Assembly (NCBI GenBank): GCA_003162175.1
Contig: PMMR01000041.1
Location: 1,663-48,221, forward strand
Reading direction: 5' to 3'
From: Candidatus Methanoflorens crillii
GTDB lineage: Archaea > Halobacteriota > Bog-38 > Methanoflorentales > Methanoflorentaceae
DNA length: 46,559 nucleotides
Below, one piece after another: positions 1 through 46,559 of this stretch. The position numbers and the translations under genes are program-made. Within the stretch, counting starts at the first letter, position 1. Each line of letters starts with the position of its first letter. The notes beneath the pieces were generated by a model. It was given only the letters and a program-made list of their open reading frames with translations, was not told the origin of the DNA and ran no database searches.

Positions 1-123
1 AAGATGCGTTTTTGCAGAAGCTGCGGGACGTATTTTGTCTACGGAACGAACGCGCGCGTGCGCATAAAAGACAAACGTACCGTTATCACGTGCTTAAAGT
101 GCGGTGACCTAAGGCGTTATTGA
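1..123 (+). CDS. rnp4: Ribonuclease P protein component 4 (Rpr2/Rpp21 family), 3' part only
   Basis: Only the last 40 codons are present; the 5' end lies outside the window. The peptide carries two CxxC-type knuckles (RFCRSCGTYF near the start and CLKCGDLRRY at the end), which is the C-terminal zinc ribbon of archaeal RNase P subunit Rpp21/Rpr2. The protein helps the RNase P RNA trim the 5' leaders of pre-tRNAs. It sits 16 nt upstream of a YhbY-type RNA-binding gene and S19e, an arrangement common in euryarchaea. The call rests on the zinc ribbon and the neighbourhood. Confidence 0.85.
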   Translation, partial: KMRFCRSCGTYFVYGTNARVRIKDKRTVITCLKCGDLRRY

Positions 124-139
124 GTGGCAATTCACACAG

Positions 140-451
140 ATGACCAAAAGTGACACGCAAAAACTTAAGACCCTCTCGGCAGAGCTTGTTCCGACCCTCT
201 GGATCGGTAAGTACGGCGCAAACGATGCAATCGTACTCGAACTGCAACGTCAACTCAAGCTAAGGAAGATGGTTAAAGTGAAGATCCTGAAGGCTGCCTT
301 ACTCGAATCAAGTCGCGAAGATATCGCGCACGAACTCGAGCACGCGTCAGGAGCGCAGTTGGTCGATTTGAAAGGCGCCACCGCTGTGTATCTTTCGCCA
401 TATCGCGTCAAAAAAACGACTCAAAACGGCTATGCGTATCAGAGAAAATGA
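140..451 (+). CDS. YhbY/CRM-domain RNA-binding protein
   Basis: A 103-residue protein that is essentially one CRM domain. Residues 20-24 read WIGKYGAND, the counterpart of the GxxG RNA-binding loop region, and a basic helix LKLRKMVKVKILK follows. Bacterial YhbY associates with pre-50S particles, so a role in ribosome assembly is inferred. It starts 16 nt after rnp4 and precedes S19e, consistent with one operon. The C-terminus is basic (RVKKTTQNGYAYQRK). The family is secure; the specific RNA target is unknown. Confidence 0.88.
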   Translation: MTKSDTQKLKTLSAELVPTLWIGKYGANDAIVLELQRQLKLRKMVKVKILKAALLESSREDIAHELEHASGAQLVDLKGATAVYLSPYRVKKTTQNGYAYQRK

Positions 452-512
452 TATAAGTCAAAAAGACGTAAAGAAGCTTGATTCCAGTAGAGAAGTCCAA
501 TTAGGAGATTAA

Positions 513-932
513 ATGACCACATTGTACGATGTTCCTGCCAATAAACTGATCGAACTTACCGCAACTAAGCTGAAGAGCGACGAACGATTCATCCCCCCGG
601 AATGGGCGTCATGGGTAAAGACGGGGATGCACAGAGAACACCCGCCACAGAATGATGACTGGTGGTATGTCCGCTGCGCCGCACTGCTGCGACGCATCGC
701 AATGGACGGTCCCGTTGGCACGCAGCGACTCCGCTCGGTCTACGGAGGCAAAACCGACAACTCGTCAAAACCTGAGCGATTTGTCAAAGGGAGTGGCTCA
801 ATAATTCGAAAAGCGATGCAACAACTCGAGAACGCGGGGTTCGTTAAGACGACTCCAAAAGGTCGCGAGATCTCGTCACAAGGCAGGTCGCTCCTCGACA
901 ATAGCGCGTACGAACTCGCACAGAACGCATAG
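513..932 (+). CDS. rps19e: 30S ribosomal protein S19e
   Basis: This 139-residue protein matches archaeal/eukaryotic S19e throughout. It has the conserved [11 protein letters not shown] segment (about residues 50-60), the YGG loop and the [13 protein letters not shown] helix near residue 100. S19e sits on the head of the small subunit and is needed for late 40S/30S maturation. The ATG is preceded by TTAGGAGATTAA, a clear Shine-Dalgarno sequence that fixes the start. It is part of the same-direction cluster running from rnp4 to srp54. Confidence 0.97.
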
Positions 933-953
933 ACGACCGGGAGTGTGAGGATT

Positions 954-1283
954 ATGGATGATGACCTCGAACAAATACGGAGGCGACGCCTCGAACAACT
1001 CCAAGCCCAGCAGAGCGGAATGCAAGGGCAATCCACCGAAGAGGCAGAACAGGCTCAAGCGCGAAGAAGCGCCCTTCTGCGACAGGTGCTCACCCCCGAA
1101 GCTCGGGAACGGCTGAACAGCATCAGATTAACCCGCCCCGACTTTGCTGACTCAGTCGAGTCGCAGCTGCTTACCCTGTACCAAAGTGGCAGACTTACTG
1201 GACAGATAACTGACGAACAGCTTAAGCAACTCCTCAAACAAATCGCCCCCAAAAAGCAGAACATACGCATCACGCGCAGATGA
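954..1283 (+). CDS. PDCD5-related DNA-binding protein
   Basis: The protein has 109 residues from the ATG at 954. An in-frame GTG at 945 is possible, but homologues begin MDD.LE.IRRRRLEQLQ, matching the ATG. The N-terminal helix is acidic then basic (DLEQIRRRRLEQLQ), followed by the three-helix core (LLRQVLTPEARERLNSIRL, LLTLYQSGRL, ITDEQLKQLLKQIAP) of the PDCD5/TFAR19 family. The archaeal proteins bind DNA or nucleic acids and co-occur with S19e; their role is not settled. The stop codon overlaps the start of the next gene (ATGA), suggesting translational coupling. Confidence 0.92.
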   Translation: MDDDLEQIRRRRLEQLQAQQSGMQGQSTEEAEQAQARRSALLRQVLTPEARERLNSIRLTRPDFADSVESQLLTLYQSGRLTGQITDEQLKQLLKQIAPKKQNIRITRR

Positions 1284-1867
1284 AGGTCGGCGTTTTGTTC
1301 AGCGGGGGCAAGGATAGCGCACTTGCAGCCCTTCTTCTCAGCCCCTTCACGCAAATTGAGCTCGTTACGATGTCGTTCGGAATTGTGCCGAATGACGCGG
1401 CGTCAGTAGCGAGCGTACTCGGTTTTCCCCACGTGACCATCGACCTTGAAGAGGGGCTCGCAACAGCCACCGTCGACGCGATGATCCAGGACGGATACCC
1501 TAACAGGGGAATCAACCAGCTGCACAAAACGGCGCTTGAACGCGCTGCCGCACGCTATCAGGTCGTGGCCGATGGCACGCGCCGGGATGATAAGGCGCCG
1601 CTCTTAAACGTGAGTGAGGCGCGAAGTCTGGAAGATCGCTCGGGGATCGACTACGTACGGCCACTCCTCGGCTATGGACGAAGGGCGATCGACGCGCTTG
1701 TCGCCGCACTTCTCGAGGTCACGTGCGGAGAGTGTATCTCGTTTGACTACGAAGTCGAACTGCGCAAGGTTATGGAGAGGTCGTACGGCTATGAGGCTGT
1801 GAAGGCCGTTTTCCCACGGAAGCACATCCAGTCAAGGGTCACGGGCCGAAAAAACGTGGTTTTCTGA
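1280..1867 (+). CDS. PP-loop (N-type ATP pyrophosphatase) family protein
   Basis: The 195-residue protein opens with MKVGVLFSGGKDSALAA; the SGGKDS PP-loop at residues 8-13 binds ATP for adenylation of a substrate. A second conserved patch, DGTRRDDKAP (about residue 96), is typical of the archaeal members found between PDCD5 and L39e. Such enzymes usually activate a tRNA base or a protein residue for thiolation or amidation, but the substrate of this subfamily is not known to me. The start overlaps the PDCD5 stop by 4 nt. A CGEC motif near residue 150 could bind metal. Confidence 0.8.
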   Translation: MKVGVLFSGGKDSALAALLLSPFTQIELVTMSFGIVPNDAASVASVLGFPHVTIDLEEGLATATVDAMIQDGYPNRGINQLHKTALERAAARYQVVADGTRRDDKAPLLNVSEARSLEDRSGIDYVRPLLGYGRRAIDALVAALLEVTCGECISFDYEVELRKVMERSYGYEAVKAVFPRKHIQSRVTGRKNVVF

Positions 1868-1977
1868 GCCGTATTGGCGTAAACAATTATTAACGATGAA
1901 ATGAAATAGGCTACTCTGATCGTGAGGGTGAGAGAAATTCCGAGCAATCCACCGAGATCTGCTACAGAGGGACTGCA

Positions 1978-2130
1978 ATGAGTAAAGTAAGCAAGGGGAA
2001 AAAGAAACGACTCGCAAAAGCCACAAATCAAAACAGGCGCGTGCCGGCGTGGGTGACCGTGCGTACAAACCGCAACGTGACGACCCATCCAAAAAGGCGG
2101 CACTGGAGACGCGGTCGCCTCAAGGTGTGA
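1978..2130 (+). CDS. rpl39e: 50S ribosomal protein L39e
   Basis: A 50-residue, highly basic protein: it begins [15 protein letters not shown], has the [13 protein letters not shown] core and ends [12 protein letters not shown], the hallmark of L39e. The protein lines the peptide exit tunnel of the large subunit. It lies 110 nt after the PP-loop gene and 6 nt before L31e. The longer upstream gap suggests it may have its own promoter, but I see no convincing TATA box. Confidence 0.95.
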
Positions 2131-2136
2131 TAGTTC

Positions 2137-2418
2137 ATGGCGAAAGACACGAAGGTGGAGGAAGAGCGGGTGTACACCATACCGCTGCGAGCAGTGAAAC
2201 ACACGCCTAGGTGGAGACGCAGCAAGAAAGCGATGTCGGAAATTCGTCAGTACCTCGCCCACCATTTGAGCGCAGAAGAAGATAAAGTCAAACTTGATCC
2301 CTCGATCAACCAAAAAGTCTGGGAGAGAGGCTCGAGCAATCCGCCGAATAAGATCACCGTCCGGGCGATGAAGTTCGACGATGGCGTCGTCGAGGCAGAA
2401 CTCGCGACCGAATCGTGA
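2137..2418 (+). CDS. rpl31e: 50S ribosomal protein L31e
   Basis: This 93-residue protein matches L31e, with the N-terminal strand [24 protein letters not shown] and the later [21 protein letters not shown] segment. L31e lies at the exit-tunnel rim of the large subunit and contributes to the docking site for SRP and the translocon. That fits the downstream ftsY and srp54. It follows L39e after 6 nt, so the two are almost certainly co-transcribed. Confidence 0.96.
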
Positions 2419-2461
2419 TGTTCGCGTTTGTAAAAAGAAAACCATTCGCAGAGGATCCAAC

Positions 2462-3130
2462 GTGGTCAAGCGTATCTCGATAGACGGAAGCGCCGTGCTC
2501 GGCGTCTTTGCTGCGTGTACCGAAGATTTCTTGCTTACTGCCCCAGCGCAGAGCGAGGAGGAGCAGCTCAACTTCCTACAGGAGCTTGACGTGACCCCCG
2601 TCCCACTCCTCGTAGGCTCAAGCACAGTCGTCGGGTCGCTCGTCGCCGGAAACTCGAACGGATTTGTCGTTTCAAACAATGCGCTCAGGCGCGAGATGGC
2701 ACAGCTCAAAGCGAGTTGCGGAGGTTTGACCGTGCGAAAGCTCCCTGGGAGGATCAACGCCGCTGGAAACGTTATCCTCGCAAACGATACCGCAGCGCTG
2801 ATCCACCCCAACCTAATCGCTCGAGCCGATAGAGTCATTTCTGAGGCCTTAGGCGTGGACGTGCAGCGCGGTACGGTCGCCGGTCTGAAGACGGTTGGGA
2901 TGGCGGCGTGCGCAACGAATAAAGGCGTTTTGGCGCATCCAAAAGCGACGGAAGGAGAGCTTTCGAAACTGGACGACACCTTCGGCGTTCCCGTCAACAT
3001 CGGCACCGTGAACTATGGATCACCGCTTGTGGGATCTTCACTTCTTGCAAACACGAAGGGCTACGTCGTAGGCCTAGAGACGACAGGAATAGAGCTCGGG
3101 CGGATAGAGGAGTCACTAGGGTTTCTGTAG
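2462..3130 (+). CDS. eif6: Translation initiation factor 6 (anti-association factor)
   Basis: The family sequence begins [19 protein letters not shown] at the GTG at 2462, with GAGG about 7 nt upstream, giving 222 residues, the normal aIF6 length. The frame stays open further upstream, but that part has no family resemblance. The protein shows the repeated beta-alpha units of the five-fold IF6 pentein (for example [41 protein letters not shown]). aIF6 binds the 50S subunit and prevents premature joining. It lies between L31e and LX as in many euryarchaea. Confidence 0.94.
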
Positions 3131-3292
3131 CCTTTAGAAGCGCCCCACAAAGGCCGCGCTCGTTAGTTTGGATAGTTATTTAACAGATAACCTCGCGAAT
3201 AACTCAATGATCGAGTCATCCTAAGCGAGGACGTTGACCTTGTACCTGCCCCCCGGGCGCCTATCACACGCTGATTAACAGATGGTGTAAGT

Positions 3293-3481
3293 ATGGAAAG
3301 CAAAACCTTTCAAATAATGGGTTCCTTCAAAGCAGGACGTTCGTGGGAACGATTTACAAAAAAAGTTTCGAGCAACAACGAGAAAAATGCAGCCGAAAAG
3401 CTCTACTCACTTATCGGCAGTGAGCATGGCTTAAAGCGGAGAATGATTCGAATTGAATCCGTCGAAGCGGCAGAAGTGTGA
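3293..3481 (+). CDS. rpl18a: 50S ribosomal protein LX (L18a/L20a)
   Basis: The 62-residue protein begins MESKTFQIMGSFKAG and contains the helix NEKNAAEKLYSLIGSEHGLKRRMI, matching archaeal LX. It is a small 50S protein homologous to part of eukaryotic L18a/L20a. A 162-nt spacer separates it from aIF6; I see no clear TATA box there, only A/T-rich sequence near 3172-3195. Prefoldin alpha begins 4 nt after its stop. Confidence 0.93.
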   Translation: MESKTFQIMGSFKAGRSWERFTKKVSSNNEKNAAEKLYSLIGSEHGLKRRMIRIESVEAAEV

Positions 3482-3485
3482 TAGC

Positions 3486-3911
3486 ATGGCAAGCGAGCAA
3501 GAAGTCCGCGTGTTGGTCGCCCAACTACAACAAACTGAAGCAGAAGCGCGTGCGTACGAGCAACAAATGGAGGTCATCAGCTTCACCATCAACGAGATAG
3601 AAAACGCAGTCACGGCTGTAGAAGCGCTTTCCAAGCCCAAGATCGGCAAAGAAACGCTTATACCGATCGGGGCGAGCTCGTTCGTCTATGGCAGCATTCC
3701 TCAAACGAAAAGGGTTATCATTGGACTCGGCGCCAACGTCTCCGCTGAGGTGGATGTCACCGACGCGGTTTCATACCTCAACGACCGAAAGAAAAAACTA
3801 ACGGACATGCAAGGACAATTCACGGCTCGGCTGAATCAGATCGGCTCACAAATCTACGAACTCCAAACGAAATTACAGGCGTACCAATCGCAGTCACAGG
3901 CGGCACGCTAG
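3486..3911 (+). CDS. pfdA: Prefoldin subunit alpha
   Basis: The protein has 141 residues from the ATG at 3486; the frame extends upstream but only over the end of LX. It shows the prefoldin-alpha layout: a long N-terminal coiled coil (about 1-45), two central beta hairpins (GKETLIPIGASSFVYGSI and KRVIIGLGANVSAEV) and a C-terminal coiled coil (residues 90-140). Prefoldin alpha and beta form the jellyfish-shaped hexamer that holds unfolded proteins for the thermosome. The stop abuts the ATG of ftsY, indicating coupling. Confidence 0.95.
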   Translation: MASEQEVRVLVAQLQQTEAEARAYEQQMEVISFTINEIENAVTAVEALSKPKIGKETLIPIGASSFVYGSIPQTKRVIIGLGANVSAEVDVTDAVSYLNDRKKKLTDMQGQFTARLNQIGSQIYELQTKLQAYQSQSQAAR

Positions 3912-5033
3912 ATGTTTGAAAGCTTGAGACAAAAACTCAATCAGTTTAAGCAAACCGTCAATAACAAAGAACGCGCGCTTGATGATGCAGAAGTCGAGAC
4001 ATCTGCAAATAATGCCACTCCCCTAGCCGAAGGTTCAGAAGAAGCCATAAGCGAGACATACACGCCTCGCGCCGTTAACGTTGACGAGACAGTCGAGGCC
4101 CCTCAACCGGCTGAAGCGCCGACACAGGGAGTAATGCAAAGCGAGACTACGAGAGCGACAAGGGGCAAATCCCTTTTTGAGAGAGAAATAAAGGAAAAAG
4201 ACCTGGAAGAGCCGCTATGGGATCTTGAGATTGCACTCCTTGAAAGCGATGTGGCGATGTCAGTCTCTGAAGAGATCATTGATACGGTAAAAAGGGAGCT
4301 GATTGGCACCAAGCGCAAGTGGCGCCAAGATGTCGGCTCACTAGTCGAGCAGGCGTTGCGCGACGGAATCTTGAAAGTACTCGACGTAAACAGCCTTGAT
4401 TTCGACGAACTTATCAAACAGGCACCAAAACCTGTGACCATCGTATTTACCGGCATCAATGGAACAGGAAAGACCACAACTATTGCAAAGGTTGCATACC
4501 GCCTTAAAAATCAGGGATATGCTGTCGTGCTCGCAGCAGGGGACACGTATCGGGCCGGCGCCCTTGAACAGATTGAGCGACACGCTGAAAACTTGGGAGT
4601 GAAGCTCATCAAGCACCAGCAGGGCGCGGACCCCGCTGCTGTTATCTATGACGCGGTGCAGTACGCGCGCGCAAAACACAAAGACGTTGTGCTTGCAGAC
4701 ACGGCCGGACGAATCCACACCAATGTTAACCTCATGAATCAGCTCAAGAAAATTGAGCGAGTGATTGATGCGGATCTTGTGGTTTTTGTCGACGAAGCCC
4801 TCGCGGGCAATGACGCGGTTGAACGCGCGTTGCAGTTCAATACGGCAATGGCCATCGATGGATCAATTCTCACCAAAGTGGATGCCGATTCAAGAGGGGG
4901 GACTGCCATCTCAATAGCGCACGCTACGAACAAGCCAATCCTCTTTTTAGGACTGGGACAAGAGTACGACGACATCGTCAAGTTCGACCCCCAGTGGCTG
5001 GTGAGCAGACTGTTCGGCGAGGCAGAGACGTAA
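3912..5033 (+). CDS. ftsY: Signal recognition particle receptor FtsY
   Basis: A 373-residue SRP receptor GTPase. Residues 1-85 form a variable acidic A-region. The N domain follows, then the G domain with GINGTGKTT (about residue 180), DTYRAGALEQ, DTAGR (about 260), TKVDADSRGG (about 321) and the closing FLGLGQEYDDI. It docks SRP-ribosome complexes at the membrane by forming a GTP-dependent complex with Srp54, encoded immediately downstream with no spacer. The order prefoldin-ftsY-srp54 is typical of euryarchaea. Confidence 0.97.
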   Translation: MFESLRQKLNQFKQTVNNKERALDDAEVETSANNATPLAEGSEEAISETYTPRAVNVDETVEAPQPAEAPTQGVMQSETTRATRGKSLFEREIKEKDLEEPLWDLEIALLESDVAMSVSEEIIDTVKRELIGTKRKWRQDVGSLVEQALRDGILKVLDVNSLDFDELIKQAPKPVTIVFTGINGTGKTTTIAKVAYRLKNQGYAVVLAAGDTYRAGALEQIERHAENLGVKLIKHQQGADPAAVIYDAVQYARAKHKDVVLADTAGRIHTNVNLMNQLKKIERVIDADLVVFVDEALAGNDAVERALQFNTAMAIDGSILTKVDADSRGGTAISIAHATNKPILFLGLGQEYDDIVKFDPQWLVSRLFGEAET

Positions 5034-6353
5034 ATGGTAATGGAAAACCTCGGCAGCTCACTTCGCGACACGCTAAAGAAGATAGCGCGAGCGAATCGCA
5101 TCGACGAAAAAACGCTCAACGAAGTCGTCAAAGACATTCAGCGCGCGCTCCTCAGCGCCGACGTCAACGTCGCTCTGGTGCAACAGCTGTCGAAACGCAT
5201 TAAGGACCGGGCGCTAAAAGAGGAGCTCTCCGGGAAACTGAACCCGCGTCAGCATGTCATCAACATAGTGTACCAAGAGCTAGTCGCGCTCCTCGGTGAA
5301 CCGATCTCCGTCCCGCTCACCCGTCATACGGTGATTATGGTCGGCCTCCAGGGCAGCGGCAAAACCACGACTACGGCGAAGCTCGCGCGATTTTTTCAGA
5401 AAAAAGGCCTAAAAGCTGCGGTCATCTGCGCAGACACCTACCGCCCTGGGGCGTATGATCAGCTTTCACAGCTCTGCGAGCGAATCGGTGTCGCTTTCTA
5501 CGGCGAACCGGAGAACAAGAACGCGGTCGAGATCACAACCCGGGGCTTAATCGAGCTGAAACGCTATGACGTCATACTCGTTGACACCGCGGGGCGCCAC
5601 GCGCTCGAAACAGACCTGGTTCTTGAGATGAAGGCAATCAACGAAACGGCGAAAGCAGACCAGCGCTTTCTTGTGCTCGACTCTGGCATCGGTCAACAGG
5701 CGAGCGAACAAGCGAAAGCGTTCAACGAAGCAATCGGCTTAACGGGCGTCGTTGTGACGAAGCTCGACGGAACTGCTAAAGGTGGCGGGGCGCTCTCTGC
5801 GGTTGCCGAGGTTGGAACGGGCATCGCGTTTATCGGCACTGGCGAAACCATCGACGACTTCGAGAAGTTCGAACCAGACCGATTCATCTCTCGACTGCTC
5901 GGCATGGGTGACGTCAAGACCCTCGTCGAGATGATCGAAGAAGAACCCCCTATAGAGATGGAAGAGGCGGAGGCGATGCTCAAGGGCGAGTTTACGCTCA
6001 AAGACATGTACAAACAAATGGACGCCATCCGCAAAATGGGGCCCCTGACCAAAATCGTTCAAATGCTTCCGCTCGGATCACTCGGCGTCGAAATCCCCGA
6101 CGGGGCGCTTCAATCAACGAAAGAAACCCTAGAACGTTTCAAAGTCGTAATGGACTCAATGACGGACGAAGAGCTCGATCACCCACGAATAATTCGAAGT
6201 TCGCGAATAAAGCGGATCGCGCGCGGCTCGGGAGTCACTTCTGACTACGTGCGCGAGCTCCTAAAATATCACAAAACGATGCAGCGAGCGATGAAAGGCG
6301 TTCGCTCTCAAAAAGAGATGCAAAAGTTCTTGAGGAAACAAAGTTTGAAGTGA
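5034..6353 (+). CDS. srp54: Signal recognition particle 54 kDa protein
   Basis: The protein has 439 residues. The N domain starts [17 protein letters not shown], which supports the first ATG at 5034 over a second at 5040. The G domain contains GLQGSGKTT (about residue 103), [17 protein letters not shown] (about 183) and [11 protein letters not shown] (about 241). The M domain, from about residue 300, is rich in methionine and basic residues ([13 protein letters not shown]) and binds 7S RNA and signal peptides. It directly follows its partner ftsY. No SRP RNA gene is visible in the window. Confidence 0.97.
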
Positions 6354-6377
6354 AAGCTGTACAGACTGCGCGCGCTC

Positions 6378-6518
6378 TCAGAGGAGTCCAAGTAATTCTG
6401 TTTTTCGTTTTTCGTACGCTTCGCTGGTGATGAACCCTTTCTCACGCAACACATCGAGTTTCTCAATTTGCTCGATTATGTCCTCTTTCATACTCTGACG
6501 CTTCTCTTCCTCGGCCAT
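6378..6518 (-). CDS. SHOCT-type miniprotein, 46 residues
   Basis: This short reverse-strand frame starts at the ATG at 6518 and reads MAEEEKRQSMKEDIIEQIEKL, followed by a SHOCT-like hairpin motif: LDVLREKGFITSEAYEKRKTE then LLGLL. SHOCT domains are about 30-residue helical pairs usually at protein ends, thought to mediate oligomerisation. Here the motif forms almost the whole protein. It is convergent with srp54 (24 nt between stops). A TATA-like stretch (reverse strand, about 6571-6580) lies roughly 55 nt upstream of the ATG. The partner is unknown. Confidence 0.72.
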   Translation of the reverse strand: MAEEEKRQSMKEDIIEQIEKLDVLREKGFITSEAYEKRKTELLGLL

Positions 6519-6662
6519 CGTTTTTCGGATTGCCTTTATCGATGATAAACTTTATGTATTGTCAGACCGTATTATAAAGACTCCAAATCGCAAGCTTCTG
6601 GAATAAAACGGCCACCCAAAAACAGCGCGCCGAAATCCCTGCGAAAGGTAAGACCTTGGGCA

Positions 6663-6758
6663 AGCCGCCGGAGGGATTTGAACCCCCGATCTGCTGATAA
6701 TTCTTTGAGCGTTGCTCAAATACGAATCAGCCGCTATGCCGAGCTTAGCCACGGCGGC
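6663..6758 (-). tRNA. tRNA-Thr(CGT) with 22-nt intron
   Basis: On the reverse strand the acceptor stem GCCGCCG/CGGCGGC pairs perfectly and the discriminator is U, as in archaeal tRNA-Thr. The D-stem is GCTA/TAGC, the anticodon stem GCTGA/TCAGC and the loop TT-CGT-A...A. A 22-nt intron lies at the canonical 37/38 position; most of it is a perfect 7-bp hairpin (TTTGAGC, loop AAC, GCTCAAA). Removing it restores a 7-base anticodon loop. The T-arm is GGGGG-TTCAAAT-CCCTC. CCA is not encoded. Confidence 0.93.
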
Positions 6759-6778
6759 CAACCTTACTATGTTTAGAC

Positions 6779-6787
6779 ATATATAAA
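6779..6787 (-). promoter_or_regulatory. TATA box for tRNA-Thr
   Basis: The reverse strand reads TTTATATAT, centred about 25 nt upstream of the tRNA-Thr 5' end. This is the normal archaeal TATA spacing for a tRNA transcribed with little or no leader. Confidence 0.7.
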
Positions 6788-6984
6788 TGCTTTACATCAG
6801 CGTCGCAGGCGCCCCACGCTGGCCGCAGCTTCGGATATCGGAGGAGTTGCCGAAATAAAGAATCCTCATTACAACACTTAGCCCGTTGTCACCTTTTATC
6901 ACGAATAAGCATCATAGAGATTCCCGGCGGCACAGTTGGAAAAACGAAACAAACAGAAATGACCGCAGCATTACCAAATAGATC

Positions 6985-8214
6985 ATGACGAATGAAGGAG
7001 ACGAGATACGGAGCGTCGACGCCATTCTCGTCCGCTACGGCGAGATCGGAATCAAAAGCGACAGAGTCAGGAGCCGATATGAGCGCACGCTCGTGAATAA
7101 CATAGAAAGAACGCTGGGCTTTTGCGCAATCTCCTATGAGGCCGTTTTCAGAGATTTTGGCCGCATCTTCGTGAAGACGCGTGATTCGTCGGCAGCTCAG
7201 GCGGTAGCAAGCGTTTTTGGAGTTGTTTCAGCAAGTCCTGTCCAAACAAGCGCAGCAACTCTGGATGCTATGAAGTCAGCCGCTGTCCGAATCGTTTCAC
7301 CGTTGCTTACCAATGGGAAATCCTTTGGCATTCGAGCACGTCGAACGGGAACGCACGACTACTCAAGCAAAAACATCGGCGAAGTTGTCGGAGGTGCAAT
7401 TGAAAAAGCAACTGGTGCGCCCGTGCGATTGTCAAAACCAGACGTCCCGTTGTTTATTGAAGTTCGGGCGAGCAACGCGTATCTCTATACCGAGGTCGTT
7501 CCAGGGGTCGGAGGCCTGCCTATGGGAACCCAAGGAAAAGTAATCGCTCTCGTCTCAGGAGGAATCGACTCCCCGGTCGCGGCATGGCTTATGATGAAGC
7601 GCGGCTGCACGATCGTTCCACTTTTTTTTGACTGTGAGCCATACCTTGATGATACCGGAAGGCAGCGGGCAGAGGCCGTCGTCAGAGCGCTCGCCGTGTG
7701 GGCGGGGCGTCCGCTCGATTTCGCAGTGGTGCATCAGGGGGCCAGTTTGAGTAAGTTCAAAAAGCTAGCCCCGCGAATGACGTGTGTACTTTGCAAGCGC
7801 ATGATGTACCGGATCGCCGCATCAATCGCAAAAGCAGAAAACGCGCACGGAATCGTGACTGGCGAGAGCATCGGCCAGGTCGCAAGCCAGACCACTCAGA
7901 ATCTCTTTGCAATCGACGAGGCCTCTGATGTTCCCGTCTACCGCCCACTGATAGGTCTCGACAAGACAGAAAACATCAAGCTAGCGCGACGCATAGGGAC
8001 GTACCGTCTGTCAACGGCCGGCGATTCCCCGGGTTGCACCGCCGCACACCGACACCCGACGACAAACGCAGACCAAGAGGAATTAAAAAGGCATGAAGCT
8101 GACTTGCTGATAGATGAACTGAGCGCCGATGAGGCAAAAAGCCTCACCTGGCAACGTGTATTCCCTGATAAGTCATTTCGATGGGTGCTGAACCGCGAGC
8201 CGAATCCGCCTTAG
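6985..8214 (+). CDS. thiI: tRNA 4-thiouridine / thiazole synthesis protein ThiI
   Basis: The 409-residue protein begins with the N-terminal ferredoxin-like region and THUMP domain (residues 10-165, with YGEIGIKSDRVR and the SFGIRARRTGTHDYSS core). The PP-loop ATPase domain follows (LVSGGIDSPVAAW near residue 190, then CVLCKRMMYR and TGESIGQVASQT). ThiI adenylates U8 of tRNA for 4-thiouridine formation and can supply sulfur for thiazole. It lacks the C-terminal rhodanese domain of the E. coli enzyme, as is usual in archaea. CVLCK could supply a catalytic cysteine. The call is secure; the sulfur donor is unknown. Confidence 0.95.
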   Translation: MTNEGDEIRSVDAILVRYGEIGIKSDRVRSRYERTLVNNIERTLGFCAISYEAVFRDFGRIFVKTRDSSAAQAVASVFGVVSASPVQTSAATLDAMKSAAVRIVSPLLTNGKSFGIRARRTGTHDYSSKNIGEVVGGAIEKATGAPVRLSKPDVPLFIEVRASNAYLYTEVVPGVGGLPMGTQGKVIALVSGGIDSPVAAWLMMKRGCTIVPLFFDCEPYLDDTGRQRAEAVVRALAVWAGRPLDFAVVHQGASLSKFKKLAPRMTCVLCKRMMYRIAASIAKAENAHGIVTGESIGQVASQTTQNLFAIDEASDVPVYRPLIGLDKTENIKLARRIGTYRLSTAGDSPGCTAAHRHPTTNADQEELKRHEADLLIDELSADEAKSLTWQRVFPDKSFRWVLNREPNPP

Positions 8215-8307
8215 TCAGCCGTGTTGCTTGACATGAGCAGTGCGCACAATCGCTGACTATTGCTCAAGTTTCGACAGGGCGCGTGCACAGGATTGTGCCG
8301 CGGCTTT

Positions 8308-8595
8308 TCACCTCTGAAGGTCGGTCCAGCTTCGCGCGACCTCGTCAAACTCTCTATGCAGATACTTTTCCTGCAGCAAGTGGTCAACGTCGGCCTCGAG
8401 TAGATTCGCGATTGAGAGGGCACAAAATACTACGTCTGCGACCTCTTCCGCCGCGGTTGCTTTCTCGCGTCGAATCGCGGTAGCAAGCTCGCCGCATTCC
8501 TCTAAGAGAACCGAAAGAAGGAAAAATGAGCCCGACGCCTTGTCGATCTTGCCGTACCTCTCGCTTATAGCCTTCTGAAAGTCCGAAAGATCCAT
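8308..8595 (-). CDS. MazG-like nucleotide pyrophosphohydrolase
   Basis: The protein has 95 residues from the ATG at 8595, one nucleotide beyond the histone stop codon. It contains the all-alpha NTP-PPase metal motif: EECGELATAI followed by EEVADVVF (ExxE...ExxD type). Family members hydrolyse non-canonical or excess NTPs to NMP and pyrophosphate. The substrate cannot be read from sequence. Its start is so close to the end of the histone gene that the two are probably translated together. The longer upstream reading would only overlap the histone gene. Confidence 0.85.
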   Translation of the reverse strand: MDLSDFQKAISERYGKIDKASGSFFLLSVLLEECGELATAIRREKATAAEEVADVVFCALSIANLLEADVDHLLQEKYLHREFDEVARSWTDLQR

Positions 8596-8596
8596 C

Positions 8597-8803
8597 TTAA
8601 CTTCGCGATGCAGCCAAGCGGACGTCGTCGACACGAATAGTCTTCCTGCCCGCGTGCTGTGCCATTATCAAAGCCCTCTCAGTGAGATCAATTACATAGT
8701 TTTCCATAACATTAACTAGGGCTTCCGCTGCCTCCTGGCTTACACGTTCTGCGCCCGCTTTTCTTATAATCCTATCAACAGGAGCAATAGGTAATTCAGT
8801 CAT
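8597..8803 (-). CDS. Archaeal histone
   Basis: The 68-residue protein is a complete single histone fold: LPIAPVDRIIRKAGAERVS (alpha1), EAAEALVNVMENYVIDLTERALIMAQHAG (alpha2) and RKTIRVDDVRLAASR (alpha3). It keeps the R..D pair and the basic L1/L2 loops (GAERVS, AGRKTIR) that touch DNA. It has no tail. AGGAGGT lies 5 nt upstream of the ATG, a strong Shine-Dalgarno sequence. The gene heads a pair with the MazG-like enzyme. Confidence 0.97.
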   Translation of the reverse strand: MTELPIAPVDRIIRKAGAERVSQEAAEALVNVMENYVIDLTERALIMAQHAGRKTIRVDDVRLAASRS

Positions 8804-8868
8804 TCAAACCTCCTAGCCTCTTTTTACCTTTGTTGCTTCGCGTCCAGAGCACCACTGCGTTGTTTACA

Positions 8869-9363
8869 CTATTTGAAGCTGGTGTACATCCAGTCCCACG
8901 GTTTTCCACAACGGACGTCCTGCATCTCGCCATTTATCGTCAACGGGCAGACCGTGGGATCATTCCAAGGACGCCGCTCCTCGTCAGGCGTTGTGTACTC
9001 GTAGAGCTTGTTGACGAAGTAAACCAAATAGGTTCGCTGGTCACCAAGAACCATAAATCCGTGCCAGTAATGCCCTGGAATCCGTACTGACCGCAAGACG
9101 TCACTAGTCAGAATGATCTCGTTAAGTTCTGCGGTCGCATCATCATACGCACATAGTTTAATCGCCCCCCGCAAAACCACGAAATAGTCCGTCTGTCCTC
9201 TAGTATGCCTGTGCCAAGCTCTGACGACACCCGGATACGTGATGGAAAAATTGCATTGCTGCAAGGAATCATCAACGATCCAATCTTGCCGGACCAATTC
9301 GGTAAAAAATCCTCGCTCATCTGCGCGTTTGGTGAGTGCTCGCGTCTCTATTCCTTGAAGCAT
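8869..9363 (-). CDS. dTDP-4-dehydrorhamnose 3,5-epimerase-like cupin (RmlC family)
   Basis: The protein has 164 residues from the ATG at 9363; an in-frame TTG four codons earlier is less likely. The RmlC cupin signature is present: ERGFFTELVRQDW, then RAWHRHTRGQTDYFVVLRG with the candidate base His, then RIPGHYWHGFMVLGD and YTTPDEERRPWNDP. True RmlC enzymes epimerise C3 and C5 of dTDP-4-keto-6-deoxyglucose. Shorter archaeal relatives act on various nucleotide sugars, so the substrate is open. It stands alone, far from the glycan cluster at 34-39 kb. Confidence 0.8.
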   Translation of the reverse strand: MLQGIETRALTKRADERGFFTELVRQDWIVDDSLQQCNFSITYPGVVRAWHRHTRGQTDYFVVLRGAIKLCAYDDATAELNEIILTSDVLRSVRIPGHYWHGFMVLGDQRTYLVYFVNKLYEYTTPDEERRPWNDPTVCPLTINGEMQDVRCGKPWDWMYTSFK

Positions 9364-9438
9364 TCCAGGACACAACTGTGTGCTCTTAGTTTAACTTGTT
9401 TGCGTTATTGAGCGGGGTATGCCTCAAATCGCCGGGAA

Positions 9439-10401
9439 TCACGTCAAGGCTCTCGCGTACAGCAACAAGACTGCGAGTGAGACAGTAAACATCGACGTAA
9501 TCAGCATAACGCTAAGGGCACGGTTGACAGTGGCTTTGGTTATGTTATCTACACCGTCACCGATTTCGTAGCTTGAAGGCTTCGTCAGCCTCACGCCTAA
9601 CCCCCCTGCAAATAAGGCTACGGGAATCCCTGAGTTAACGGCTGGTTTCTTGTGCCGGTCCGTTTTCAAAACGTTCCATGCGTCGTCGCAGGCCGATTTG
9701 CCAGATACTATGCGAAAGCCTAGCAGCATTGGAACAATTGCCAAACGGGTCGGAAGGTAGTTGAAAATGTCATCTAGTCGCGCTGAAAGCAATCCTGCGT
9801 GTCTTCTGTGATCCTTGTAGCCAAGCATCGAATCAAGGGTGTTCACGGCACGATAACAGAGCGCGCCCGCTACACCAAAAACGGCAAAAAACAGAAGCGG
9901 AGAGACTATGCTGTCAACAGTATTCTCACCGACTGACTCACACACGCTCGACAAGATGCTTTCGCGATCGAGGTGCAACCTTTCCCTGCTGACGAGCGCG
10001 CGCAGGTGCAACCGGGCCGCGCCGATGTCTGTGTAGGCGAGATCGGTGACTTCGACGGCCTCTTTTTTCAGCGTGAATATCGTAAATGATGCCTTGAGCA
10101 AGTAGGCACTGAGCCCGACATAGCACAACAGCAACCCGACGTTTCCGCTTGCGATCTGATAACCTAGCCACTCGAAAAGCACGACCGGTGCGGTGAATGT
10201 CGCGATCAGACCTAACGCGAGAGCGGCCCCCTTGAAGCGCTGCGCATTATCAGTCCCCCCGTACAGGCCCGGCTCCAGGATTGTCACGATTCTCCCCATC
10301 CACACAACCGGATGCGCCGCGGCTGGAGGTTCGCCGAGAAACATGTCGAGTGCCAACGCCAGAAAAAGAATCGAGATTTGGACGAGAAGCCAAGAAAACA
10401 T
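9439..10401 (-). CDS. cbiB: Adenosylcobinamide-phosphate synthase (CobD/CbiB)
   Basis: A 320-residue integral membrane protein beginning with a hydrophobic helix and the conserved DMFLGEPPAAAHPVVWMGR. Further family landmarks are SVCESVGENTVDSIVSPLLFF and YRAVNTLDSMLGYKDHR. CbiB joins the aminopropanol arm to adenosylcobyric acid in cobamide biosynthesis. It follows cobQ, the preceding step, with a 3-nt gap in the same operon. Several hydrophobic helices at both ends fit an inner-membrane location. In archaea the product is used for corrinoids of methyltransferases. Confidence 0.95.
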   Translation of the reverse strand: MFSWLLVQISILFLALALDMFLGEPPAAAHPVVWMGRIVTILEPGLYGGTDNAQRFKGAALALGLIATFTAPVVLFEWLGYQIASGNVGLLLCYVGLSAYLLKASFTIFTLKKEAVEVTDLAYTDIGAARLHLRALVSRERLHLDRESILSSVCESVGENTVDSIVSPLLFFAVFGVAGALCYRAVNTLDSMLGYKDHRRHAGLLSARLDDIFNYLPTRLAIVPMLLGFRIVSGKSACDDAWNVLKTDRHKKPAVNSGIPVALFAGGLGVRLTKPSSYEIGDGVDNITKATVNRALSVMLITSMFTVSLAVLLLYARALT

Positions 10402-10404
10402 TAG

Positions 10405-11910
10405 TTATAATCCGATAATCGAGTATAGCGCTTGCATGTCCACGTGTTCGAGCACGACACGAGCCAGCTCGTCAAAGGGATCCACATCTTGATCGGACGG
10501 CAGCTGACACTCTAACCCAGTAGATCGCTGTGGAGCTCTGCGGTGTGCACCGTGTGGCTTTCGCATACGTCTAGAGTGCAGATGCTCCACCAAAGCAGAG
10601 CGAAAGTTGTCGTTGTGGAACAGGCCGTGCAAGTAAGTACCAAAAACAAGGCCCGTAGCATCCTGCCCCCCATCATCGTCAAATATCGGAAGCCCACACG
10701 TTGTGCTGCCCATGTGAATCTCGTACCCCAGTACTGTTTGGTTCGTCAAGCGGTCGAACACCGGCCCCGTTCCGGTGACGCGTTTTTCTACCTGCTTCGT
10801 TGTCTTTTTAGAAGAATTGAAAACAGTCCAGGCTTGCAGCAGCCGCAACCCTTCGACGAAATTGCTTTGGTTTTGCGTTCCCTCGAAGCCTTCGTCAGTT
10901 ATTGTCTGCCCAAGCATCTGAAATCCCCCGCAAATTCCGATGATGGGGATTGTTCTGGCACTCGCCTCGATCCGCTTATCCATGCCAGAGCGACGCATTG
11001 CTCTCAAATCGTCAACCGTGTTCTTTGTGCCGGGAATAATTATGGCATCGGGCTCACCGAAATTATCATTTAACGAAACATATCGAACTCGGGCAACGGC
11101 TTCAAGCGGTTCAAAATCAGTGAAATTAGAGATATGAGGAAGCCTGATCACGGCGATGTCGAGTATGCTGTGTGCGGCCGGCAGTGTGTCACCAAGCGAA
11201 ACGGAATCTTCAGACGGTAATCGCACGTTCACGTAGGGAATAACGCCCAGAACAGGGATCCCGGTGAGCTCCTCGAGCTGTGTTAGGCCTGGCTCAAGCA
11301 GCTTCTCATCGCCTCGGAACTTGTTGATGATGAAGCCTTTGATACGTTTCTGATCATCCTTTGCCAGCAATTGCACTGTTCCATACAGGCTGGCAAAAAC
11401 GCCGCCTCGCTCGATATCACCTACGAGGACTACAGGGGCATCGGCACCGCGTGCGACGCGTAGGTTTGCGATGTCCTGCTTGTAGAGGTTGATTTCTGCA
11501 GGACTGCCGGCGCCCTCCATTACGATGACATCATATGAACGAGCAAGCGCTTTCAATGAATCGCAGACATGCTGAAAAATAGCTTCTGTTGAGTCATAAT
11601 ACTCGCCCACTTTTCGATCACCTAGGGGCTTTCCGTGCAGGATCACTTGCGACATCATGTCCCCCTTAGGCTTCAACAAGACCGGATTCATGTCTACTGA
11701 CGGTTGAATCCTAGCAGCCCACGCTTGTACGGCTTGCGCGATTCCGATTTCATCACCATTCTTCGTCACCCATGAGTTCAAGCTCATGTTTTGGGACTTG
11801 AACGGCGCAACCTTGTGACCATCATCCACCAAAAGCCTACAGAGCGCGGCAACTAGGACGCTCTTGCCGACGTGCGATGCCGTTCCACTGATCATTAAAA
11901 AGCGTGCCAT
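10405..11910 (-). CDS. cobQ: Cobyric acid synthase (CobQ/CbiP)
   Basis: The 501-residue protein has an N-terminal P-loop-like amidotransferase domain (ISGTASHVGKSVLVAALCR, then FKSQNMSLNSWVT). The C-terminal class I glutaminase domain holds the nucleophile in GICGGFQMLGQ and a histidine in GTYLHGLFHND. It amidates four carboxylates of adenosylcobyrinate diamide. The conserved VLLKPKGDMMSQVILHG and EGAGSPAEINL stretches are intact. It is the first gene of the cobQ-cbiB pair. Confidence 0.96.
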   Translation of the reverse strand: MARFLMISGTASHVGKSVLVAALCRLLVDDGHKVAPFKSQNMSLNSWVTKNGDEIGIAQAVQAWAARIQPSVDMNPVLLKPKGDMMSQVILHGKPLGDRKVGEYYDSTEAIFQHVCDSLKALARSYDVIVMEGAGSPAEINLYKQDIANLRVARGADAPVVLVGDIERGGVFASLYGTVQLLAKDDQKRIKGFIINKFRGDEKLLEPGLTQLEELTGIPVLGVIPYVNVRLPSEDSVSLGDTLPAAHSILDIAVIRLPHISNFTDFEPLEAVARVRYVSLNDNFGEPDAIIIPGTKNTVDDLRAMRRSGMDKRIEASARTIPIIGICGGFQMLGQTITDEGFEGTQNQSNFVEGLRLLQAWTVFNSSKKTTKQVEKRVTGTGPVFDRLTNQTVLGYEIHMGSTTCGLPIFDDDGGQDATGLVFGTYLHGLFHNDNFRSALVEHLHSRRMRKPHGAHRRAPQRSTGLECQLPSDQDVDPFDELARVVLEHVDMQALYSIIGL

Positions 11911-12116
11911 GCTTGATCAACACCTAACGCTGCTTCCCACAGGTTCATTCCTTGAGATACCCGAACGGCCAAATTCAAGCACTTTTTATCACAGGCCGCG
12001 ATAAATACTTGTGGGAAATCGTACACTAGAAGTTTTGGAGCAGATCGAACCTCTTCAGCGGGCTCCGGCTCTCGTTGAGAGACCGCAACAGAAAGAAACC
12101 TTATAGTATACGATGA

Positions 12117-13208
12117 TCACGAAAGACGCGCTGGGTGGATAAAGCCGCCCTTGAGCATCAAGTCCGCAAGCACGATAGCAACCATGGCTTCGGCCACTGG
12201 GACTATTCTGGGCAGGATACACGGATCGTGCCTGCCCGATACCGACAGATCGACTTCCTCTAGCGTTTCCAAATCGACTGAGGTTTGTCGCATTCCGATT
12301 GAAGGAGTCGGCTTCACCGCAATTCTGCCGATAATCGGCGCCCCCGTCGAAATGCCTCCGAGAATTCCGCCAGCTCTGTTCGTTTTGGATTCTATTCGGC
12401 CATCCGTCGTCGCGAATTGATCATTCATTTCGCTCCCTTTCAGTTTTGCTGCGAGGAAGCCTACGCCAATTTCAACGCCCTTGACGGCGCCGATACTCAT
12501 AAGGGCCTTACCCAATTCTGCATCGAGTTTCCCAAATACCGGCTCACCAACACCCGGAGGAACATTGAAAGCGACGATTTCAGCAATGCCACCGACGCTA
12601 TTGCCAGCTTCTTTCATACATTCGATGCACGCGACCATCTCGTCCGACGCAGCCGCGTCACAGCATCGCACGATGCTCTTCTCAGCGAGGAGCAGGTCCT
12701 CTGGACTCTCAAAGACGAACTTGGACTGTATCCCGTGGATATCGATAACGTGCCCGAGCACGCGGATCTCTCGGTGCTCGAGCAGTTTCTTTGCCACTGC
12801 CCCCGCAGCAACGCGGGCGGCAGTCTCTCGGGCTGATGCTCGCCCCCCTCCACGATGATCTCGCCATCCGTATTTAGCGTGAAAAGTGTAATCCGCGTGG
12901 CCGGGACGAGGCACGTGACGTAGCTCATCGTACCCGCGCGAGTCGACGTCCTCGTTCCGGATGATGATTGAAATCGGGGTGCCAAGCGTCTTGTCTTCGT
13001 AGATGCCCGAAAGTATGTGCCCGGTATCCTTTTCGGAACGTGGTGTCGTTATACTGCTTTGCCCTGGACGTCTGCGGTCGAGCTCTTTTTGAATGTCCTC
13101 TTGGGTTATTCGCAATCCCGCCGGGCACCCGTCGATAACTGCCCCTACCGCTGGTCCATGACTCTCACCCCACGTCGTTACTCGAAAAATATGTCCCCAA
13201 GTGTTCAT
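12117..13208 (-). CDS. aroC: Chorismate synthase
   Basis: The 363-residue protein starts [18 protein letters not shown], the family signature. It keeps [44 protein letters not shown] and the C-terminal [19 protein letters not shown]. It converts EPSP to chorismate with reduced FMN, the last step of the shikimate pathway. It follows aroA (the previous step) by 24 nt, so the two should be co-transcribed. It is full length with no missing motif. Upstream aromatic genes are not in the window. Confidence 0.97.
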
Positions 13209-13232
13209 GAGGCAAGTCCCCTGCGATGAGTT

Positions 13233-14510
13233 TCAGAGGCTCTCAATGCTCGTCTGCTCGAGATTTGCTCCGAGGGCGAAGATGTCGTCAAAGAAGTCCG
13301 GGTATGACACTTTTACCGATTCTGCAGTGTCGATCTGGGTCTCTCCCACAGCTCCCAGCGCTGCGACCGCAAGCGCCATAACGATGCGATGGTCCCCGTA
13401 TCCGTTCAAGCTAGCTCCTTTGGGCCTTCCACCCTTGATGCGCAACGTATCGTCCACCTTTTTGATATCGACCTGCATTTTTCTCAGCTCCGTTATTATG
13501 GCGACCAGTCGATCCGTCTCCTTGTAGCGCAGGTGAGCGACGTTTGAGATGTCGGTAGTGCCTTGAGCGTATGCGCCCAGAACCGCGAGTATGGGAACAA
13601 GATCTGGCACGTCGCCTGCGTCAATCGCGATGCCCTGGAGCTCGGCACCGTCTGCGGTGACGACATCACCCCCCCATGAGATATGTACCCCCATGTCTTT
13701 GAGGATCTGGACAATTTTCTCGTCACCTTGTTTCGACTCAGAGAGGTTGTGCACGCTCACGCGAGAATTTGTTATTGCTGCGGCACTTAAATGAAAGGCT
13801 GCCGACGAGAAGTCGCCGGGAATCTGAAAATCCGTATCTGCGTATTGCTGACAGCAGGGGATCATAAATTCATGATAATCAGTGCTTACGTTAACTTGTG
13901 CTTGGTTCAGCAGTTCAAGTGTCATGGCAACGTACGGGCGCGAGCTAAGGTTGTGGACTTTCAGCACACTGCCAGCTTGACACAGCGGACAGGCTATCAG
14001 AAGCGATGATAAAAACTGCGAGCTCATCGGATTCGTAAGCGTTGATTCTCCGCCCAAAAGGACGCCTTTGACGATGATAGGCACAGTACCGTCCGACTTT
14101 GTCGAGAGAACCTTTGCGCCGAGTTCGTTGAGAGCGTCGATTAGCTGAGAGCTCGGTCGAGTCCTCAGCGACGCATCCCCGGTCAAAACTGTCGTGCCAT
14201 CAATCAAGGAGCAAACGCCCATCAGAAAGCGCAACGTCGTCCCGGAGTTTTGGCAATCTATAACATTATCAGGCCTTTGCGGCTCTCCTTGCACGCCTTC
14301 GATGAAAAACGCATCGTCAACAGGATTTATCGTCGCACCGATCATCTCACAAGCGCTTACCGTCGCGCATGTGTCCGCAGAGACCAAGGGTTTGATGATG
14401 CGTGAAGTCTTCGCTAAGCTGGCCATGACTATAGCGCGATGGGTATAGCTTTTCGACGGAGGTGCGTCGAGTTTGCCGCGAATGGTGGATTGCGAGACCT
14501 TCACGTTCAT
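13233..14510 (-). CDS. aroA: 3-phosphoshikimate 1-carboxyvinyltransferase (EPSP synthase)
   Basis: The 425-residue protein contains the shikimate-phosphate and PEP-binding signatures LDAPPSKSYTHRAIVMASL, DCQNSGTTLRFLMGVC, DASLRTRP and the C-terminal LRYKETDRLVAI and GDHRIVMALA. It makes EPSP from shikimate-3-phosphate and PEP. It is the first gene of the aroA-aroC pair. A TATA box 24-33 nt upstream of its ATG implies a leaderless mRNA. Confidence 0.97.
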   Translation of the reverse strand: MNVKVSQSTIRGKLDAPPSKSYTHRAIVMASLAKTSRIIKPLVSADTCATVSACEMIGATINPVDDAFFIEGVQGEPQRPDNVIDCQNSGTTLRFLMGVCSLIDGTTVLTGDASLRTRPSSQLIDALNELGAKVLSTKSDGTVPIIVKGVLLGGESTLTNPMSSQFLSSLLIACPLCQAGSVLKVHNLSSRPYVAMTLELLNQAQVNVSTDYHEFMIPCCQQYADTDFQIPGDFSSAAFHLSAAAITNSRVSVHNLSESKQGDEKIVQILKDMGVHISWGGDVVTADGAELQGIAIDAGDVPDLVPILAVLGAYAQGTTDISNVAHLRYKETDRLVAIITELRKMQVDIKKVDDTLRIKGGRPKGASLNGYGDHRIVMALAVAALGAVGETQIDTAESVKVSYPDFFDDIFALGANLEQTSIESL

Positions 14511-14533
14511 AGTATATGAATGATTAGAATCAA

Positions 14534-14543
14534 TTTATTTAAA
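14534..14543. promoter_or_regulatory. Shared TATA box between aroA and a divergent regulator gene
   Basis: The top strand reads TTTATTTAAA and the bottom strand TTTAAATAAA, so the box can be read both ways. It ends 24 nt upstream of the aroA ATG, which predicts a leaderless aroA transcript. On the top strand it lies 13-43 nt ahead of two candidate starts (14556, 14586) of the regulator. Sharing one TATA box would make the two promoters compete. Confidence 0.6.
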
Positions 14544-14555
14544 CGTGTGGTAGAA

Positions 14556-14858
14556 ATGTTAGATCGACTGGAAAAAGAGATAGAAATGCTTGAAAGGCAC
14601 TTAGAGGTTTTAAACGCAGTCGTTATTGGTGAGCCTATTGGGATTTCGAAATTATCAGAAGTGACTGGACATTCCAAATACAAAGTCCGCTACTCGCTCC
14701 GAATATTAGAGCAGGAGGGCCTGATCAAACCATCACCGTATGGGGCAATTACGAGCTCGAGGATTTCAGAGTTTGTTCAGAACTACGAGCAACTTCTCGA
14801 CCAGTTTTTACACAAGCTAAGTGAAGTGAAAACCAACTACAGGATTACACGAAATTGA
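14556..14858 (+). CDS. Small winged-helix transcriptional regulator
   Basis: The protein has about 100 residues: an N-terminal coiled coil (MLDRLEKEIEMLERHLEVL), a winged helix (GEPIGISKLSEVTGHSKYKVRYSLRILEQEGLIKPSPYGAI) and a C-terminal helix for dimerisation. The frame opens at 14520, but codons before 14556 overlap the TATA box, so the ATG at 14556 or the one at 14586 is more likely. It is divergent from aroA and could regulate it; that is inference from position. The family resembles small archaeal predicted regulators without effector domains. Confidence 0.72.
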   Translation: MLDRLEKEIEMLERHLEVLNAVVIGEPIGISKLSEVTGHSKYKVRYSLRILEQEGLIKPSPYGAITSSRISEFVQNYEQLLDQFLHKLSEVKTNYRITRN

Positions 14859-14953
14859 AGTCCAAAGACGCCCACAATGAGCATCACTCGTCGCGCAAAC
14901 TGTTCTACGACCTTAAAGCTTAAGTAAAGAAACACACTAGAGAGATGTGTCAA

Positions 14954-15026
14954 GCCGCCATAACTCAGTTGGTAGAGTGCGTGGCTGTTAACCACGATGT
15001 CACAGGTTCGAGCCCTGTTGGCGGCG
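14954..15026 (+). tRNA. tRNA-Asn(GTT)
   Basis: The acceptor stem is GCCGCCA/TGGCGGC with discriminator G. The anticodon stem-loop CGTGG-CTGTTAA-CCACG gives anticodon GTT, and the T-arm is CAGGG-TTCGAGC-CCTG-like. There is no intron and no encoded CCA. A weak TATA-like CTTAAGTAA lies at about 14919-14927. It is followed after 5 nt by tRNA(CAT), so the two form one transcript. Confidence 0.95.
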
Positions 15027-15031
15027 TCAGC

Positions 15032-15106
15032 GGGCCTGTAGCTTAGCCAGGTCAGAGCGCCCGGCTCATAACCGGGCGGTCACCGGTTCAAATCCGGTCA
15101 GGCCCA
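15032..15106 (+). tRNA. tRNA with CAT anticodon, probably tRNA-Ile2 (AUA-reading), possibly elongator Met
   Basis: The acceptor is GGGCCTG/CAGGCCC with A73; the anticodon arm is CCCGG-CTCATAA-CCGGG. The acceptor and D-arm (GTAGCTTAGCCAGGTCAGAGC) closely resemble tRNA-Ile(GAT) at 32050-32157. That favours tRNA-Ile2, whose C34 is modified to agmatidine in archaea, over elongator tRNA-Met. It does not look like an initiator. The CAT anticodon alone cannot decide. Confidence 0.85.
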
Positions 15107-15163
15107 CCTCTTAGATTCTGAGACGGCACGGTAGATTCACCCCATTCAACTTACGGCGGCAAC

Positions 15164-15171
15164 TTTTTTTT
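15164..15171 (+). terminator. T8 tract downstream of the tRNA-Asn/tRNA(CAT) pair
   Basis: Eight consecutive T residues lie 58 nt after the last tRNA. Archaeal RNA polymerase terminates on such tracts without a hairpin. The rest of 15107-15364 contains no gene that I can recognise; an A/T-rich AAATAAATA around 15273 could be the tyrS promoter. Confidence 0.45.
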
Positions 15172-15364
15172 CAACGAAGACTACATCCCGCGTTAACCGA
15201 CCAAGTCGACCTGTCGCTCGTTACGAGCGGCAATTTGCGTTCGGGACGCACAGAACAAATGGCACCGAGCTAAATAAATATGAGGTCAGCCATTAGGCTT
15301 ACTACAAGCAGGACCAGCGTCATAGGTCCATAACGTCCGTAAACGCGCATTTGATTCGACCAGC

Positions 15365-16327
15365 GTGATCAGCGTGAAGTTCGAACAAGTCATGAGCAAC
15401 GTGGAAGAGGCCGTAACCGAAGACGAGCTAGCTGCCCTTCTGGACAATGCGACAAACATCACCGCCTATGCCGGCTACGAACCTAGCGGAGCACTCCATC
15501 TTGGACATCTACTAACGGCGTATAAGCTCATGGATCTTCAGTCAGTCGGCGTCGACGTCATCGTGCTGCTCGCGGACTTGCACGCGTATCTGAACGAAAA
15601 GGGCACGATGGATCAAATCCGCGACTGGGCGGACCACTACCAGAAGTGTTTTTCCGCTTTAGGCCTTGCTGAAGGAACGAGATTTGTACGCGGGAGCGAT
15701 TATCAGCTTGAACCAGAATACACCAAGCTGATTCTGAAACTAGCGAGGCACACCACGCTAAACCGCGCTCGGCGAAGCATGGACGAGGTTTCGAGAAACG
15801 CGGAGGACCCTGTCGTGTCTCAAATGATCTATCCGCTTATGCAAACAGCGGACATAGGATACTTAAACATCGACATCGCCGTTGGCGGTATCGATCAACG
15901 TAAGATTCACATGTTGGCGCGAGAAGAGCTCCATTCAATGGGATTTAAATCCCCTGTATGCGTCCACACGCCAATCCTGCTCGGCCTCGACGCGAACAAA
16001 ATGTCGTCGTCAAGGGACAACCTTGTAGCCATTGAAGATTCGCCTGAGTCCATCAAAAAGAAGATTCAATCCGCTTATTGTCCGCCGCGAACCGCGGAAG
16101 ATAACCCCCTCCTTCAGTTGTACCGGTACTATGTCTTTCCCCAGTTCAAGCAAGTTGAACTCGAGCGACCCCAACAATACGGCGGCCCGATTCGTTACGA
16201 GGACTTCGCCACGCTCGAGCTGGATTACGCCGCTGGCAAGCTTCACCCGCTGGATCTCAAAAATGGTGCAGCAACATATATCGAACGAATCATAGGACCT
16301 ATTCGCAGCGCGTTACGCAGCGACTAA
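15365..16327 (+). CDS. tyrS: Tyrosyl-tRNA synthetase
   Basis: The 320-residue protein is a class I synthetase of the short archaeal TyrRS type. It has HLGH (about residue 44, the HIGH motif), YAGYEPSG for tyrosine binding and KMSSS (about 212). MQTADIGYLNIDIAVGGIDQRKIHM carries the tyrosine-selective D and Q residues. The frame starts with GTG at 15365 and another GTG lies at 15374; no Shine-Dalgarno sequence decides between them. The C-terminal domain is short, as usual in archaea. Confidence 0.95.
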   Translation: MISVKFEQVMSNVEEAVTEDELAALLDNATNITAYAGYEPSGALHLGHLLTAYKLMDLQSVGVDVIVLLADLHAYLNEKGTMDQIRDWADHYQKCFSALGLAEGTRFVRGSDYQLEPEYTKLILKLARHTTLNRARRSMDEVSRNAEDPVVSQMIYPLMQTADIGYLNIDIAVGGIDQRKIHMLAREELHSMGFKSPVCVHTPILLGLDANKMSSSRDNLVAIEDSPESIKKKIQSAYCPPRTAEDNPLLQLYRYYVFPQFKQVELERPQQYGGPIRYEDFATLELDYAAGKLHPLDLKNGAATYIERIIGPIRSALRSD

Positions 16328-16365
16328 ACTATTTCGACGGAAAGAAGAAGGGCCGTGTTACGAAC

Positions 16366-16371
16366 GAGGTG
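16366..16371 (+). promoter_or_regulatory. Shine-Dalgarno sequence for aIF1A with a CTG start
   Basis: GAGGTG lies 5 nt upstream of the CTG at 16377. It matches the archaeal anti-Shine-Dalgarno consensus (GGAGGTGA) and is the only strong match near the 5' end of the aIF1A frame. The GTG inside it begins a frame that stops after three codons (GTG TTT CTC TGA), so it is not the aIF1A start. Confidence 0.65.
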
Positions 16372-16376
16372 TTTCT

Positions 16377-16661
16377 CTGAGTCAAGAGCCGCAGACTAAG
16401 GTTAGACTGCCACGGAAGGAAGAAGGGAAAGTCCTCGGGAGTGTAGAAAGCATGCTCGGCGCAAACAGGGTGAAAATCCACTCTATAGACGGCAAAACTC
16501 GCATGGGGAGAATTTGCGGCAAGATGAAAAAGCGCGTCTGGTTACGAGTCGGCGGCGTCATCGTTATGGTGCCCTGGAGTTTTCAAGACGATAAAGCGGA
16601 CATCGTGTGGCGATACCAAGGAACGCAGGTTGAGTGGCTCAAGAAGAACGGGTACTTATAG
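16377..16661 (+). CDS. eif1A: Translation initiation factor 1A, probable CTG start
   Basis: The OB-fold of aIF1A is intact: LPRKEEGKVLGSVESMLGANR, then DGKTRMGRICGKMKKRVWLR and VIVMVPWSFQ. The first in-frame ATG (16452) lies inside this conserved core, after the family KVRLPR..EG segment. Reading back to the stop at 16293-16295 there is no ATG, GTG or TTG in frame. The CTG at 16377, 5 nt after GAGGTG, gives 94 residues, the normal length. aIF1A binds the 30S A site and promotes start-codon selection, so near-cognate initiation here may be regulatory. It heads the aIF1A-rio1-dim2 cluster. A sequencing error is the main alternative. Confidence 0.85.
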   Translation: MSQEPQTKVRLPRKEEGKVLGSVESMLGANRVKIHSIDGKTRMGRICGKMKKRVWLRVGGVIVMVPWSFQDDKADIVWRYQGTQVEWLKKNGYL

Positions 16662-16700
16662 CGCCACTAAACAGCGCGTTCTCGGCCCACTAAACAACTA

Positions 16701-17489
16701 ATGACCAACGTGCCTGATTTGATTGACGACAAGATAAAACGCATCGAGAGAGACATTGACGATCTGCGCGTACGCGACAAAGAAGCAGACGATTTCAAGG
16801 TGCGAGACGAAGTATTCGACGAGCTCACCCTTAAGGCTCTGTATCGCCTCGCGAGCGGCGGGCTTATACAAGCGCTTGGTGGCCCTATTTCGACGGGAAA
16901 AGAAGCTAACGTTTTCCACGCCATAGGGAGGGGCGGACGAGAACTCGCGATCAAGATCTATCGAATAAAAACGAGCGACTTTAAGGCTATGCACAACTAT
17001 ATACTGGGCGATTACAGATTCGCGCACGTCAGAAGAACCAAAAAGGACATAGTATTCGCGTGGACAAAGAAAGAATTCCGGAACCTAACGCGCGCGCGTA
17101 AAGCACGCGTCCGCGTCCCCGAGCCGCTCAAATATTGGCAAAATGTCCTCGTCATGCAGTTTATAGGGCGAGAAGGCGTCGCTTGTCCGCCTTTGAAGCA
17201 GGCAGTGGAAAACTTAGAAAACGTCAAAGAGGTTTACGACGCAACGGTCGAATTCATGAAGAGACTTTATCAAGATGCACACGTGGTCCACGCCGACCTC
17301 AGTGAATACAACATACTTGTCGACGACCAAGCCGATCCGGTATTCATTGATATGGGGCAGTCTGTGCTTGTAGAGCACCCCCGTGCGCAGGAGTTTCTGC
17401 AGCGGGACGTCAGCAACGTGGTGAAGTTCTTCAACGAAGCTGGAGTGCAGGCTTCAGCGATCACGGTTTTGAGAGAGATCACTAAATGA
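16701..17489 (+). CDS. rio1: RIO1-type serine/threonine kinase
   Basis: The 262-residue protein carries the RIO1 P-loop GGPISTGKEANVFHA (about residue 60), the lysine in LAIKIYRIKTSDF, the catalytic HADLSEYNILVD (about 197-208) and the metal-binding IDMGQSV (about 215). RIO1 acts as an ATPase/kinase in final small-subunit maturation. The gene sits between aIF1A and a Dim2-like KH protein, both tied to the 30S subunit. Its stop overlaps the next start (ATGA). No N-terminal winged helix is present, which separates it from RIO2 at 19669-20574. Confidence 0.95.
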   Translation: MTNVPDLIDDKIKRIERDIDDLRVRDKEADDFKVRDEVFDELTLKALYRLASGGLIQALGGPISTGKEANVFHAIGRGGRELAIKIYRIKTSDFKAMHNYILGDYRFAHVRRTKKDIVFAWTKKEFRNLTRARKARVRVPEPLKYWQNVLVMQFIGREGVACPPLKQAVENLENVKEVYDATVEFMKRLYQDAHVVHADLSEYNILVDDQADPVFIDMGQSVLVEHPRAQEFLQRDVSNVVKFFNEAGVQASAITVLREITK

Positions 17490-18022
17490 GGGAGTACCTG
17501 AAGGTTCCTAGAGACCGCATAGGGGTCATCATTGGCGTCGGTGGTAGCACGAAAGCCCAGATCGAGGAAAAAGGCGAAGTGAAACTTGACATCGATAGCG
17601 CCGAGGGCACGGTCACGATCGAGAGTGATTCGCTCGGCATTTTGAAGGCAACAGAAGTCGTTAATGCGGTTGCTCGAGGTTTTAGCCCAGAAAAGGCCTT
17701 CCGGATTTTCGACGATGAACAGATAACCCTCGATATCATAAACCTTTCAAAGGTTGCCGATACGCCAAAGGAGCTCAAACGGATTATGGGGCGCGTAATT
17801 GGCAAAGAGGGAAAGACGCGAGAGGCTCTTGAGAGTCTCACAGGCGCGAATGTTTCTGTTTACGGCAAGACTGTTAGCACGATCGGGTACATCGATCAAG
17901 TTCAGACCGTCAGAACAGCTATCGAGATGCTCGCAGAAGGAGCCAAACACGCTGCGGTCTACAGTTTCCTTGAAAGAAAACGGCAGGAACTAAAACGCTC
18001 CCAAATGGATTATCTTGAATGA
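17486..18022 (+). CDS. KH-domain ribosome-assembly protein (Dim2/Pno1-like)
   Basis: The 178-residue protein has two KH-type modules: KVPRDRIGVIIGVGGSTKAQIEE (residues 5-27, GxxG = GVGG) and a second with GRVIGKEGKTREALESLTGANVSVYG (GKEG loop). This is the layout of archaeal Dim2p/Pno1, which binds the 3' end of 16S rRNA and stimulates aIF2/Nob1-related steps. It overlaps rio1 by 4 nt. The ATG at 17486 matches the family N-terminus MREYLKVP. Confidence 0.92.
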   Translation: MREYLKVPRDRIGVIIGVGGSTKAQIEEKGEVKLDIDSAEGTVTIESDSLGILKATEVVNAVARGFSPEKAFRIFDDEQITLDIINLSKVADTPKELKRIMGRVIGKEGKTREALESLTGANVSVYGKTVSTIGYIDQVQTVRTAIEMLAEGAKHAAVYSFLERKRQELKRSQMDYLE

Positions 18023-18025
18023 CTA

Positions 18026-18317
18026 ATGCCGTCGAATAGAGAAGCGTTCATCCGTCACGCGGCACAGGCGCTGCAAGAAGCTGAGATACATCTGCCGCGC
18101 GATGTTACGCGGGCACTCGCCAACGAGCAAAGGCTGAGTCGGACGAACGGGTCAAAGAACCATAGGCGCGATCCTTGAAAACGTCAGGCTAGCGGGTGTT
18201 GCGGGTCTTCCGATGTGCCAGGACACCGGCATTCCTAACAGCATCTACGAAACGGTCCGTGTAAGCTCGCGCGAACGTGTCCTACACTTGATCGCTGATC
18301 GAAAACGCAGCCTATGA
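18026..18317 (+). pseudogene. Relic of class I fumarase / tartrate dehydratase alpha subunit
   Basis: Directly after the KH gene, an ATG at 18026 opens a frame with helices typical of the fumarase alpha N-terminus (EIHLPRDVTRALANEQ). The homology then continues in another frame as AESDERVKEP, hits TAG, and shifts again to IGAILENVRLAGVAGLPMCQDTGIP. CQDTG holds the first Fe-S cysteine of the family. The sequence then degrades (IYETVRVSSRERV) and stops at 18315-18317. At least two frameshifts and loss of about two thirds of the roughly 280-residue protein mark it as dead. No beta subunit follows. Confidence 0.75.
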
Positions 18318-18330
18318 CCTACCGGCCGCA

Positions 18331-19632
18331 TCAATCAATTTTTTTCTGGGTGTCTATGATCCGCTCGTGTTTGTACGCTTCAACAAGCGACTCAAGCCGG
18401 CAAAGCTGTTCGTGTTGTTTTGCGTTGGCGATTTCTGTTTGACCCTTCTCGATCATAAGCTCCAATGCATTCTTGTCGATCGTCATCAAATTGCCAGAAA
18501 GATCCAAGGCGAGCTCTCGCATCGAAAAAATAGGAATATCAGCTTTAAATAGCGTTTTTCGTGCTACGTGCGACATTTCGTTTTTAACGACAACGGCGCG
18601 TATTCGCTTGTGGACCAACAATTCTGCAGCAGCGATGCCGCCACCGCTTGCATCCTCGAACAAAACGATGCCTTTGCTCAGCCCAAATTGATCATCCGCA
18701 GCCTGAATCGCTTCTCGGTTGAAGGATTTGACGATTTTAACTGCCTTTACCGCTTTGTTACGTTCAGTTAACCCGATTTGCTTCAGCTTACGCATACGTT
18801 TCTGCAAGCCCTCGTTGACGCTTTTGCTGCGCACAAGCTCGGTCGAAAGGCGGTCGATTTCCTTTTGCCTGAACGTAACTTCTCTGTCTTTTTTGACGTT
18901 CTTTGCGTCTTGAGACCGTATGACACTAATCTTGTCTTGCAGCTTTACAACATTTTCTTGGCCTAACTGCAACGATTCCTTCAGATCAGCCACGTAGCTC
19001 AAAAGTCGACTAATTTGCTCGTCTTGTCGTTTGATGATTGCCTTGAGGTACAGGATATCGGGACCCCGGAGATCCTTCTCGGGAGCTGGAACAAGGCGCT
19101 GTACGTGATTTTCAGTAGGCGCTAGGGGCTTTTTGAGCAAATTGATCGCAGAATCAACCGTATGTCCGCGCAAAACGAGCATCTGAAGTTCGTCGAGTTC
19201 AACATCGGGAGGAGCTCTCTTCTGCACACTTTCAAGCTTGTTTTTGAGGCTTCTGGCAGCGTCGATTGCCGCGGCGAGCGCGTCTCGCTCGTGCTCGTTT
19301 GAATAGTCGAAGAGCTTCGTATCGCGCTGTTTCTGTTCAACCGAAAGTGATGAAGCAGGCGTGTGCAGAATCGCGTTAAAGGCTCGCTTTATTCGTTCGA
19401 CAGTTCCAGGAACTGGATTCTTGTCCGTTGCGATGATAAGCGGGTGTCCCGATTCAATTAGCAGCCCGACGAGCTCAGAAAAACCCCACGATCTTGAGCT
19501 TCCGGTTCTAAGGACTCGACCCTTTAAATCCAAAACAGCAAAAGCGGTGGTTGTTCCGGGATCTACACCGACGATAGTGTACGTCCTCTTTGACGCAACT
19601 AGATTTCCGCCGTTTTCCTTAATGGTCGAAAT
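18331..19632 (-). CDS. DUF460 / COG2433-type RNase H-like nuclease with coiled coil, probable ATT start
   Basis: About 433 residues. The N-terminal RNase H-like domain reads YTIVGVDPGTTTAFAVLDLKG and continues through FSELVGLLIESGHPLIIATDK. A long charged coiled coil (about residues 195-290) and a C-terminal domain (IVLFEDASGGGIAAAELLVHK) follow. The first TTG in frame (19533) would cut off VGVDPGTTT. Between the upstream TAG and the conserved strand there is no ATG, GTG or TTG. An ATT at 19632, 7 nt after GGAGGTG, gives a plausible MSTIKENGG start. It follows rio2 by 36 nt. Predicted nuclease; the function is untested as far as I know. Confidence 0.82.
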   Translation of the reverse strand: MSTIKENGGNLVASKRTYTIVGVDPGTTTAFAVLDLKGRVLRTGSSRSWGFSELVGLLIESGHPLIIATDKNPVPGTVERIKRAFNAILHTPASSLSVEQKQRDTKLFDYSNEHERDALAAAIDAARSLKNKLESVQKRAPPDVELDELQMLVLRGHTVDSAINLLKKPLAPTENHVQRLVPAPEKDLRGPDILYLKAIIKRQDEQISRLLSYVADLKESLQLGQENVVKLQDKISVIRSQDAKNVKKDREVTFRQKEIDRLSTELVRSKSVNEGLQKRMRKLKQIGLTERNKAVKAVKIVKSFNREAIQAADDQFGLSKGIVLFEDASGGGIAAAELLVHKRIRAVVVKNEMSHVARKTLFKADIPIFSMRELALDLSGNLMTIDKNALELMIEKGQTEIANAKQHEQLCRLESLVEAYKHERIIDTQKKID

Positions 19633-19639
19633 TGCGTCG

Positions 19640-19646
19640 CACCTCC
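19640..19646 (-). promoter_or_regulatory. Shine-Dalgarno sequence preceding an ATT start
   Basis: The reverse strand reads GGAGGTG, a near-perfect Shine-Dalgarno sequence. It sits 7 nt from the ATT at 19632-19630 and in the gap between rio2 and the DUF460 gene. The GTG within it starts a frame that ends at TAA after seven codons, so it does not serve the gene. Confidence 0.65.
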
Positions 19647-19668
19647 AACGCGCTTCCTAATACTCTCA

Positions 19669-20574
19669 CTAACCTGCAAAACGGTCTGCGGGACCGTGAT
19701 CGCGTTGTTTTACGTATGCTAAAACATCTTCTGTTCGTTTTGCTATTTGATATTTTCTAGCAAAATAGGATAAGACGGTGCTCACGTCTCTATAGAGCAA
19801 TTCATCAGCATTGGGATGCGCCACTGAGACCCATTGCGGCCAGTCGATCAGCGCGATGTCTCCGTCGGCACACACAACTACGTTGTATTCGCTTAAGTCG
19901 GCATGAACAATGCCAAGCTGGTACGTTAACTTAATCTGCGCAATGATCTTGTCAAGAATGGCGATAGGGTCTCCCAGCGTAGTGCTGCTTATCTCTCGAC
20001 CGTCTACTAGTCCCATGACGATAACATGTCGGTTGTGCGCAATCGGCCTCGGAACGGCGACGTTCCCGTACAGGGTGGTAATGGCTTCATACTCTCTTTC
20101 GGCTGCGAGCCTCGAAGCAAGCATCCACGAGCATCGTTCGGCCTTTCCGAAATAACCCCTCGATCGTTTTACGTGCCGGAACGTCGTGCCTTCACGATGA
20201 AATTTGACGATTACGATCCGCCCGCCTTCACGCTCAGCGTCGTAAATATCGGACTCTTTCCCGACGCCCACTTTCGATCCAAGGGACTCTATGGCCGTGC
20301 GCCGAACGAGCGTGTTAATGGCAAGGGCATCATAACCGCCGAAGGTTAGCTTGTAGCCGACGTAATGGCCCGTTTTCCGCTCAACGAGCTTGTATTTGGA
20401 AATCCGTGTGATTCGGTACTCCACCTCGTCTCGCGGCAGCCGAGCGTAGTTAGGCAGATCATCGACGGGAACCCAGTCAAAAAAACGCATGCCGGTTTCG
20501 ACCGCTTGTAGCACTCGGAAATCATAGCGCTCCAGCTCCTTGAATTCGCGTGCGATATCTTGAAGCATCTTCAC
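19669..20574 (-). CDS. rio2: RIO2-type serine/threonine kinase
   Basis: The 301-residue protein has the RIO2 N-terminal winged helix (LARYDFRVLQAVE-like helix, then RITRISKYKLVERKTGHYVGYKLTFGGYDALA), the P-loop SKVGVGKESDIYDA (about residue 100), the HADLSEYNVVV catalytic loop (about 223) and IDWPQWVSVAHPNAD. RIO2 acts in 30S/40S maturation and its winged helix binds rRNA. Divergent from ncsA and followed by the DUF460 nuclease gene. The metal-binding motif IDWPQ is the RIO2 form, against IDMGQ in RIO1. Confidence 0.95.
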   Translation of the reverse strand: MKMLQDIAREFKELERYDFRVLQAVETGMRFFDWVPVDDLPNYARLPRDEVEYRITRISKYKLVERKTGHYVGYKLTFGGYDALAINTLVRRTAIESLGSKVGVGKESDIYDAEREGGRIVIVKFHREGTTFRHVKRSRGYFGKAERCSWMLASRLAAEREYEAITTLYGNVAVPRPIAHNRHVIVMGLVDGREISSTTLGDPIAILDKIIAQIKLTYQLGIVHADLSEYNVVVCADGDIALIDWPQWVSVAHPNADELLYRDVSTVLSYFARKYQIAKRTEDVLAYVKQRDHGPADRFAG

Positions 20575-20649
20575 AGCCTCATAGTCAGTCCCCGTTTCTC
20601 CCCGCGCTGCAGAACAGTTTATTAGTATTCATGCGGAGATATACACGAG

Positions 20650-21543
20650 ATGAAGTGCGATAAATGTAGCGCGCCTGCTGTTCTATTTCAGAGATATTCA
20701 GGGCTACATCTTTGCAAGGCACATTTCTTCGCCGACGTCGAAAAAAAGATCAAAAAAGAGGTCAGAAAGGAACGAATCGAGGGCACACTCGCCGTTGCGT
20801 TCAGCGGCGGGAAGGACTCTGCCGTGGCTTTATCCGTATTAAGTGACCTCTTCTCACGCCGTGGCGTTGAAATTGTGGCCATCACTGTCGACGAAGGTAT
20901 TGCCGGATACCGTGATAAGGCACTTGAATCAGCAGCAATGCTCGTCACAGAGCTCGGCGTTCGATGGCAGGTAGCTTCGTTTGAGGAGTACTTTGACGTC
21001 AGAGTCGATCGCTTGGACGAGCGACCGTGTACGGTTTGCGGAATCCTCCGACGCTCACTTCTTAATCGCGTGGCAAAAACTGTCGGCGCCTCGACACTTG
21101 CCACTGGCCACAATCTCGATGACGAAGCGCAGACAGTCCTAATGAACTATTTACGCGGAGACATCGACAGGCTGCTGCGGCTTGACCATCCCGCTAAAGA
21201 AGGACTGGTTCGGCGCGTCAAACCACTCAAATATGTGCCAGAAAAAGAAGTCGCGCTATACGCTGTTCTCAAAGGAATCCCTATCAGCCTTGATGAGTGC
21301 CGCTACTCTGCTGGGGTATTTCGAGCTGAAGTGCGAAGCGTGTTGAATGAGTTAGAGCCTAAGCATGCAGGCACCAAGTACGCGCTCGTCAAGGGCCTTG
21401 AAAGGATCTTGGGATTAACGCGACGCGAGCCGTTTCAGCTCGGTCACTGCCTACAGTGCGGAGAACCCGCGGTCAAGGCCCTATGTCAGAGCTGCGAAAT
21501 CCTGAGAGGGTTGCAATCGAGAGGAAACGAAGCGGCCAAATGA
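20650..21543 (+). CDS. ncsA: tRNA 2-thiolation protein NcsA (Ncs6/CTU1 family)
   Basis: The 297-residue protein starts with a zinc finger (MKCDKCSAPAVLFQR..LCKAHF) and has the PP-loop AFSGGKDSAVAL (about residue 52), the catalytic CTVCGILRRSLLN (about 127) and a TGHNLDDEAQT motif. A second zinc finger closes the protein (CLQCGEPAVKALCQSC). This is the layout of archaeal NcsA, which adenylates and thiolates U34 of tRNA-Lys/Glu/Gln with help from a SAMP-type sulfur carrier. It is separate from ThiI, which acts on U8. Confidence 0.93.
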   Translation: MKCDKCSAPAVLFQRYSGLHLCKAHFFADVEKKIKKEVRKERIEGTLAVAFSGGKDSAVALSVLSDLFSRRGVEIVAITVDEGIAGYRDKALESAAMLVTELGVRWQVASFEEYFDVRVDRLDERPCTVCGILRRSLLNRVAKTVGASTLATGHNLDDEAQTVLMNYLRGDIDRLLRLDHPAKEGLVRRVKPLKYVPEKEVALYAVLKGIPISLDECRYSAGVFRAEVRSVLNELEPKHAGTKYALVKGLERILGLTRREPFQLGHCLQCGEPAVKALCQSCEILRGLQSRGNEAAK

Positions 21544-21577
21544 GGCGGCGCCGAAGCGTATTAAATGAACGAGCACG

Positions 21578-22735
21578 TTAGAGAATGTTGTCAATCTCGC
21601 CGGATTCGAATTCCCTGGCGAAGTCTCTCACGCGTGGCCCTTTTCTGGCGCTGGTGGCTTGTTTTGCGCTTTCAAACTTGAACAGCTCGCCATACATCGG
21701 CCCTAACACCTGAGCAGATTGCACGCCAGTCACGATCGACATCACCCGCACGCGGCCCTCATAACCTTTCTGAACACGCGCGCCCCAAATGACATTAGCG
21801 CTTGGATCCAACTGAGAGGTCAGGCCCTTTGCGATCTCTTCGGCCTCTTTCAGCGTCAAGTCCGGTCCGCCTGTGATATGGATTAACGCGCCTTTCGCCC
21901 CGCGGAAGTCAACTTCGAGGAGTGGATGGTTGAATGCCTCGCGTACGACGTCGCGTGCTTTGTCTTGGCTTCGCGATTCACCGACTAGCATAGCAGCAAC
22001 CCCGCCGCTATTCATAATGGTTCTGACGTCTGCGTAGTCAAGGTTTATCAGTGAAGGTTGCGTGATCGTTTCAGCGATGCCTTTTACGGTTTCTGCAATA
22101 ATCTGATCCATCACCGAGAACGCATGGTCAATGGGCAAGTTCGGCACGTAATCAAGCAGACGATTGTTATCAAGAACAATAACCGTATCAGCATCTCTCC
22201 GCAGGTCTTCAAGTCCTTCTTCAGCCTTAATCAGCCGCGAGCGTTCCACGTTGAACGGAGTTGATACCATTGCAACGACGATTGCGCCATGCGCTTTCGC
22301 GATCTGCGCGACGATCGGAGCAGCCCCTGTGCCGGTTCCGCCCCCCATCCCTGCGGTAACGAACACAAGATCGGTATCTTTAAGCAGCGTTTCCAGCGTC
22401 CTACGACCTAACTCGGTCGCACACCGCCCGACTTCAGGATCTCCACCTGCCCCCAACCCTTTCGTAATCGATTTGCCGACTAACACCTTAATATCGGCGT
22501 CGATCATGTCCAAATGCTGCTTGTCAGTGTTGAGCGCGATGGTCTCAGCGCCGTCAACTCCTATGTTGTAGAGTCGGTTGACCGTATTGTTGCCAGCCCC
22601 TCCGCAGCCCACAATGAGTATCCGAGGGGCTCCAAATTCTTCTTCTTCCTCATCTTGAAGCATCTGAGGTCGCTGCTTTTCCATTTCGCATCGTCGCAAA
22701 GCTTCCTCGACAATACTTTGCATATCTACCGCCAC
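21578..22735 (-). CDS. ftsZ: Cell division GTPase FtsZ
   Basis: The 385-residue protein contains [26 protein letters not shown], the tubulin signature [15 protein letters not shown] (about residue 130), [24 protein letters not shown] and the T7 loop [13 protein letters not shown]. FtsZ polymerises into the division ring. The N-terminus has an acidic stretch (DEEEEEF) usual in archaeal FtsZ1. The C-terminus ends [10 protein letters not shown]. It lies 5 nt downstream of an RHH regulator, the arrangement known from the haloarchaeal cdrS-ftsZ2 operon. Confidence 0.97.
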
Positions 22736-22740
22736 CTGTA

Positions 22741-22917
22741 CTAAATCAAAACCGCACTTCGTTCTTTTCTGCTGAGGAGCTTCTCATAATGGGTGTCAAC
22801 CAGGTCTCGAACAGCTGCACGGATTGCTTCGCTCTTCGAGGGGAATTCGCCCGCTACCACTAGTTTGTCTATGAGTTCTAGCTGTTGTTTTGGCAATCTC
22901 AGTGTGATTCGCTCCAT
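22741..22917 (-). CDS. CdrS-like ribbon-helix-helix regulator
   Basis: A 58-residue protein: the beta strand [19 protein letters not shown] is followed by the [18 protein letters not shown] helix pair, a canonical RHH/CopG fold. The ATG at 22917 is the family start; a TTG and an ATG lie in frame just upstream. In haloarchaea CdrS lies next to ftsZ2 and is a master regulator of cell division; the same pairing here suggests this role. The stop is 5 nt before ftsZ. A duplicated inverted-repeat element lies 29-108 nt upstream and is a good candidate for its own operator. Confidence 0.85.
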
Positions 22918-22945
22918 AGCAACCATTTGCAAGTTTTTGTAGTGT

Positions 22946-22970
22946 CAGACGAAGAGCTGACTTCTGTCTG
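22946..22970. promoter_or_regulatory. Putative operator copy 1 (CAGAC-N15-GTCTG) upstream of cdrS-ftsZ
   Basis: CAGAC at 22946-22950 and its reverse complement GTCTG at 22966-22970 are separated by exactly 15 nt. The left arm is part of TAGTGTCAGAC, which is repeated in copy 2. It lies 29 nt upstream of the cdrS start, probably in the 5' leader. RHH proteins typically bind tandem or inverted 4-6 bp boxes. Confidence 0.6.
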
Positions 22971-23000
22971 CTTCAGAGACCACAAAAAGCTGCCTAGTGT

Positions 23001-23025
23001 CAGACACATGTCTGTTACTCGTCTG
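23001..23025. promoter_or_regulatory. Putative operator copy 2 (CAGAC-N15-GTCTG) upstream of cdrS-ftsZ
   Basis: The same architecture as copy 1, exactly 55 bp further upstream: CAGAC at 23001-23005 and GTCTG at 23021-23025, again with 15 nt between. TAGTGTCAGAC (22995-23005) is identical to the copy 1 arm. A third GTCTG (23010-23014) makes a local palindrome CAGACA-CA-TGTCTG. The interval 23026-23229 holds A/T-rich promoter-like sequence (about 23043-23100) but no gene that I can recognise. Confidence 0.6.
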
Positions 23026-23229
23026 ACTCCTAATCACCCTACTGCAATATTAAGTTTTTGTTATCTCTTTTTTATAAAAAAAACTGTATATTAAACTACC
23101 AAATTTAGCTGTGCACTATAAAGAAGCTCTGAAGCGCCCCGAAACCAGAATCAGAATCACTCTAGTCATATAAAATCGCTCACCGAACACAGTAAAGAAT
23201 AAGTAATAACGGTCGCAATACTGTCGTCA

Positions 23230-23303
23230 CCCGCCTTAACTCAGTCTGGCAGAGTGGTCGGCTGTAGACCGACATGTCCCCCGTTCAAATCGGGGAGGCG
23301 GGA
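23230..23303 (+). tRNA. tRNA-Tyr(GTA)
   Basis: The acceptor CCCGCCT/AGGCGGG has the C1-G72 pair typical of archaeal tRNA-Tyr, with A73. The anticodon arm GTCGG-CTGTAGA-CCGAC gives GTA. The T-arm is CCCCG-TTCAAAT-CGGGG. There is no intron and no encoded CCA. It is followed 16 nt later by tRNA-Phe. Confidence 0.95.
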
Positions 23304-23319
23304 TTCACCCGCGAGTGAC

Positions 23320-23393
23320 GCTCCAGTAGCTCAGCCTGGGAGAGCGCCAGACTGAAGATCTGGTTGTCCCCGGTTCAAATCCGGGCTGGGGCA
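23320..23393 (+). tRNA. tRNA-Phe(GAA)
   Basis: The acceptor is GCTCCAG/CTGGGGC with A73. The anticodon arm CCAGA-CTGAAGA-TCTGG gives GAA, and the T-arm is CCCGG-TTCAAAT-CCGGG. There is no intron. It shares a transcript with tRNA-Tyr. Confidence 0.95.
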
Positions 23394-23415
23394 TTCCCAC
23401 TACACACACGAGCTT

Positions 23416-24087
23416 CTACTTTTTCTCTTGCTGCGGCAACAGCGGCGTTAACCAGTCAACGAACATCTTTTCGCTCCGACTTTGTATGTAGACCGTCCCC
23501 TCTCCACTAAATTCGGTAACCAGTACCTCTCCACCAAGAACAGTCGATTTAACGCCCCCAAACGTCCCAATTTTCCAGTCGAGGCCTTCAGTGAATCCAA
23601 CAATGTGCCCGGTGTCGACGCGAAACCGTCCGTCGATTCTTCGTTCTTGAATTGCCCCAAAACTTGAAATAAATACGTACCCGGACTGAGAGACTTTCAC
23701 GAAAAAAAGCCCCGCCTCCGACAAGAACCCTTTGACGCCGCCCCACTTCGTATCTAAATCTAAGCTTTGCGAGCCCGCCAAGAAACTGTCTCCTTGGATA
23801 AGAAGCGTCTCATCCTTTATCTCCCTGTACGCAATATCACCGACGTAAGGGGGAGCGATGCCAACGACCGCGTCGCCCTGCGCTACAAACGTGTTCAGGA
23901 AAATGTCAGCGCCACCGAGCACAGTCCTCTTGAGCCCGCGGAGGACACCTCCCTTGATTCCGGTGCTCACGCTTAAATTCACACTCATGTAGGCCATAGA
24001 TCGCCGGTCAGCTTGAATGCTTTCGCCATCTGACAGTCTTACTTCTGCGAGGCTGTAGGTTGGTTTGTAGTAAATTTCATATTCCAT
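23416..24087 (-). CDS. AIM24/TIGR00266-family protein
   Basis: The protein has 223 residues from the ATG at 24087; the frame is open further upstream without family resemblance. It has the repeated beta-strand layout of this family, including LSVSTGIKGGVLRGLKRTVLGGADIFLNTF, KWGGVKGFLSEAGLFFVKVS, FGGVKSTVLGGE and the closing GTVYIQSRSEKMFVDWL. The function is unknown; yeast Aim24 affects mitochondrial membrane architecture. It stands alone between tRNA genes. Family assignment is good; no role can be stated. Confidence 0.85.
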   Translation of the reverse strand: MEYEIYYKPTYSLAEVRLSDGESIQADRRSMAYMSVNLSVSTGIKGGVLRGLKRTVLGGADIFLNTFVAQGDAVVGIAPPYVGDIAYREIKDETLLIQGDSFLAGSQSLDLDTKWGGVKGFLSEAGLFFVKVSQSGYVFISSFGAIQERRIDGRFRVDTGHIVGFTEGLDWKIGTFGGVKSTVLGGEVLVTEFSGEGTVYIQSRSEKMFVDWLTPLLPQQEKK

Positions 24088-24215
24088 AGGCTCTTCTAGA
24101 CGAATTTTCAGCTTATACTTTGCGATGGCGACGCTCCGTACAACGACGTACGGAGAAAAACAGGAGCGAGCCAAAACGCATTGGGCAGAGGTCGAGCGAG
24201 CGACGTCGGTGCGCG

Positions 24216-24224
24216 TTTTATAAA
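24216..24224. promoter_or_regulatory. Bidirectional TATA box TTTTATAAA
   Basis: TTTTATAAA is nearly palindromic and lies between the AIM24-family gene (reverse) and the small gene at 24255 (forward). On the forward strand it is 31-39 nt ahead of the TTG start; on the reverse strand about 130 nt ahead of the ATG. Confidence 0.5.
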
Positions 24225-24254
24225 GGATGAATAAGTTGTAAATAGCGTGGTTCT

Positions 24255-24497
24255 TTGACTCGCATAGAACATCTCAAAATAATACGCCTTAAAATCGCAG
24301 AACTCAGTGAGCAAATGAATGCCGACGTGCTAAGCAACGCATTTTCGAATAGGCACGGGGTTACTAGCGTGGAGATCAACACTAACAACGCAACTGTCGT
24401 CATCGCCTATGATGGCACGCTGACGTCTATTTTCGAAATTGAAGCCATAGTTTCCAAGCTGAAGTTCAAGCTCGAAGGCGTAGGTTACCTAAGCTGA
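24255..24497 (+). CDS. Small ferredoxin-fold protein resembling an HMA domain without cysteines
   Basis: The protein has 80 residues from a TTG at 24255, the only canonical start before the conserved-looking core. The pattern helix (LKIIRLKIAELSEQMNADVLSNAF), strand (GVTSVEINTNN), strand (ATVVIAYDG), helix (IFEIEAIVSKLKFKL) and strand (EGVGYLS) is like a heavy-metal-associated domain. The CxxC metal site is absent, and the usual first strand is not obvious. I do not recognise a specific family. Codon use resembles its neighbours. Confidence 0.55.
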   Translation: MTRIEHLKIIRLKIAELSEQMNADVLSNAFSNRHGVTSVEINTNNATVVIAYDGTLTSIFEIEAIVSKLKFKLEGVGYLS

Positions 24498-24605
24498 CCT
24501 CGCAGTAATCGTGCGCTTTCCTTCGTTAAACTAGCGCGAAATGCCCTATCGTCGTGCTGATAACTTTTATATAGATACGAGCGCATAATCGTATGCTCGA
24601 TTTTT

Positions 24606-24677
24606 GCGCTGGTAGTGTAGCGGTTATCACTGAGGCTTGCCAAGTCTCAAACCCGGGTTCGAATCCCGGCTAGCGCA
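24606..24677 (+). tRNA. tRNA-Gly(GCC)
   Basis: The acceptor is GCGCTGG/CTAGCGC with A73. The anticodon arm GAGGC-TTGCCAA-GTCTC gives GCC, and the T-arm is CCGGG-TTCGAAT-CCCGG. There is no intron. Confidence 0.94.
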
Positions 24678-24685
24678 TCTGAAGT

Positions 24686-24786
24686 GCCGAGGTAGCCAAG
24701 TGGACTACGGCGCCAGCCTGGAGGTCTCGTTATCAGACAGCTGGTGAGGCTCTCGCCTCGCAGGGGTTCAAATCCCTTCCTCGGCG
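24686..24786 (+). tRNA. tRNA-Ser(GGA) with 15-nt intron
   Basis: A type II tRNA: the acceptor is GCCGAGG/CCTCGGC with G73, and a long variable arm is built from GAGGC/GCCTC. The anticodon stem is CCAGC/GCTGG and the loop CT-GGA-G...A. A 15-nt intron after position 37 folds as GTCT...AGAC. The T-arm is AGGGG-TTCAAAT-CCCTT. The last 19 nt overlap the 3' end of the convergent S4/FtsJ gene. Confidence 0.92.
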
Positions 24787-25457
24787 TCCGCATCATTCCT
24801 CTTCTTTTGAGCAATGACGTAAAGCTCATCTTTCTGCGCGCTCAGCACCCTAACGATTCTGAAGCCTTCGTGCTCAATACGCATCATAAGAGCCCCTGCA
24901 GCTTGTTCTGCTACTTTTCCTTTAAAAACCTGCAAGAGTAACCCTCCGGTTTTCAGAACCGTTGACACCTTTGCGAGAAGCTTAAGTGCGTCGGTTGGTT
25001 CTGCTGTAATGTCGCTTAGCAGAACGTCAAAGCGCACTCCAAGACGCCTAAAATCAAAAGAAAATGCGTCAGCGTAAATGATAGTTACCTGGCCAGGATA
25101 CCGTTCTGCTACCGCCTCAAGATATGACTTGCACGACAAACTGAACTCGACCGCGTAAACCTCCCGCGCCAGTTCCGCCGCGCACGACAAGAATCCGCCG
25201 GCGCTCGCGCCAATGTCAAGTACCGCGTCATCAGTTTTTATTAGCTCAAACACCTCTTGTATTCCTCTTAGTTTCCAATACCCAGCCGGCCTGTCGGCGG
25301 CAGCACCAACGGTTACCAGCTGGTAACGCGTGATGTCAAACGAAGGCTTCACGACGGTTCTACCGTCGACTGTAACAAACCCACCTTTGATCGCCCTTTG
25401 CGCGCGTGAACGCGATGCGATAAGCTTTTCCCGAACGAGATACGTATCTAGCCGCAT
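24768..25457 (-). CDS. S4-domain FtsJ-like rRNA methyltransferase (TlyA family)
   Basis: The protein has 229 residues from the ATG at 25457. The S4 RNA-binding domain comes first (MRLDTYLVREKLIASRSRAQRAIKGGFVTVDG), then the FtsJ methyltransferase with the SAM motif LDIGASAGGFLSCA, YAVEFS and LLSDITAEPTDALK. TlyA-type enzymes 2'-O-methylate rRNA; the archaeal target is not established. The C-terminal eight residues and the TGA are encoded on the strand opposite the tRNA-Ser T-arm and acceptor. It is divergent from the ACT-domain regulator. Confidence 0.87.
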   Translation of the reverse strand: MRLDTYLVREKLIASRSRAQRAIKGGFVTVDGRTVVKPSFDITRYQLVTVGAAADRPAGYWKLRGIQEVFELIKTDDAVLDIGASAGGFLSCAAELAREVYAVEFSLSCKSYLEAVAERYPGQVTIIYADAFSFDFRRLGVRFDVLLSDITAEPTDALKLLAKVSTVLKTGGLLLQVFKGKVAEQAAGALMMRIEHEGFRIVRVLSAQKDELYVIAQKKRNDADAEEGI

Positions 25458-25528
25458 GGTGTGCGCAAACTTCTTGTATGTACCATCCATTAGAGTACAA
25501 GCTAAAAAGCTTAACAAAGTCGCTGCTT

Positions 25529-26032
25529 ATGTGGAGTGAAGTGCTCGCAAGGTTTGCCAAATTTCCCGCTCAAGAGCGGGTTGTAGAAGTTTTGCTTGAG
25601 CACGGATTCCAGGTAAATAGCGCGGGAGAGGTTGTCTCGGGCAGCATTAGGATCCCTGACACCGAGATCTCGCGAGCGGCCAAAGTCGATCGGAGAGCGG
25701 TCGACGAGACGACTACCACTATTCTAGGCGACGAAATGCTTAGGCACTTTTTTTCAAACCTGAAAACACTGATATTTCTCCGCGACATTGCCCCTCTTCT
25801 AGGACTTGGCGTAATTGTCATAACGCCGCAAGATGCTGCGCAGATCGGCATCATCGAAGAAGTTGCAGAAACCGTTGCAGCGTTTGGTGTGCGCATTAGG
25901 CAGGCGGTGACTGATGATCCTTACTTTATTGATGAGCCCACGCTGACGATTATCTGCGACACACGCGTTCCAGGTTCGCTTGTTGATAAGCTTCTAGAAC
26001 TTGCCAGCGTCAAAGGCGTTTCGGTCTTCTGA
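25529..26032 (+). CDS. Winged-helix/ACT-domain regulator (COG2150-like)
   Basis: The protein has 167 residues from the ATG at 25529 (MWSEVLARFAKFPAQERVVEVLLEHGF). The N-terminal half holds a helix-turn-helix (IPDTEISRAAKVDRRAVDETTTTIL). The C-terminal half is an ACT-like domain (GVIVITPQDAAQIGIIEEVAETVAAFG, then TLTIICDTRVPGSLVDKLLELASVKGVSVF). Archaeal members are annotated as regulators of amino-acid metabolism; the ligand is not known. Upstream codons in frame are probably untranslated. Confidence 0.82.
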   Translation: MWSEVLARFAKFPAQERVVEVLLEHGFQVNSAGEVVSGSIRIPDTEISRAAKVDRRAVDETTTTILGDEMLRHFFSNLKTLIFLRDIAPLLGLGVIVITPQDAAQIGIIEEVAETVAAFGVRIRQAVTDDPYFIDEPTLTIICDTRVPGSLVDKLLELASVKGVSVF

Positions 26033-26073
26033 CCAGGCGCTCTTCTGAGTAACTGAGCAGGTCATAGAGGCGG

Positions 26074-26754
26074 CTAGCGAGCATTTAAGCCACCTCTGAC
26101 GCACGCCAGCTCCGATTCCAAGTAAGGACCGATTCGCGGGACCAGGCCCGGTGCGTCAGTCCCTTTTTTACAGATGATAGAATGTTCCAAAATGCCGAGC
26201 CTTTCGATCGCATAGACATCTCGCGAATGGCGACTCCGTTTCAGGGCCGCGTGGATCTGCGCGCGGGAAGCGTTGTTGACATTGATCCGGTCGGTCCCTT
26301 TTTTCCACCGCCATAATACGTCGATTTGGTTTTTCGTAAACTCTGCATCAAATTCTCCAACTAGTCGGATCTGTAGGGGCATGCAATGAATCAGGCCAAA
26401 TCTGGAGGCGATCTGTTCAACAGTGCCACGCCCGAACGGTTCGAGCCGGACACAGGGCACCGAAACACGTTTGCAGCCCGTGTCAAGGGCAATGCCATCT
26501 TCGTTAATCTCCGCCAGCCAGGCGCGTACGATGTCGCCCGGTCGGGCGTCGCGCAGCTCGCCATATTGCTTCACCAGTACATCCGCGGCAACCTGTTCCT
26601 CACTCCCGACTACGGTCACCGAGATCCACGAGGTAAGCGTGAGCGAGCATGTAACGCTCAATCCATTTAGGTCGTTGCGCAGCATCGCCTCGAACGATCG
26701 AGCTACCTTACCCGGGTTGCCGCAGACGAGCTGCATAAGATGAATCGTTCTCAT
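26074..26754 (-). CDS. DUF2110-family archaeal protein
   Basis: The protein has 226 residues from the ATG at 26754 (MRTIHLMQLVCGN). It contains an S1/OB-like central segment (ARPGDIVRAWLAEINEDGIALDTGCKRVSVP) and a C-terminal region (INVNNASRAQIHAALKRSRHSRDVYAIERLG) that suggests nucleic-acid binding. It is the third gene of a tfe-HD-DUF2110 cluster, a linkage seen in several methanogens. That association with transcription factor E is the only functional hint. The family call is from memory of the context and the pattern. Confidence 0.7.
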   Translation of the reverse strand: MRTIHLMQLVCGNPGKVARSFEAMLRNDLNGLSVTCSLTLTSWISVTVVGSEEQVAADVLVKQYGELRDARPGDIVRAWLAEINEDGIALDTGCKRVSVPCVRLEPFGRGTVEQIASRFGLIHCMPLQIRLVGEFDAEFTKNQIDVLWRWKKGTDRINVNNASRAQIHAALKRSRHSRDVYAIERLGILEHSIICKKGTDAPGLVPRIGPYLESELACVRGGLNAR

Positions 26755-26773
26755 GATCGCTGCTTTGCTGGCG

Positions 26774-27301
26774 TCACGGGGCAGACCGTTTGGCGCTACC
26801 AAAAACTTCGTCGTGAAGACTTCTTATGCGAATTGCAGCTGGATTTCCGTTAAGCTTAGCGTTGAAATCAGCTTCTGCCTTATCTATGGTGATCCTCCGC
26901 GTGCCTTCTATGAGGTTGTCGACGGCGGCTACGATTTTCTCCTCGAGGGTCTCCGGCATATAGTTTCCTGGAGGGAGATGCAAGCGTGCAGCTTCTTTCT
27001 CCGTTATTCCAGCTCCGACGTGTTTTTCAGCGATCTTCGCGACGCGTTCGTTGACTCCGAAGCTTCGCAAAAGCTTTCCACCTACCACGCCGTGCGCAAT
27101 GCCGTTGGTCTTGCATCTGCCGATGTCGTGCAGAAGCCCGCCAATTTGGACAAGGGCTACATCAGCATCCGCTAGTGACTCGGCAACTTCGACCGCGTAT
27201 TTGGAGACGGCCTCTACGTGCCGCATGAGTCCGTCGCTGCAGCCGCTTTCCTTGAGAAGCTCAAGCGCTCTGTCCGACGAAGGGAGGTTACTCGAAAGCA
27301 C
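26774..27301 (-). CDS. HD-domain phosphohydrolase (TIGR00295-like)
   Basis: The protein has 175 residues starting with GTG at 27301, overlapping tfe by 14 nt. The HD motif is present: H28 in LMRHVEAVSKYAVEVA, HD in GGLLHDIGRCKTNGIAHG, and a distal AEKHVGAGI plus AAVDNLIEG. This is a metal-dependent phosphohydrolase fold of the kind acting on nucleotides. The substrate is unknown. Its position between tfe and DUF2110 is conserved in relatives. Confidence 0.85.
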   Translation of the reverse strand: MLSSNLPSSDRALELLKESGCSDGLMRHVEAVSKYAVEVAESLADADVALVQIGGLLHDIGRCKTNGIAHGVVGGKLLRSFGVNERVAKIAEKHVGAGITEKEAARLHLPPGNYMPETLEEKIVAAVDNLIEGTRRITIDKAEADFNAKLNGNPAAIRIRSLHDEVFGSAKRSAP

Positions 27302-27785
27302 GTCTCAGCTCTTCCAGTTTTCTTCTTACGGCGTCGACCAAAACAGAGCTATCTTGATAATCAAGTCCCGCATGGCAAACGGGGCAGACAAAATCATAGT
27401 CGCTTGCTGTCTCAAATAAAAATCGACCGCAGCCGTTTTCGCAAGTGTAACAAACGCTCTGTCCTTCAAAGTCTAAACGCGTATCAAGTTTCCTAATAAG
27501 CTTTTGTGCCTCTTCGTCCATGTTACGCGAAATGTCACTCAAATCAACTTTCCAAAGGTACGTAAGCCACCCACTGTCCTTATCCCGCTCACGTCGATAG
27601 TTTGCTAATCGATTTTCATAAAGAATATATAGGGTCCGCCTTACCGTGTTGAGGTTCGAACCCGTCTCTTCAGCTATTTTTTCGTCGGTCAACTCGTTGA
27701 TGGACGCACGCTCAATCATTTCCAAGCCGTCATCTCCGACAAGATTCTTTAAATAACCTCGAACAGCAACATCACTAACCATCAT
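27288..27785 (-). CDS. tfe: Transcription factor E, alpha subunit
   Basis: The 165-residue protein has an N-terminal winged helix (residues 1-75: LTDEKIAEETGSNLNTVRRTLYILYENRLANYRRERD), a linker helix and a C-terminal zinc ribbon (CYTCENGCGRF...CPVCHAGL). It is the homologue of TFIIE-alpha and helps open and stabilise the transcription bubble. Two ATG codons in a row open the frame (27785 and 27782). It is the first gene of a three-gene cluster. Confidence 0.96.
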   Translation of the reverse strand: MMVSDVAVRGYLKNLVGDDGLEMIERASINELTDEKIAEETGSNLNTVRRTLYILYENRLANYRRERDKDSGWLTYLWKVDLSDISRNMDEEAQKLIRKLDTRLDFEGQSVCYTCENGCGRFLFETASDYDFVCPVCHAGLDYQDSSVLVDAVRRKLEELRRAFE

Positions 27786-27862
27786 ATTATTTTTGTGTGC
27801 TAAAGTGTCTTATACCTGCTTATGGCGCGTATTCGTGCACGAGGGGGCCACAACGGCGCCAC

Positions 27863-29014
27863 TCAGCTCTGGTAGGATTTTCTTGCAGCTTCTATGTAAT
27901 GCGTGGCGTTGTTGAGCGCGGAATCCCTCGACTTACCATATCCGATAGCCGAGATGATCGGCTTCGCCCGCTCGATGTAAGCTCCTTTTTGGGGTATGTC
28001 CATGTAATGCGCGCGGCTGCACGCTCTGGTAACTTGAAAATCCTGCTCCGCGAAACAGATCATGCGACACGCGAATCTCCGATACTTTGTGAGGGGGATT
28101 AGTTCGCCCTGACAGCTTTTTATGTGGGCCTCGACGAGGTTGACGCCAAGTGATCCCTCGATCGTATCGAGAGTTCCTTGAAACCTTGGATTGATCTCAA
28201 TTACGACCGGGCCGCTTGGACCGATGATGAAATCAATGCCATTTGTACCAACCAAACCCAGATCGACTGCTAGCGAGTTCGAAATTCTTTCGATTTCCTT
28301 CGCATAAGTCGTTTTAAGCGGAGTCAAACTGCCACAGAAGCTGAAGCGCCGCATTGGGCCAAGACTCCTGAGACCGATGAGCTGTTCGTTTATTGCGACA
28401 GTGACCGCCTCCTTGCCGGTAGACAGCACCGAAGCGCTAGCATCAATACCGCGAACATATTCCTCAACGAGGAATTCATCTCCCCACCCACTCTCATGAT
28501 ATTGTTCAATACTCCTTTGAAGATGCTCCTCATCTTTGACGAGAACGTTCTTAAATCCTCCCGCACCTCGCTTTGGTTTCAGAATGACGGGAAATGGCAG
28601 ATTATCTTCTAACCCATAGTGCGCGGGGACTGAATAGCCTAAGGATTGGAGCTTGTCTCTCATACGACCCTTGTCATTAACGAAGCTCGAAAGCGAAGGA
28701 GGATTTCCAGCCGTTCGCGGGATCTCAAGTGTCTCAAAACCTGCGGCTAGTATTGCGTGGTCATAGTCCAAGCCCCTCACGAGCGCTTTTACGCCGGCAT
28801 AGTCTGAGTCGGAGATTATTCCAGGGAACTCGTCTCTTATGAAACGCGTTACGTCACCGCATTTGATCAAGTCACGATCTTCGTAATGGCTTACGGACTC
28901 GACGTAGTACCCTGCTCGCTTCGCAGAGCATATTATATGCCTTGTGTTATATCCGACGACAAGGATCCGCTGGTCTCCATCACTTCGACTGGCGGTGCTA
29001 GTTGATCTGCTCAG
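27863..29014 (-). CDS. ATP-grasp protein, probable CTG start
   Basis: About 383 residues. A PurK-like N-terminal domain ([34 protein letters not shown]) is followed by the ATP-grasp core ([67 protein letters not shown]). The first canonical start in frame, TTG at 28870, would remove the whole N-terminal strand-helix unit. In frame upstream there is only CTG at 29014, 9 nt after AGGTG and two codons after a TAA. It overlaps trm56 by 17 nt. The substrate is unknown; related enzymes ligate a carboxylate to an amine. Confidence 0.8.
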
Positions 29015-29528
29015 AACGCTTTACACCTACCTTGTTACTCATGTTGCCGATGATCTTCATTTTGCCTTCAAAATCCGCCTTGAGCTCCTGCCCCCTCTGG
29101 AGGTGATCAAGAAAGACGCTTAAGGCTGCTATCTCTGAGTGGGGTTGATTCGTAACCGCTACGTTGTAATCCGCGAGTCGGTAGAGGTCTGGAGGCACCT
29201 TTTCCGCTCCTACCACGACCATAAGCTTCTCGCTTTCGAGTCGACCGATCGCGTGTGGAAGGTTCTCTCCATACATGGTCAGGTGCACGACCGTGCCCAT
29301 TTCTCGCTTCCATTTCACGATCTCTCGCCTCCAGTTGGCGTTATCGCGAATCCAGAAGCTGCCCCCCCAACGTTGCACTACGTCGCGTATTGTAGACACG
29401 ACAGAGCGGTCGGAAGCAGCGAGAAGCATCCCTTGGGCTCCTAACGCCCTGGCACACAGACCTACGTGCGTCGTGACGCGGCGATCGCGCTCGATTCGAT
29501 GACCCACCCTCAAAACCACAATTTCCAT
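28998..29528 (-). CDS. trm56: tRNA (cytidine(56)-2'-O)-methyltransferase
   Basis: The 176-residue protein begins [31 protein letters not shown] and has the SPOUT knot region [12 protein letters not shown] and [42 protein letters not shown]. This matches archaeal Trm56, which methylates C56 in the T-loop of tRNA. It is a dimeric SPOUT enzyme found only in archaea. The ATP-grasp gene starts within its last codons. Confidence 0.93.
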
Positions 29529-29600
29529 AGCTTGTTTGCGTACCCCGTGCTTATCGGAGGCCAGTCTTAAATAATTGGTATATCGTACATAAAGATAGCA

Positions 29601-30250
29601 GTGCTGAGTTTAAAGACGAACCTGAACCGGGTTTTGCATCGCAAAAAAGCGATTGCTACCATCTGGATTCTGCTGATTCTTTTTCCAAACCCGATGGTCA
29701 TGCCCGTAGACGTCTAGCGCTTCTTTAAGATGTCGACCAAGCCCACAGACGACGTGAACCTCGTTGCAGCGTCGCTCCCGGCAAATGGGGGCGCTATCGA
29801 GCAATATGTCGACGCTCACGTTCATTACACTTACGATTTTCAAGCCTATGGGGCCATATGGTACCTTCCCACGCCGAGCGACGTGCTCAAATCGCAGCAA
29901 GGAGACTGTAAGTCGAAAGCGGTACTCACAGCAAGCTCGTTTGAAGCGAAAGGTATCCCGTACACGTTAAGTGTCTCTCCTATCCATTTCTGGGTCAACT
30001 ACAGCGGAAAGCCGCAAACTAACTTTACTGAACACTACCAAAACCACTCAAGTTGCCAGACAAAACAAACGCGTTCCTCTATTTAAATACGTATAAAGAC
30101 ATAATGTGGACTTCAATGCCGTTATTGAGAAAGATTGCACTGATAAGTGGACTAGCTATCATCATTCAGTTTGGCTATTGTAAGGGGCCAAAGAAACGCC
30201 TTCAGGAATATCTCGGCGAGGCGTTAGCCAAGCTCCCTTTGAACACATAA
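29601..30250 (+). pseudogene. Broken transglutaminase-like membrane protein gene
   Basis: A GTG at 29601 opens 38 codons with a signal/membrane segment (AIATIWILLILFPNPMVMP), then an in-frame TAG (29715-29717). The same frame continues through a transglutaminase-like core (LPANGGAIEQYVDAHVHYTYD, PTPSDVLKSQQGDCKSKAVL, SPIHFWVNY) with Cys and His still present. The frame shifts near 30045, and the C-terminus (LPDKTNAFLYLNTYKDIMW and a membrane helix) lies in another frame up to 30250. One nonsense codon, one frameshift and probable deletion indicate a pseudogene. CTTAAATAAT (29566-29575) is a TATA-like box 25-35 nt ahead of the GTG. Confidence 0.72.
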
Positions 30251-30330
30251 TGGAAAGCGTTTTCCTATTGTCGCGATTGGAGCAACACGTATATATCACG
30301 GCGTAAATCACACAGTTGAACGCCTTAAGA

Positions 30331-30415
30331 GCGGGGGTTGCCAAGCCAGGTCAAAGGCGATAGGTTCAGGGCCTATTCTCGTAGGAGTTCGTGCGTTCGA
30401 ATCGCACCCCCCGCA
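30331..30415 (+). tRNA. tRNA-Leu(CAG)
   Basis: A type II tRNA: the acceptor is GCGGGGG/CCCCCGC with A73. The anticodon arm ATAGG-TTCAGGG-CCTAT gives CAG, there is a long variable arm, and the T-arm is GTGCG-TTCGAAT-CGCAC. There is no intron. Confidence 0.94.
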
Positions 30416-30460
30416 TATTGCCTCACGATGGTCATCCCCGATCGGCACGAACGCCAAATG

Positions 30461-30478
30461 ATCGTTCAATTGAACGAT
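30461..30478. repeat. 18-bp perfect palindrome
   Basis: ATCGTTCAATTGAACGAT is its own reverse complement over all 18 bases. It lies 46 nt after tRNA-Leu with no obvious gene beside it. It could be a regulator-binding site or a remnant; nothing in the sequence decides. Confidence 0.55.
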
Positions 30479-30496
30479 TAGACGTCGGCCGAATCT

Positions 30497-30634
30497 CTAT
30501 GACAACCGCAACGGGGCCACCTTATCTATAACGTAATCACGTTTCAGATAGGCACAAATCATCAGTCGTCGCGCGATCTCGTCAATCACCCCTACGCCGT
30601 TATCCGCAACGCGAAAACTGTACGGGGTTCTCAC
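30497..30634 (-). CDS. Uncertain 45-residue ORF, possible histidine-kinase ATPase fragment
   Basis: A GTG at 30634 opens a 45-residue frame. Its first half, FRVADNGVGVIDEIARRL, resembles the DNGxG ATP-lid motif of GHKL histidine-kinase domains. The rest (LMICAYLKRDYVIDKVAPLRLS) does not continue the domain convincingly. No upstream kinase sequence is visible. It may be a remnant or a chance frame. Confidence 0.2.
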   Translation of the reverse strand: MRTPYSFRVADNGVGVIDEIARRLMICAYLKRDYVIDKVAPLRLS

Positions 30635-30635
30635 T

Positions 30636-30662
30636 GGCGTGCTCGAAGCGCACGCCTTTTTT
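30636..30662 (+). terminator. Hairpin followed by T6
   Basis: GGCGTGC and GCACGCC form a perfect 7-bp stem around a 7-nt loop, followed at once by six T residues. This looks like an intrinsic-terminator fold read on the forward strand. The nearest gene that could use it is tRNA-Leu, over 200 nt upstream. Confidence 0.35.
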
Positions 30663-31072
30663 CGAGCAGCGCTGCTTCAAATTCAGCAACTTAGCAGCGT
30701 AATACACCCTGATATGCGTCTTGCTAGCAGTTTGCATTTAACTTCTTTCCTTCGTGCTCCTCGAACTTCCACTTACCAGAGGTCCTTATCTGCAAGATTA
30801 CTTCGCAAGACGCCGTGCTCGCGAGACAGCACACTTCAGAAACCCGTAGCCTTGAACACTTTTCTACTTCTGAACGAGGCAGCCGAAGCTGACCCGCGCA
30901 CCAATTATGACGATACATGCCCAACAAAGCTGTTTTTCAGCACTTTCGTGCAGAAACTGACGACAAAAATTCTCGTCCCCAATTGACCCACGTACTCATG
31001 CGGCCAAGTGCTGTGCTGCAGTTTCCAATAACCTTAAGCGATACGACGACGCAAGACTGAAAAGGTGTAAAG

Positions 31073-31447
31073 ATGAGCAACGAAGAGACTACGGACGCTT
31101 CGCGTCTCACAGAGAAACACTGCGTTCCATGCGAAGTCGGCACGCAACCTTTTGATCTAGAAACCATCAATGGACTGCTACCCACGGTGCCCGAATGGAA
31201 GCTAGAAGACACAACAACGATCAAGCGAAGTTTCAGGTTCAACAACTTCATCGAGTCGATGGGCTTCATCAATAAAGTGGCGCAACTGGCAGAAGCTGAA
31301 GGGCACCACCCAAACATTTTCGTATCCTACAGCTATGCGCGAATCAGTCTTACGACCCATAACATAGGCGGCTTGTCTGAAAACGATTTCATAATGGCCG
31401 CCAAGATAGATGAAATATTTGCAAAAACCGCAGCTAAACCAGAGTAA
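31073..31447 (+). CDS. Pterin-4a-carbinolamine dehydratase
   Basis: The 124-residue protein matches the PCD/DCoH fold: VPEWKLEDTTTIKRSFRFNNFIESMGFINKVAQLAEAEGHHPNIFVSYSYARISLTTHNIGGLSENDFIMAAKID, with the catalytic EGHHPNI and the later THNIGGL motif. The enzyme dehydrates 4a-hydroxytetrahydropterins. Its archaeal substrate may be a modified pterin and is unknown. The extra N-terminal 25 residues contain a CVPC pair. AAAGGTG 4-10 nt upstream supports the ATG. Confidence 0.9.
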   Translation: MSNEETTDASRLTEKHCVPCEVGTQPFDLETINGLLPTVPEWKLEDTTTIKRSFRFNNFIESMGFINKVAQLAEAEGHHPNIFVSYSYARISLTTHNIGGLSENDFIMAAKIDEIFAKTAAKPE

Positions 31448-31612
31448 GCCCGTATAGCAGATGCTAAACCCTTCAAAACCCAAAATACACGCACACCAAA
31501 GTTTAGCAGTTTCGGGGCATGGACCAATCCAACAAATTGCTACAAGCGGATAGGCAGCGCCCGCGCAGCTGAACGTCAAAGCGAAAAGAAAGCCCTTAGC
31601 AGTTGATTCGTG

Positions 31613-32068
31613 ATGAGTCCGAAAAGAAAAACTCAAAACAATGAGCTCGGCAACGTCTTGGCAAAGCTGAAAAGCGACCGTTATGCGAACTTTCTAGGTA
31701 TTCAGATCACAAAGATCGAACGGGGGTACGCTCAGGCAAATCTGACGGTGGCTGAACCAATGCTTAATTTCAATGGCTTTGCGCACGGGGGCCTAATTTT
31801 TTCGCTCGCTGATGCGGCATTTGCTGCCGCTTGCAACTCGTTTAATCAGACTGCAGTAGCGTTGTCGTTCCACATCGCCTACCGACGACCAGTCCAAGTT
31901 AACACGCGGCTTGTAGCAGAGGCTGTGGAAGAGAGCTCAGGAAAAAGTACCGCGCTTTATAAGATCGTAGTGAAGACCGACGATCAACGCACGGTCGCCA
32001 TATGTCAAGGTTTAGCGTACAAGATGCCGTCCCGGGTAGTCGAAAATGATGGGCCCGAGGCGATTTGA
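31613..32068 (+). CDS. Hotdog-fold acyl-CoA thioesterase (PaaI-like)
   Basis: About 151 residues from the ATG at 31613; a GTG directly before it is also in frame. The PaaI-type hotdog pattern is clear: FLGIQITKIERGYAQANLTVAEPMLNFNGFAHGGLIFSLADAAFAAACNS, with the HGG active-site loop and D in LADAAF, then SFHIAYRRPV. It should hydrolyse a CoA thioester; the acyl group cannot be read. The last six codons and the TGA lie opposite the T-arm of the convergent tRNA-Ile gene, 19 nt of overlap. Confidence 0.87.
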   Translation: MSPKRKTQNNELGNVLAKLKSDRYANFLGIQITKIERGYAQANLTVAEPMLNFNGFAHGGLIFSLADAAFAAACNSFNQTAVALSFHIAYRRPVQVNTRLVAEAVEESSGKSTALYKIVVKTDDQRTVAICQGLAYKMPSRVVENDGPEAI

Positions 32069-32157
32069 ACGCCTGACCTCACGGTTATCAGCCGTGTGCA
32101 TATTCTCCATCCTGAAACGACACAGGATGGAATCAAACCTGGCTAAGCTACGGGCCC
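32050..32157 (-). tRNA. tRNA-Ile(GAT) with a 33-nt intron in the D-arm
   Basis: The acceptor GGGCCCG/CGGGCCC pairs perfectly with A73. The anticodon arm CACGG-CTGATAA-CCGTG gives GAT, and the T-arm is AGGCG-TTCAAAT-CGCCT. The D-arm is interrupted: after GCTTAGCCAGGTTTGA comes a 33-nt insert containing a perfect 8-bp hairpin (CCATCCTG/CAGGATGG), and then GCA. Joining GA to GC restores the D-stem GCTT/GAGC, and the D-arm has the same length as in tRNA(CAT) at 15032. So a non-canonical intron lies near position 23/24. The exact splice sites are inferred. Confidence 0.87.
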
Positions 32158-32192
32158 ATTCGTTGATAGCGCAATGCCTATAGGTTAATGCA

Positions 32193-32201
32193 ATATATAA
32201 G
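32193..32201 (-). promoter_or_regulatory. TATA box for tRNA-Ile
   Basis: The reverse strand reads CTTATATAT, 36-44 nt upstream of the tRNA-Ile 5' end. The spacing implies a leader of about 10 nt. Confidence 0.6.
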
Positions 32202-32336
32202 AATTCTTGTCTCCTTCCTAAGAAGGCGACGTCGCGTCGCACCTTTCTTCGCGCAAAGCAATGCTTATATGTATTGAGCTGAAAACGCTGTTGAAGGATT
32301 CGAGCGGCCTACTGAAGGCAAGCTGAGCGCAGAGAA

Positions 32337-32408
32337 GGGCCGGTAGATCAGGGGTAGATCGCTACCTTGGCATGGTAGAGGCCTCGGGTTCAATTCCCGA
32401 CCGGTCCA
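32337..32408 (+). tRNA. tRNA-Ala(GGC)
   Basis: The acceptor is GGGCCGG/CCGGTCC with A73. The anticodon arm CTACC-TTGGCAT-GGTAG gives GGC, and the T-arm is TCGGG-TTCAATT-CCCGA. There is no intron. A TATA-like CTTATATG at about 32261-32268 lies 70 nt upstream, which would imply a longer leader. Confidence 0.94.
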
Positions 32409-32409
32409 C

Positions 32410-32416
32410 TTTTTTT
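32410..32416 (+). terminator. T7 tract after tRNA-Ala
   Basis: Seven T residues start 1 nt after the tRNA discriminator base, a typical archaeal T-tract terminator. The remaining stretch to 32615 shows no gene. Confidence 0.6.
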
Positions 32417-32615
32417 AACACGCGCTTGTCCTTCGACGCTTTGCTTGTGGGCCTTTAGATTGGACTCGCTGCGTTTGGACACTCGACTGCCTAGGCTTCC
32501 CGAGATTTGTAGATTTGCGCAGACGCTGTTCTCGAGTCGTGCTTCAACAGATGTTGTTCAGCACATGAACTGAGCTAGCTGAGCATTATATAGCGCAGCG
32601 AACAATACAAATGCG

Positions 32616-33638
32616 ATGAGATTTCGTTGCCCGAACTGTGGCAGCCTTTCTTGCGTGACTTCCGCCGAACACGTCCTCAAAATTGCCCCCACAATGTACG
32701 CAAAGTGCCAGGCATGTCACGATCTGGTCCTTCAGAAAACAGACGCAATCAATTTGTCGGATATCAGTTTTAACGATTTGGCGTGCACTAACTGTGGAAG
32801 AAGACCCCTCGATGCCGTCATGGCGCACATACTCGCCACGTCGGTTCAACGCAAAGACCGACCAAAGCTGTCGCTTCGAGAAGTAGGTACGCCACTATTG
32901 TCGCCTGGCGTCCCCACATACGCTCCGCCACACATCGGGTACCATAACCTGCTTCTCCTAACCAATCAACGACTTATTGCAGATGCGAGCGATAGAATTC
33001 TCCGAGAAGTTCCAGAAGTCGCAGGAGTGATCTTTGGAGATACAAAGCGAGTAATTGGTCTAGCTTACAGCCAAGCCCAGCCGCACACCTGCCGCGTCTT
33101 GGCAGGTTGCGACATCCGAGCCGACCTAGTAGCCTCAGCTTACGGGCAGATCGTAATATACAAGAGTCAATCAAAGATTCATATAGAGCACGACAACGCG
33201 GTCAAGATGGCAAAACTAGGAGCACTTCCAGTGTCCGACCGTGTTGTGCTTGACGCACTTGCTGGGCCCGGTACTCTCGGTCTAATGAGTGTGCTCATGG
33301 GCGCTCAAAGAGTCATTCTCAATGACGCTTGGCTGCCGGCCGTGGAGAATGCGTATCTCAACTTGCGAGTAAACAAAAGAATACTCGGCATACGGACGAT
33401 AAAGCGCGCGCCAATGACCAAAAAAGAGTTCGACAAGGCCCCTGAGCTATTCTGCACAGCTACTACTGATAACGGCGTCATAGAGCTCTATCACGGTGAT
33501 TTTCAGGAGTTCAATATTCAAGATTCCCGAGTTGACATAGTCTTGGTAGACCCGTTTCCAGGTGCCGAACGTCAGTTCAACGCGCTATCCGAAGAGCTTC
33601 GCAAAAAACACCCAAGAGTCCAAGTGGTCTACTTTTAA
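32616..33638 (+). CDS. Zn-ribbon class I SAM-dependent methyltransferase, probable RNA target
   Basis: The 340-residue protein starts with a cysteine-rich region (MRFRCPNCGSLSC, YAKCQACHDLV, ACTNCGRRPLD) that forms one or two zinc ribbons. The C-terminal half is a Rossmann methyltransferase: VVLDALAGPGTLGLMSVLMGAQRVILND (SAM site), VENAYLNLRVNKRI, ELYHGDFQEF and VDIVLVDPFPG. The motif order is like that of tRNA/rRNA methyltransferases of the Trm5/Trm-G10 type, but a DPPY-type active-site tetrad is replaced by DPFP. The target is unknown. ATG at 32616; TATATAG lies about 30 nt upstream. Confidence 0.75.
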   Translation: MRFRCPNCGSLSCVTSAEHVLKIAPTMYAKCQACHDLVLQKTDAINLSDISFNDLACTNCGRRPLDAVMAHILATSVQRKDRPKLSLREVGTPLLSPGVPTYAPPHIGYHNLLLLTNQRLIADASDRILREVPEVAGVIFGDTKRVIGLAYSQAQPHTCRVLAGCDIRADLVASAYGQIVIYKSQSKIHIEHDNAVKMAKLGALPVSDRVVLDALAGPGTLGLMSVLMGAQRVILNDAWLPAVENAYLNLRVNKRILGIRTIKRAPMTKKEFDKAPELFCTATTDNGVIELYHGDFQEFNIQDSRVDIVLVDPFPGAERQFNALSEELRKKHPRVQVVYF

Positions 33639-33889
33639 TGAGAAGCGAACCAAATGGGACGCTTAAGCGGACGCCCTGCGCAGCCTCAGCGAACCTTAGT
33701 GCCAAGTTTTGCGAGCGGCTTTCACACAGAAAAACACGTAAGCGGTGTCCTAGGCTGCAAAAAGAGCTAGAAACTCGCTTTTTAACGTATTTTTTACCCC
33801 GGGCGAATCTGTTTGTGAGTGGCGCCTTTATCTGGTTAGCCGACAACGTTACCGGTCCAACTTGGGTTGTTGCGATATTTTTCGGGTAA
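33638..33889 (+). CDS. Uncertain 83-residue ORF with a C-terminal hydrophobic segment
   Basis: The ATG overlaps the stop of the methyltransferase gene by one base (TAATG), an arrangement typical of coupled genes. The first 55 residues are basic and polar; the last 25 (NLFVSGAFIWLADNVTGPTWVVAIFFG) could span a membrane. I recognise no family and the N-terminal composition is not convincing. It may be chance. The interval from 33890 to 34100 holds nothing that I can identify. Confidence 0.3.
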   Translation: MRSEPNGTLKRTPCAASANLSAKFCERLSHRKTRKRCPRLQKELETRFLTYFLPRANLFVSGAFIWLADNVTGPTWVVAIFFG

Positions 33890-34100
33890 CCAGCCCCAGT
33901 ATTTCCTCAACGTCGAGAGCAAGGTTCGCGCCAAGCCGCCCGACTGCAACTGAAGGTCGCGGCACGCATATCGAGTTCCTAACAAACATTATCTATCAGT
34001 CCGTTCCATAGCTGGACTAATCACTACTAATCACTTCGTACCACAAATAGACAGAACGGGCGAACTCGCGCAACTGTGAGACGAAGTAGGTGCGTCAGAA

Positions 34101-35201
34101 GTGTCCACGTTAGCATTTGTAGTCGGAACTCGGCCTGAAATAATCAAGATGGCCCCAGTGATACGCGAATGTGAAAAACAGTCAATAGATGACTTGATTA
34201 TACACACCGGACAGCACTATTCGTACGATATGGATAAAATTTTCTTTGAGGAACTTGAGCTTCGTGACGCAGATTACGCGCTTCGCGTGGGATCGGGCAC
34301 AGACGCAGAACAAACCGGCAGGATCCTGGTTGGCGTCGAAAGGGCTTTGATCAAAGAGCAGCCAGACGTGGTTTTAGTAGAAGGAGACACGAATTCCGTT
34401 TTTGCTAGCGCGTTTGCAGCGACGAAGCTTCACGTTGAAGTGGGGCACGTGGAAGCAGGCTTAAGAAGTTACGATAGGTTCATGCCAGAAGAAATAAACC
34501 GCGTGCTTACTGATCATATCTCCGATTTTCTTTTTGCCCCAACAGCGAAAGCTGAAGCAACTCTCTTGTCCGAAGGAATTCCTAAAAACAAGATATCGGT
34601 GACGGGTAACACTATCGTGGACGCAGTCCGCCAGAACCTTAAACTTGCACAAAAAAGAGCTAGTATCCTCGAAGAGCTGGATATTGACAAAAGAACCTAC
34701 TTTCTGACAACCGCGCATAGACGAGAGAACGTCGATAACAAAGCACGCCTTAGCGGAATTTTGAAAGGATTAAAAGCGCTGCACGATGAATTCGATGCGC
34801 CAATAATATTCCCAATGCATCCACGAACTAAGAACCGAGTGGCAAAGTTCGATCTAGCCTTAGACGGGGTTATCTCGACTCCTCCTATCGGCTTTCTCGA
34901 GTTCTTGCTGTTGGAAGCAAATGCGAAGCTTATTATCACCGATTCTGGAGGTGTGCAAGAGGAAGCGTGCACTCTCAAAGTCCCGTGCATAACGGTTAGA
35001 GATAACACCGAAAGGCCTGAGACAGTAGCAGTCCACAGCAACTTAGTGGTTGGCACCGACGCTGATCAGATCGTAACAGGGGCAAGAGCGATGCTAAACA
35101 AGCCACGAAATTGGGATAACCCGTTCGGTAACGGAGACTCAGGACAGCGCATCGTTGCAGTACTTAAGAGCGCTTTCGAAGCTTGTGGCGTCGACCTGTG
35201 A
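34101..35201 (+). CDS. wecB: UDP-N-acetylglucosamine 2-epimerase (non-hydrolysing)
   Basis: The 366-residue protein starts with GTG and shows the WecB/MnaA signature GTRPEIIKMAPVI, HTGQHYSYDM, VEGDTNSVFA, HVEAGLRSYDRFMPEEINR, TAHRRENVDN, FPMHPRTK and TDSGGVQEEACTLKVPCITVRDNTERPET. It interconverts UDP-GlcNAc and UDP-ManNAc, a precursor of ManNAcA-containing archaeal S-layer glycans. It opens the glycan cluster that ends with the flippase at 39273. Confidence 0.95.
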   Translation: MSTLAFVVGTRPEIIKMAPVIRECEKQSIDDLIIHTGQHYSYDMDKIFFEELELRDADYALRVGSGTDAEQTGRILVGVERALIKEQPDVVLVEGDTNSVFASAFAATKLHVEVGHVEAGLRSYDRFMPEEINRVLTDHISDFLFAPTAKAEATLLSEGIPKNKISVTGNTIVDAVRQNLKLAQKRASILEELDIDKRTYFLTTAHRRENVDNKARLSGILKGLKALHDEFDAPIIFPMHPRTKNRVAKFDLALDGVISTPPIGFLEFLLLEANAKLIITDSGGVQEEACTLKVPCITVRDNTERPETVAVHSNLVVGTDADQIVTGARAMLNKPRNWDNPFGNGDSGQRIVAVLKSAFEACGVDL

Positions 35202-35274
35202 CACGAAAGAAGATCCTGGCGAAGGCACCTTCCCGCTGATCGTACATACGACTTAGAGGCGCACTATTGCGCTT

Positions 35275-36438
35275 TTAAGACGTGGCTTGACCCGCTTTTT
35301 CTGCCACTTCATGGCAAACCACCAACAATTCCTCACCGGCCTTGTCCCACGAAAACTTCCGCGCTTGCGCTACGCCTTTTCTACTCATCTCTCTTTTTAA
35401 GTCGTCGTCCTCGAGCACGGTGAGCATTGCCTGCGCAAGCGCTTCGACGTCATACGGATCAACGAGGAGAGCTGCTTCTCCGACGACTTCTGGCAGCGAG
35501 GAGGCGTTCGATGCTATAACCGGGCACCCACACGCCATCGCTTCGAGTACAGGGAGTCCAAATCCTTCGTAAAGCGAAGGGTAAATGAAAACGTCGGCTT
35601 GCTCATACAGGGTCAGTATGTCCTCGTCTGGCAAGTATCCCGCAAATGTGATTTGGCTGTTTTCATTTCGCTTTTTGATATCCTGAAGGGTGGCCTCTAA
35701 TTCGGGAATGGCGGTTCTCATATATCCTGCGATGACTAATTGCAAAGGATTTTGAGAGCGTTTTTGCGCGAGCTCAAACGCCTTTATCAGCCGGAGATGA
35801 TTTTTCCGTGGAGAGATATCAGACACGATCAGGATCTTGTTACTTCCGAAATCATCTCGAGGACTTTTTGGAGCGATGAACGAGCCGTGGTGAATCACCA
35901 CAACTCTGTCCGCTTGCAGACCCCAAAAACGCATTGCGTCCTTTTTCGTTGATTGTGAGACCGCAATGTATTTTTCAGGTACGTCGCTGAAGTGTTTTTG
36001 AAACGTATTGAAGAGCTTCATGGTCCGCCTGCCTTGGATACCGTCCTCAGAAAAAACGTACGGTATAAAATCGTGCACGACTTGGATCCATCTTGACCTA
36101 GGCAGAAAGCCGTACTTTATGAGCAGAAGAAAAAAATACAAAGCCTCTAAAGGGTCGAGCACGTCCCATGGTGGGGCCAGGAACAGAACCACATCACTTT
36201 CCTTATACAACCGTATAAGTTTCACCATAGTCTGAGGTGTTAGAAAACGCGCTATTGTCAAAAGTGAGACTTTTTGATTAACGAGGAGAGAAGGAGTAAT
36301 GAAGTCTATGCCTTGACGAGCGAGGACTGAAACCGCGTCCACTTCATCTGACTCGGATATTCTTTTGAGAAGCTCCTCGGCGACCCGTGGTATCCCATCT
36401 TTCTGTTGGGGAAAAGGTGCGATGACAGTAACTTTCAT
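35275..36438 (-). CDS. GT4-family glycosyltransferase
   Basis: The protein has 387 residues from the ATG at 36438 ([27 protein letters not shown]). It has a GT-B fold: N-terminal acceptor domain, then [66 protein letters not shown] with the E-x7-E nucleotide-sugar motif, and [11 protein letters not shown]. The sugar and acceptor are unknown. It is on the opposite strand from its neighbours, convergent with wecB. The N-terminal domain contains a hydrophobic stretch ([15 protein letters not shown]) that may associate with the membrane. Confidence 0.92.
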
Positions 36439-36712
36439 GAGCCTATAATGCCGTTCCGAGCTCCGACTCGCAATCACTTCTGGACTGAAGGCAGCTAAGG
36501 CATTTACCTCTGATTTCCGGTTTATCCTTCGTTCTAATGGCTCTCATTTCGGAAGCGAGTCAAGCTCCTTTGCTTAGTTCATCTAGGCGGTGCACAGTAA
36601 GCACTTCGAGCAACCATCTGTTCGTCATATTACAAATAAATACAGCTTGGTAGTGTTGTAATACTGTACAAAAAATCCTTTTTCTCCGTTTAAGTCGCTA
36701 AAAGAGGGGGTG

Positions 36713-37918
36713 ATGACATTGAAAATAGCGCAAGTTTGCATCAGGTATCTCGCTCCCGGCGGCGTGGAAACGCACATACAAAAGATTTCAGAGCGGTTGG
36801 TGCAACGAGGCCACGACGTGACGGTCTATACAACAAACCTGAAAACACAGGTGCCTTGGCAATGCTTTGAAGAATACACGGCAGATAGTTACGTCAACGG
36901 CGTGCGGGTAGTTCGGCTGCCAGTTAAACGATACCCATTCCCTTACGCAGCATACCCCGCCATTCCTGGCTTGATTAAGACTATTTTCGACGCTGAAGAT
37001 GATATCGTCCACGCCCATTCGCACCGCTATTACCAGATTCTTGCGTGCGCTGCAGCGAAATTGAAACGGGGCCGTCGACAAGGACGATACCAGATGCCAC
37101 TAGTGGTCACCCCTCACTTTCATCCGCCGTCTAACGTGGAATCGCCCGCCGCACGATTCCTGATGGGACTAGACGACATCCTCGTTTCGCGTCGCGTTTA
37201 CAGAATGGTCGATAAGGTACTGGTTGTAACCGACAGTGAAAAGCCTTTCATCGGAAGATTCGCGCCCTTAACGAAGTGCGTTACCGTCCCAAACGGATTA
37301 GACATAGAAGACTGGACCCCTATTCCCGACGGTCGACTTTTCCGGAGGCGCTACAGGATGGACGACGATGAGAAGATGATCCTTTATACTGGAAGATTAG
37401 CAGATAACAAGGGACTGGAACACTTGGTAGACGCCTCATATGACGTCGTTGCGAGGTATCCTGAAGCAAAATTCGTCATAGTAGGGGAAGATTGGGGCGT
37501 GCTGAAAAGGCTCAAAAAGAAAATATGGGCAAACAATTTGGATGATTACTTCGAGTTCACAGGCCATATAGACAGTTATGAACTTTTTAAGTCAGGATAT
37601 GCGGCTGCCAACGTATTCGTTCTACCGAGTGAGTGGGAAGCTTTTGGCATCGTTTTGCTCGAAGCGATGGCGTGTGGTACCCCAATTGTTGCTTCAGACG
37701 TTGGAGGGATCCCCGACGTCGTCGGAGATATCGGCAGAATATTTAAGTATGGAGATACACGAGCTCTTGCCGAAAACATCATTGATATTCTTGACAATGA
37801 GGAGCAGGAACGAGAGAAGAGCATTCAAGGCAGGGCGAAGGTAATTGAACAATTCACTTGGAGCGCCGTGGTCGATAGGCTTGAAGCAATCTATGGAGGC
37901 CTCGTCGACTCCAAGTAA
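36713..37918 (+). CDS. GT4-family glycosyltransferase
   Basis: About 401 residues from the ATG at 36713; a GTG just before it is also in frame and GAGGGG precedes both. The GT-B fold shows YLAPGGVETHIQKISERLVQRGHDVTVYTT, VPNGLDIEDW, LYTGRLADNKGLEHLVDA, FTGHIDSYELFKSGYAAANVFVLPSEWEAFGIVLLEAMACGTPIVASDVGGIPDVV. It resembles archaeal transferases with PimB-like order. The sugar is unknown. An ACAAATAAATA stretch at about 36630-36642 may be its TATA box; 36439-36709 holds no other gene. Confidence 0.93.
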   Translation: MTLKIAQVCIRYLAPGGVETHIQKISERLVQRGHDVTVYTTNLKTQVPWQCFEEYTADSYVNGVRVVRLPVKRYPFPYAAYPAIPGLIKTIFDAEDDIVHAHSHRYYQILACAAAKLKRGRRQGRYQMPLVVTPHFHPPSNVESPAARFLMGLDDILVSRRVYRMVDKVLVVTDSEKPFIGRFAPLTKCVTVPNGLDIEDWTPIPDGRLFRRRYRMDDDEKMILYTGRLADNKGLEHLVDASYDVVARYPEAKFVIVGEDWGVLKRLKKKIWANNLDDYFEFTGHIDSYELFKSGYAAANVFVLPSEWEAFGIVLLEAMACGTPIVASDVGGIPDVVGDIGRIFKYGDTRALAENIIDILDNEEQEREKSIQGRAKVIEQFTWSAVVDRLEAIYGGLVDSK

Positions 37919-37992
37919 TTTGCACGCTGCCAAATCCTTCGAGTTTTGTGGGCTGTTGTTTTGATAGGCCGGAAGACGTGAGCACATAAGAG

Positions 37993-39273
37993 ATGGCATC
38001 AACTAATGACGAAAAAACAGCTAAGCTGAAGCGCGGGTCATTGGTGCGCGGCATTAAAAACAGCGCGCTTTTGTTTGGTGGAAATGCGATCTCTGCAGTA
38101 ATCTCGTTTGTCATCACCGTTTACATCGCGCGATTGCTGCCTGTATCAGACTTTGGCTCCTATATTACGGTGATCTCGTTTGTGACCTTGTTCGGCATCT
38201 TCACGGATTTCGGGATTAACACAGTCATAATCCGCGAAGGAGCAAAAAACCCTGAAGATACACACAACCTCATTTTTAGCGCGATGGGGCTCAAGTATCT
38301 CATGTCCCTCGCATCCATGCTTGCTGTGATCGTATTCGCTCTTTTCACGCCTTACTCATTCGAGGTGAAGGCGCTGATCGCGTTAATGTCTATCACGCTC
38401 TTGATGGGCGGCATCGGGAGCATGTTCAGCGCCGTTTTCAACATTTACCAGGACATGAAGTACATCTCGATCATTCAGATCGCTGAACGAACCACTTTTG
38501 CCTCTTTCGCGCTGATCTTTCTGATCGCAGGACTTGGCGTGCCCGGCGTCATACTTGCGATCATCATAGCCGCTTTTGTCAGCCTGGTGTTGAGTTTCGT
38601 ACTCAGCCGACGAATTCACTACTACAAGCTGAACTTCAGACCCATATTAGATTATACTTTACTAATGCCGGCGTTTTGGTTTGGCATTGCGGGGCTGCTT
38701 GGGACAGTCTGGCAACGGGTGGACACCATTATGCTCTCACTGTTGACCAATATGACGCAGGTCGGACTGTACACCCCAGCGGTCAACTACGTGGGAATAG
38801 GGGACATGGCTGTCCTCGCGCTCACTGGCGCATTCTTTCCCATTGTCTCGAGAATGGTGCACGAGAGGAGGGTATCCAAAAAGGAACTCGCTAAATATCT
38901 CGGCTACTTCGCTGTAGCAGGACTTGTCATTGTGGCGGTAACGTATGCTTTCGGAGGAGAACTCATGATCTTGGCGTTCGGGCCGAAATACGCCGAGTCT
39001 ATCGTGTTCATCAACATCCTTATCATCGGATTTGCCGTGAATTTGGTAACGATCCCAACCAGCCTGTTGCTGGACGCAACGAACAATCAGAAGGTACACG
39101 TGCTGAATGCGACCTATCTGACGGGGGTGAACGTTGGGCTGAACTTGGTTTTGATACCGGCTATGGGCGCTTTAGGTGCCGCGTATGCGACGACTATATC
39201 GCAGAGTCTTGGCGCGGCTCTCGGCATACCCATTGCGCTCTACGTCTTGCTGCGGTCACACTATCTACGATAA
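37993..39273 (+). CDS. Polysaccharide flippase (Wzx/MVF superfamily)
   Basis: The 426-residue protein is almost entirely hydrophobic, with about 12 predicted membrane helices. It begins with a short cytosolic basic tail (KLKRGSLVRGIKNSALLFGGNAISAVISFVITVYIARLLPVSDFG), the usual flippase start, and has DFGINTVIIREGAKNPED and IDATNNQ-like loop motifs. It should move lipid-linked oligosaccharides across the membrane. It follows the GT4 gene by 74 nt, fitting export of the glycan made by the cluster. Confidence 0.92.
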   Translation: MASTNDEKTAKLKRGSLVRGIKNSALLFGGNAISAVISFVITVYIARLLPVSDFGSYITVISFVTLFGIFTDFGINTVIIREGAKNPEDTHNLIFSAMGLKYLMSLASMLAVIVFALFTPYSFEVKALIALMSITLLMGGIGSMFSAVFNIYQDMKYISIIQIAERTTFASFALIFLIAGLGVPGVILAIIIAAFVSLVLSFVLSRRIHYYKLNFRPILDYTLLMPAFWFGIAGLLGTVWQRVDTIMLSLLTNMTQVGLYTPAVNYVGIGDMAVLALTGAFFPIVSRMVHERRVSKKELAKYLGYFAVAGLVIVAVTYAFGGELMILAFGPKYAESIVFINILIIGFAVNLVTIPTSLLLDATNNQKVHVLNATYLTGVNVGLNLVLIPAMGALGAAYATTISQSLGAALGIPIALYVLLRSHYLR

Positions 39274-39479
39274 GCGAGAGCCGTTATCCTTGTGCTCGTC
39301 TTTAGATTCAGACAAAGTAACCGCGCGGCTCAAACGCAAGAAGAGGAGCGATGAACACCGGAAAAGATAATAGCTCATTCAGCGTAACCACTATTTGGAG
39401 CACAACGTTATTCATTGGCTCTGTGCGATTTGCACGACCGCTTTTTGAAGAATGGCGCTAGCCAGACGAGGTAGTTCAC

Positions 39480-40715
39480 TTGAAAACAATATCAGAGAAG
39501 ATTCTATCAAAGCGCAGCGGGGTTGATGCCGCGAGTGGCGATATCGTCACCGTTCCAGTTGATTTGGTCTTCGCCCACGATGGCACCCTGCCACTTGCGA
39601 TCCAGGAACTGGGCGGACACTCAGTAAAGTTTCCAGAAAACGTCGTGGCTTTTTGCGATCACGCTTCGCCCTCTCCTTCGGAGAAAGTGTCCAACGTCCA
39701 AACGCTCATGCGGCAGTTTGCCCACAGGTACGGGTTGGATTTTTATGAAAATGGTGATGGGATTTGTCATCAAATTGTCCTCGAACGGTACGCGTCGCCC
39801 TATAAGATAATAGTGGGCGGAGACAGTCACACGTGCACCCACGGCGCACTCGGCGCTTTCGCCACTGGGATGGGTTCGACTGACGTGGCTTCGATCATGG
39901 CCTACGGAAAAACGTGGTTAAAGGTGCCAGAAACCGTCCACGTAGAGGTTTCCGGAAAGCTGCCGAAAAGCGTGCACTCGAAGGACGTGTTCTTAGAACT
40001 GCTTTCACGAATAACAGCAGACGGGGCCACTTATAAGGCTCTTGAATTCTACGGCGACACTGTTGAAGCGATGAGCGTCGAGTCCCGCGCTACGTTGTCA
40101 AACATGGCAATTGAAGCCGGCGCTAAGGTAGGAATGTGTGCAGCAGATGAAAAGGTTGAAGCGTATCTAGCGCACTACGGGCGCAGCAGTGATTTTACGC
40201 CTTTGTGCGCCGACAAGGATGCAATTTATGTTGAGGAGGTCCGCATTCGCGCCGAGACTATCGTTCCGATGATCGCTAAACCCCACAAGGTCGATAACGT
40301 CGTTCCGGTTACGGAGCTTGAAGGTCAGGAGGTAGACCAAGTATGCATCGGCTCGTGCACAAACGGACGGATTGAAGATCTCCGTGCGGCGGCACGCATT
40401 CTGGATGGACATCAGAGCAAAGCGCGCCTCGTGATTTACCCTGCAAGCCGCGGTGTCCTTCTAGAAGCCCTTAAAGAGGGAGTCTTAGAAACGCTTTTAA
40501 AGGCAGGCGCCTCGATAGGCCCCCCTGGATGCGGCTTTTGCATAGGAAGGACGGTCGCCTTGGGAGATGGCGAAGTTGCTCTTTCCACGCAAAACAGAAA
40601 CTTCAAAGGCAGGATGGGCAACGATAATTCGTTCATTTACCTGTCGAGTCCGTCAACAGCGGCAGCAAGTGCGATCGGAGGGAAGATCACAGATCCGCGA
40701 GGTTTAGAGCGTTGA
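39480..40715 (+). CDS. Isopropylmalate-isomerase/homoaconitase-type dehydratase, large subunit
   Basis: The 411-residue protein starts with TTG about 7 nt after GAGGTAG. It has the aconitase-family Fe-S ligands CIGSCTNGRIEDL (about residue 289) and GPPGCGFCIG (about 350), plus VVGGDSHTCTHGALGAFATGMGSTD. These enzymes isomerise isopropylmalate, homocitrate, citramalate or citrate by dehydration and rehydration. The specificity lies mainly in the small subunit encoded 24 nt downstream. Together with the dehydrogenase and synthase nearby it forms a full 2-oxoacid extension set. Confidence 0.92.
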   Translation: MKTISEKILSKRSGVDAASGDIVTVPVDLVFAHDGTLPLAIQELGGHSVKFPENVVAFCDHASPSPSEKVSNVQTLMRQFAHRYGLDFYENGDGICHQIVLERYASPYKIIVGGDSHTCTHGALGAFATGMGSTDVASIMAYGKTWLKVPETVHVEVSGKLPKSVHSKDVFLELLSRITADGATYKALEFYGDTVEAMSVESRATLSNMAIEAGAKVGMCAADEKVEAYLAHYGRSSDFTPLCADKDAIYVEEVRIRAETIVPMIAKPHKVDNVVPVTELEGQEVDQVCIGSCTNGRIEDLRAAARILDGHQSKARLVIYPASRGVLLEALKEGVLETLLKAGASIGPPGCGFCIGRTVALGDGEVALSTQNRNFKGRMGNDNSFIYLSSPSTAAASAIGGKITDPRGLER

Positions 40716-40739
40716 ACGCTGTTCTCGATGGAGGAAAAC

Positions 40740-41252
40740 ATGAAAATTGAAGGGCCTGTTGTCCGAGTATTTCCTAGTGATACTAACACAGACGAGATCA
40801 TTGCTGGCAAATACAAATATGATGAGCTGGACTTGAACAAGCTCGCTCGGCATACCTTTGAATCACTCGATACGCACTTTTATGATGATTGCACGCGCTT
40901 GAAAGATCCGATTCTGGTTGCTGGCGCGAACTTCGGGTGCGGCTCATCACGAGAGCAAGCCCCACAGGTTCTCAAAGCTTGCGGTATCTCCTGCGTCATC
41001 GCCGACTCTTTCGCTCGCATATTCTACCGAAATGGCTTCAATATCGGCCTTCCATTGGTGGAGTGCGAGAGCATCTCAAACAACGTGACCCGAGGCGAGA
41101 TGCTTAACGTCGATTTCGGTAGAGGGGTGATTCAAAGCGAGAATCGAAATGCCGAGTATCGCTTCAAGCCCATTCCACAGTTCATGCAAGAATTGTTAGA
41201 AAGAGGCGGACTAATGCAATACTTGGACGCCCGTGGCGGATTCACGGACTAA
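40740..41252 (+). CDS. Isopropylmalate-isomerase/homoaconitase-type dehydratase, small subunit
   Basis: About 170 residues from the ATG at 40740 ([20 protein letters not shown]). The swivel domain keeps [44 protein letters not shown]. In M. jannaschii homologues the loop after the TD.II motif (YLRT in homoaconitase, YLVY in isopropylmalate isomerase) sets specificity. Here the loop reads [10 protein letters not shown], matching neither, so the substrate is open. Pairing with the adjacent large subunit is evident from order and spacing. Confidence 0.9.
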
Positions 41253-41292
41253 CGAATTGAGCGTTCTTAACAACTGAAGTTCTGGTGATGAA

Positions 41293-42324
41293 ATGCGAGA
41301 AGTAGCCGTCATATTGGGAGATGGAGTTGGACCTGAACTGGTCAAAGCAATGATGCGAATCGTTACTGCTACCGGGGCGCCCCTAAATATGGTCCCTTGT
41401 GAAGCGGGAAGCGATTGGTACGAATCTCACGCAGGAAACTCATTGATTCCCGATGAGACCTGGGACGTAATCAACTCAACTCAAGCGTGTTTCAAAGGGC
41501 CGACAACAACACCCGGGGGGCCCGGTTCCCCACGCAGCGTCGCGGTTACCATTAGGCAGGAAAAGGACCTATTTGCAAACGTTCGTCCGATACGGACGTT
41601 TCCGAATACCCCCCGTCCTCTTGGAGATGTCGACTTTGTGTGCGTGCGCGAAGCGACTGAGGGCATGTACTCGGGCAGTGAAGTGCAGCTCTCGAGCGAT
41701 ATGTACGTCGCCCTACGGAAAATCACGAAATCGGCGAGTCGAAGAATAGCTCACTTCGCTTTTGCAGAGGCGGACAAACGAAGCTGGAAAACGGTTGTCG
41801 CTATCCACAAAAGCAACATACTAAAGCAGACGGACGGCGCTTTTCTCAACGCCGTTCGCGAGGTTAAAAACGAGTACTCCAGCATAGAACTCTGGGAGTA
41901 CCACGTGGACAACGTCGCACAACAACTCGTGAAGAATCCGCAAGTATTCGACAAATCGATATTGCTGTCTACTAACCTCTTCATGGACATACTAAGTGAA
42001 GAGTGTGCGGCGTTGGTTGGGAGCATTGGAATGAGCTACTCGGCGAATTTCGGCGACGCTTATGCCATGTTTGAACCCGCTCACGGTTCAGCCCCCAAGT
42101 ATCAAAACCTTGATAAGGTGAATCCCACGGCTACCGTACTCGCCGGAGCATGGATGCTCGATTACTTAGGCTTAAAACACGAATCCGCAATCATATTCAA
42201 TGCCCTCCAAGAGACCGTTGCCGAAGGCAACACGACGTACGACCTCGGAGGCGCTCTTAAAACAAGCCAAGTGACCGAGTGCATCATGGAAAAAGTTGAG
42301 GGGGGCCAGGACTCAGCTCCTTGA
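41293..42324 (+). CDS. Isocitrate/isopropylmalate/homoisocitrate dehydrogenase family
   Basis: The 343-residue protein is a beta-decarboxylating dehydrogenase: VILGDGVGPELVKAMM, a substrate loop (RSVAVTIRQEKDLFANVRPIRTF) with the conserved Arg residues, REATEGMYSGSE, KSNILKQTDG, LVGSIGMSYSANFGD and FEPAHGSAPKYQNLDKVNPTATVLAGAWML. The NAD-type sequence (EPAHGSAPKYQNLDK) is not typical NADP-IDH. It oxidises the 2-hydroxy acid made by the dehydratase pair upstream (41 nt gap). Confidence 0.92.
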   Translation: MREVAVILGDGVGPELVKAMMRIVTATGAPLNMVPCEAGSDWYESHAGNSLIPDETWDVINSTQACFKGPTTTPGGPGSPRSVAVTIRQEKDLFANVRPIRTFPNTPRPLGDVDFVCVREATEGMYSGSEVQLSSDMYVALRKITKSASRRIAHFAFAEADKRSWKTVVAIHKSNILKQTDGAFLNAVREVKNEYSSIELWEYHVDNVAQQLVKNPQVFDKSILLSTNLFMDILSEECAALVGSIGMSYSANFGDAYAMFEPAHGSAPKYQNLDKVNPTATVLAGAWMLDYLGLKHESAIIFNALQETVAEGNTTYDLGGALKTSQVTECIMEKVEGGQDSAP

Positions 42325-42342
42325 CGCGATCGACCAAAAGCC

Positions 42343-42627
42343 TCATTCTTTTTCTGAACAGGCCGCGCAAGCGCTTCGGCTTTGGTCTAACACGAGACGC
42401 TTCTTGCTGCAGCTCACGCACTCTTGAGAAAGCCCCCCGCTTACGAAGCGCTTTTTCGGAGACATGTATCGACAGTCGAAACCTTCACGTAGCGTTTCGA
42501 TCGAGCACTCATCGCACTGCACTTCGTGAACCATAATGCCTTCGCCGGCCAGGACACAAGAGTAAAAATCGAGGCCTTCCGATCCGAGCAGGACACGCTC
42601 ACGCCTGCGGTAGCGGCACTCCTTCGT
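42343..42627 (-). CDS. Nine-cysteine putative zinc protein, start codon uncertain
   Basis: A frame directly downstream of the synthase encodes a protein with strong coding character and nine cysteines: KECRYRRRERVLLGSEGLD, FYSCVLAGEGIMVHEVQCDEC, REGFDCRYMSPKKRF, QECVSCSKKR and SACAAC. The only ATG (42534) would lose the first 30 residues, which look coding. No ATG, GTG or TTG exists between the synthase stop (in the same frame) and 42534. ACG at 42627, 7 nt after a GGGGG stretch, is the best candidate; CTG at 42591 is another. Probably two zinc knuckles. I recognise no named family. Confidence 0.6.
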   Translation of the reverse strand, partial: TKECRYRRRERVLLGSEGLDFYSCVLAGEGIMVHEVQCDECSIETLREGFDCRYMSPKKRFVSGGLSQECVSCSKKRLVLDQSRSACAACSEKE

Positions 42628-42645
42628 ATTGCTTCCCCCTGGCTT

Positions 42646-43920
42646 TTATTCGTAGCGAGTATGGGCAATCCAGGGCGGGAACGCTTCCTCGCTCGTTAGG
42701 AAGTATTTAATCGCGTACTCCCTGAGTTCATCATCTGAAACGCTGGAGGTGCGCGCCTCCTCATCGTAAAGTTTATGAATGTCGTTGCAGATCATCTTGA
42801 TCCTGCGGTCGTTTTTCCTCAAGTTCACCTCAACGCCCAAAAGCTCGTTCAAGACTTCTTGCATCTTGTAGCGCACTACTTCCCTCCCAGAGGAGTCTCC
42901 GACAAGAAGTACGCGCTGTCCGCCCACAACCTCCGGCGGAAATGGCTCGTACGTAAAAGGATTCTTCAATACGCCGTCAGTGTGTATGCCGCTTTCGTGG
43001 GCGAAAATATTTTCGCCGACGATGGCCTTGTTTCGCGGGAGTCTAAAAGCGAGCTCGTGTTCGAGATAGCGGGTGAGCTCGGTAACTGGTGCGGGATTGT
43101 ACTTTTCGAATCCCTTCACGCGACAAAAAAGAAAGGTGAGAATCTTTTCAAGCTCGGTATTTCCTGCACGCTCACCTATGCCCATAAAAGTCAAACTCGA
43201 CCAGTTCGCTCCGTGCCAGTACCCAGCCAAAGTGTTGGCAACGCCGAGTCCAAAGTCGTCGTGAACGTGCATCTCAAGGTCCTCCGCGCCGATCTCTTTG
43301 AAGGCGCGCACGATCTTAGGTATACTGAACGGCAGCGGAGTCTCTTCGAACGGAACGCCGTAGTTCAAAGTATCACAGATTCGAAAAATCGCATCAGGAG
43401 CAATGCTTAGCAATTCCTTTACAAGAGGTATCACGAAGTTTGGGATATCAGCGCGCGTAATATCCTCGAGATGACATCGTACCTTCAACCCGTGATCGAC
43501 GGCGTATTGGAGAGCTTCAGTGTACTTGTCGCGCGCCTGTTCTCGATCTTTCAAGCCAAGTTTGTCGAAAATGTGCGTGTCCGATATGGACATCAGAATG
43601 CCTACCTCGTTTATGCCTTCCATACTAAGGTTCGCATCGATATCGGCGACGTTGGCGCGCGCCCACCCTGTGATATCAGGATGATCATAATTGCAATCGA
43701 GCATATCGCGGACCAAGCTGCGGTCCCTTTCATTGAAAACAAAACACTCGAGCTTTTCTATGCCCATTTCGTGCAAGAACTCGAATATCTTAAGTTTCTG
43801 TGTTTTCTTTAATACGATGCCCGGCATTTGAGATCCGTCTCTTAGGGTGCTGTCACTGATCTTGACCTCCAAATTGCCCGGAAGCTCGATTTTCGGCATC
43901 TCAGCGTATGATCTGTACAA
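42646..43920 (-). CDS. Re-citrate / homocitrate synthase-type enzyme
   Basis: About 424 residues from a TTG at 43920 preceded by GGAGG (9 nt); the ATG at 43899 is the other good candidate, and a longer frame to 44022 exists. The HMGL-like TIM barrel shows ISDSTLRDGSQMPGIVLKKTQKLKIFEF, RCHLEDITRAD, EMHVHDDFGLGVANTLAGYWHGA (metal His pair), GIGERAGNTELEKIL and IFAHESGIHTDG. The long, DGSQMPG-type sequence resembles Re-citrate synthases more than short AksA homocitrate synthases, from memory. Either role fits the isomerase and dehydrogenase genes alongside. It is convergent with them. Confidence 0.88.
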   Translation of the reverse strand: MYRSYAEMPKIELPGNLEVKISDSTLRDGSQMPGIVLKKTQKLKIFEFLHEMGIEKLECFVFNERDRSLVRDMLDCNYDHPDITGWARANVADIDANLSMEGINEVGILMSISDTHIFDKLGLKDREQARDKYTEALQYAVDHGLKVRCHLEDITRADIPNFVIPLVKELLSIAPDAIFRICDTLNYGVPFEETPLPFSIPKIVRAFKEIGAEDLEMHVHDDFGLGVANTLAGYWHGANWSSLTFMGIGERAGNTELEKILTFLFCRVKGFEKYNPAPVTELTRYLEHELAFRLPRNKAIVGENIFAHESGIHTDGVLKNPFTYEPFPPEVVGGQRVLLVGDSSGREVVRYKMQEVLNELLGVEVNLRKNDRRIKMICNDIHKLYDEEARTSSVSDDELREYAIKYFLTSEEAFPPWIAHTRYE

Positions 43921-44072
43921 CTTTAGGCTCCTCCATTTCCTCGCAATGCGATATGACGTAACTGCGTTCTTTTTTATGGCAATAATTCTATATGAAACTA
44001 CTTCTGCTTGTTTTGAGTGCACCCGTGGGGCGTCGCATATTGATATACTAAAAAATACGTATCAGTCCCTGT

Positions 44073-45341
44073 ATGGGTAAATCTCGGCTGACTCTCAACT
44101 ACGGAGACCGAAAAACCGCCGTCACGGTAAACGAAAGAAACCTGATTCAGGTACTCCAACCAAACGAAATCGTGGCTGGAGATGAAGAAGGTGAGATTAT
44201 CTGCGCGATGCAACATCCTATCGATAGACCCACGCTCAACGAAATCGTGTCAGCGCGTAAGGCCTCCAAAAAAGACTTGACAGCCGTCATCATTGTGAGT
44301 GACGTAACGAGGCCGACGCCGACCAAGAAGCTGCTTCCTTACGTTTTAGCAGACCTGCGCAGAGCCGGGATTCCCGAAGACTCGGTAACGATTTTGTTTG
44401 CTCTCGGAATTCACAGGCCGTTAGCCGGACAAGAGATGAGAACGCTCGTAGGCGATGACGTCTTTAACGATTACCACTGCGTCAACCACGACTCCAATAA
44501 GTGCGCTTTTGTAGGAACAACGTCGCGCGGCACGCGCGTCTGCGCCAACACAGTAGCACTCGACGCCGATGTGAGAATTTGCCTGGGCGCGGTTGAACTC
44601 CACTACTTTGCAGGATACACCGGCGGATACAAGTCGCTGCTCCCTGGCATCTGCGCGCGAGAGACTATTGAAGCAAATCACAAACTCATGCTCGAGCCAA
44701 ACGCGGCTGCCGGAAGGCTAGACAGCCCTGTAAGAGAAGATCTAGAGGAGGCTGGCCGGTTGATCGGATGCGACTTCCTTGTAAATGTCGTGCTGAACTC
44801 AAAAAAGCAGATCGTGAAAGCTGTCGCAGGTGATCCCATTGCAGCGCACCGCGAAGGGGTCAAAGTCGTTGATTCGATGTACATAATTCCGATTACTGAA
44901 CTTGCTGATGTCGTGCTCGTTTCAGCTGGAGGCACGCCAAAGGATATAAACCTATTTCAAGCACAGAAAGCGCTTGACAATGCGAAATACGCGATGAAGG
45001 AGGGTGGCGCTATCGTGCTGGCGGCCGAGTGTCCAGAAGGATTGGGTGAAAAAGTGTTTGAACGATGGATCAACGAAGCTCATAACAAACAAGAGCTTAT
45101 TGACAGGCTCGACTATGCATTCGAAATCGGCGGACATAAGGCTGGAATTCTGGCTAAGCTCACTCAAAAAGCCGATGTTTATCTCGTGTCTGAGCTTCAA
45201 GAAGAAATTGTGGAGCGCGCATTTTTGCTCTGCGCTCGAGATTTGGACGATGCTCTGCGCACAACTACGGAAAAGTACGGGCCAGACGCCCGCATTACAG
45301 TCATGCCGTTTGGAGCGCTCACTCTCCCGCGGCTTCAATAA
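44073..45341 (+). CDS. larA: LarA-type nickel-pincer racemase
   Basis: The 422-residue protein has the LarA landmarks: SDVTRPTPTKKLLPYVL, LGIHRPL (H114), ELHYFAGYTGGYKSLLPGI (H177 and K187, the lysine that carries the pincer nucleotide) and ANHKLM (H203). These align with H108, H174, K184 and H200 of the L. plantarum enzyme. LarA uses a Ni-pincer cofactor to racemise lactate or other 2-hydroxy acids. The LarB, LarC and LarE cofactor genes are not in the window. It is divergent from the synthase, whose substrates include 2-hydroxy acids. Substrate unknown. Confidence 0.92.
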   Translation: MGKSRLTLNYGDRKTAVTVNERNLIQVLQPNEIVAGDEEGEIICAMQHPIDRPTLNEIVSARKASKKDLTAVIIVSDVTRPTPTKKLLPYVLADLRRAGIPEDSVTILFALGIHRPLAGQEMRTLVGDDVFNDYHCVNHDSNKCAFVGTTSRGTRVCANTVALDADVRICLGAVELHYFAGYTGGYKSLLPGICARETIEANHKLMLEPNAAAGRLDSPVREDLEEAGRLIGCDFLVNVVLNSKKQIVKAVAGDPIAAHREGVKVVDSMYIIPITELADVVLVSAGGTPKDINLFQAQKALDNAKYAMKEGGAIVLAAECPEGLGEKVFERWINEAHNKQELIDRLDYAFEIGGHKAGILAKLTQKADVYLVSELQEEIVERAFLLCARDLDDALRTTTEKYGPDARITVMPFGALTLPRLQ

Positions 45342-45391
45342 AAAACGGCCGCGGGTGTAACCGAAAAAGTGGGCGCACGGGATTCACTGCT

Positions 45392-46447
45392 ATGTGGGTG
45401 ACGAACTGCTACAACGGTTCAGGGCGACCTTTAGACATTCGGAAAAGGTACAGCGGCGTTGAGCGCCCGCTTTTCATTTTGATTCTCTCTAATTCGGATA
45501 CAGCGACTATTCCCGGCATATCAGGTGCTGGAAGCACTGAAGAGTACATTCAACACACGCCAGCTGCTGACGCTGAAATTGTCTCCAACGGAAAACTGAA
45601 AACGATTGGAGTAATGCCTGATGCGCCGTCTGGAGCTGTCACTCCTGCCGTTCTCACACGCGCAGGTCTTAATCTGTCACAAAGCGCACACCTGCTGATA
45701 AACTCAGGCCTGAAGATTGTGCCGGGAGTCCCCTACTACGACTTACGAGCGGAACAAGGCAGCGACATCCGATTTGCGCCGGCAGTGCCCGACGCTTACG
45801 CGATCGAAAAGGCTGCAAAAAAGCTCGCTGCGTGCTGTGACTGCGACTTAGCAGTAATAGGGGAGACTATTCCCGGAGGCACGACCACCGCGCTGTGCGT
45901 GCTGCGAGCGCTCGGCTTAACCGCTAACGTGAGCAGCAGCCTCGCGACGAATCCAATGGCTTTGAAAGAGAAAGTCGCGAGAGAGGCGATGCGCCGGGCT
46001 TCTATTAGTCCCGGAAACTTACGAAACGATCCCCTACGAGCTATTGAACTACTTGGTGATCCAATGATGCCCTGTGCGATCGGACTCACCGAGGGTTTCC
46101 TCCGCTCCGGAAAAGAAGTTATTTTAGCAGGCGGAACGCAAATGGGAGCAGTTGCAGCCGCGTTGCGTGCACTCAACGTTTCTACCGACCTCGTACTAGC
46201 TACGACAAAGTACGTCTTTAACGATCGTTCAGCACAGTTTATGAGGCTAGTTAAGGCATTAGACCTCGATGCGTTTAGCGCTGATCCAGACTTCTCAAAA
46301 AGCTCGGTTGATGCGCTTCAGAAATATGAGCAGGGAGAAGTGAAAGAAGGAGTGGGGGCAGGAGGAGCTATGACCTTAGCTTGTATATGTGGCTACGGTC
46401 AAGACGCCTACAGGCGGGAGGTAGAGGCGGTCATCAAGCGCCTGTGA
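45392..46447 (+). CDS. CobT-like nicotinate-nucleotide:base phosphoribosyltransferase (archaeal TIGR00303 type)
   Basis: About 351 residues from the ATG at 45392. It has PLFILILSNSDTATIPGISGAGSTEEYIQHTPAADAE, GETIPGGTTTALCVLRALG and a late GVGAGGAMTLACICGYG, the pattern of archaeal CobT-related proteins. These are thought to activate the lower-ligand base in cobamide synthesis, consistent with cobQ and cbiB at 9.4-11.9 kb. It follows larA by 50 nt. The first 25 residues have no obvious family match, so the true start may be internal. Confidence 0.85.
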   Translation: MWVTNCYNGSGRPLDIRKRYSGVERPLFILILSNSDTATIPGISGAGSTEEYIQHTPAADAEIVSNGKLKTIGVMPDAPSGAVTPAVLTRAGLNLSQSAHLLINSGLKIVPGVPYYDLRAEQGSDIRFAPAVPDAYAIEKAAKKLAACCDCDLAVIGETIPGGTTTALCVLRALGLTANVSSSLATNPMALKEKVAREAMRRASISPGNLRNDPLRAIELLGDPMMPCAIGLTEGFLRSGKEVILAGGTQMGAVAAALRALNVSTDLVLATTKYVFNDRSAQFMRLVKALDLDAFSADPDFSKSSVDALQKYEQGEVKEGVGAGGAMTLACICGYGQDAYRREVEAVIKRL

Positions 46448-46513
46448 CCCACATGTGCAAACCGCAACACCTACGAGGGCACTTGCAGCGAGATAAAACG
46501 ACGCTCAACAAAC

Positions 46514-46521
46514 TATAAAAG
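46514..46521 (+). promoter_or_regulatory. TATA box for the gene at the right edge
   Basis: CTATAAAA lies 24-31 nt upstream of the ATG at 46545, the spacing for a leaderless or near-leaderless transcript. Confidence 0.55.
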
Positions 46522-46544
46522 CGGCAGTTAACAATACTCATAGG

Positions 46545-46559
46545 ATGTTCACGCAAAAA
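46545..46559 (+). CDS. Start of an unidentified gene, cut by the window edge
   Basis: An ATG just after a TAGG opens a frame of five codons (MFTQK) that runs out of the window. The TATA box at 46514-46521 supports a gene start here. No product can be named. Confidence 0.35.

Follow-up and report, generated by a model that had tools for sequence, protein, structure and literature searches.

Four genes in a 46,559-nt stretch of the genome of Candidatus Methanoflorens crillii (hereafter the window), encoding the initiation factor aIF1A, a DUF460 protein, an ATP-grasp protein and a cysteine-rich protein, were described in a preliminary account of the sequence as lacking any in-frame ATG, GTG or TTG ahead of their N termini and as beginning instead at a near-cognate codon behind a Shine–Dalgarno (SD)-like sequence. 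This raises the question of whether translation of these genes begins at such codons and, if so, whether this reflects a habit of the lineage or a property of particular genes. Comparison across species strongly supports near-cognate initiation at the aIF1A, DUF460 and cysteine-rich genes as the reading of their sequences; the case of the ATP-grasp gene is weak, the weakest of the four.

Near-cognate codons in the window

We compared the window's own genome (G000) with those of the same genus (G001–G006). The gene for aIF1A copy 1 (16377–16661, forward strand; PF01176, E = 1.1e-18) has its proposed CTG at 16377–16379, and in the frame spanning 16296–16661 the first ATG, GTG or TTG is an internal ATG at codon 26, counting the CTG as the first. 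The SD sequence GAGGTG (16366–16371, forward strand) lies 5 nt from the CTG and forms a run of 6 against AGGAGGTGATC, with a spacing of 7 from GGAGG; it is identical in G000–G004 and G006. SD runs were scored against AGGAGGTGATC, and a search for 16S 3′ ends located no anti-SD in G000 and a one-mismatch site in G004. The CTG is kept in five of six genus genomes (G000, G001, G003, G004 and G006) and is replaced by CAG in G002; in both G004 and G006 one nucleotide is missing some 14 codons 3′ of the CTG, which leaves copy 1 altered in three of the six. A gene for a RIO1-type kinase (16701–17489, forward strand; PF01163, E = 1.1e-60) directly follows.

The DUF460 gene (18331–19632, reverse strand; PF04312, E = 2.3e-38, 131.4 bits against a cut-off of 28) has its proposed ATT at 19632–19630, 7 nt from the SD sequence GGAGGTG (19640–19646, reverse strand), which forms a run of 7 in six of seven genus genomes and a run of 6 in the seventh. 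The ATT is kept in all seven, six of which have no canonical codon until about codon 33, within the domain; in G001, TTG occurs at −9 and +10. The cysteine-rich gene (42343–42627, reverse strand) has ACG (42627–42625) in all six genus genomes, the first canonical codon being an ATG at +31 in each. Its SD-like sequence, GGGGGAAGC (42631–42639, reverse strand), is weak in G000 (a run of 3) and is GGAGG in G003, G004 and G006. The protein gave no Pfam match at E 0.01, and of 60 genomes searched for it the six with a match all belong to this genus.

For the ATP-grasp gene (27863–29014, reverse strand; PF02655, E = 7.3e-33, 114.4 bits against a cut-off of 23.2; proposed CTG at 29014–29012), the start was compared in G000–G005, that of G006 not being among those read. 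The absence of a canonical start ahead of the CTG holds in G000 alone: four of the five sisters read (G001–G004) have an in-frame GTG 4 codons upstream, and G005 has CTA at the CTG site and ATG at +3, so this gene does not belong with those whose orthologues also lack a canonical start. At 29021–29026 (reverse strand) G000 has GTG followed by TAA where G001–G004 have GTG TTA, a single-base difference that in the overlapping Trm56 frame changes GTT to GTA, both valine; because the CTG overlaps the end of the Trm56 gene, its conservation proves little. The SD-like AGGTG is a run of 5 at a spacing of 11.

Across the genus, conservation of codon and frame upholds three of the four cases, joined by that of the SD for aIF1A and DUF460. 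The N termini of the first three had also been called family-conserved. This is so for aIF1A, in which the alignment with PDB 1jt8 begins at residue 2 and runs along the N-terminal tail, whereas the DUF460 and ATP-grasp tails are conserved within the genus only: beyond it, full-length matches begin at residues 10–18 and 7–17 of the respective proposed proteins, and the third-position excess among DUF460 tail substitutions is small.

The suggestion that the lineage as a whole initiates on near-cognate codons proved too broad. Among 319 sampled G000/G003 orthologue pairs, the conserved near-cognate cases found were aIF1A copy 1, DUF460, the cysteine-rich gene and aIF1A copy 2; nearly all other listed genes that seem conserved ahead of their first canonical codon end in a shared ATG, GTG or TTG after an apparent leader, or in a tRNA end, and we rejected a general habit. 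The listing left out pairs with an earlier canonical codon in G003 as well as small low-scoring frames. The left-out pairs with at least 10 codons number 14, aIF1A copy 1 and ATP-grasp included, and in three of the six inspected the start is interrupted by assembly gaps (N). Two loci are near-cognate candidates in a single genome: C68:53748 (ATG in G003, ATC/GTA in G000) and C20:120382 (TTG in G003, CTG in G000). A second genome pair (G034/G042; 136 pairs, edge frames dropped), with a median identity of 95.6%, was too similar to serve as a rate control.

The aIF1A start across the phylum

We surveyed 92 aIF1A loci from 59 genomes and 20 families of one archaeal phylum, reading the in-frame codon at a spacing of 6–8 behind the SD irrespective of its identity; the frameshifted copies in G004 and G006, scored in the wrong frame and below thresholds, were set aside from the counts. 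CTG at fixed spacing behind an SD occurs at 52 of the 92 loci, in 38 genomes and 14 of the 20 families, including single-contig genomes (for example, G007, G014, G023 and G086), so that ascribing this start to one lineage was too narrow: it is common to many families and a property of the gene. In this genus, aIF1A copy 2 has SD-CTG in all six genomes that carry it, and in several loci of family f2 the predicted protein would begin Met-Ala-Asn-Tyr-Arg. A further family sample gave the same pattern (a motif-based script missed 16 of its 38 extra loci, which were read by eye except G065); a typed pattern of SD-CTG plus tail was over-specific, matching just 5 of 60 genomes.

The codon itself seems to be under constraint. 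Behind SD runs of at least 6 (41 loci), the codon is CTG in 30 and TTG in 4, seven others occurring once each, and neither ATG nor GTG is found at any of the 41; random codons drawn from the same segments gave CTG a mean of 1.7 times and at most 5 in 300 trials. Behind runs of at least 7, it is CTG at eight of eight loci. Three of the seven non-leucine loci (G024, G037 and G053b) have an ATG just beyond the scanned spacing. All 34 leucine codons at the strong-SD positions are CTG or TTG, which together make up 38% of the leucine codons in aIF1A bodies, indicating that the codon, not leucine alone, is constrained. No ATG, GTG or TTG lies ahead of the conserved core at 35 of the 92 loci, and 32 of these 35 carry SD-CTG. 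The codon, its spacing, its frame and their conservation are direct readings; from them we infer initiation at these positions, and for aIF1A we regard initiation at CUG as very probable.

The remaining 40 of the 92 loci are without SD-CTG. Families f8, f13, f18 and f20 start with ATG or GTG, f5 and part of f4, f9 and f12 with TTG, and part of f10 and f11 with ATG. TTG being one of the usual starts, not every family needs a special CUG sensor.

The partner factor aIF1 starts with ATG in all 30 loci read (of 68 matches), and a matching near-cognate feature was rejected. The fixed-spacing scan of aIF1 (SD run of at least 5) returned 13 loci, none with ATG and with such codons as AGA, AAG and CAA; the SD and the ATG lie farther apart in this gene, which made the scan unusable as a calibration. 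One study describes aIF1 as promoting discrimination against non-canonical starts, with aIF1A cooperating (PMC6237735). That archaeal start discrimination is attributed chiefly to aIF1, itself ATG-started, counts against feedback through aIF1A.

A proposed feedback and its alternatives

We propose that aIF1A is CUG-started, that it is under an infC-like feedback that senses initiation fidelity, and that it has a small regulon, an explanation to which we give a probability of roughly 0.6. In many non-halophilic members of the phylum, aIF1A would start at CUG (UUG in some), spaced 7 nt from the GGAGG of an SD by which the mRNA would be kept on the 30S subunit. Initiator tRNA would next have to accept the mismatched CUG, a step at which the initiation complex proofreads by means of aIF1 and aIF1A. 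At low levels of aIF1A, discrimination would be loose and CUG accepted; at high levels, complexes on CUG would be rejected and synthesis would fall, yielding homeostasis as in bacterial infC. In this genus, that control may also extend to translation of the DUF460 (ATT) and cysteine-rich (ACG) genes. Besides initiation itself, we infer the feedback and this small regulon, and the odds that aIF1A acts on its own start appear about even. The recurrence of the CUG start across many related archaea hints that the cell may use aIF1A to monitor and adjust how strictly it selects start codons. More tentatively, and with somewhat less than even odds, the aIF1A CUG would be ancient, predating the split of most sampled families; as a sensor of fidelity, aIF1A would be to archaea what IF3 is to bacteria, and individual genes, among them DUF460 (AUU) and the cysteine-rich gene (ACG), would have joined its regulon in this genus.

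A simpler account, which we consider rather unlikely, holds that the near-cognate codons are weak starts that fix a low, constant expression. One would expect CUG, AUU and ACG to be weak, the use of TTG in place of CTG in several families fits plain weakness, and neither DUF460 nor the cysteine-rich protein has an evident tie to initiation fidelity. However, it would be odd to lower expression by keeping a strong SD next to a weak codon, ATG and GTG are absent from all 41 strong-SD positions, and the gene so marked is itself that of a start-selection factor, whereas aIF1 stays with ATG. An improbable alternative is dual initiation, with a longer form from the CUG and a shorter one from a downstream GTG or ATG. 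It fits the six aIF1A copy 2 genes of this genus, each with an in-frame GTG encoding the V of the VRLP motif, and several f2 loci with an ATG 7 codons past the CTG; yet at 21 of the 92 loci SD-CTG is present and the frame is free of ATG, GTG and TTG all the way from the upstream stop to the first core residue inclusive.

That translation starts at the internal ATG, the conservation upstream being non-coding, is very improbable. Some tails are weakly conserved, and the copy 1 frameshift of G004 and G006 lies upstream of this ATG, but a start at residue 26 would remove the beginning of the OB-fold domain, ahead of which the profile match leaves a tail (Pfam match from residue 18), PDB 1jt8 aligns along that tail, and codons 1–24 of copy 1 differ between G000 and G003 mainly at third positions (6, 6 and 16 differences by codon position). 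Assembly or base-call errors masking ordinary starts have almost negligible probability and are largely excluded for the aIF1A, DUF460 and cysteine-rich genes: the window belongs to a draft genome that contains some gaps, N runs occur at other genes and the ATP-grasp difference is one base, but codon and frame are conserved across species, with identical codons in as many as seven separate genomes, and the aIF1A codon in single-contig genomes as well.

Comparison with known self-controlled starts

Relatives of aIF1A are present in all domains of life, and the groups with a CUG-started aIF1A presumably include cultured methanogens. Gene finders restricted to ATG, GTG and TTG would misplace the aIF1A start wherever CUG is used. 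A Methanosarcina mazei Ribo-seq study assigns CTG starts to about 5% of unannotated small ORFs (PMC11456600); these cases are small unannotated ORFs, and the terms 'IF-1A' and 'initiation factor' are absent from its main text. Among the matches listed in a literature search, titles and abstract openings named no archaeal start-fidelity factor controlled by its own imperfect start.

The closest parallels come from bacteria. According to PMC5472188, infC, encoding IF3, starts with AUU or AUC and is translationally autoregulated, and the GTC start of Streptomyces sigR is repressed by IF3. Like infC, the aIF1A gene encodes a start-selection factor and carries a conserved non-canonical start codon in its own mRNA, most loci other than the CTG-bearing ones having TTG, ATG or GTG. 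The two differ in that aIF1A does not correspond to IF3, the codon is AUU in infC and CUG in aIF1A, and the feedback, demonstrated for infC, is proposed here for aIF1A. The DUF460 and cysteine-rich genes would resemble sigR as non-factor genes under initiation stringency, a control shown experimentally for sigR and proposed here. In eukaryotes, eIF1 is autoregulated through its start context, as Ivanov and colleagues reportedly described in 2010. It resembles the proposal for aIF1A as a start-fidelity factor feeding back on its own start site, and differs in that the start is an AUG in a poor context without an SD and in that the factor is eIF1, whereas archaeal aIF1 is ATG-started in the loci read. 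Bacteria (infC) and eukaryotes (eIF1) each have a self-controlling start-fidelity factor, and a CUG-started aIF1A over 14 families would add an archaeal case.

Proposed starts in the window and its genus

The preliminary description held that four genes lack ATG, GTG or TTG at their proposed N-termini, and this is true of all four frames in the source genome (G000), a draft of 1.82 Mb in 69 contigs: aIF1A (CTG, 16377), DUF460 (ATT, 19632), ATP-grasp (CTG, 29014) and a cysteine-rich protein (ACG, 42627). Each protein was searched for in 60 genomes, comprising G000, six others of its genus (G001–G006) and 53 of the same phylum. The DUF460 start is ATT in 7/7 genus genomes, at a constant distance behind GGAGGT(G) in every one; the DUF460 tail differs between G000 and its sister G003 at codon positions 1/2/3 by 7/6/8, and is therefore open, not clearly constrained. 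The cysteine-rich protein has ACG in 6/6 genus genomes, the first canonical codon (ATG, GTG or TTG) lying at +31 in all six, and its Shine–Dalgarno (SD) sequence in G000 is weak. Its codons 1–30 differ 6/7/15 in the same comparison, which is, by substitution pattern, the signature of a coding region.

The aIF1A gene of the window (copy 1) carries CTG in 5/6 genus genomes, G002 having CAG at this position, and its codons 1–24 differ 6/6/16 between G000 and G003. In G004 and G006 (L007 and L008), copy 1 shares a 1-nt deletion roughly 14 codons past the CTG, near a run of seven G, with the remaining gene open; copy 1 may be decaying or frameshifted. In each of the six genus genomes where it was found, a second aIF1A gene (copy 2, contig C68) starts as GAGGTGTT-NNN-CTG. 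At 28998–29014 (minus strand), the ATP-grasp frame and the end of the Trm56 tRNA methyltransferase gene overlap. Four codons upstream, in frame, four sisters carry a GTG whose next codon is TTA; in G000 the codon after this GTG is TAA. Read in the overlapping Trm56 frame the change is silent, so the mutation may be real, but the near-cognate case here rests on one genome.

Frequency of near-cognate starts in the source genome

We compared 76 conserved frames of the window with G001, G003, G004 and G006. Besides the four genes, the frames without an early canonical codon are short, and their position led us to regard them as likely shadow or antisense frames (such as 2923–3180, and 14840–15079 opposite two tRNA genes). 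The tRNA-Met at 15032–15108 (plus strand) begins with G1 and is thus presumably of the elongator type. A tRNA called by ARAGORN at 6662–6759 (minus strand), with a four-base anticodon (cgta) and no type assigned by the program, may be a miscall, or its gene may contain an intron. At 18023–18330, two short G000 frames correspond to segments of frames from G001, G004 and G006, and longer frames at roughly this position, common to these three and G003, have no G000 match; G000 seems to keep only a remnant, which by its motif looks like a fumarase-type hydratase.

On a larger scale, comparing 652 kb of G000 with 936 kb of G003 gave 324 orthologue pairs, or 319 once frames at stretch edges were dropped. 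In 71 of these, at least five apparently conserved codons precede the first canonical codon in G000; we listed those with the same pattern in G003, leaving out small low-scoring frames. Nearly all pairs listed show leader-like sequence or tRNA ends followed by a common canonical codon. DUF460, the cysteine-rich gene and aIF1A copy 2 depart from this and are conserved, and a few starts are ambiguous (for example, C3:47636). Copy 1 falls outside this list because its G003 frame carries a canonical codon far upstream; it is one of 14 such unlisted pairs with at least ten codons, as is ATP-grasp. Among six others of these 14 that were inspected, assembly gaps affect the start in three, and C30:23660 has an ATG well upstream in G003. 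C68:53748 and C20:120382 are candidates for near-cognate starts in a single genome. At the former (L160, C68:53748–54747 region), G000 reads GGAGG-GCTA-ATC versus GGAGG-GTCA-ATG in G003, a possible further near-cognate start in G000 alone.

Conserved near-cognate starts thus number 4/319 pairs, about 1%, counting those among the pairs listed plus aIF1A copy 1. The proposal that this lineage initiates on near-cognate codons is strongly supported for aIF1A, DUF460 and the cysteine-rich gene, and is too broad as a general habit in the pairs sampled. The first canonical codon common to G000 and G003, a proxy for ordinary starts (316 pairs), is ATG in 220, GTG in 58 and TTG in 38. An SD run (matched bases in a row) of at least 6 occurs at 8.9% of these proxy starts and is reached by both aIF1A copies and DUF460.

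The aIF1A start across the phylum

All 92 aIF1A loci matched, from 59/60 genomes and 20 families, were surveyed by a codon-agnostic count of the in-frame triplet 6–8 nt behind the best SD. With an SD run of at least 6 (41 loci), the triplet is CTG in 30 and TTG in 4, with CAG, GCC, GTC, AGA, AAG, TCT and GAA once each; an ATG lies just outside the scanned spacing in three of these last seven (G024, G037 and G053b). With at least 5 (68 loci), CTG occurs 37 times and TTG five, the others being scattered. A second count, of CTG with an SD run of at least 4 (SD-CTG), found 52 loci in 38 genomes and 14 families. From the upstream stop to the conserved VR.P core, 35/92 loci lack any canonical codon, and 32 of these 35 have SD-CTG; in 21 of the 32, a canonical codon is also absent at the first core residue.

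The 40 loci without SD-CTG include all 14 in f8, f13, f18 and f20 (ATG/GTG, SD mostly weak), all five in f5 (TTG, one also ATG), both in f17, and three in the genus family f1 (copy 1 of G002, G004 and G006). The others are four each in f9 and f11, three each in f4 and f12, and one each in f3 and f10. G027 has TTG, and G055 ATG or GTG, in place of SD-CTG.

At the strong-SD position, 34/34 leucine codons are CTG or TTG, versus 38% for the same two codons in aIF1A bodies, and ATG and GTG are absent. Codons drawn at random from the same segments gave CTG 1.7 times on average (maximum 5, 300 trials), a contrast that is not a probability, since the loci are related by descent. Codon comparison shows the triplet to be held as a start-capable codon other than AUG. 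The aIF1 gene has ATG in 30/30 loci read (of 68 matches), and in G000.

A further sample of 40 genomes from the family of G016, another genome of the phylum, gave 37 with an aIF1A match; 29/30 loci were placed (26 plus three more; G065 excluded), with 18 sequence pieces, several of them repeats, read by eye. CTG predominates, standing at SD spacing in 18/22 loci placed by script. In G086, a single contig, all four copies have CTG, and the stretch examined before the core contains no ATG, GTG or TTG in any of them. Counter-cases are ATG in G066, G079 and G088, and one TTG copy each in G073, G093 and G070; G067 copies b–d have an ATG seven codons past the CTG. Both G086 and G067 have four copies, all eight with SD-CTG (L341–L348).

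A possible role for the CUG start

Among the matches listed from the open-access literature, we found none that describes a CUG start for archaeal aIF1A, and CUG does not occur in the main text of a review (PMC7531240); curated records may already place the aIF1A start at this codon. Start codons in general change to CUG very rarely (2/61,358 ancestral AUG starts; PMC5622118), so a CUG kept over 14 families needs a reason. On the aIF1A mRNA the SD would anchor the 30S subunit, and the initiator tRNA can read the CUG only with a mismatch. The simpler reason is that CUG is no more than a weak start, which is less likely but quite possible. The reason that best fits the aIF1A gene, we infer, is feedback on initiation stringency. 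Such feedback can be set beside two bacterial cases described in PMC5472188: sigR, with a GTC start under IF3 control, and infC, whose AUU or AUC start is the means by which IF3 controls itself.
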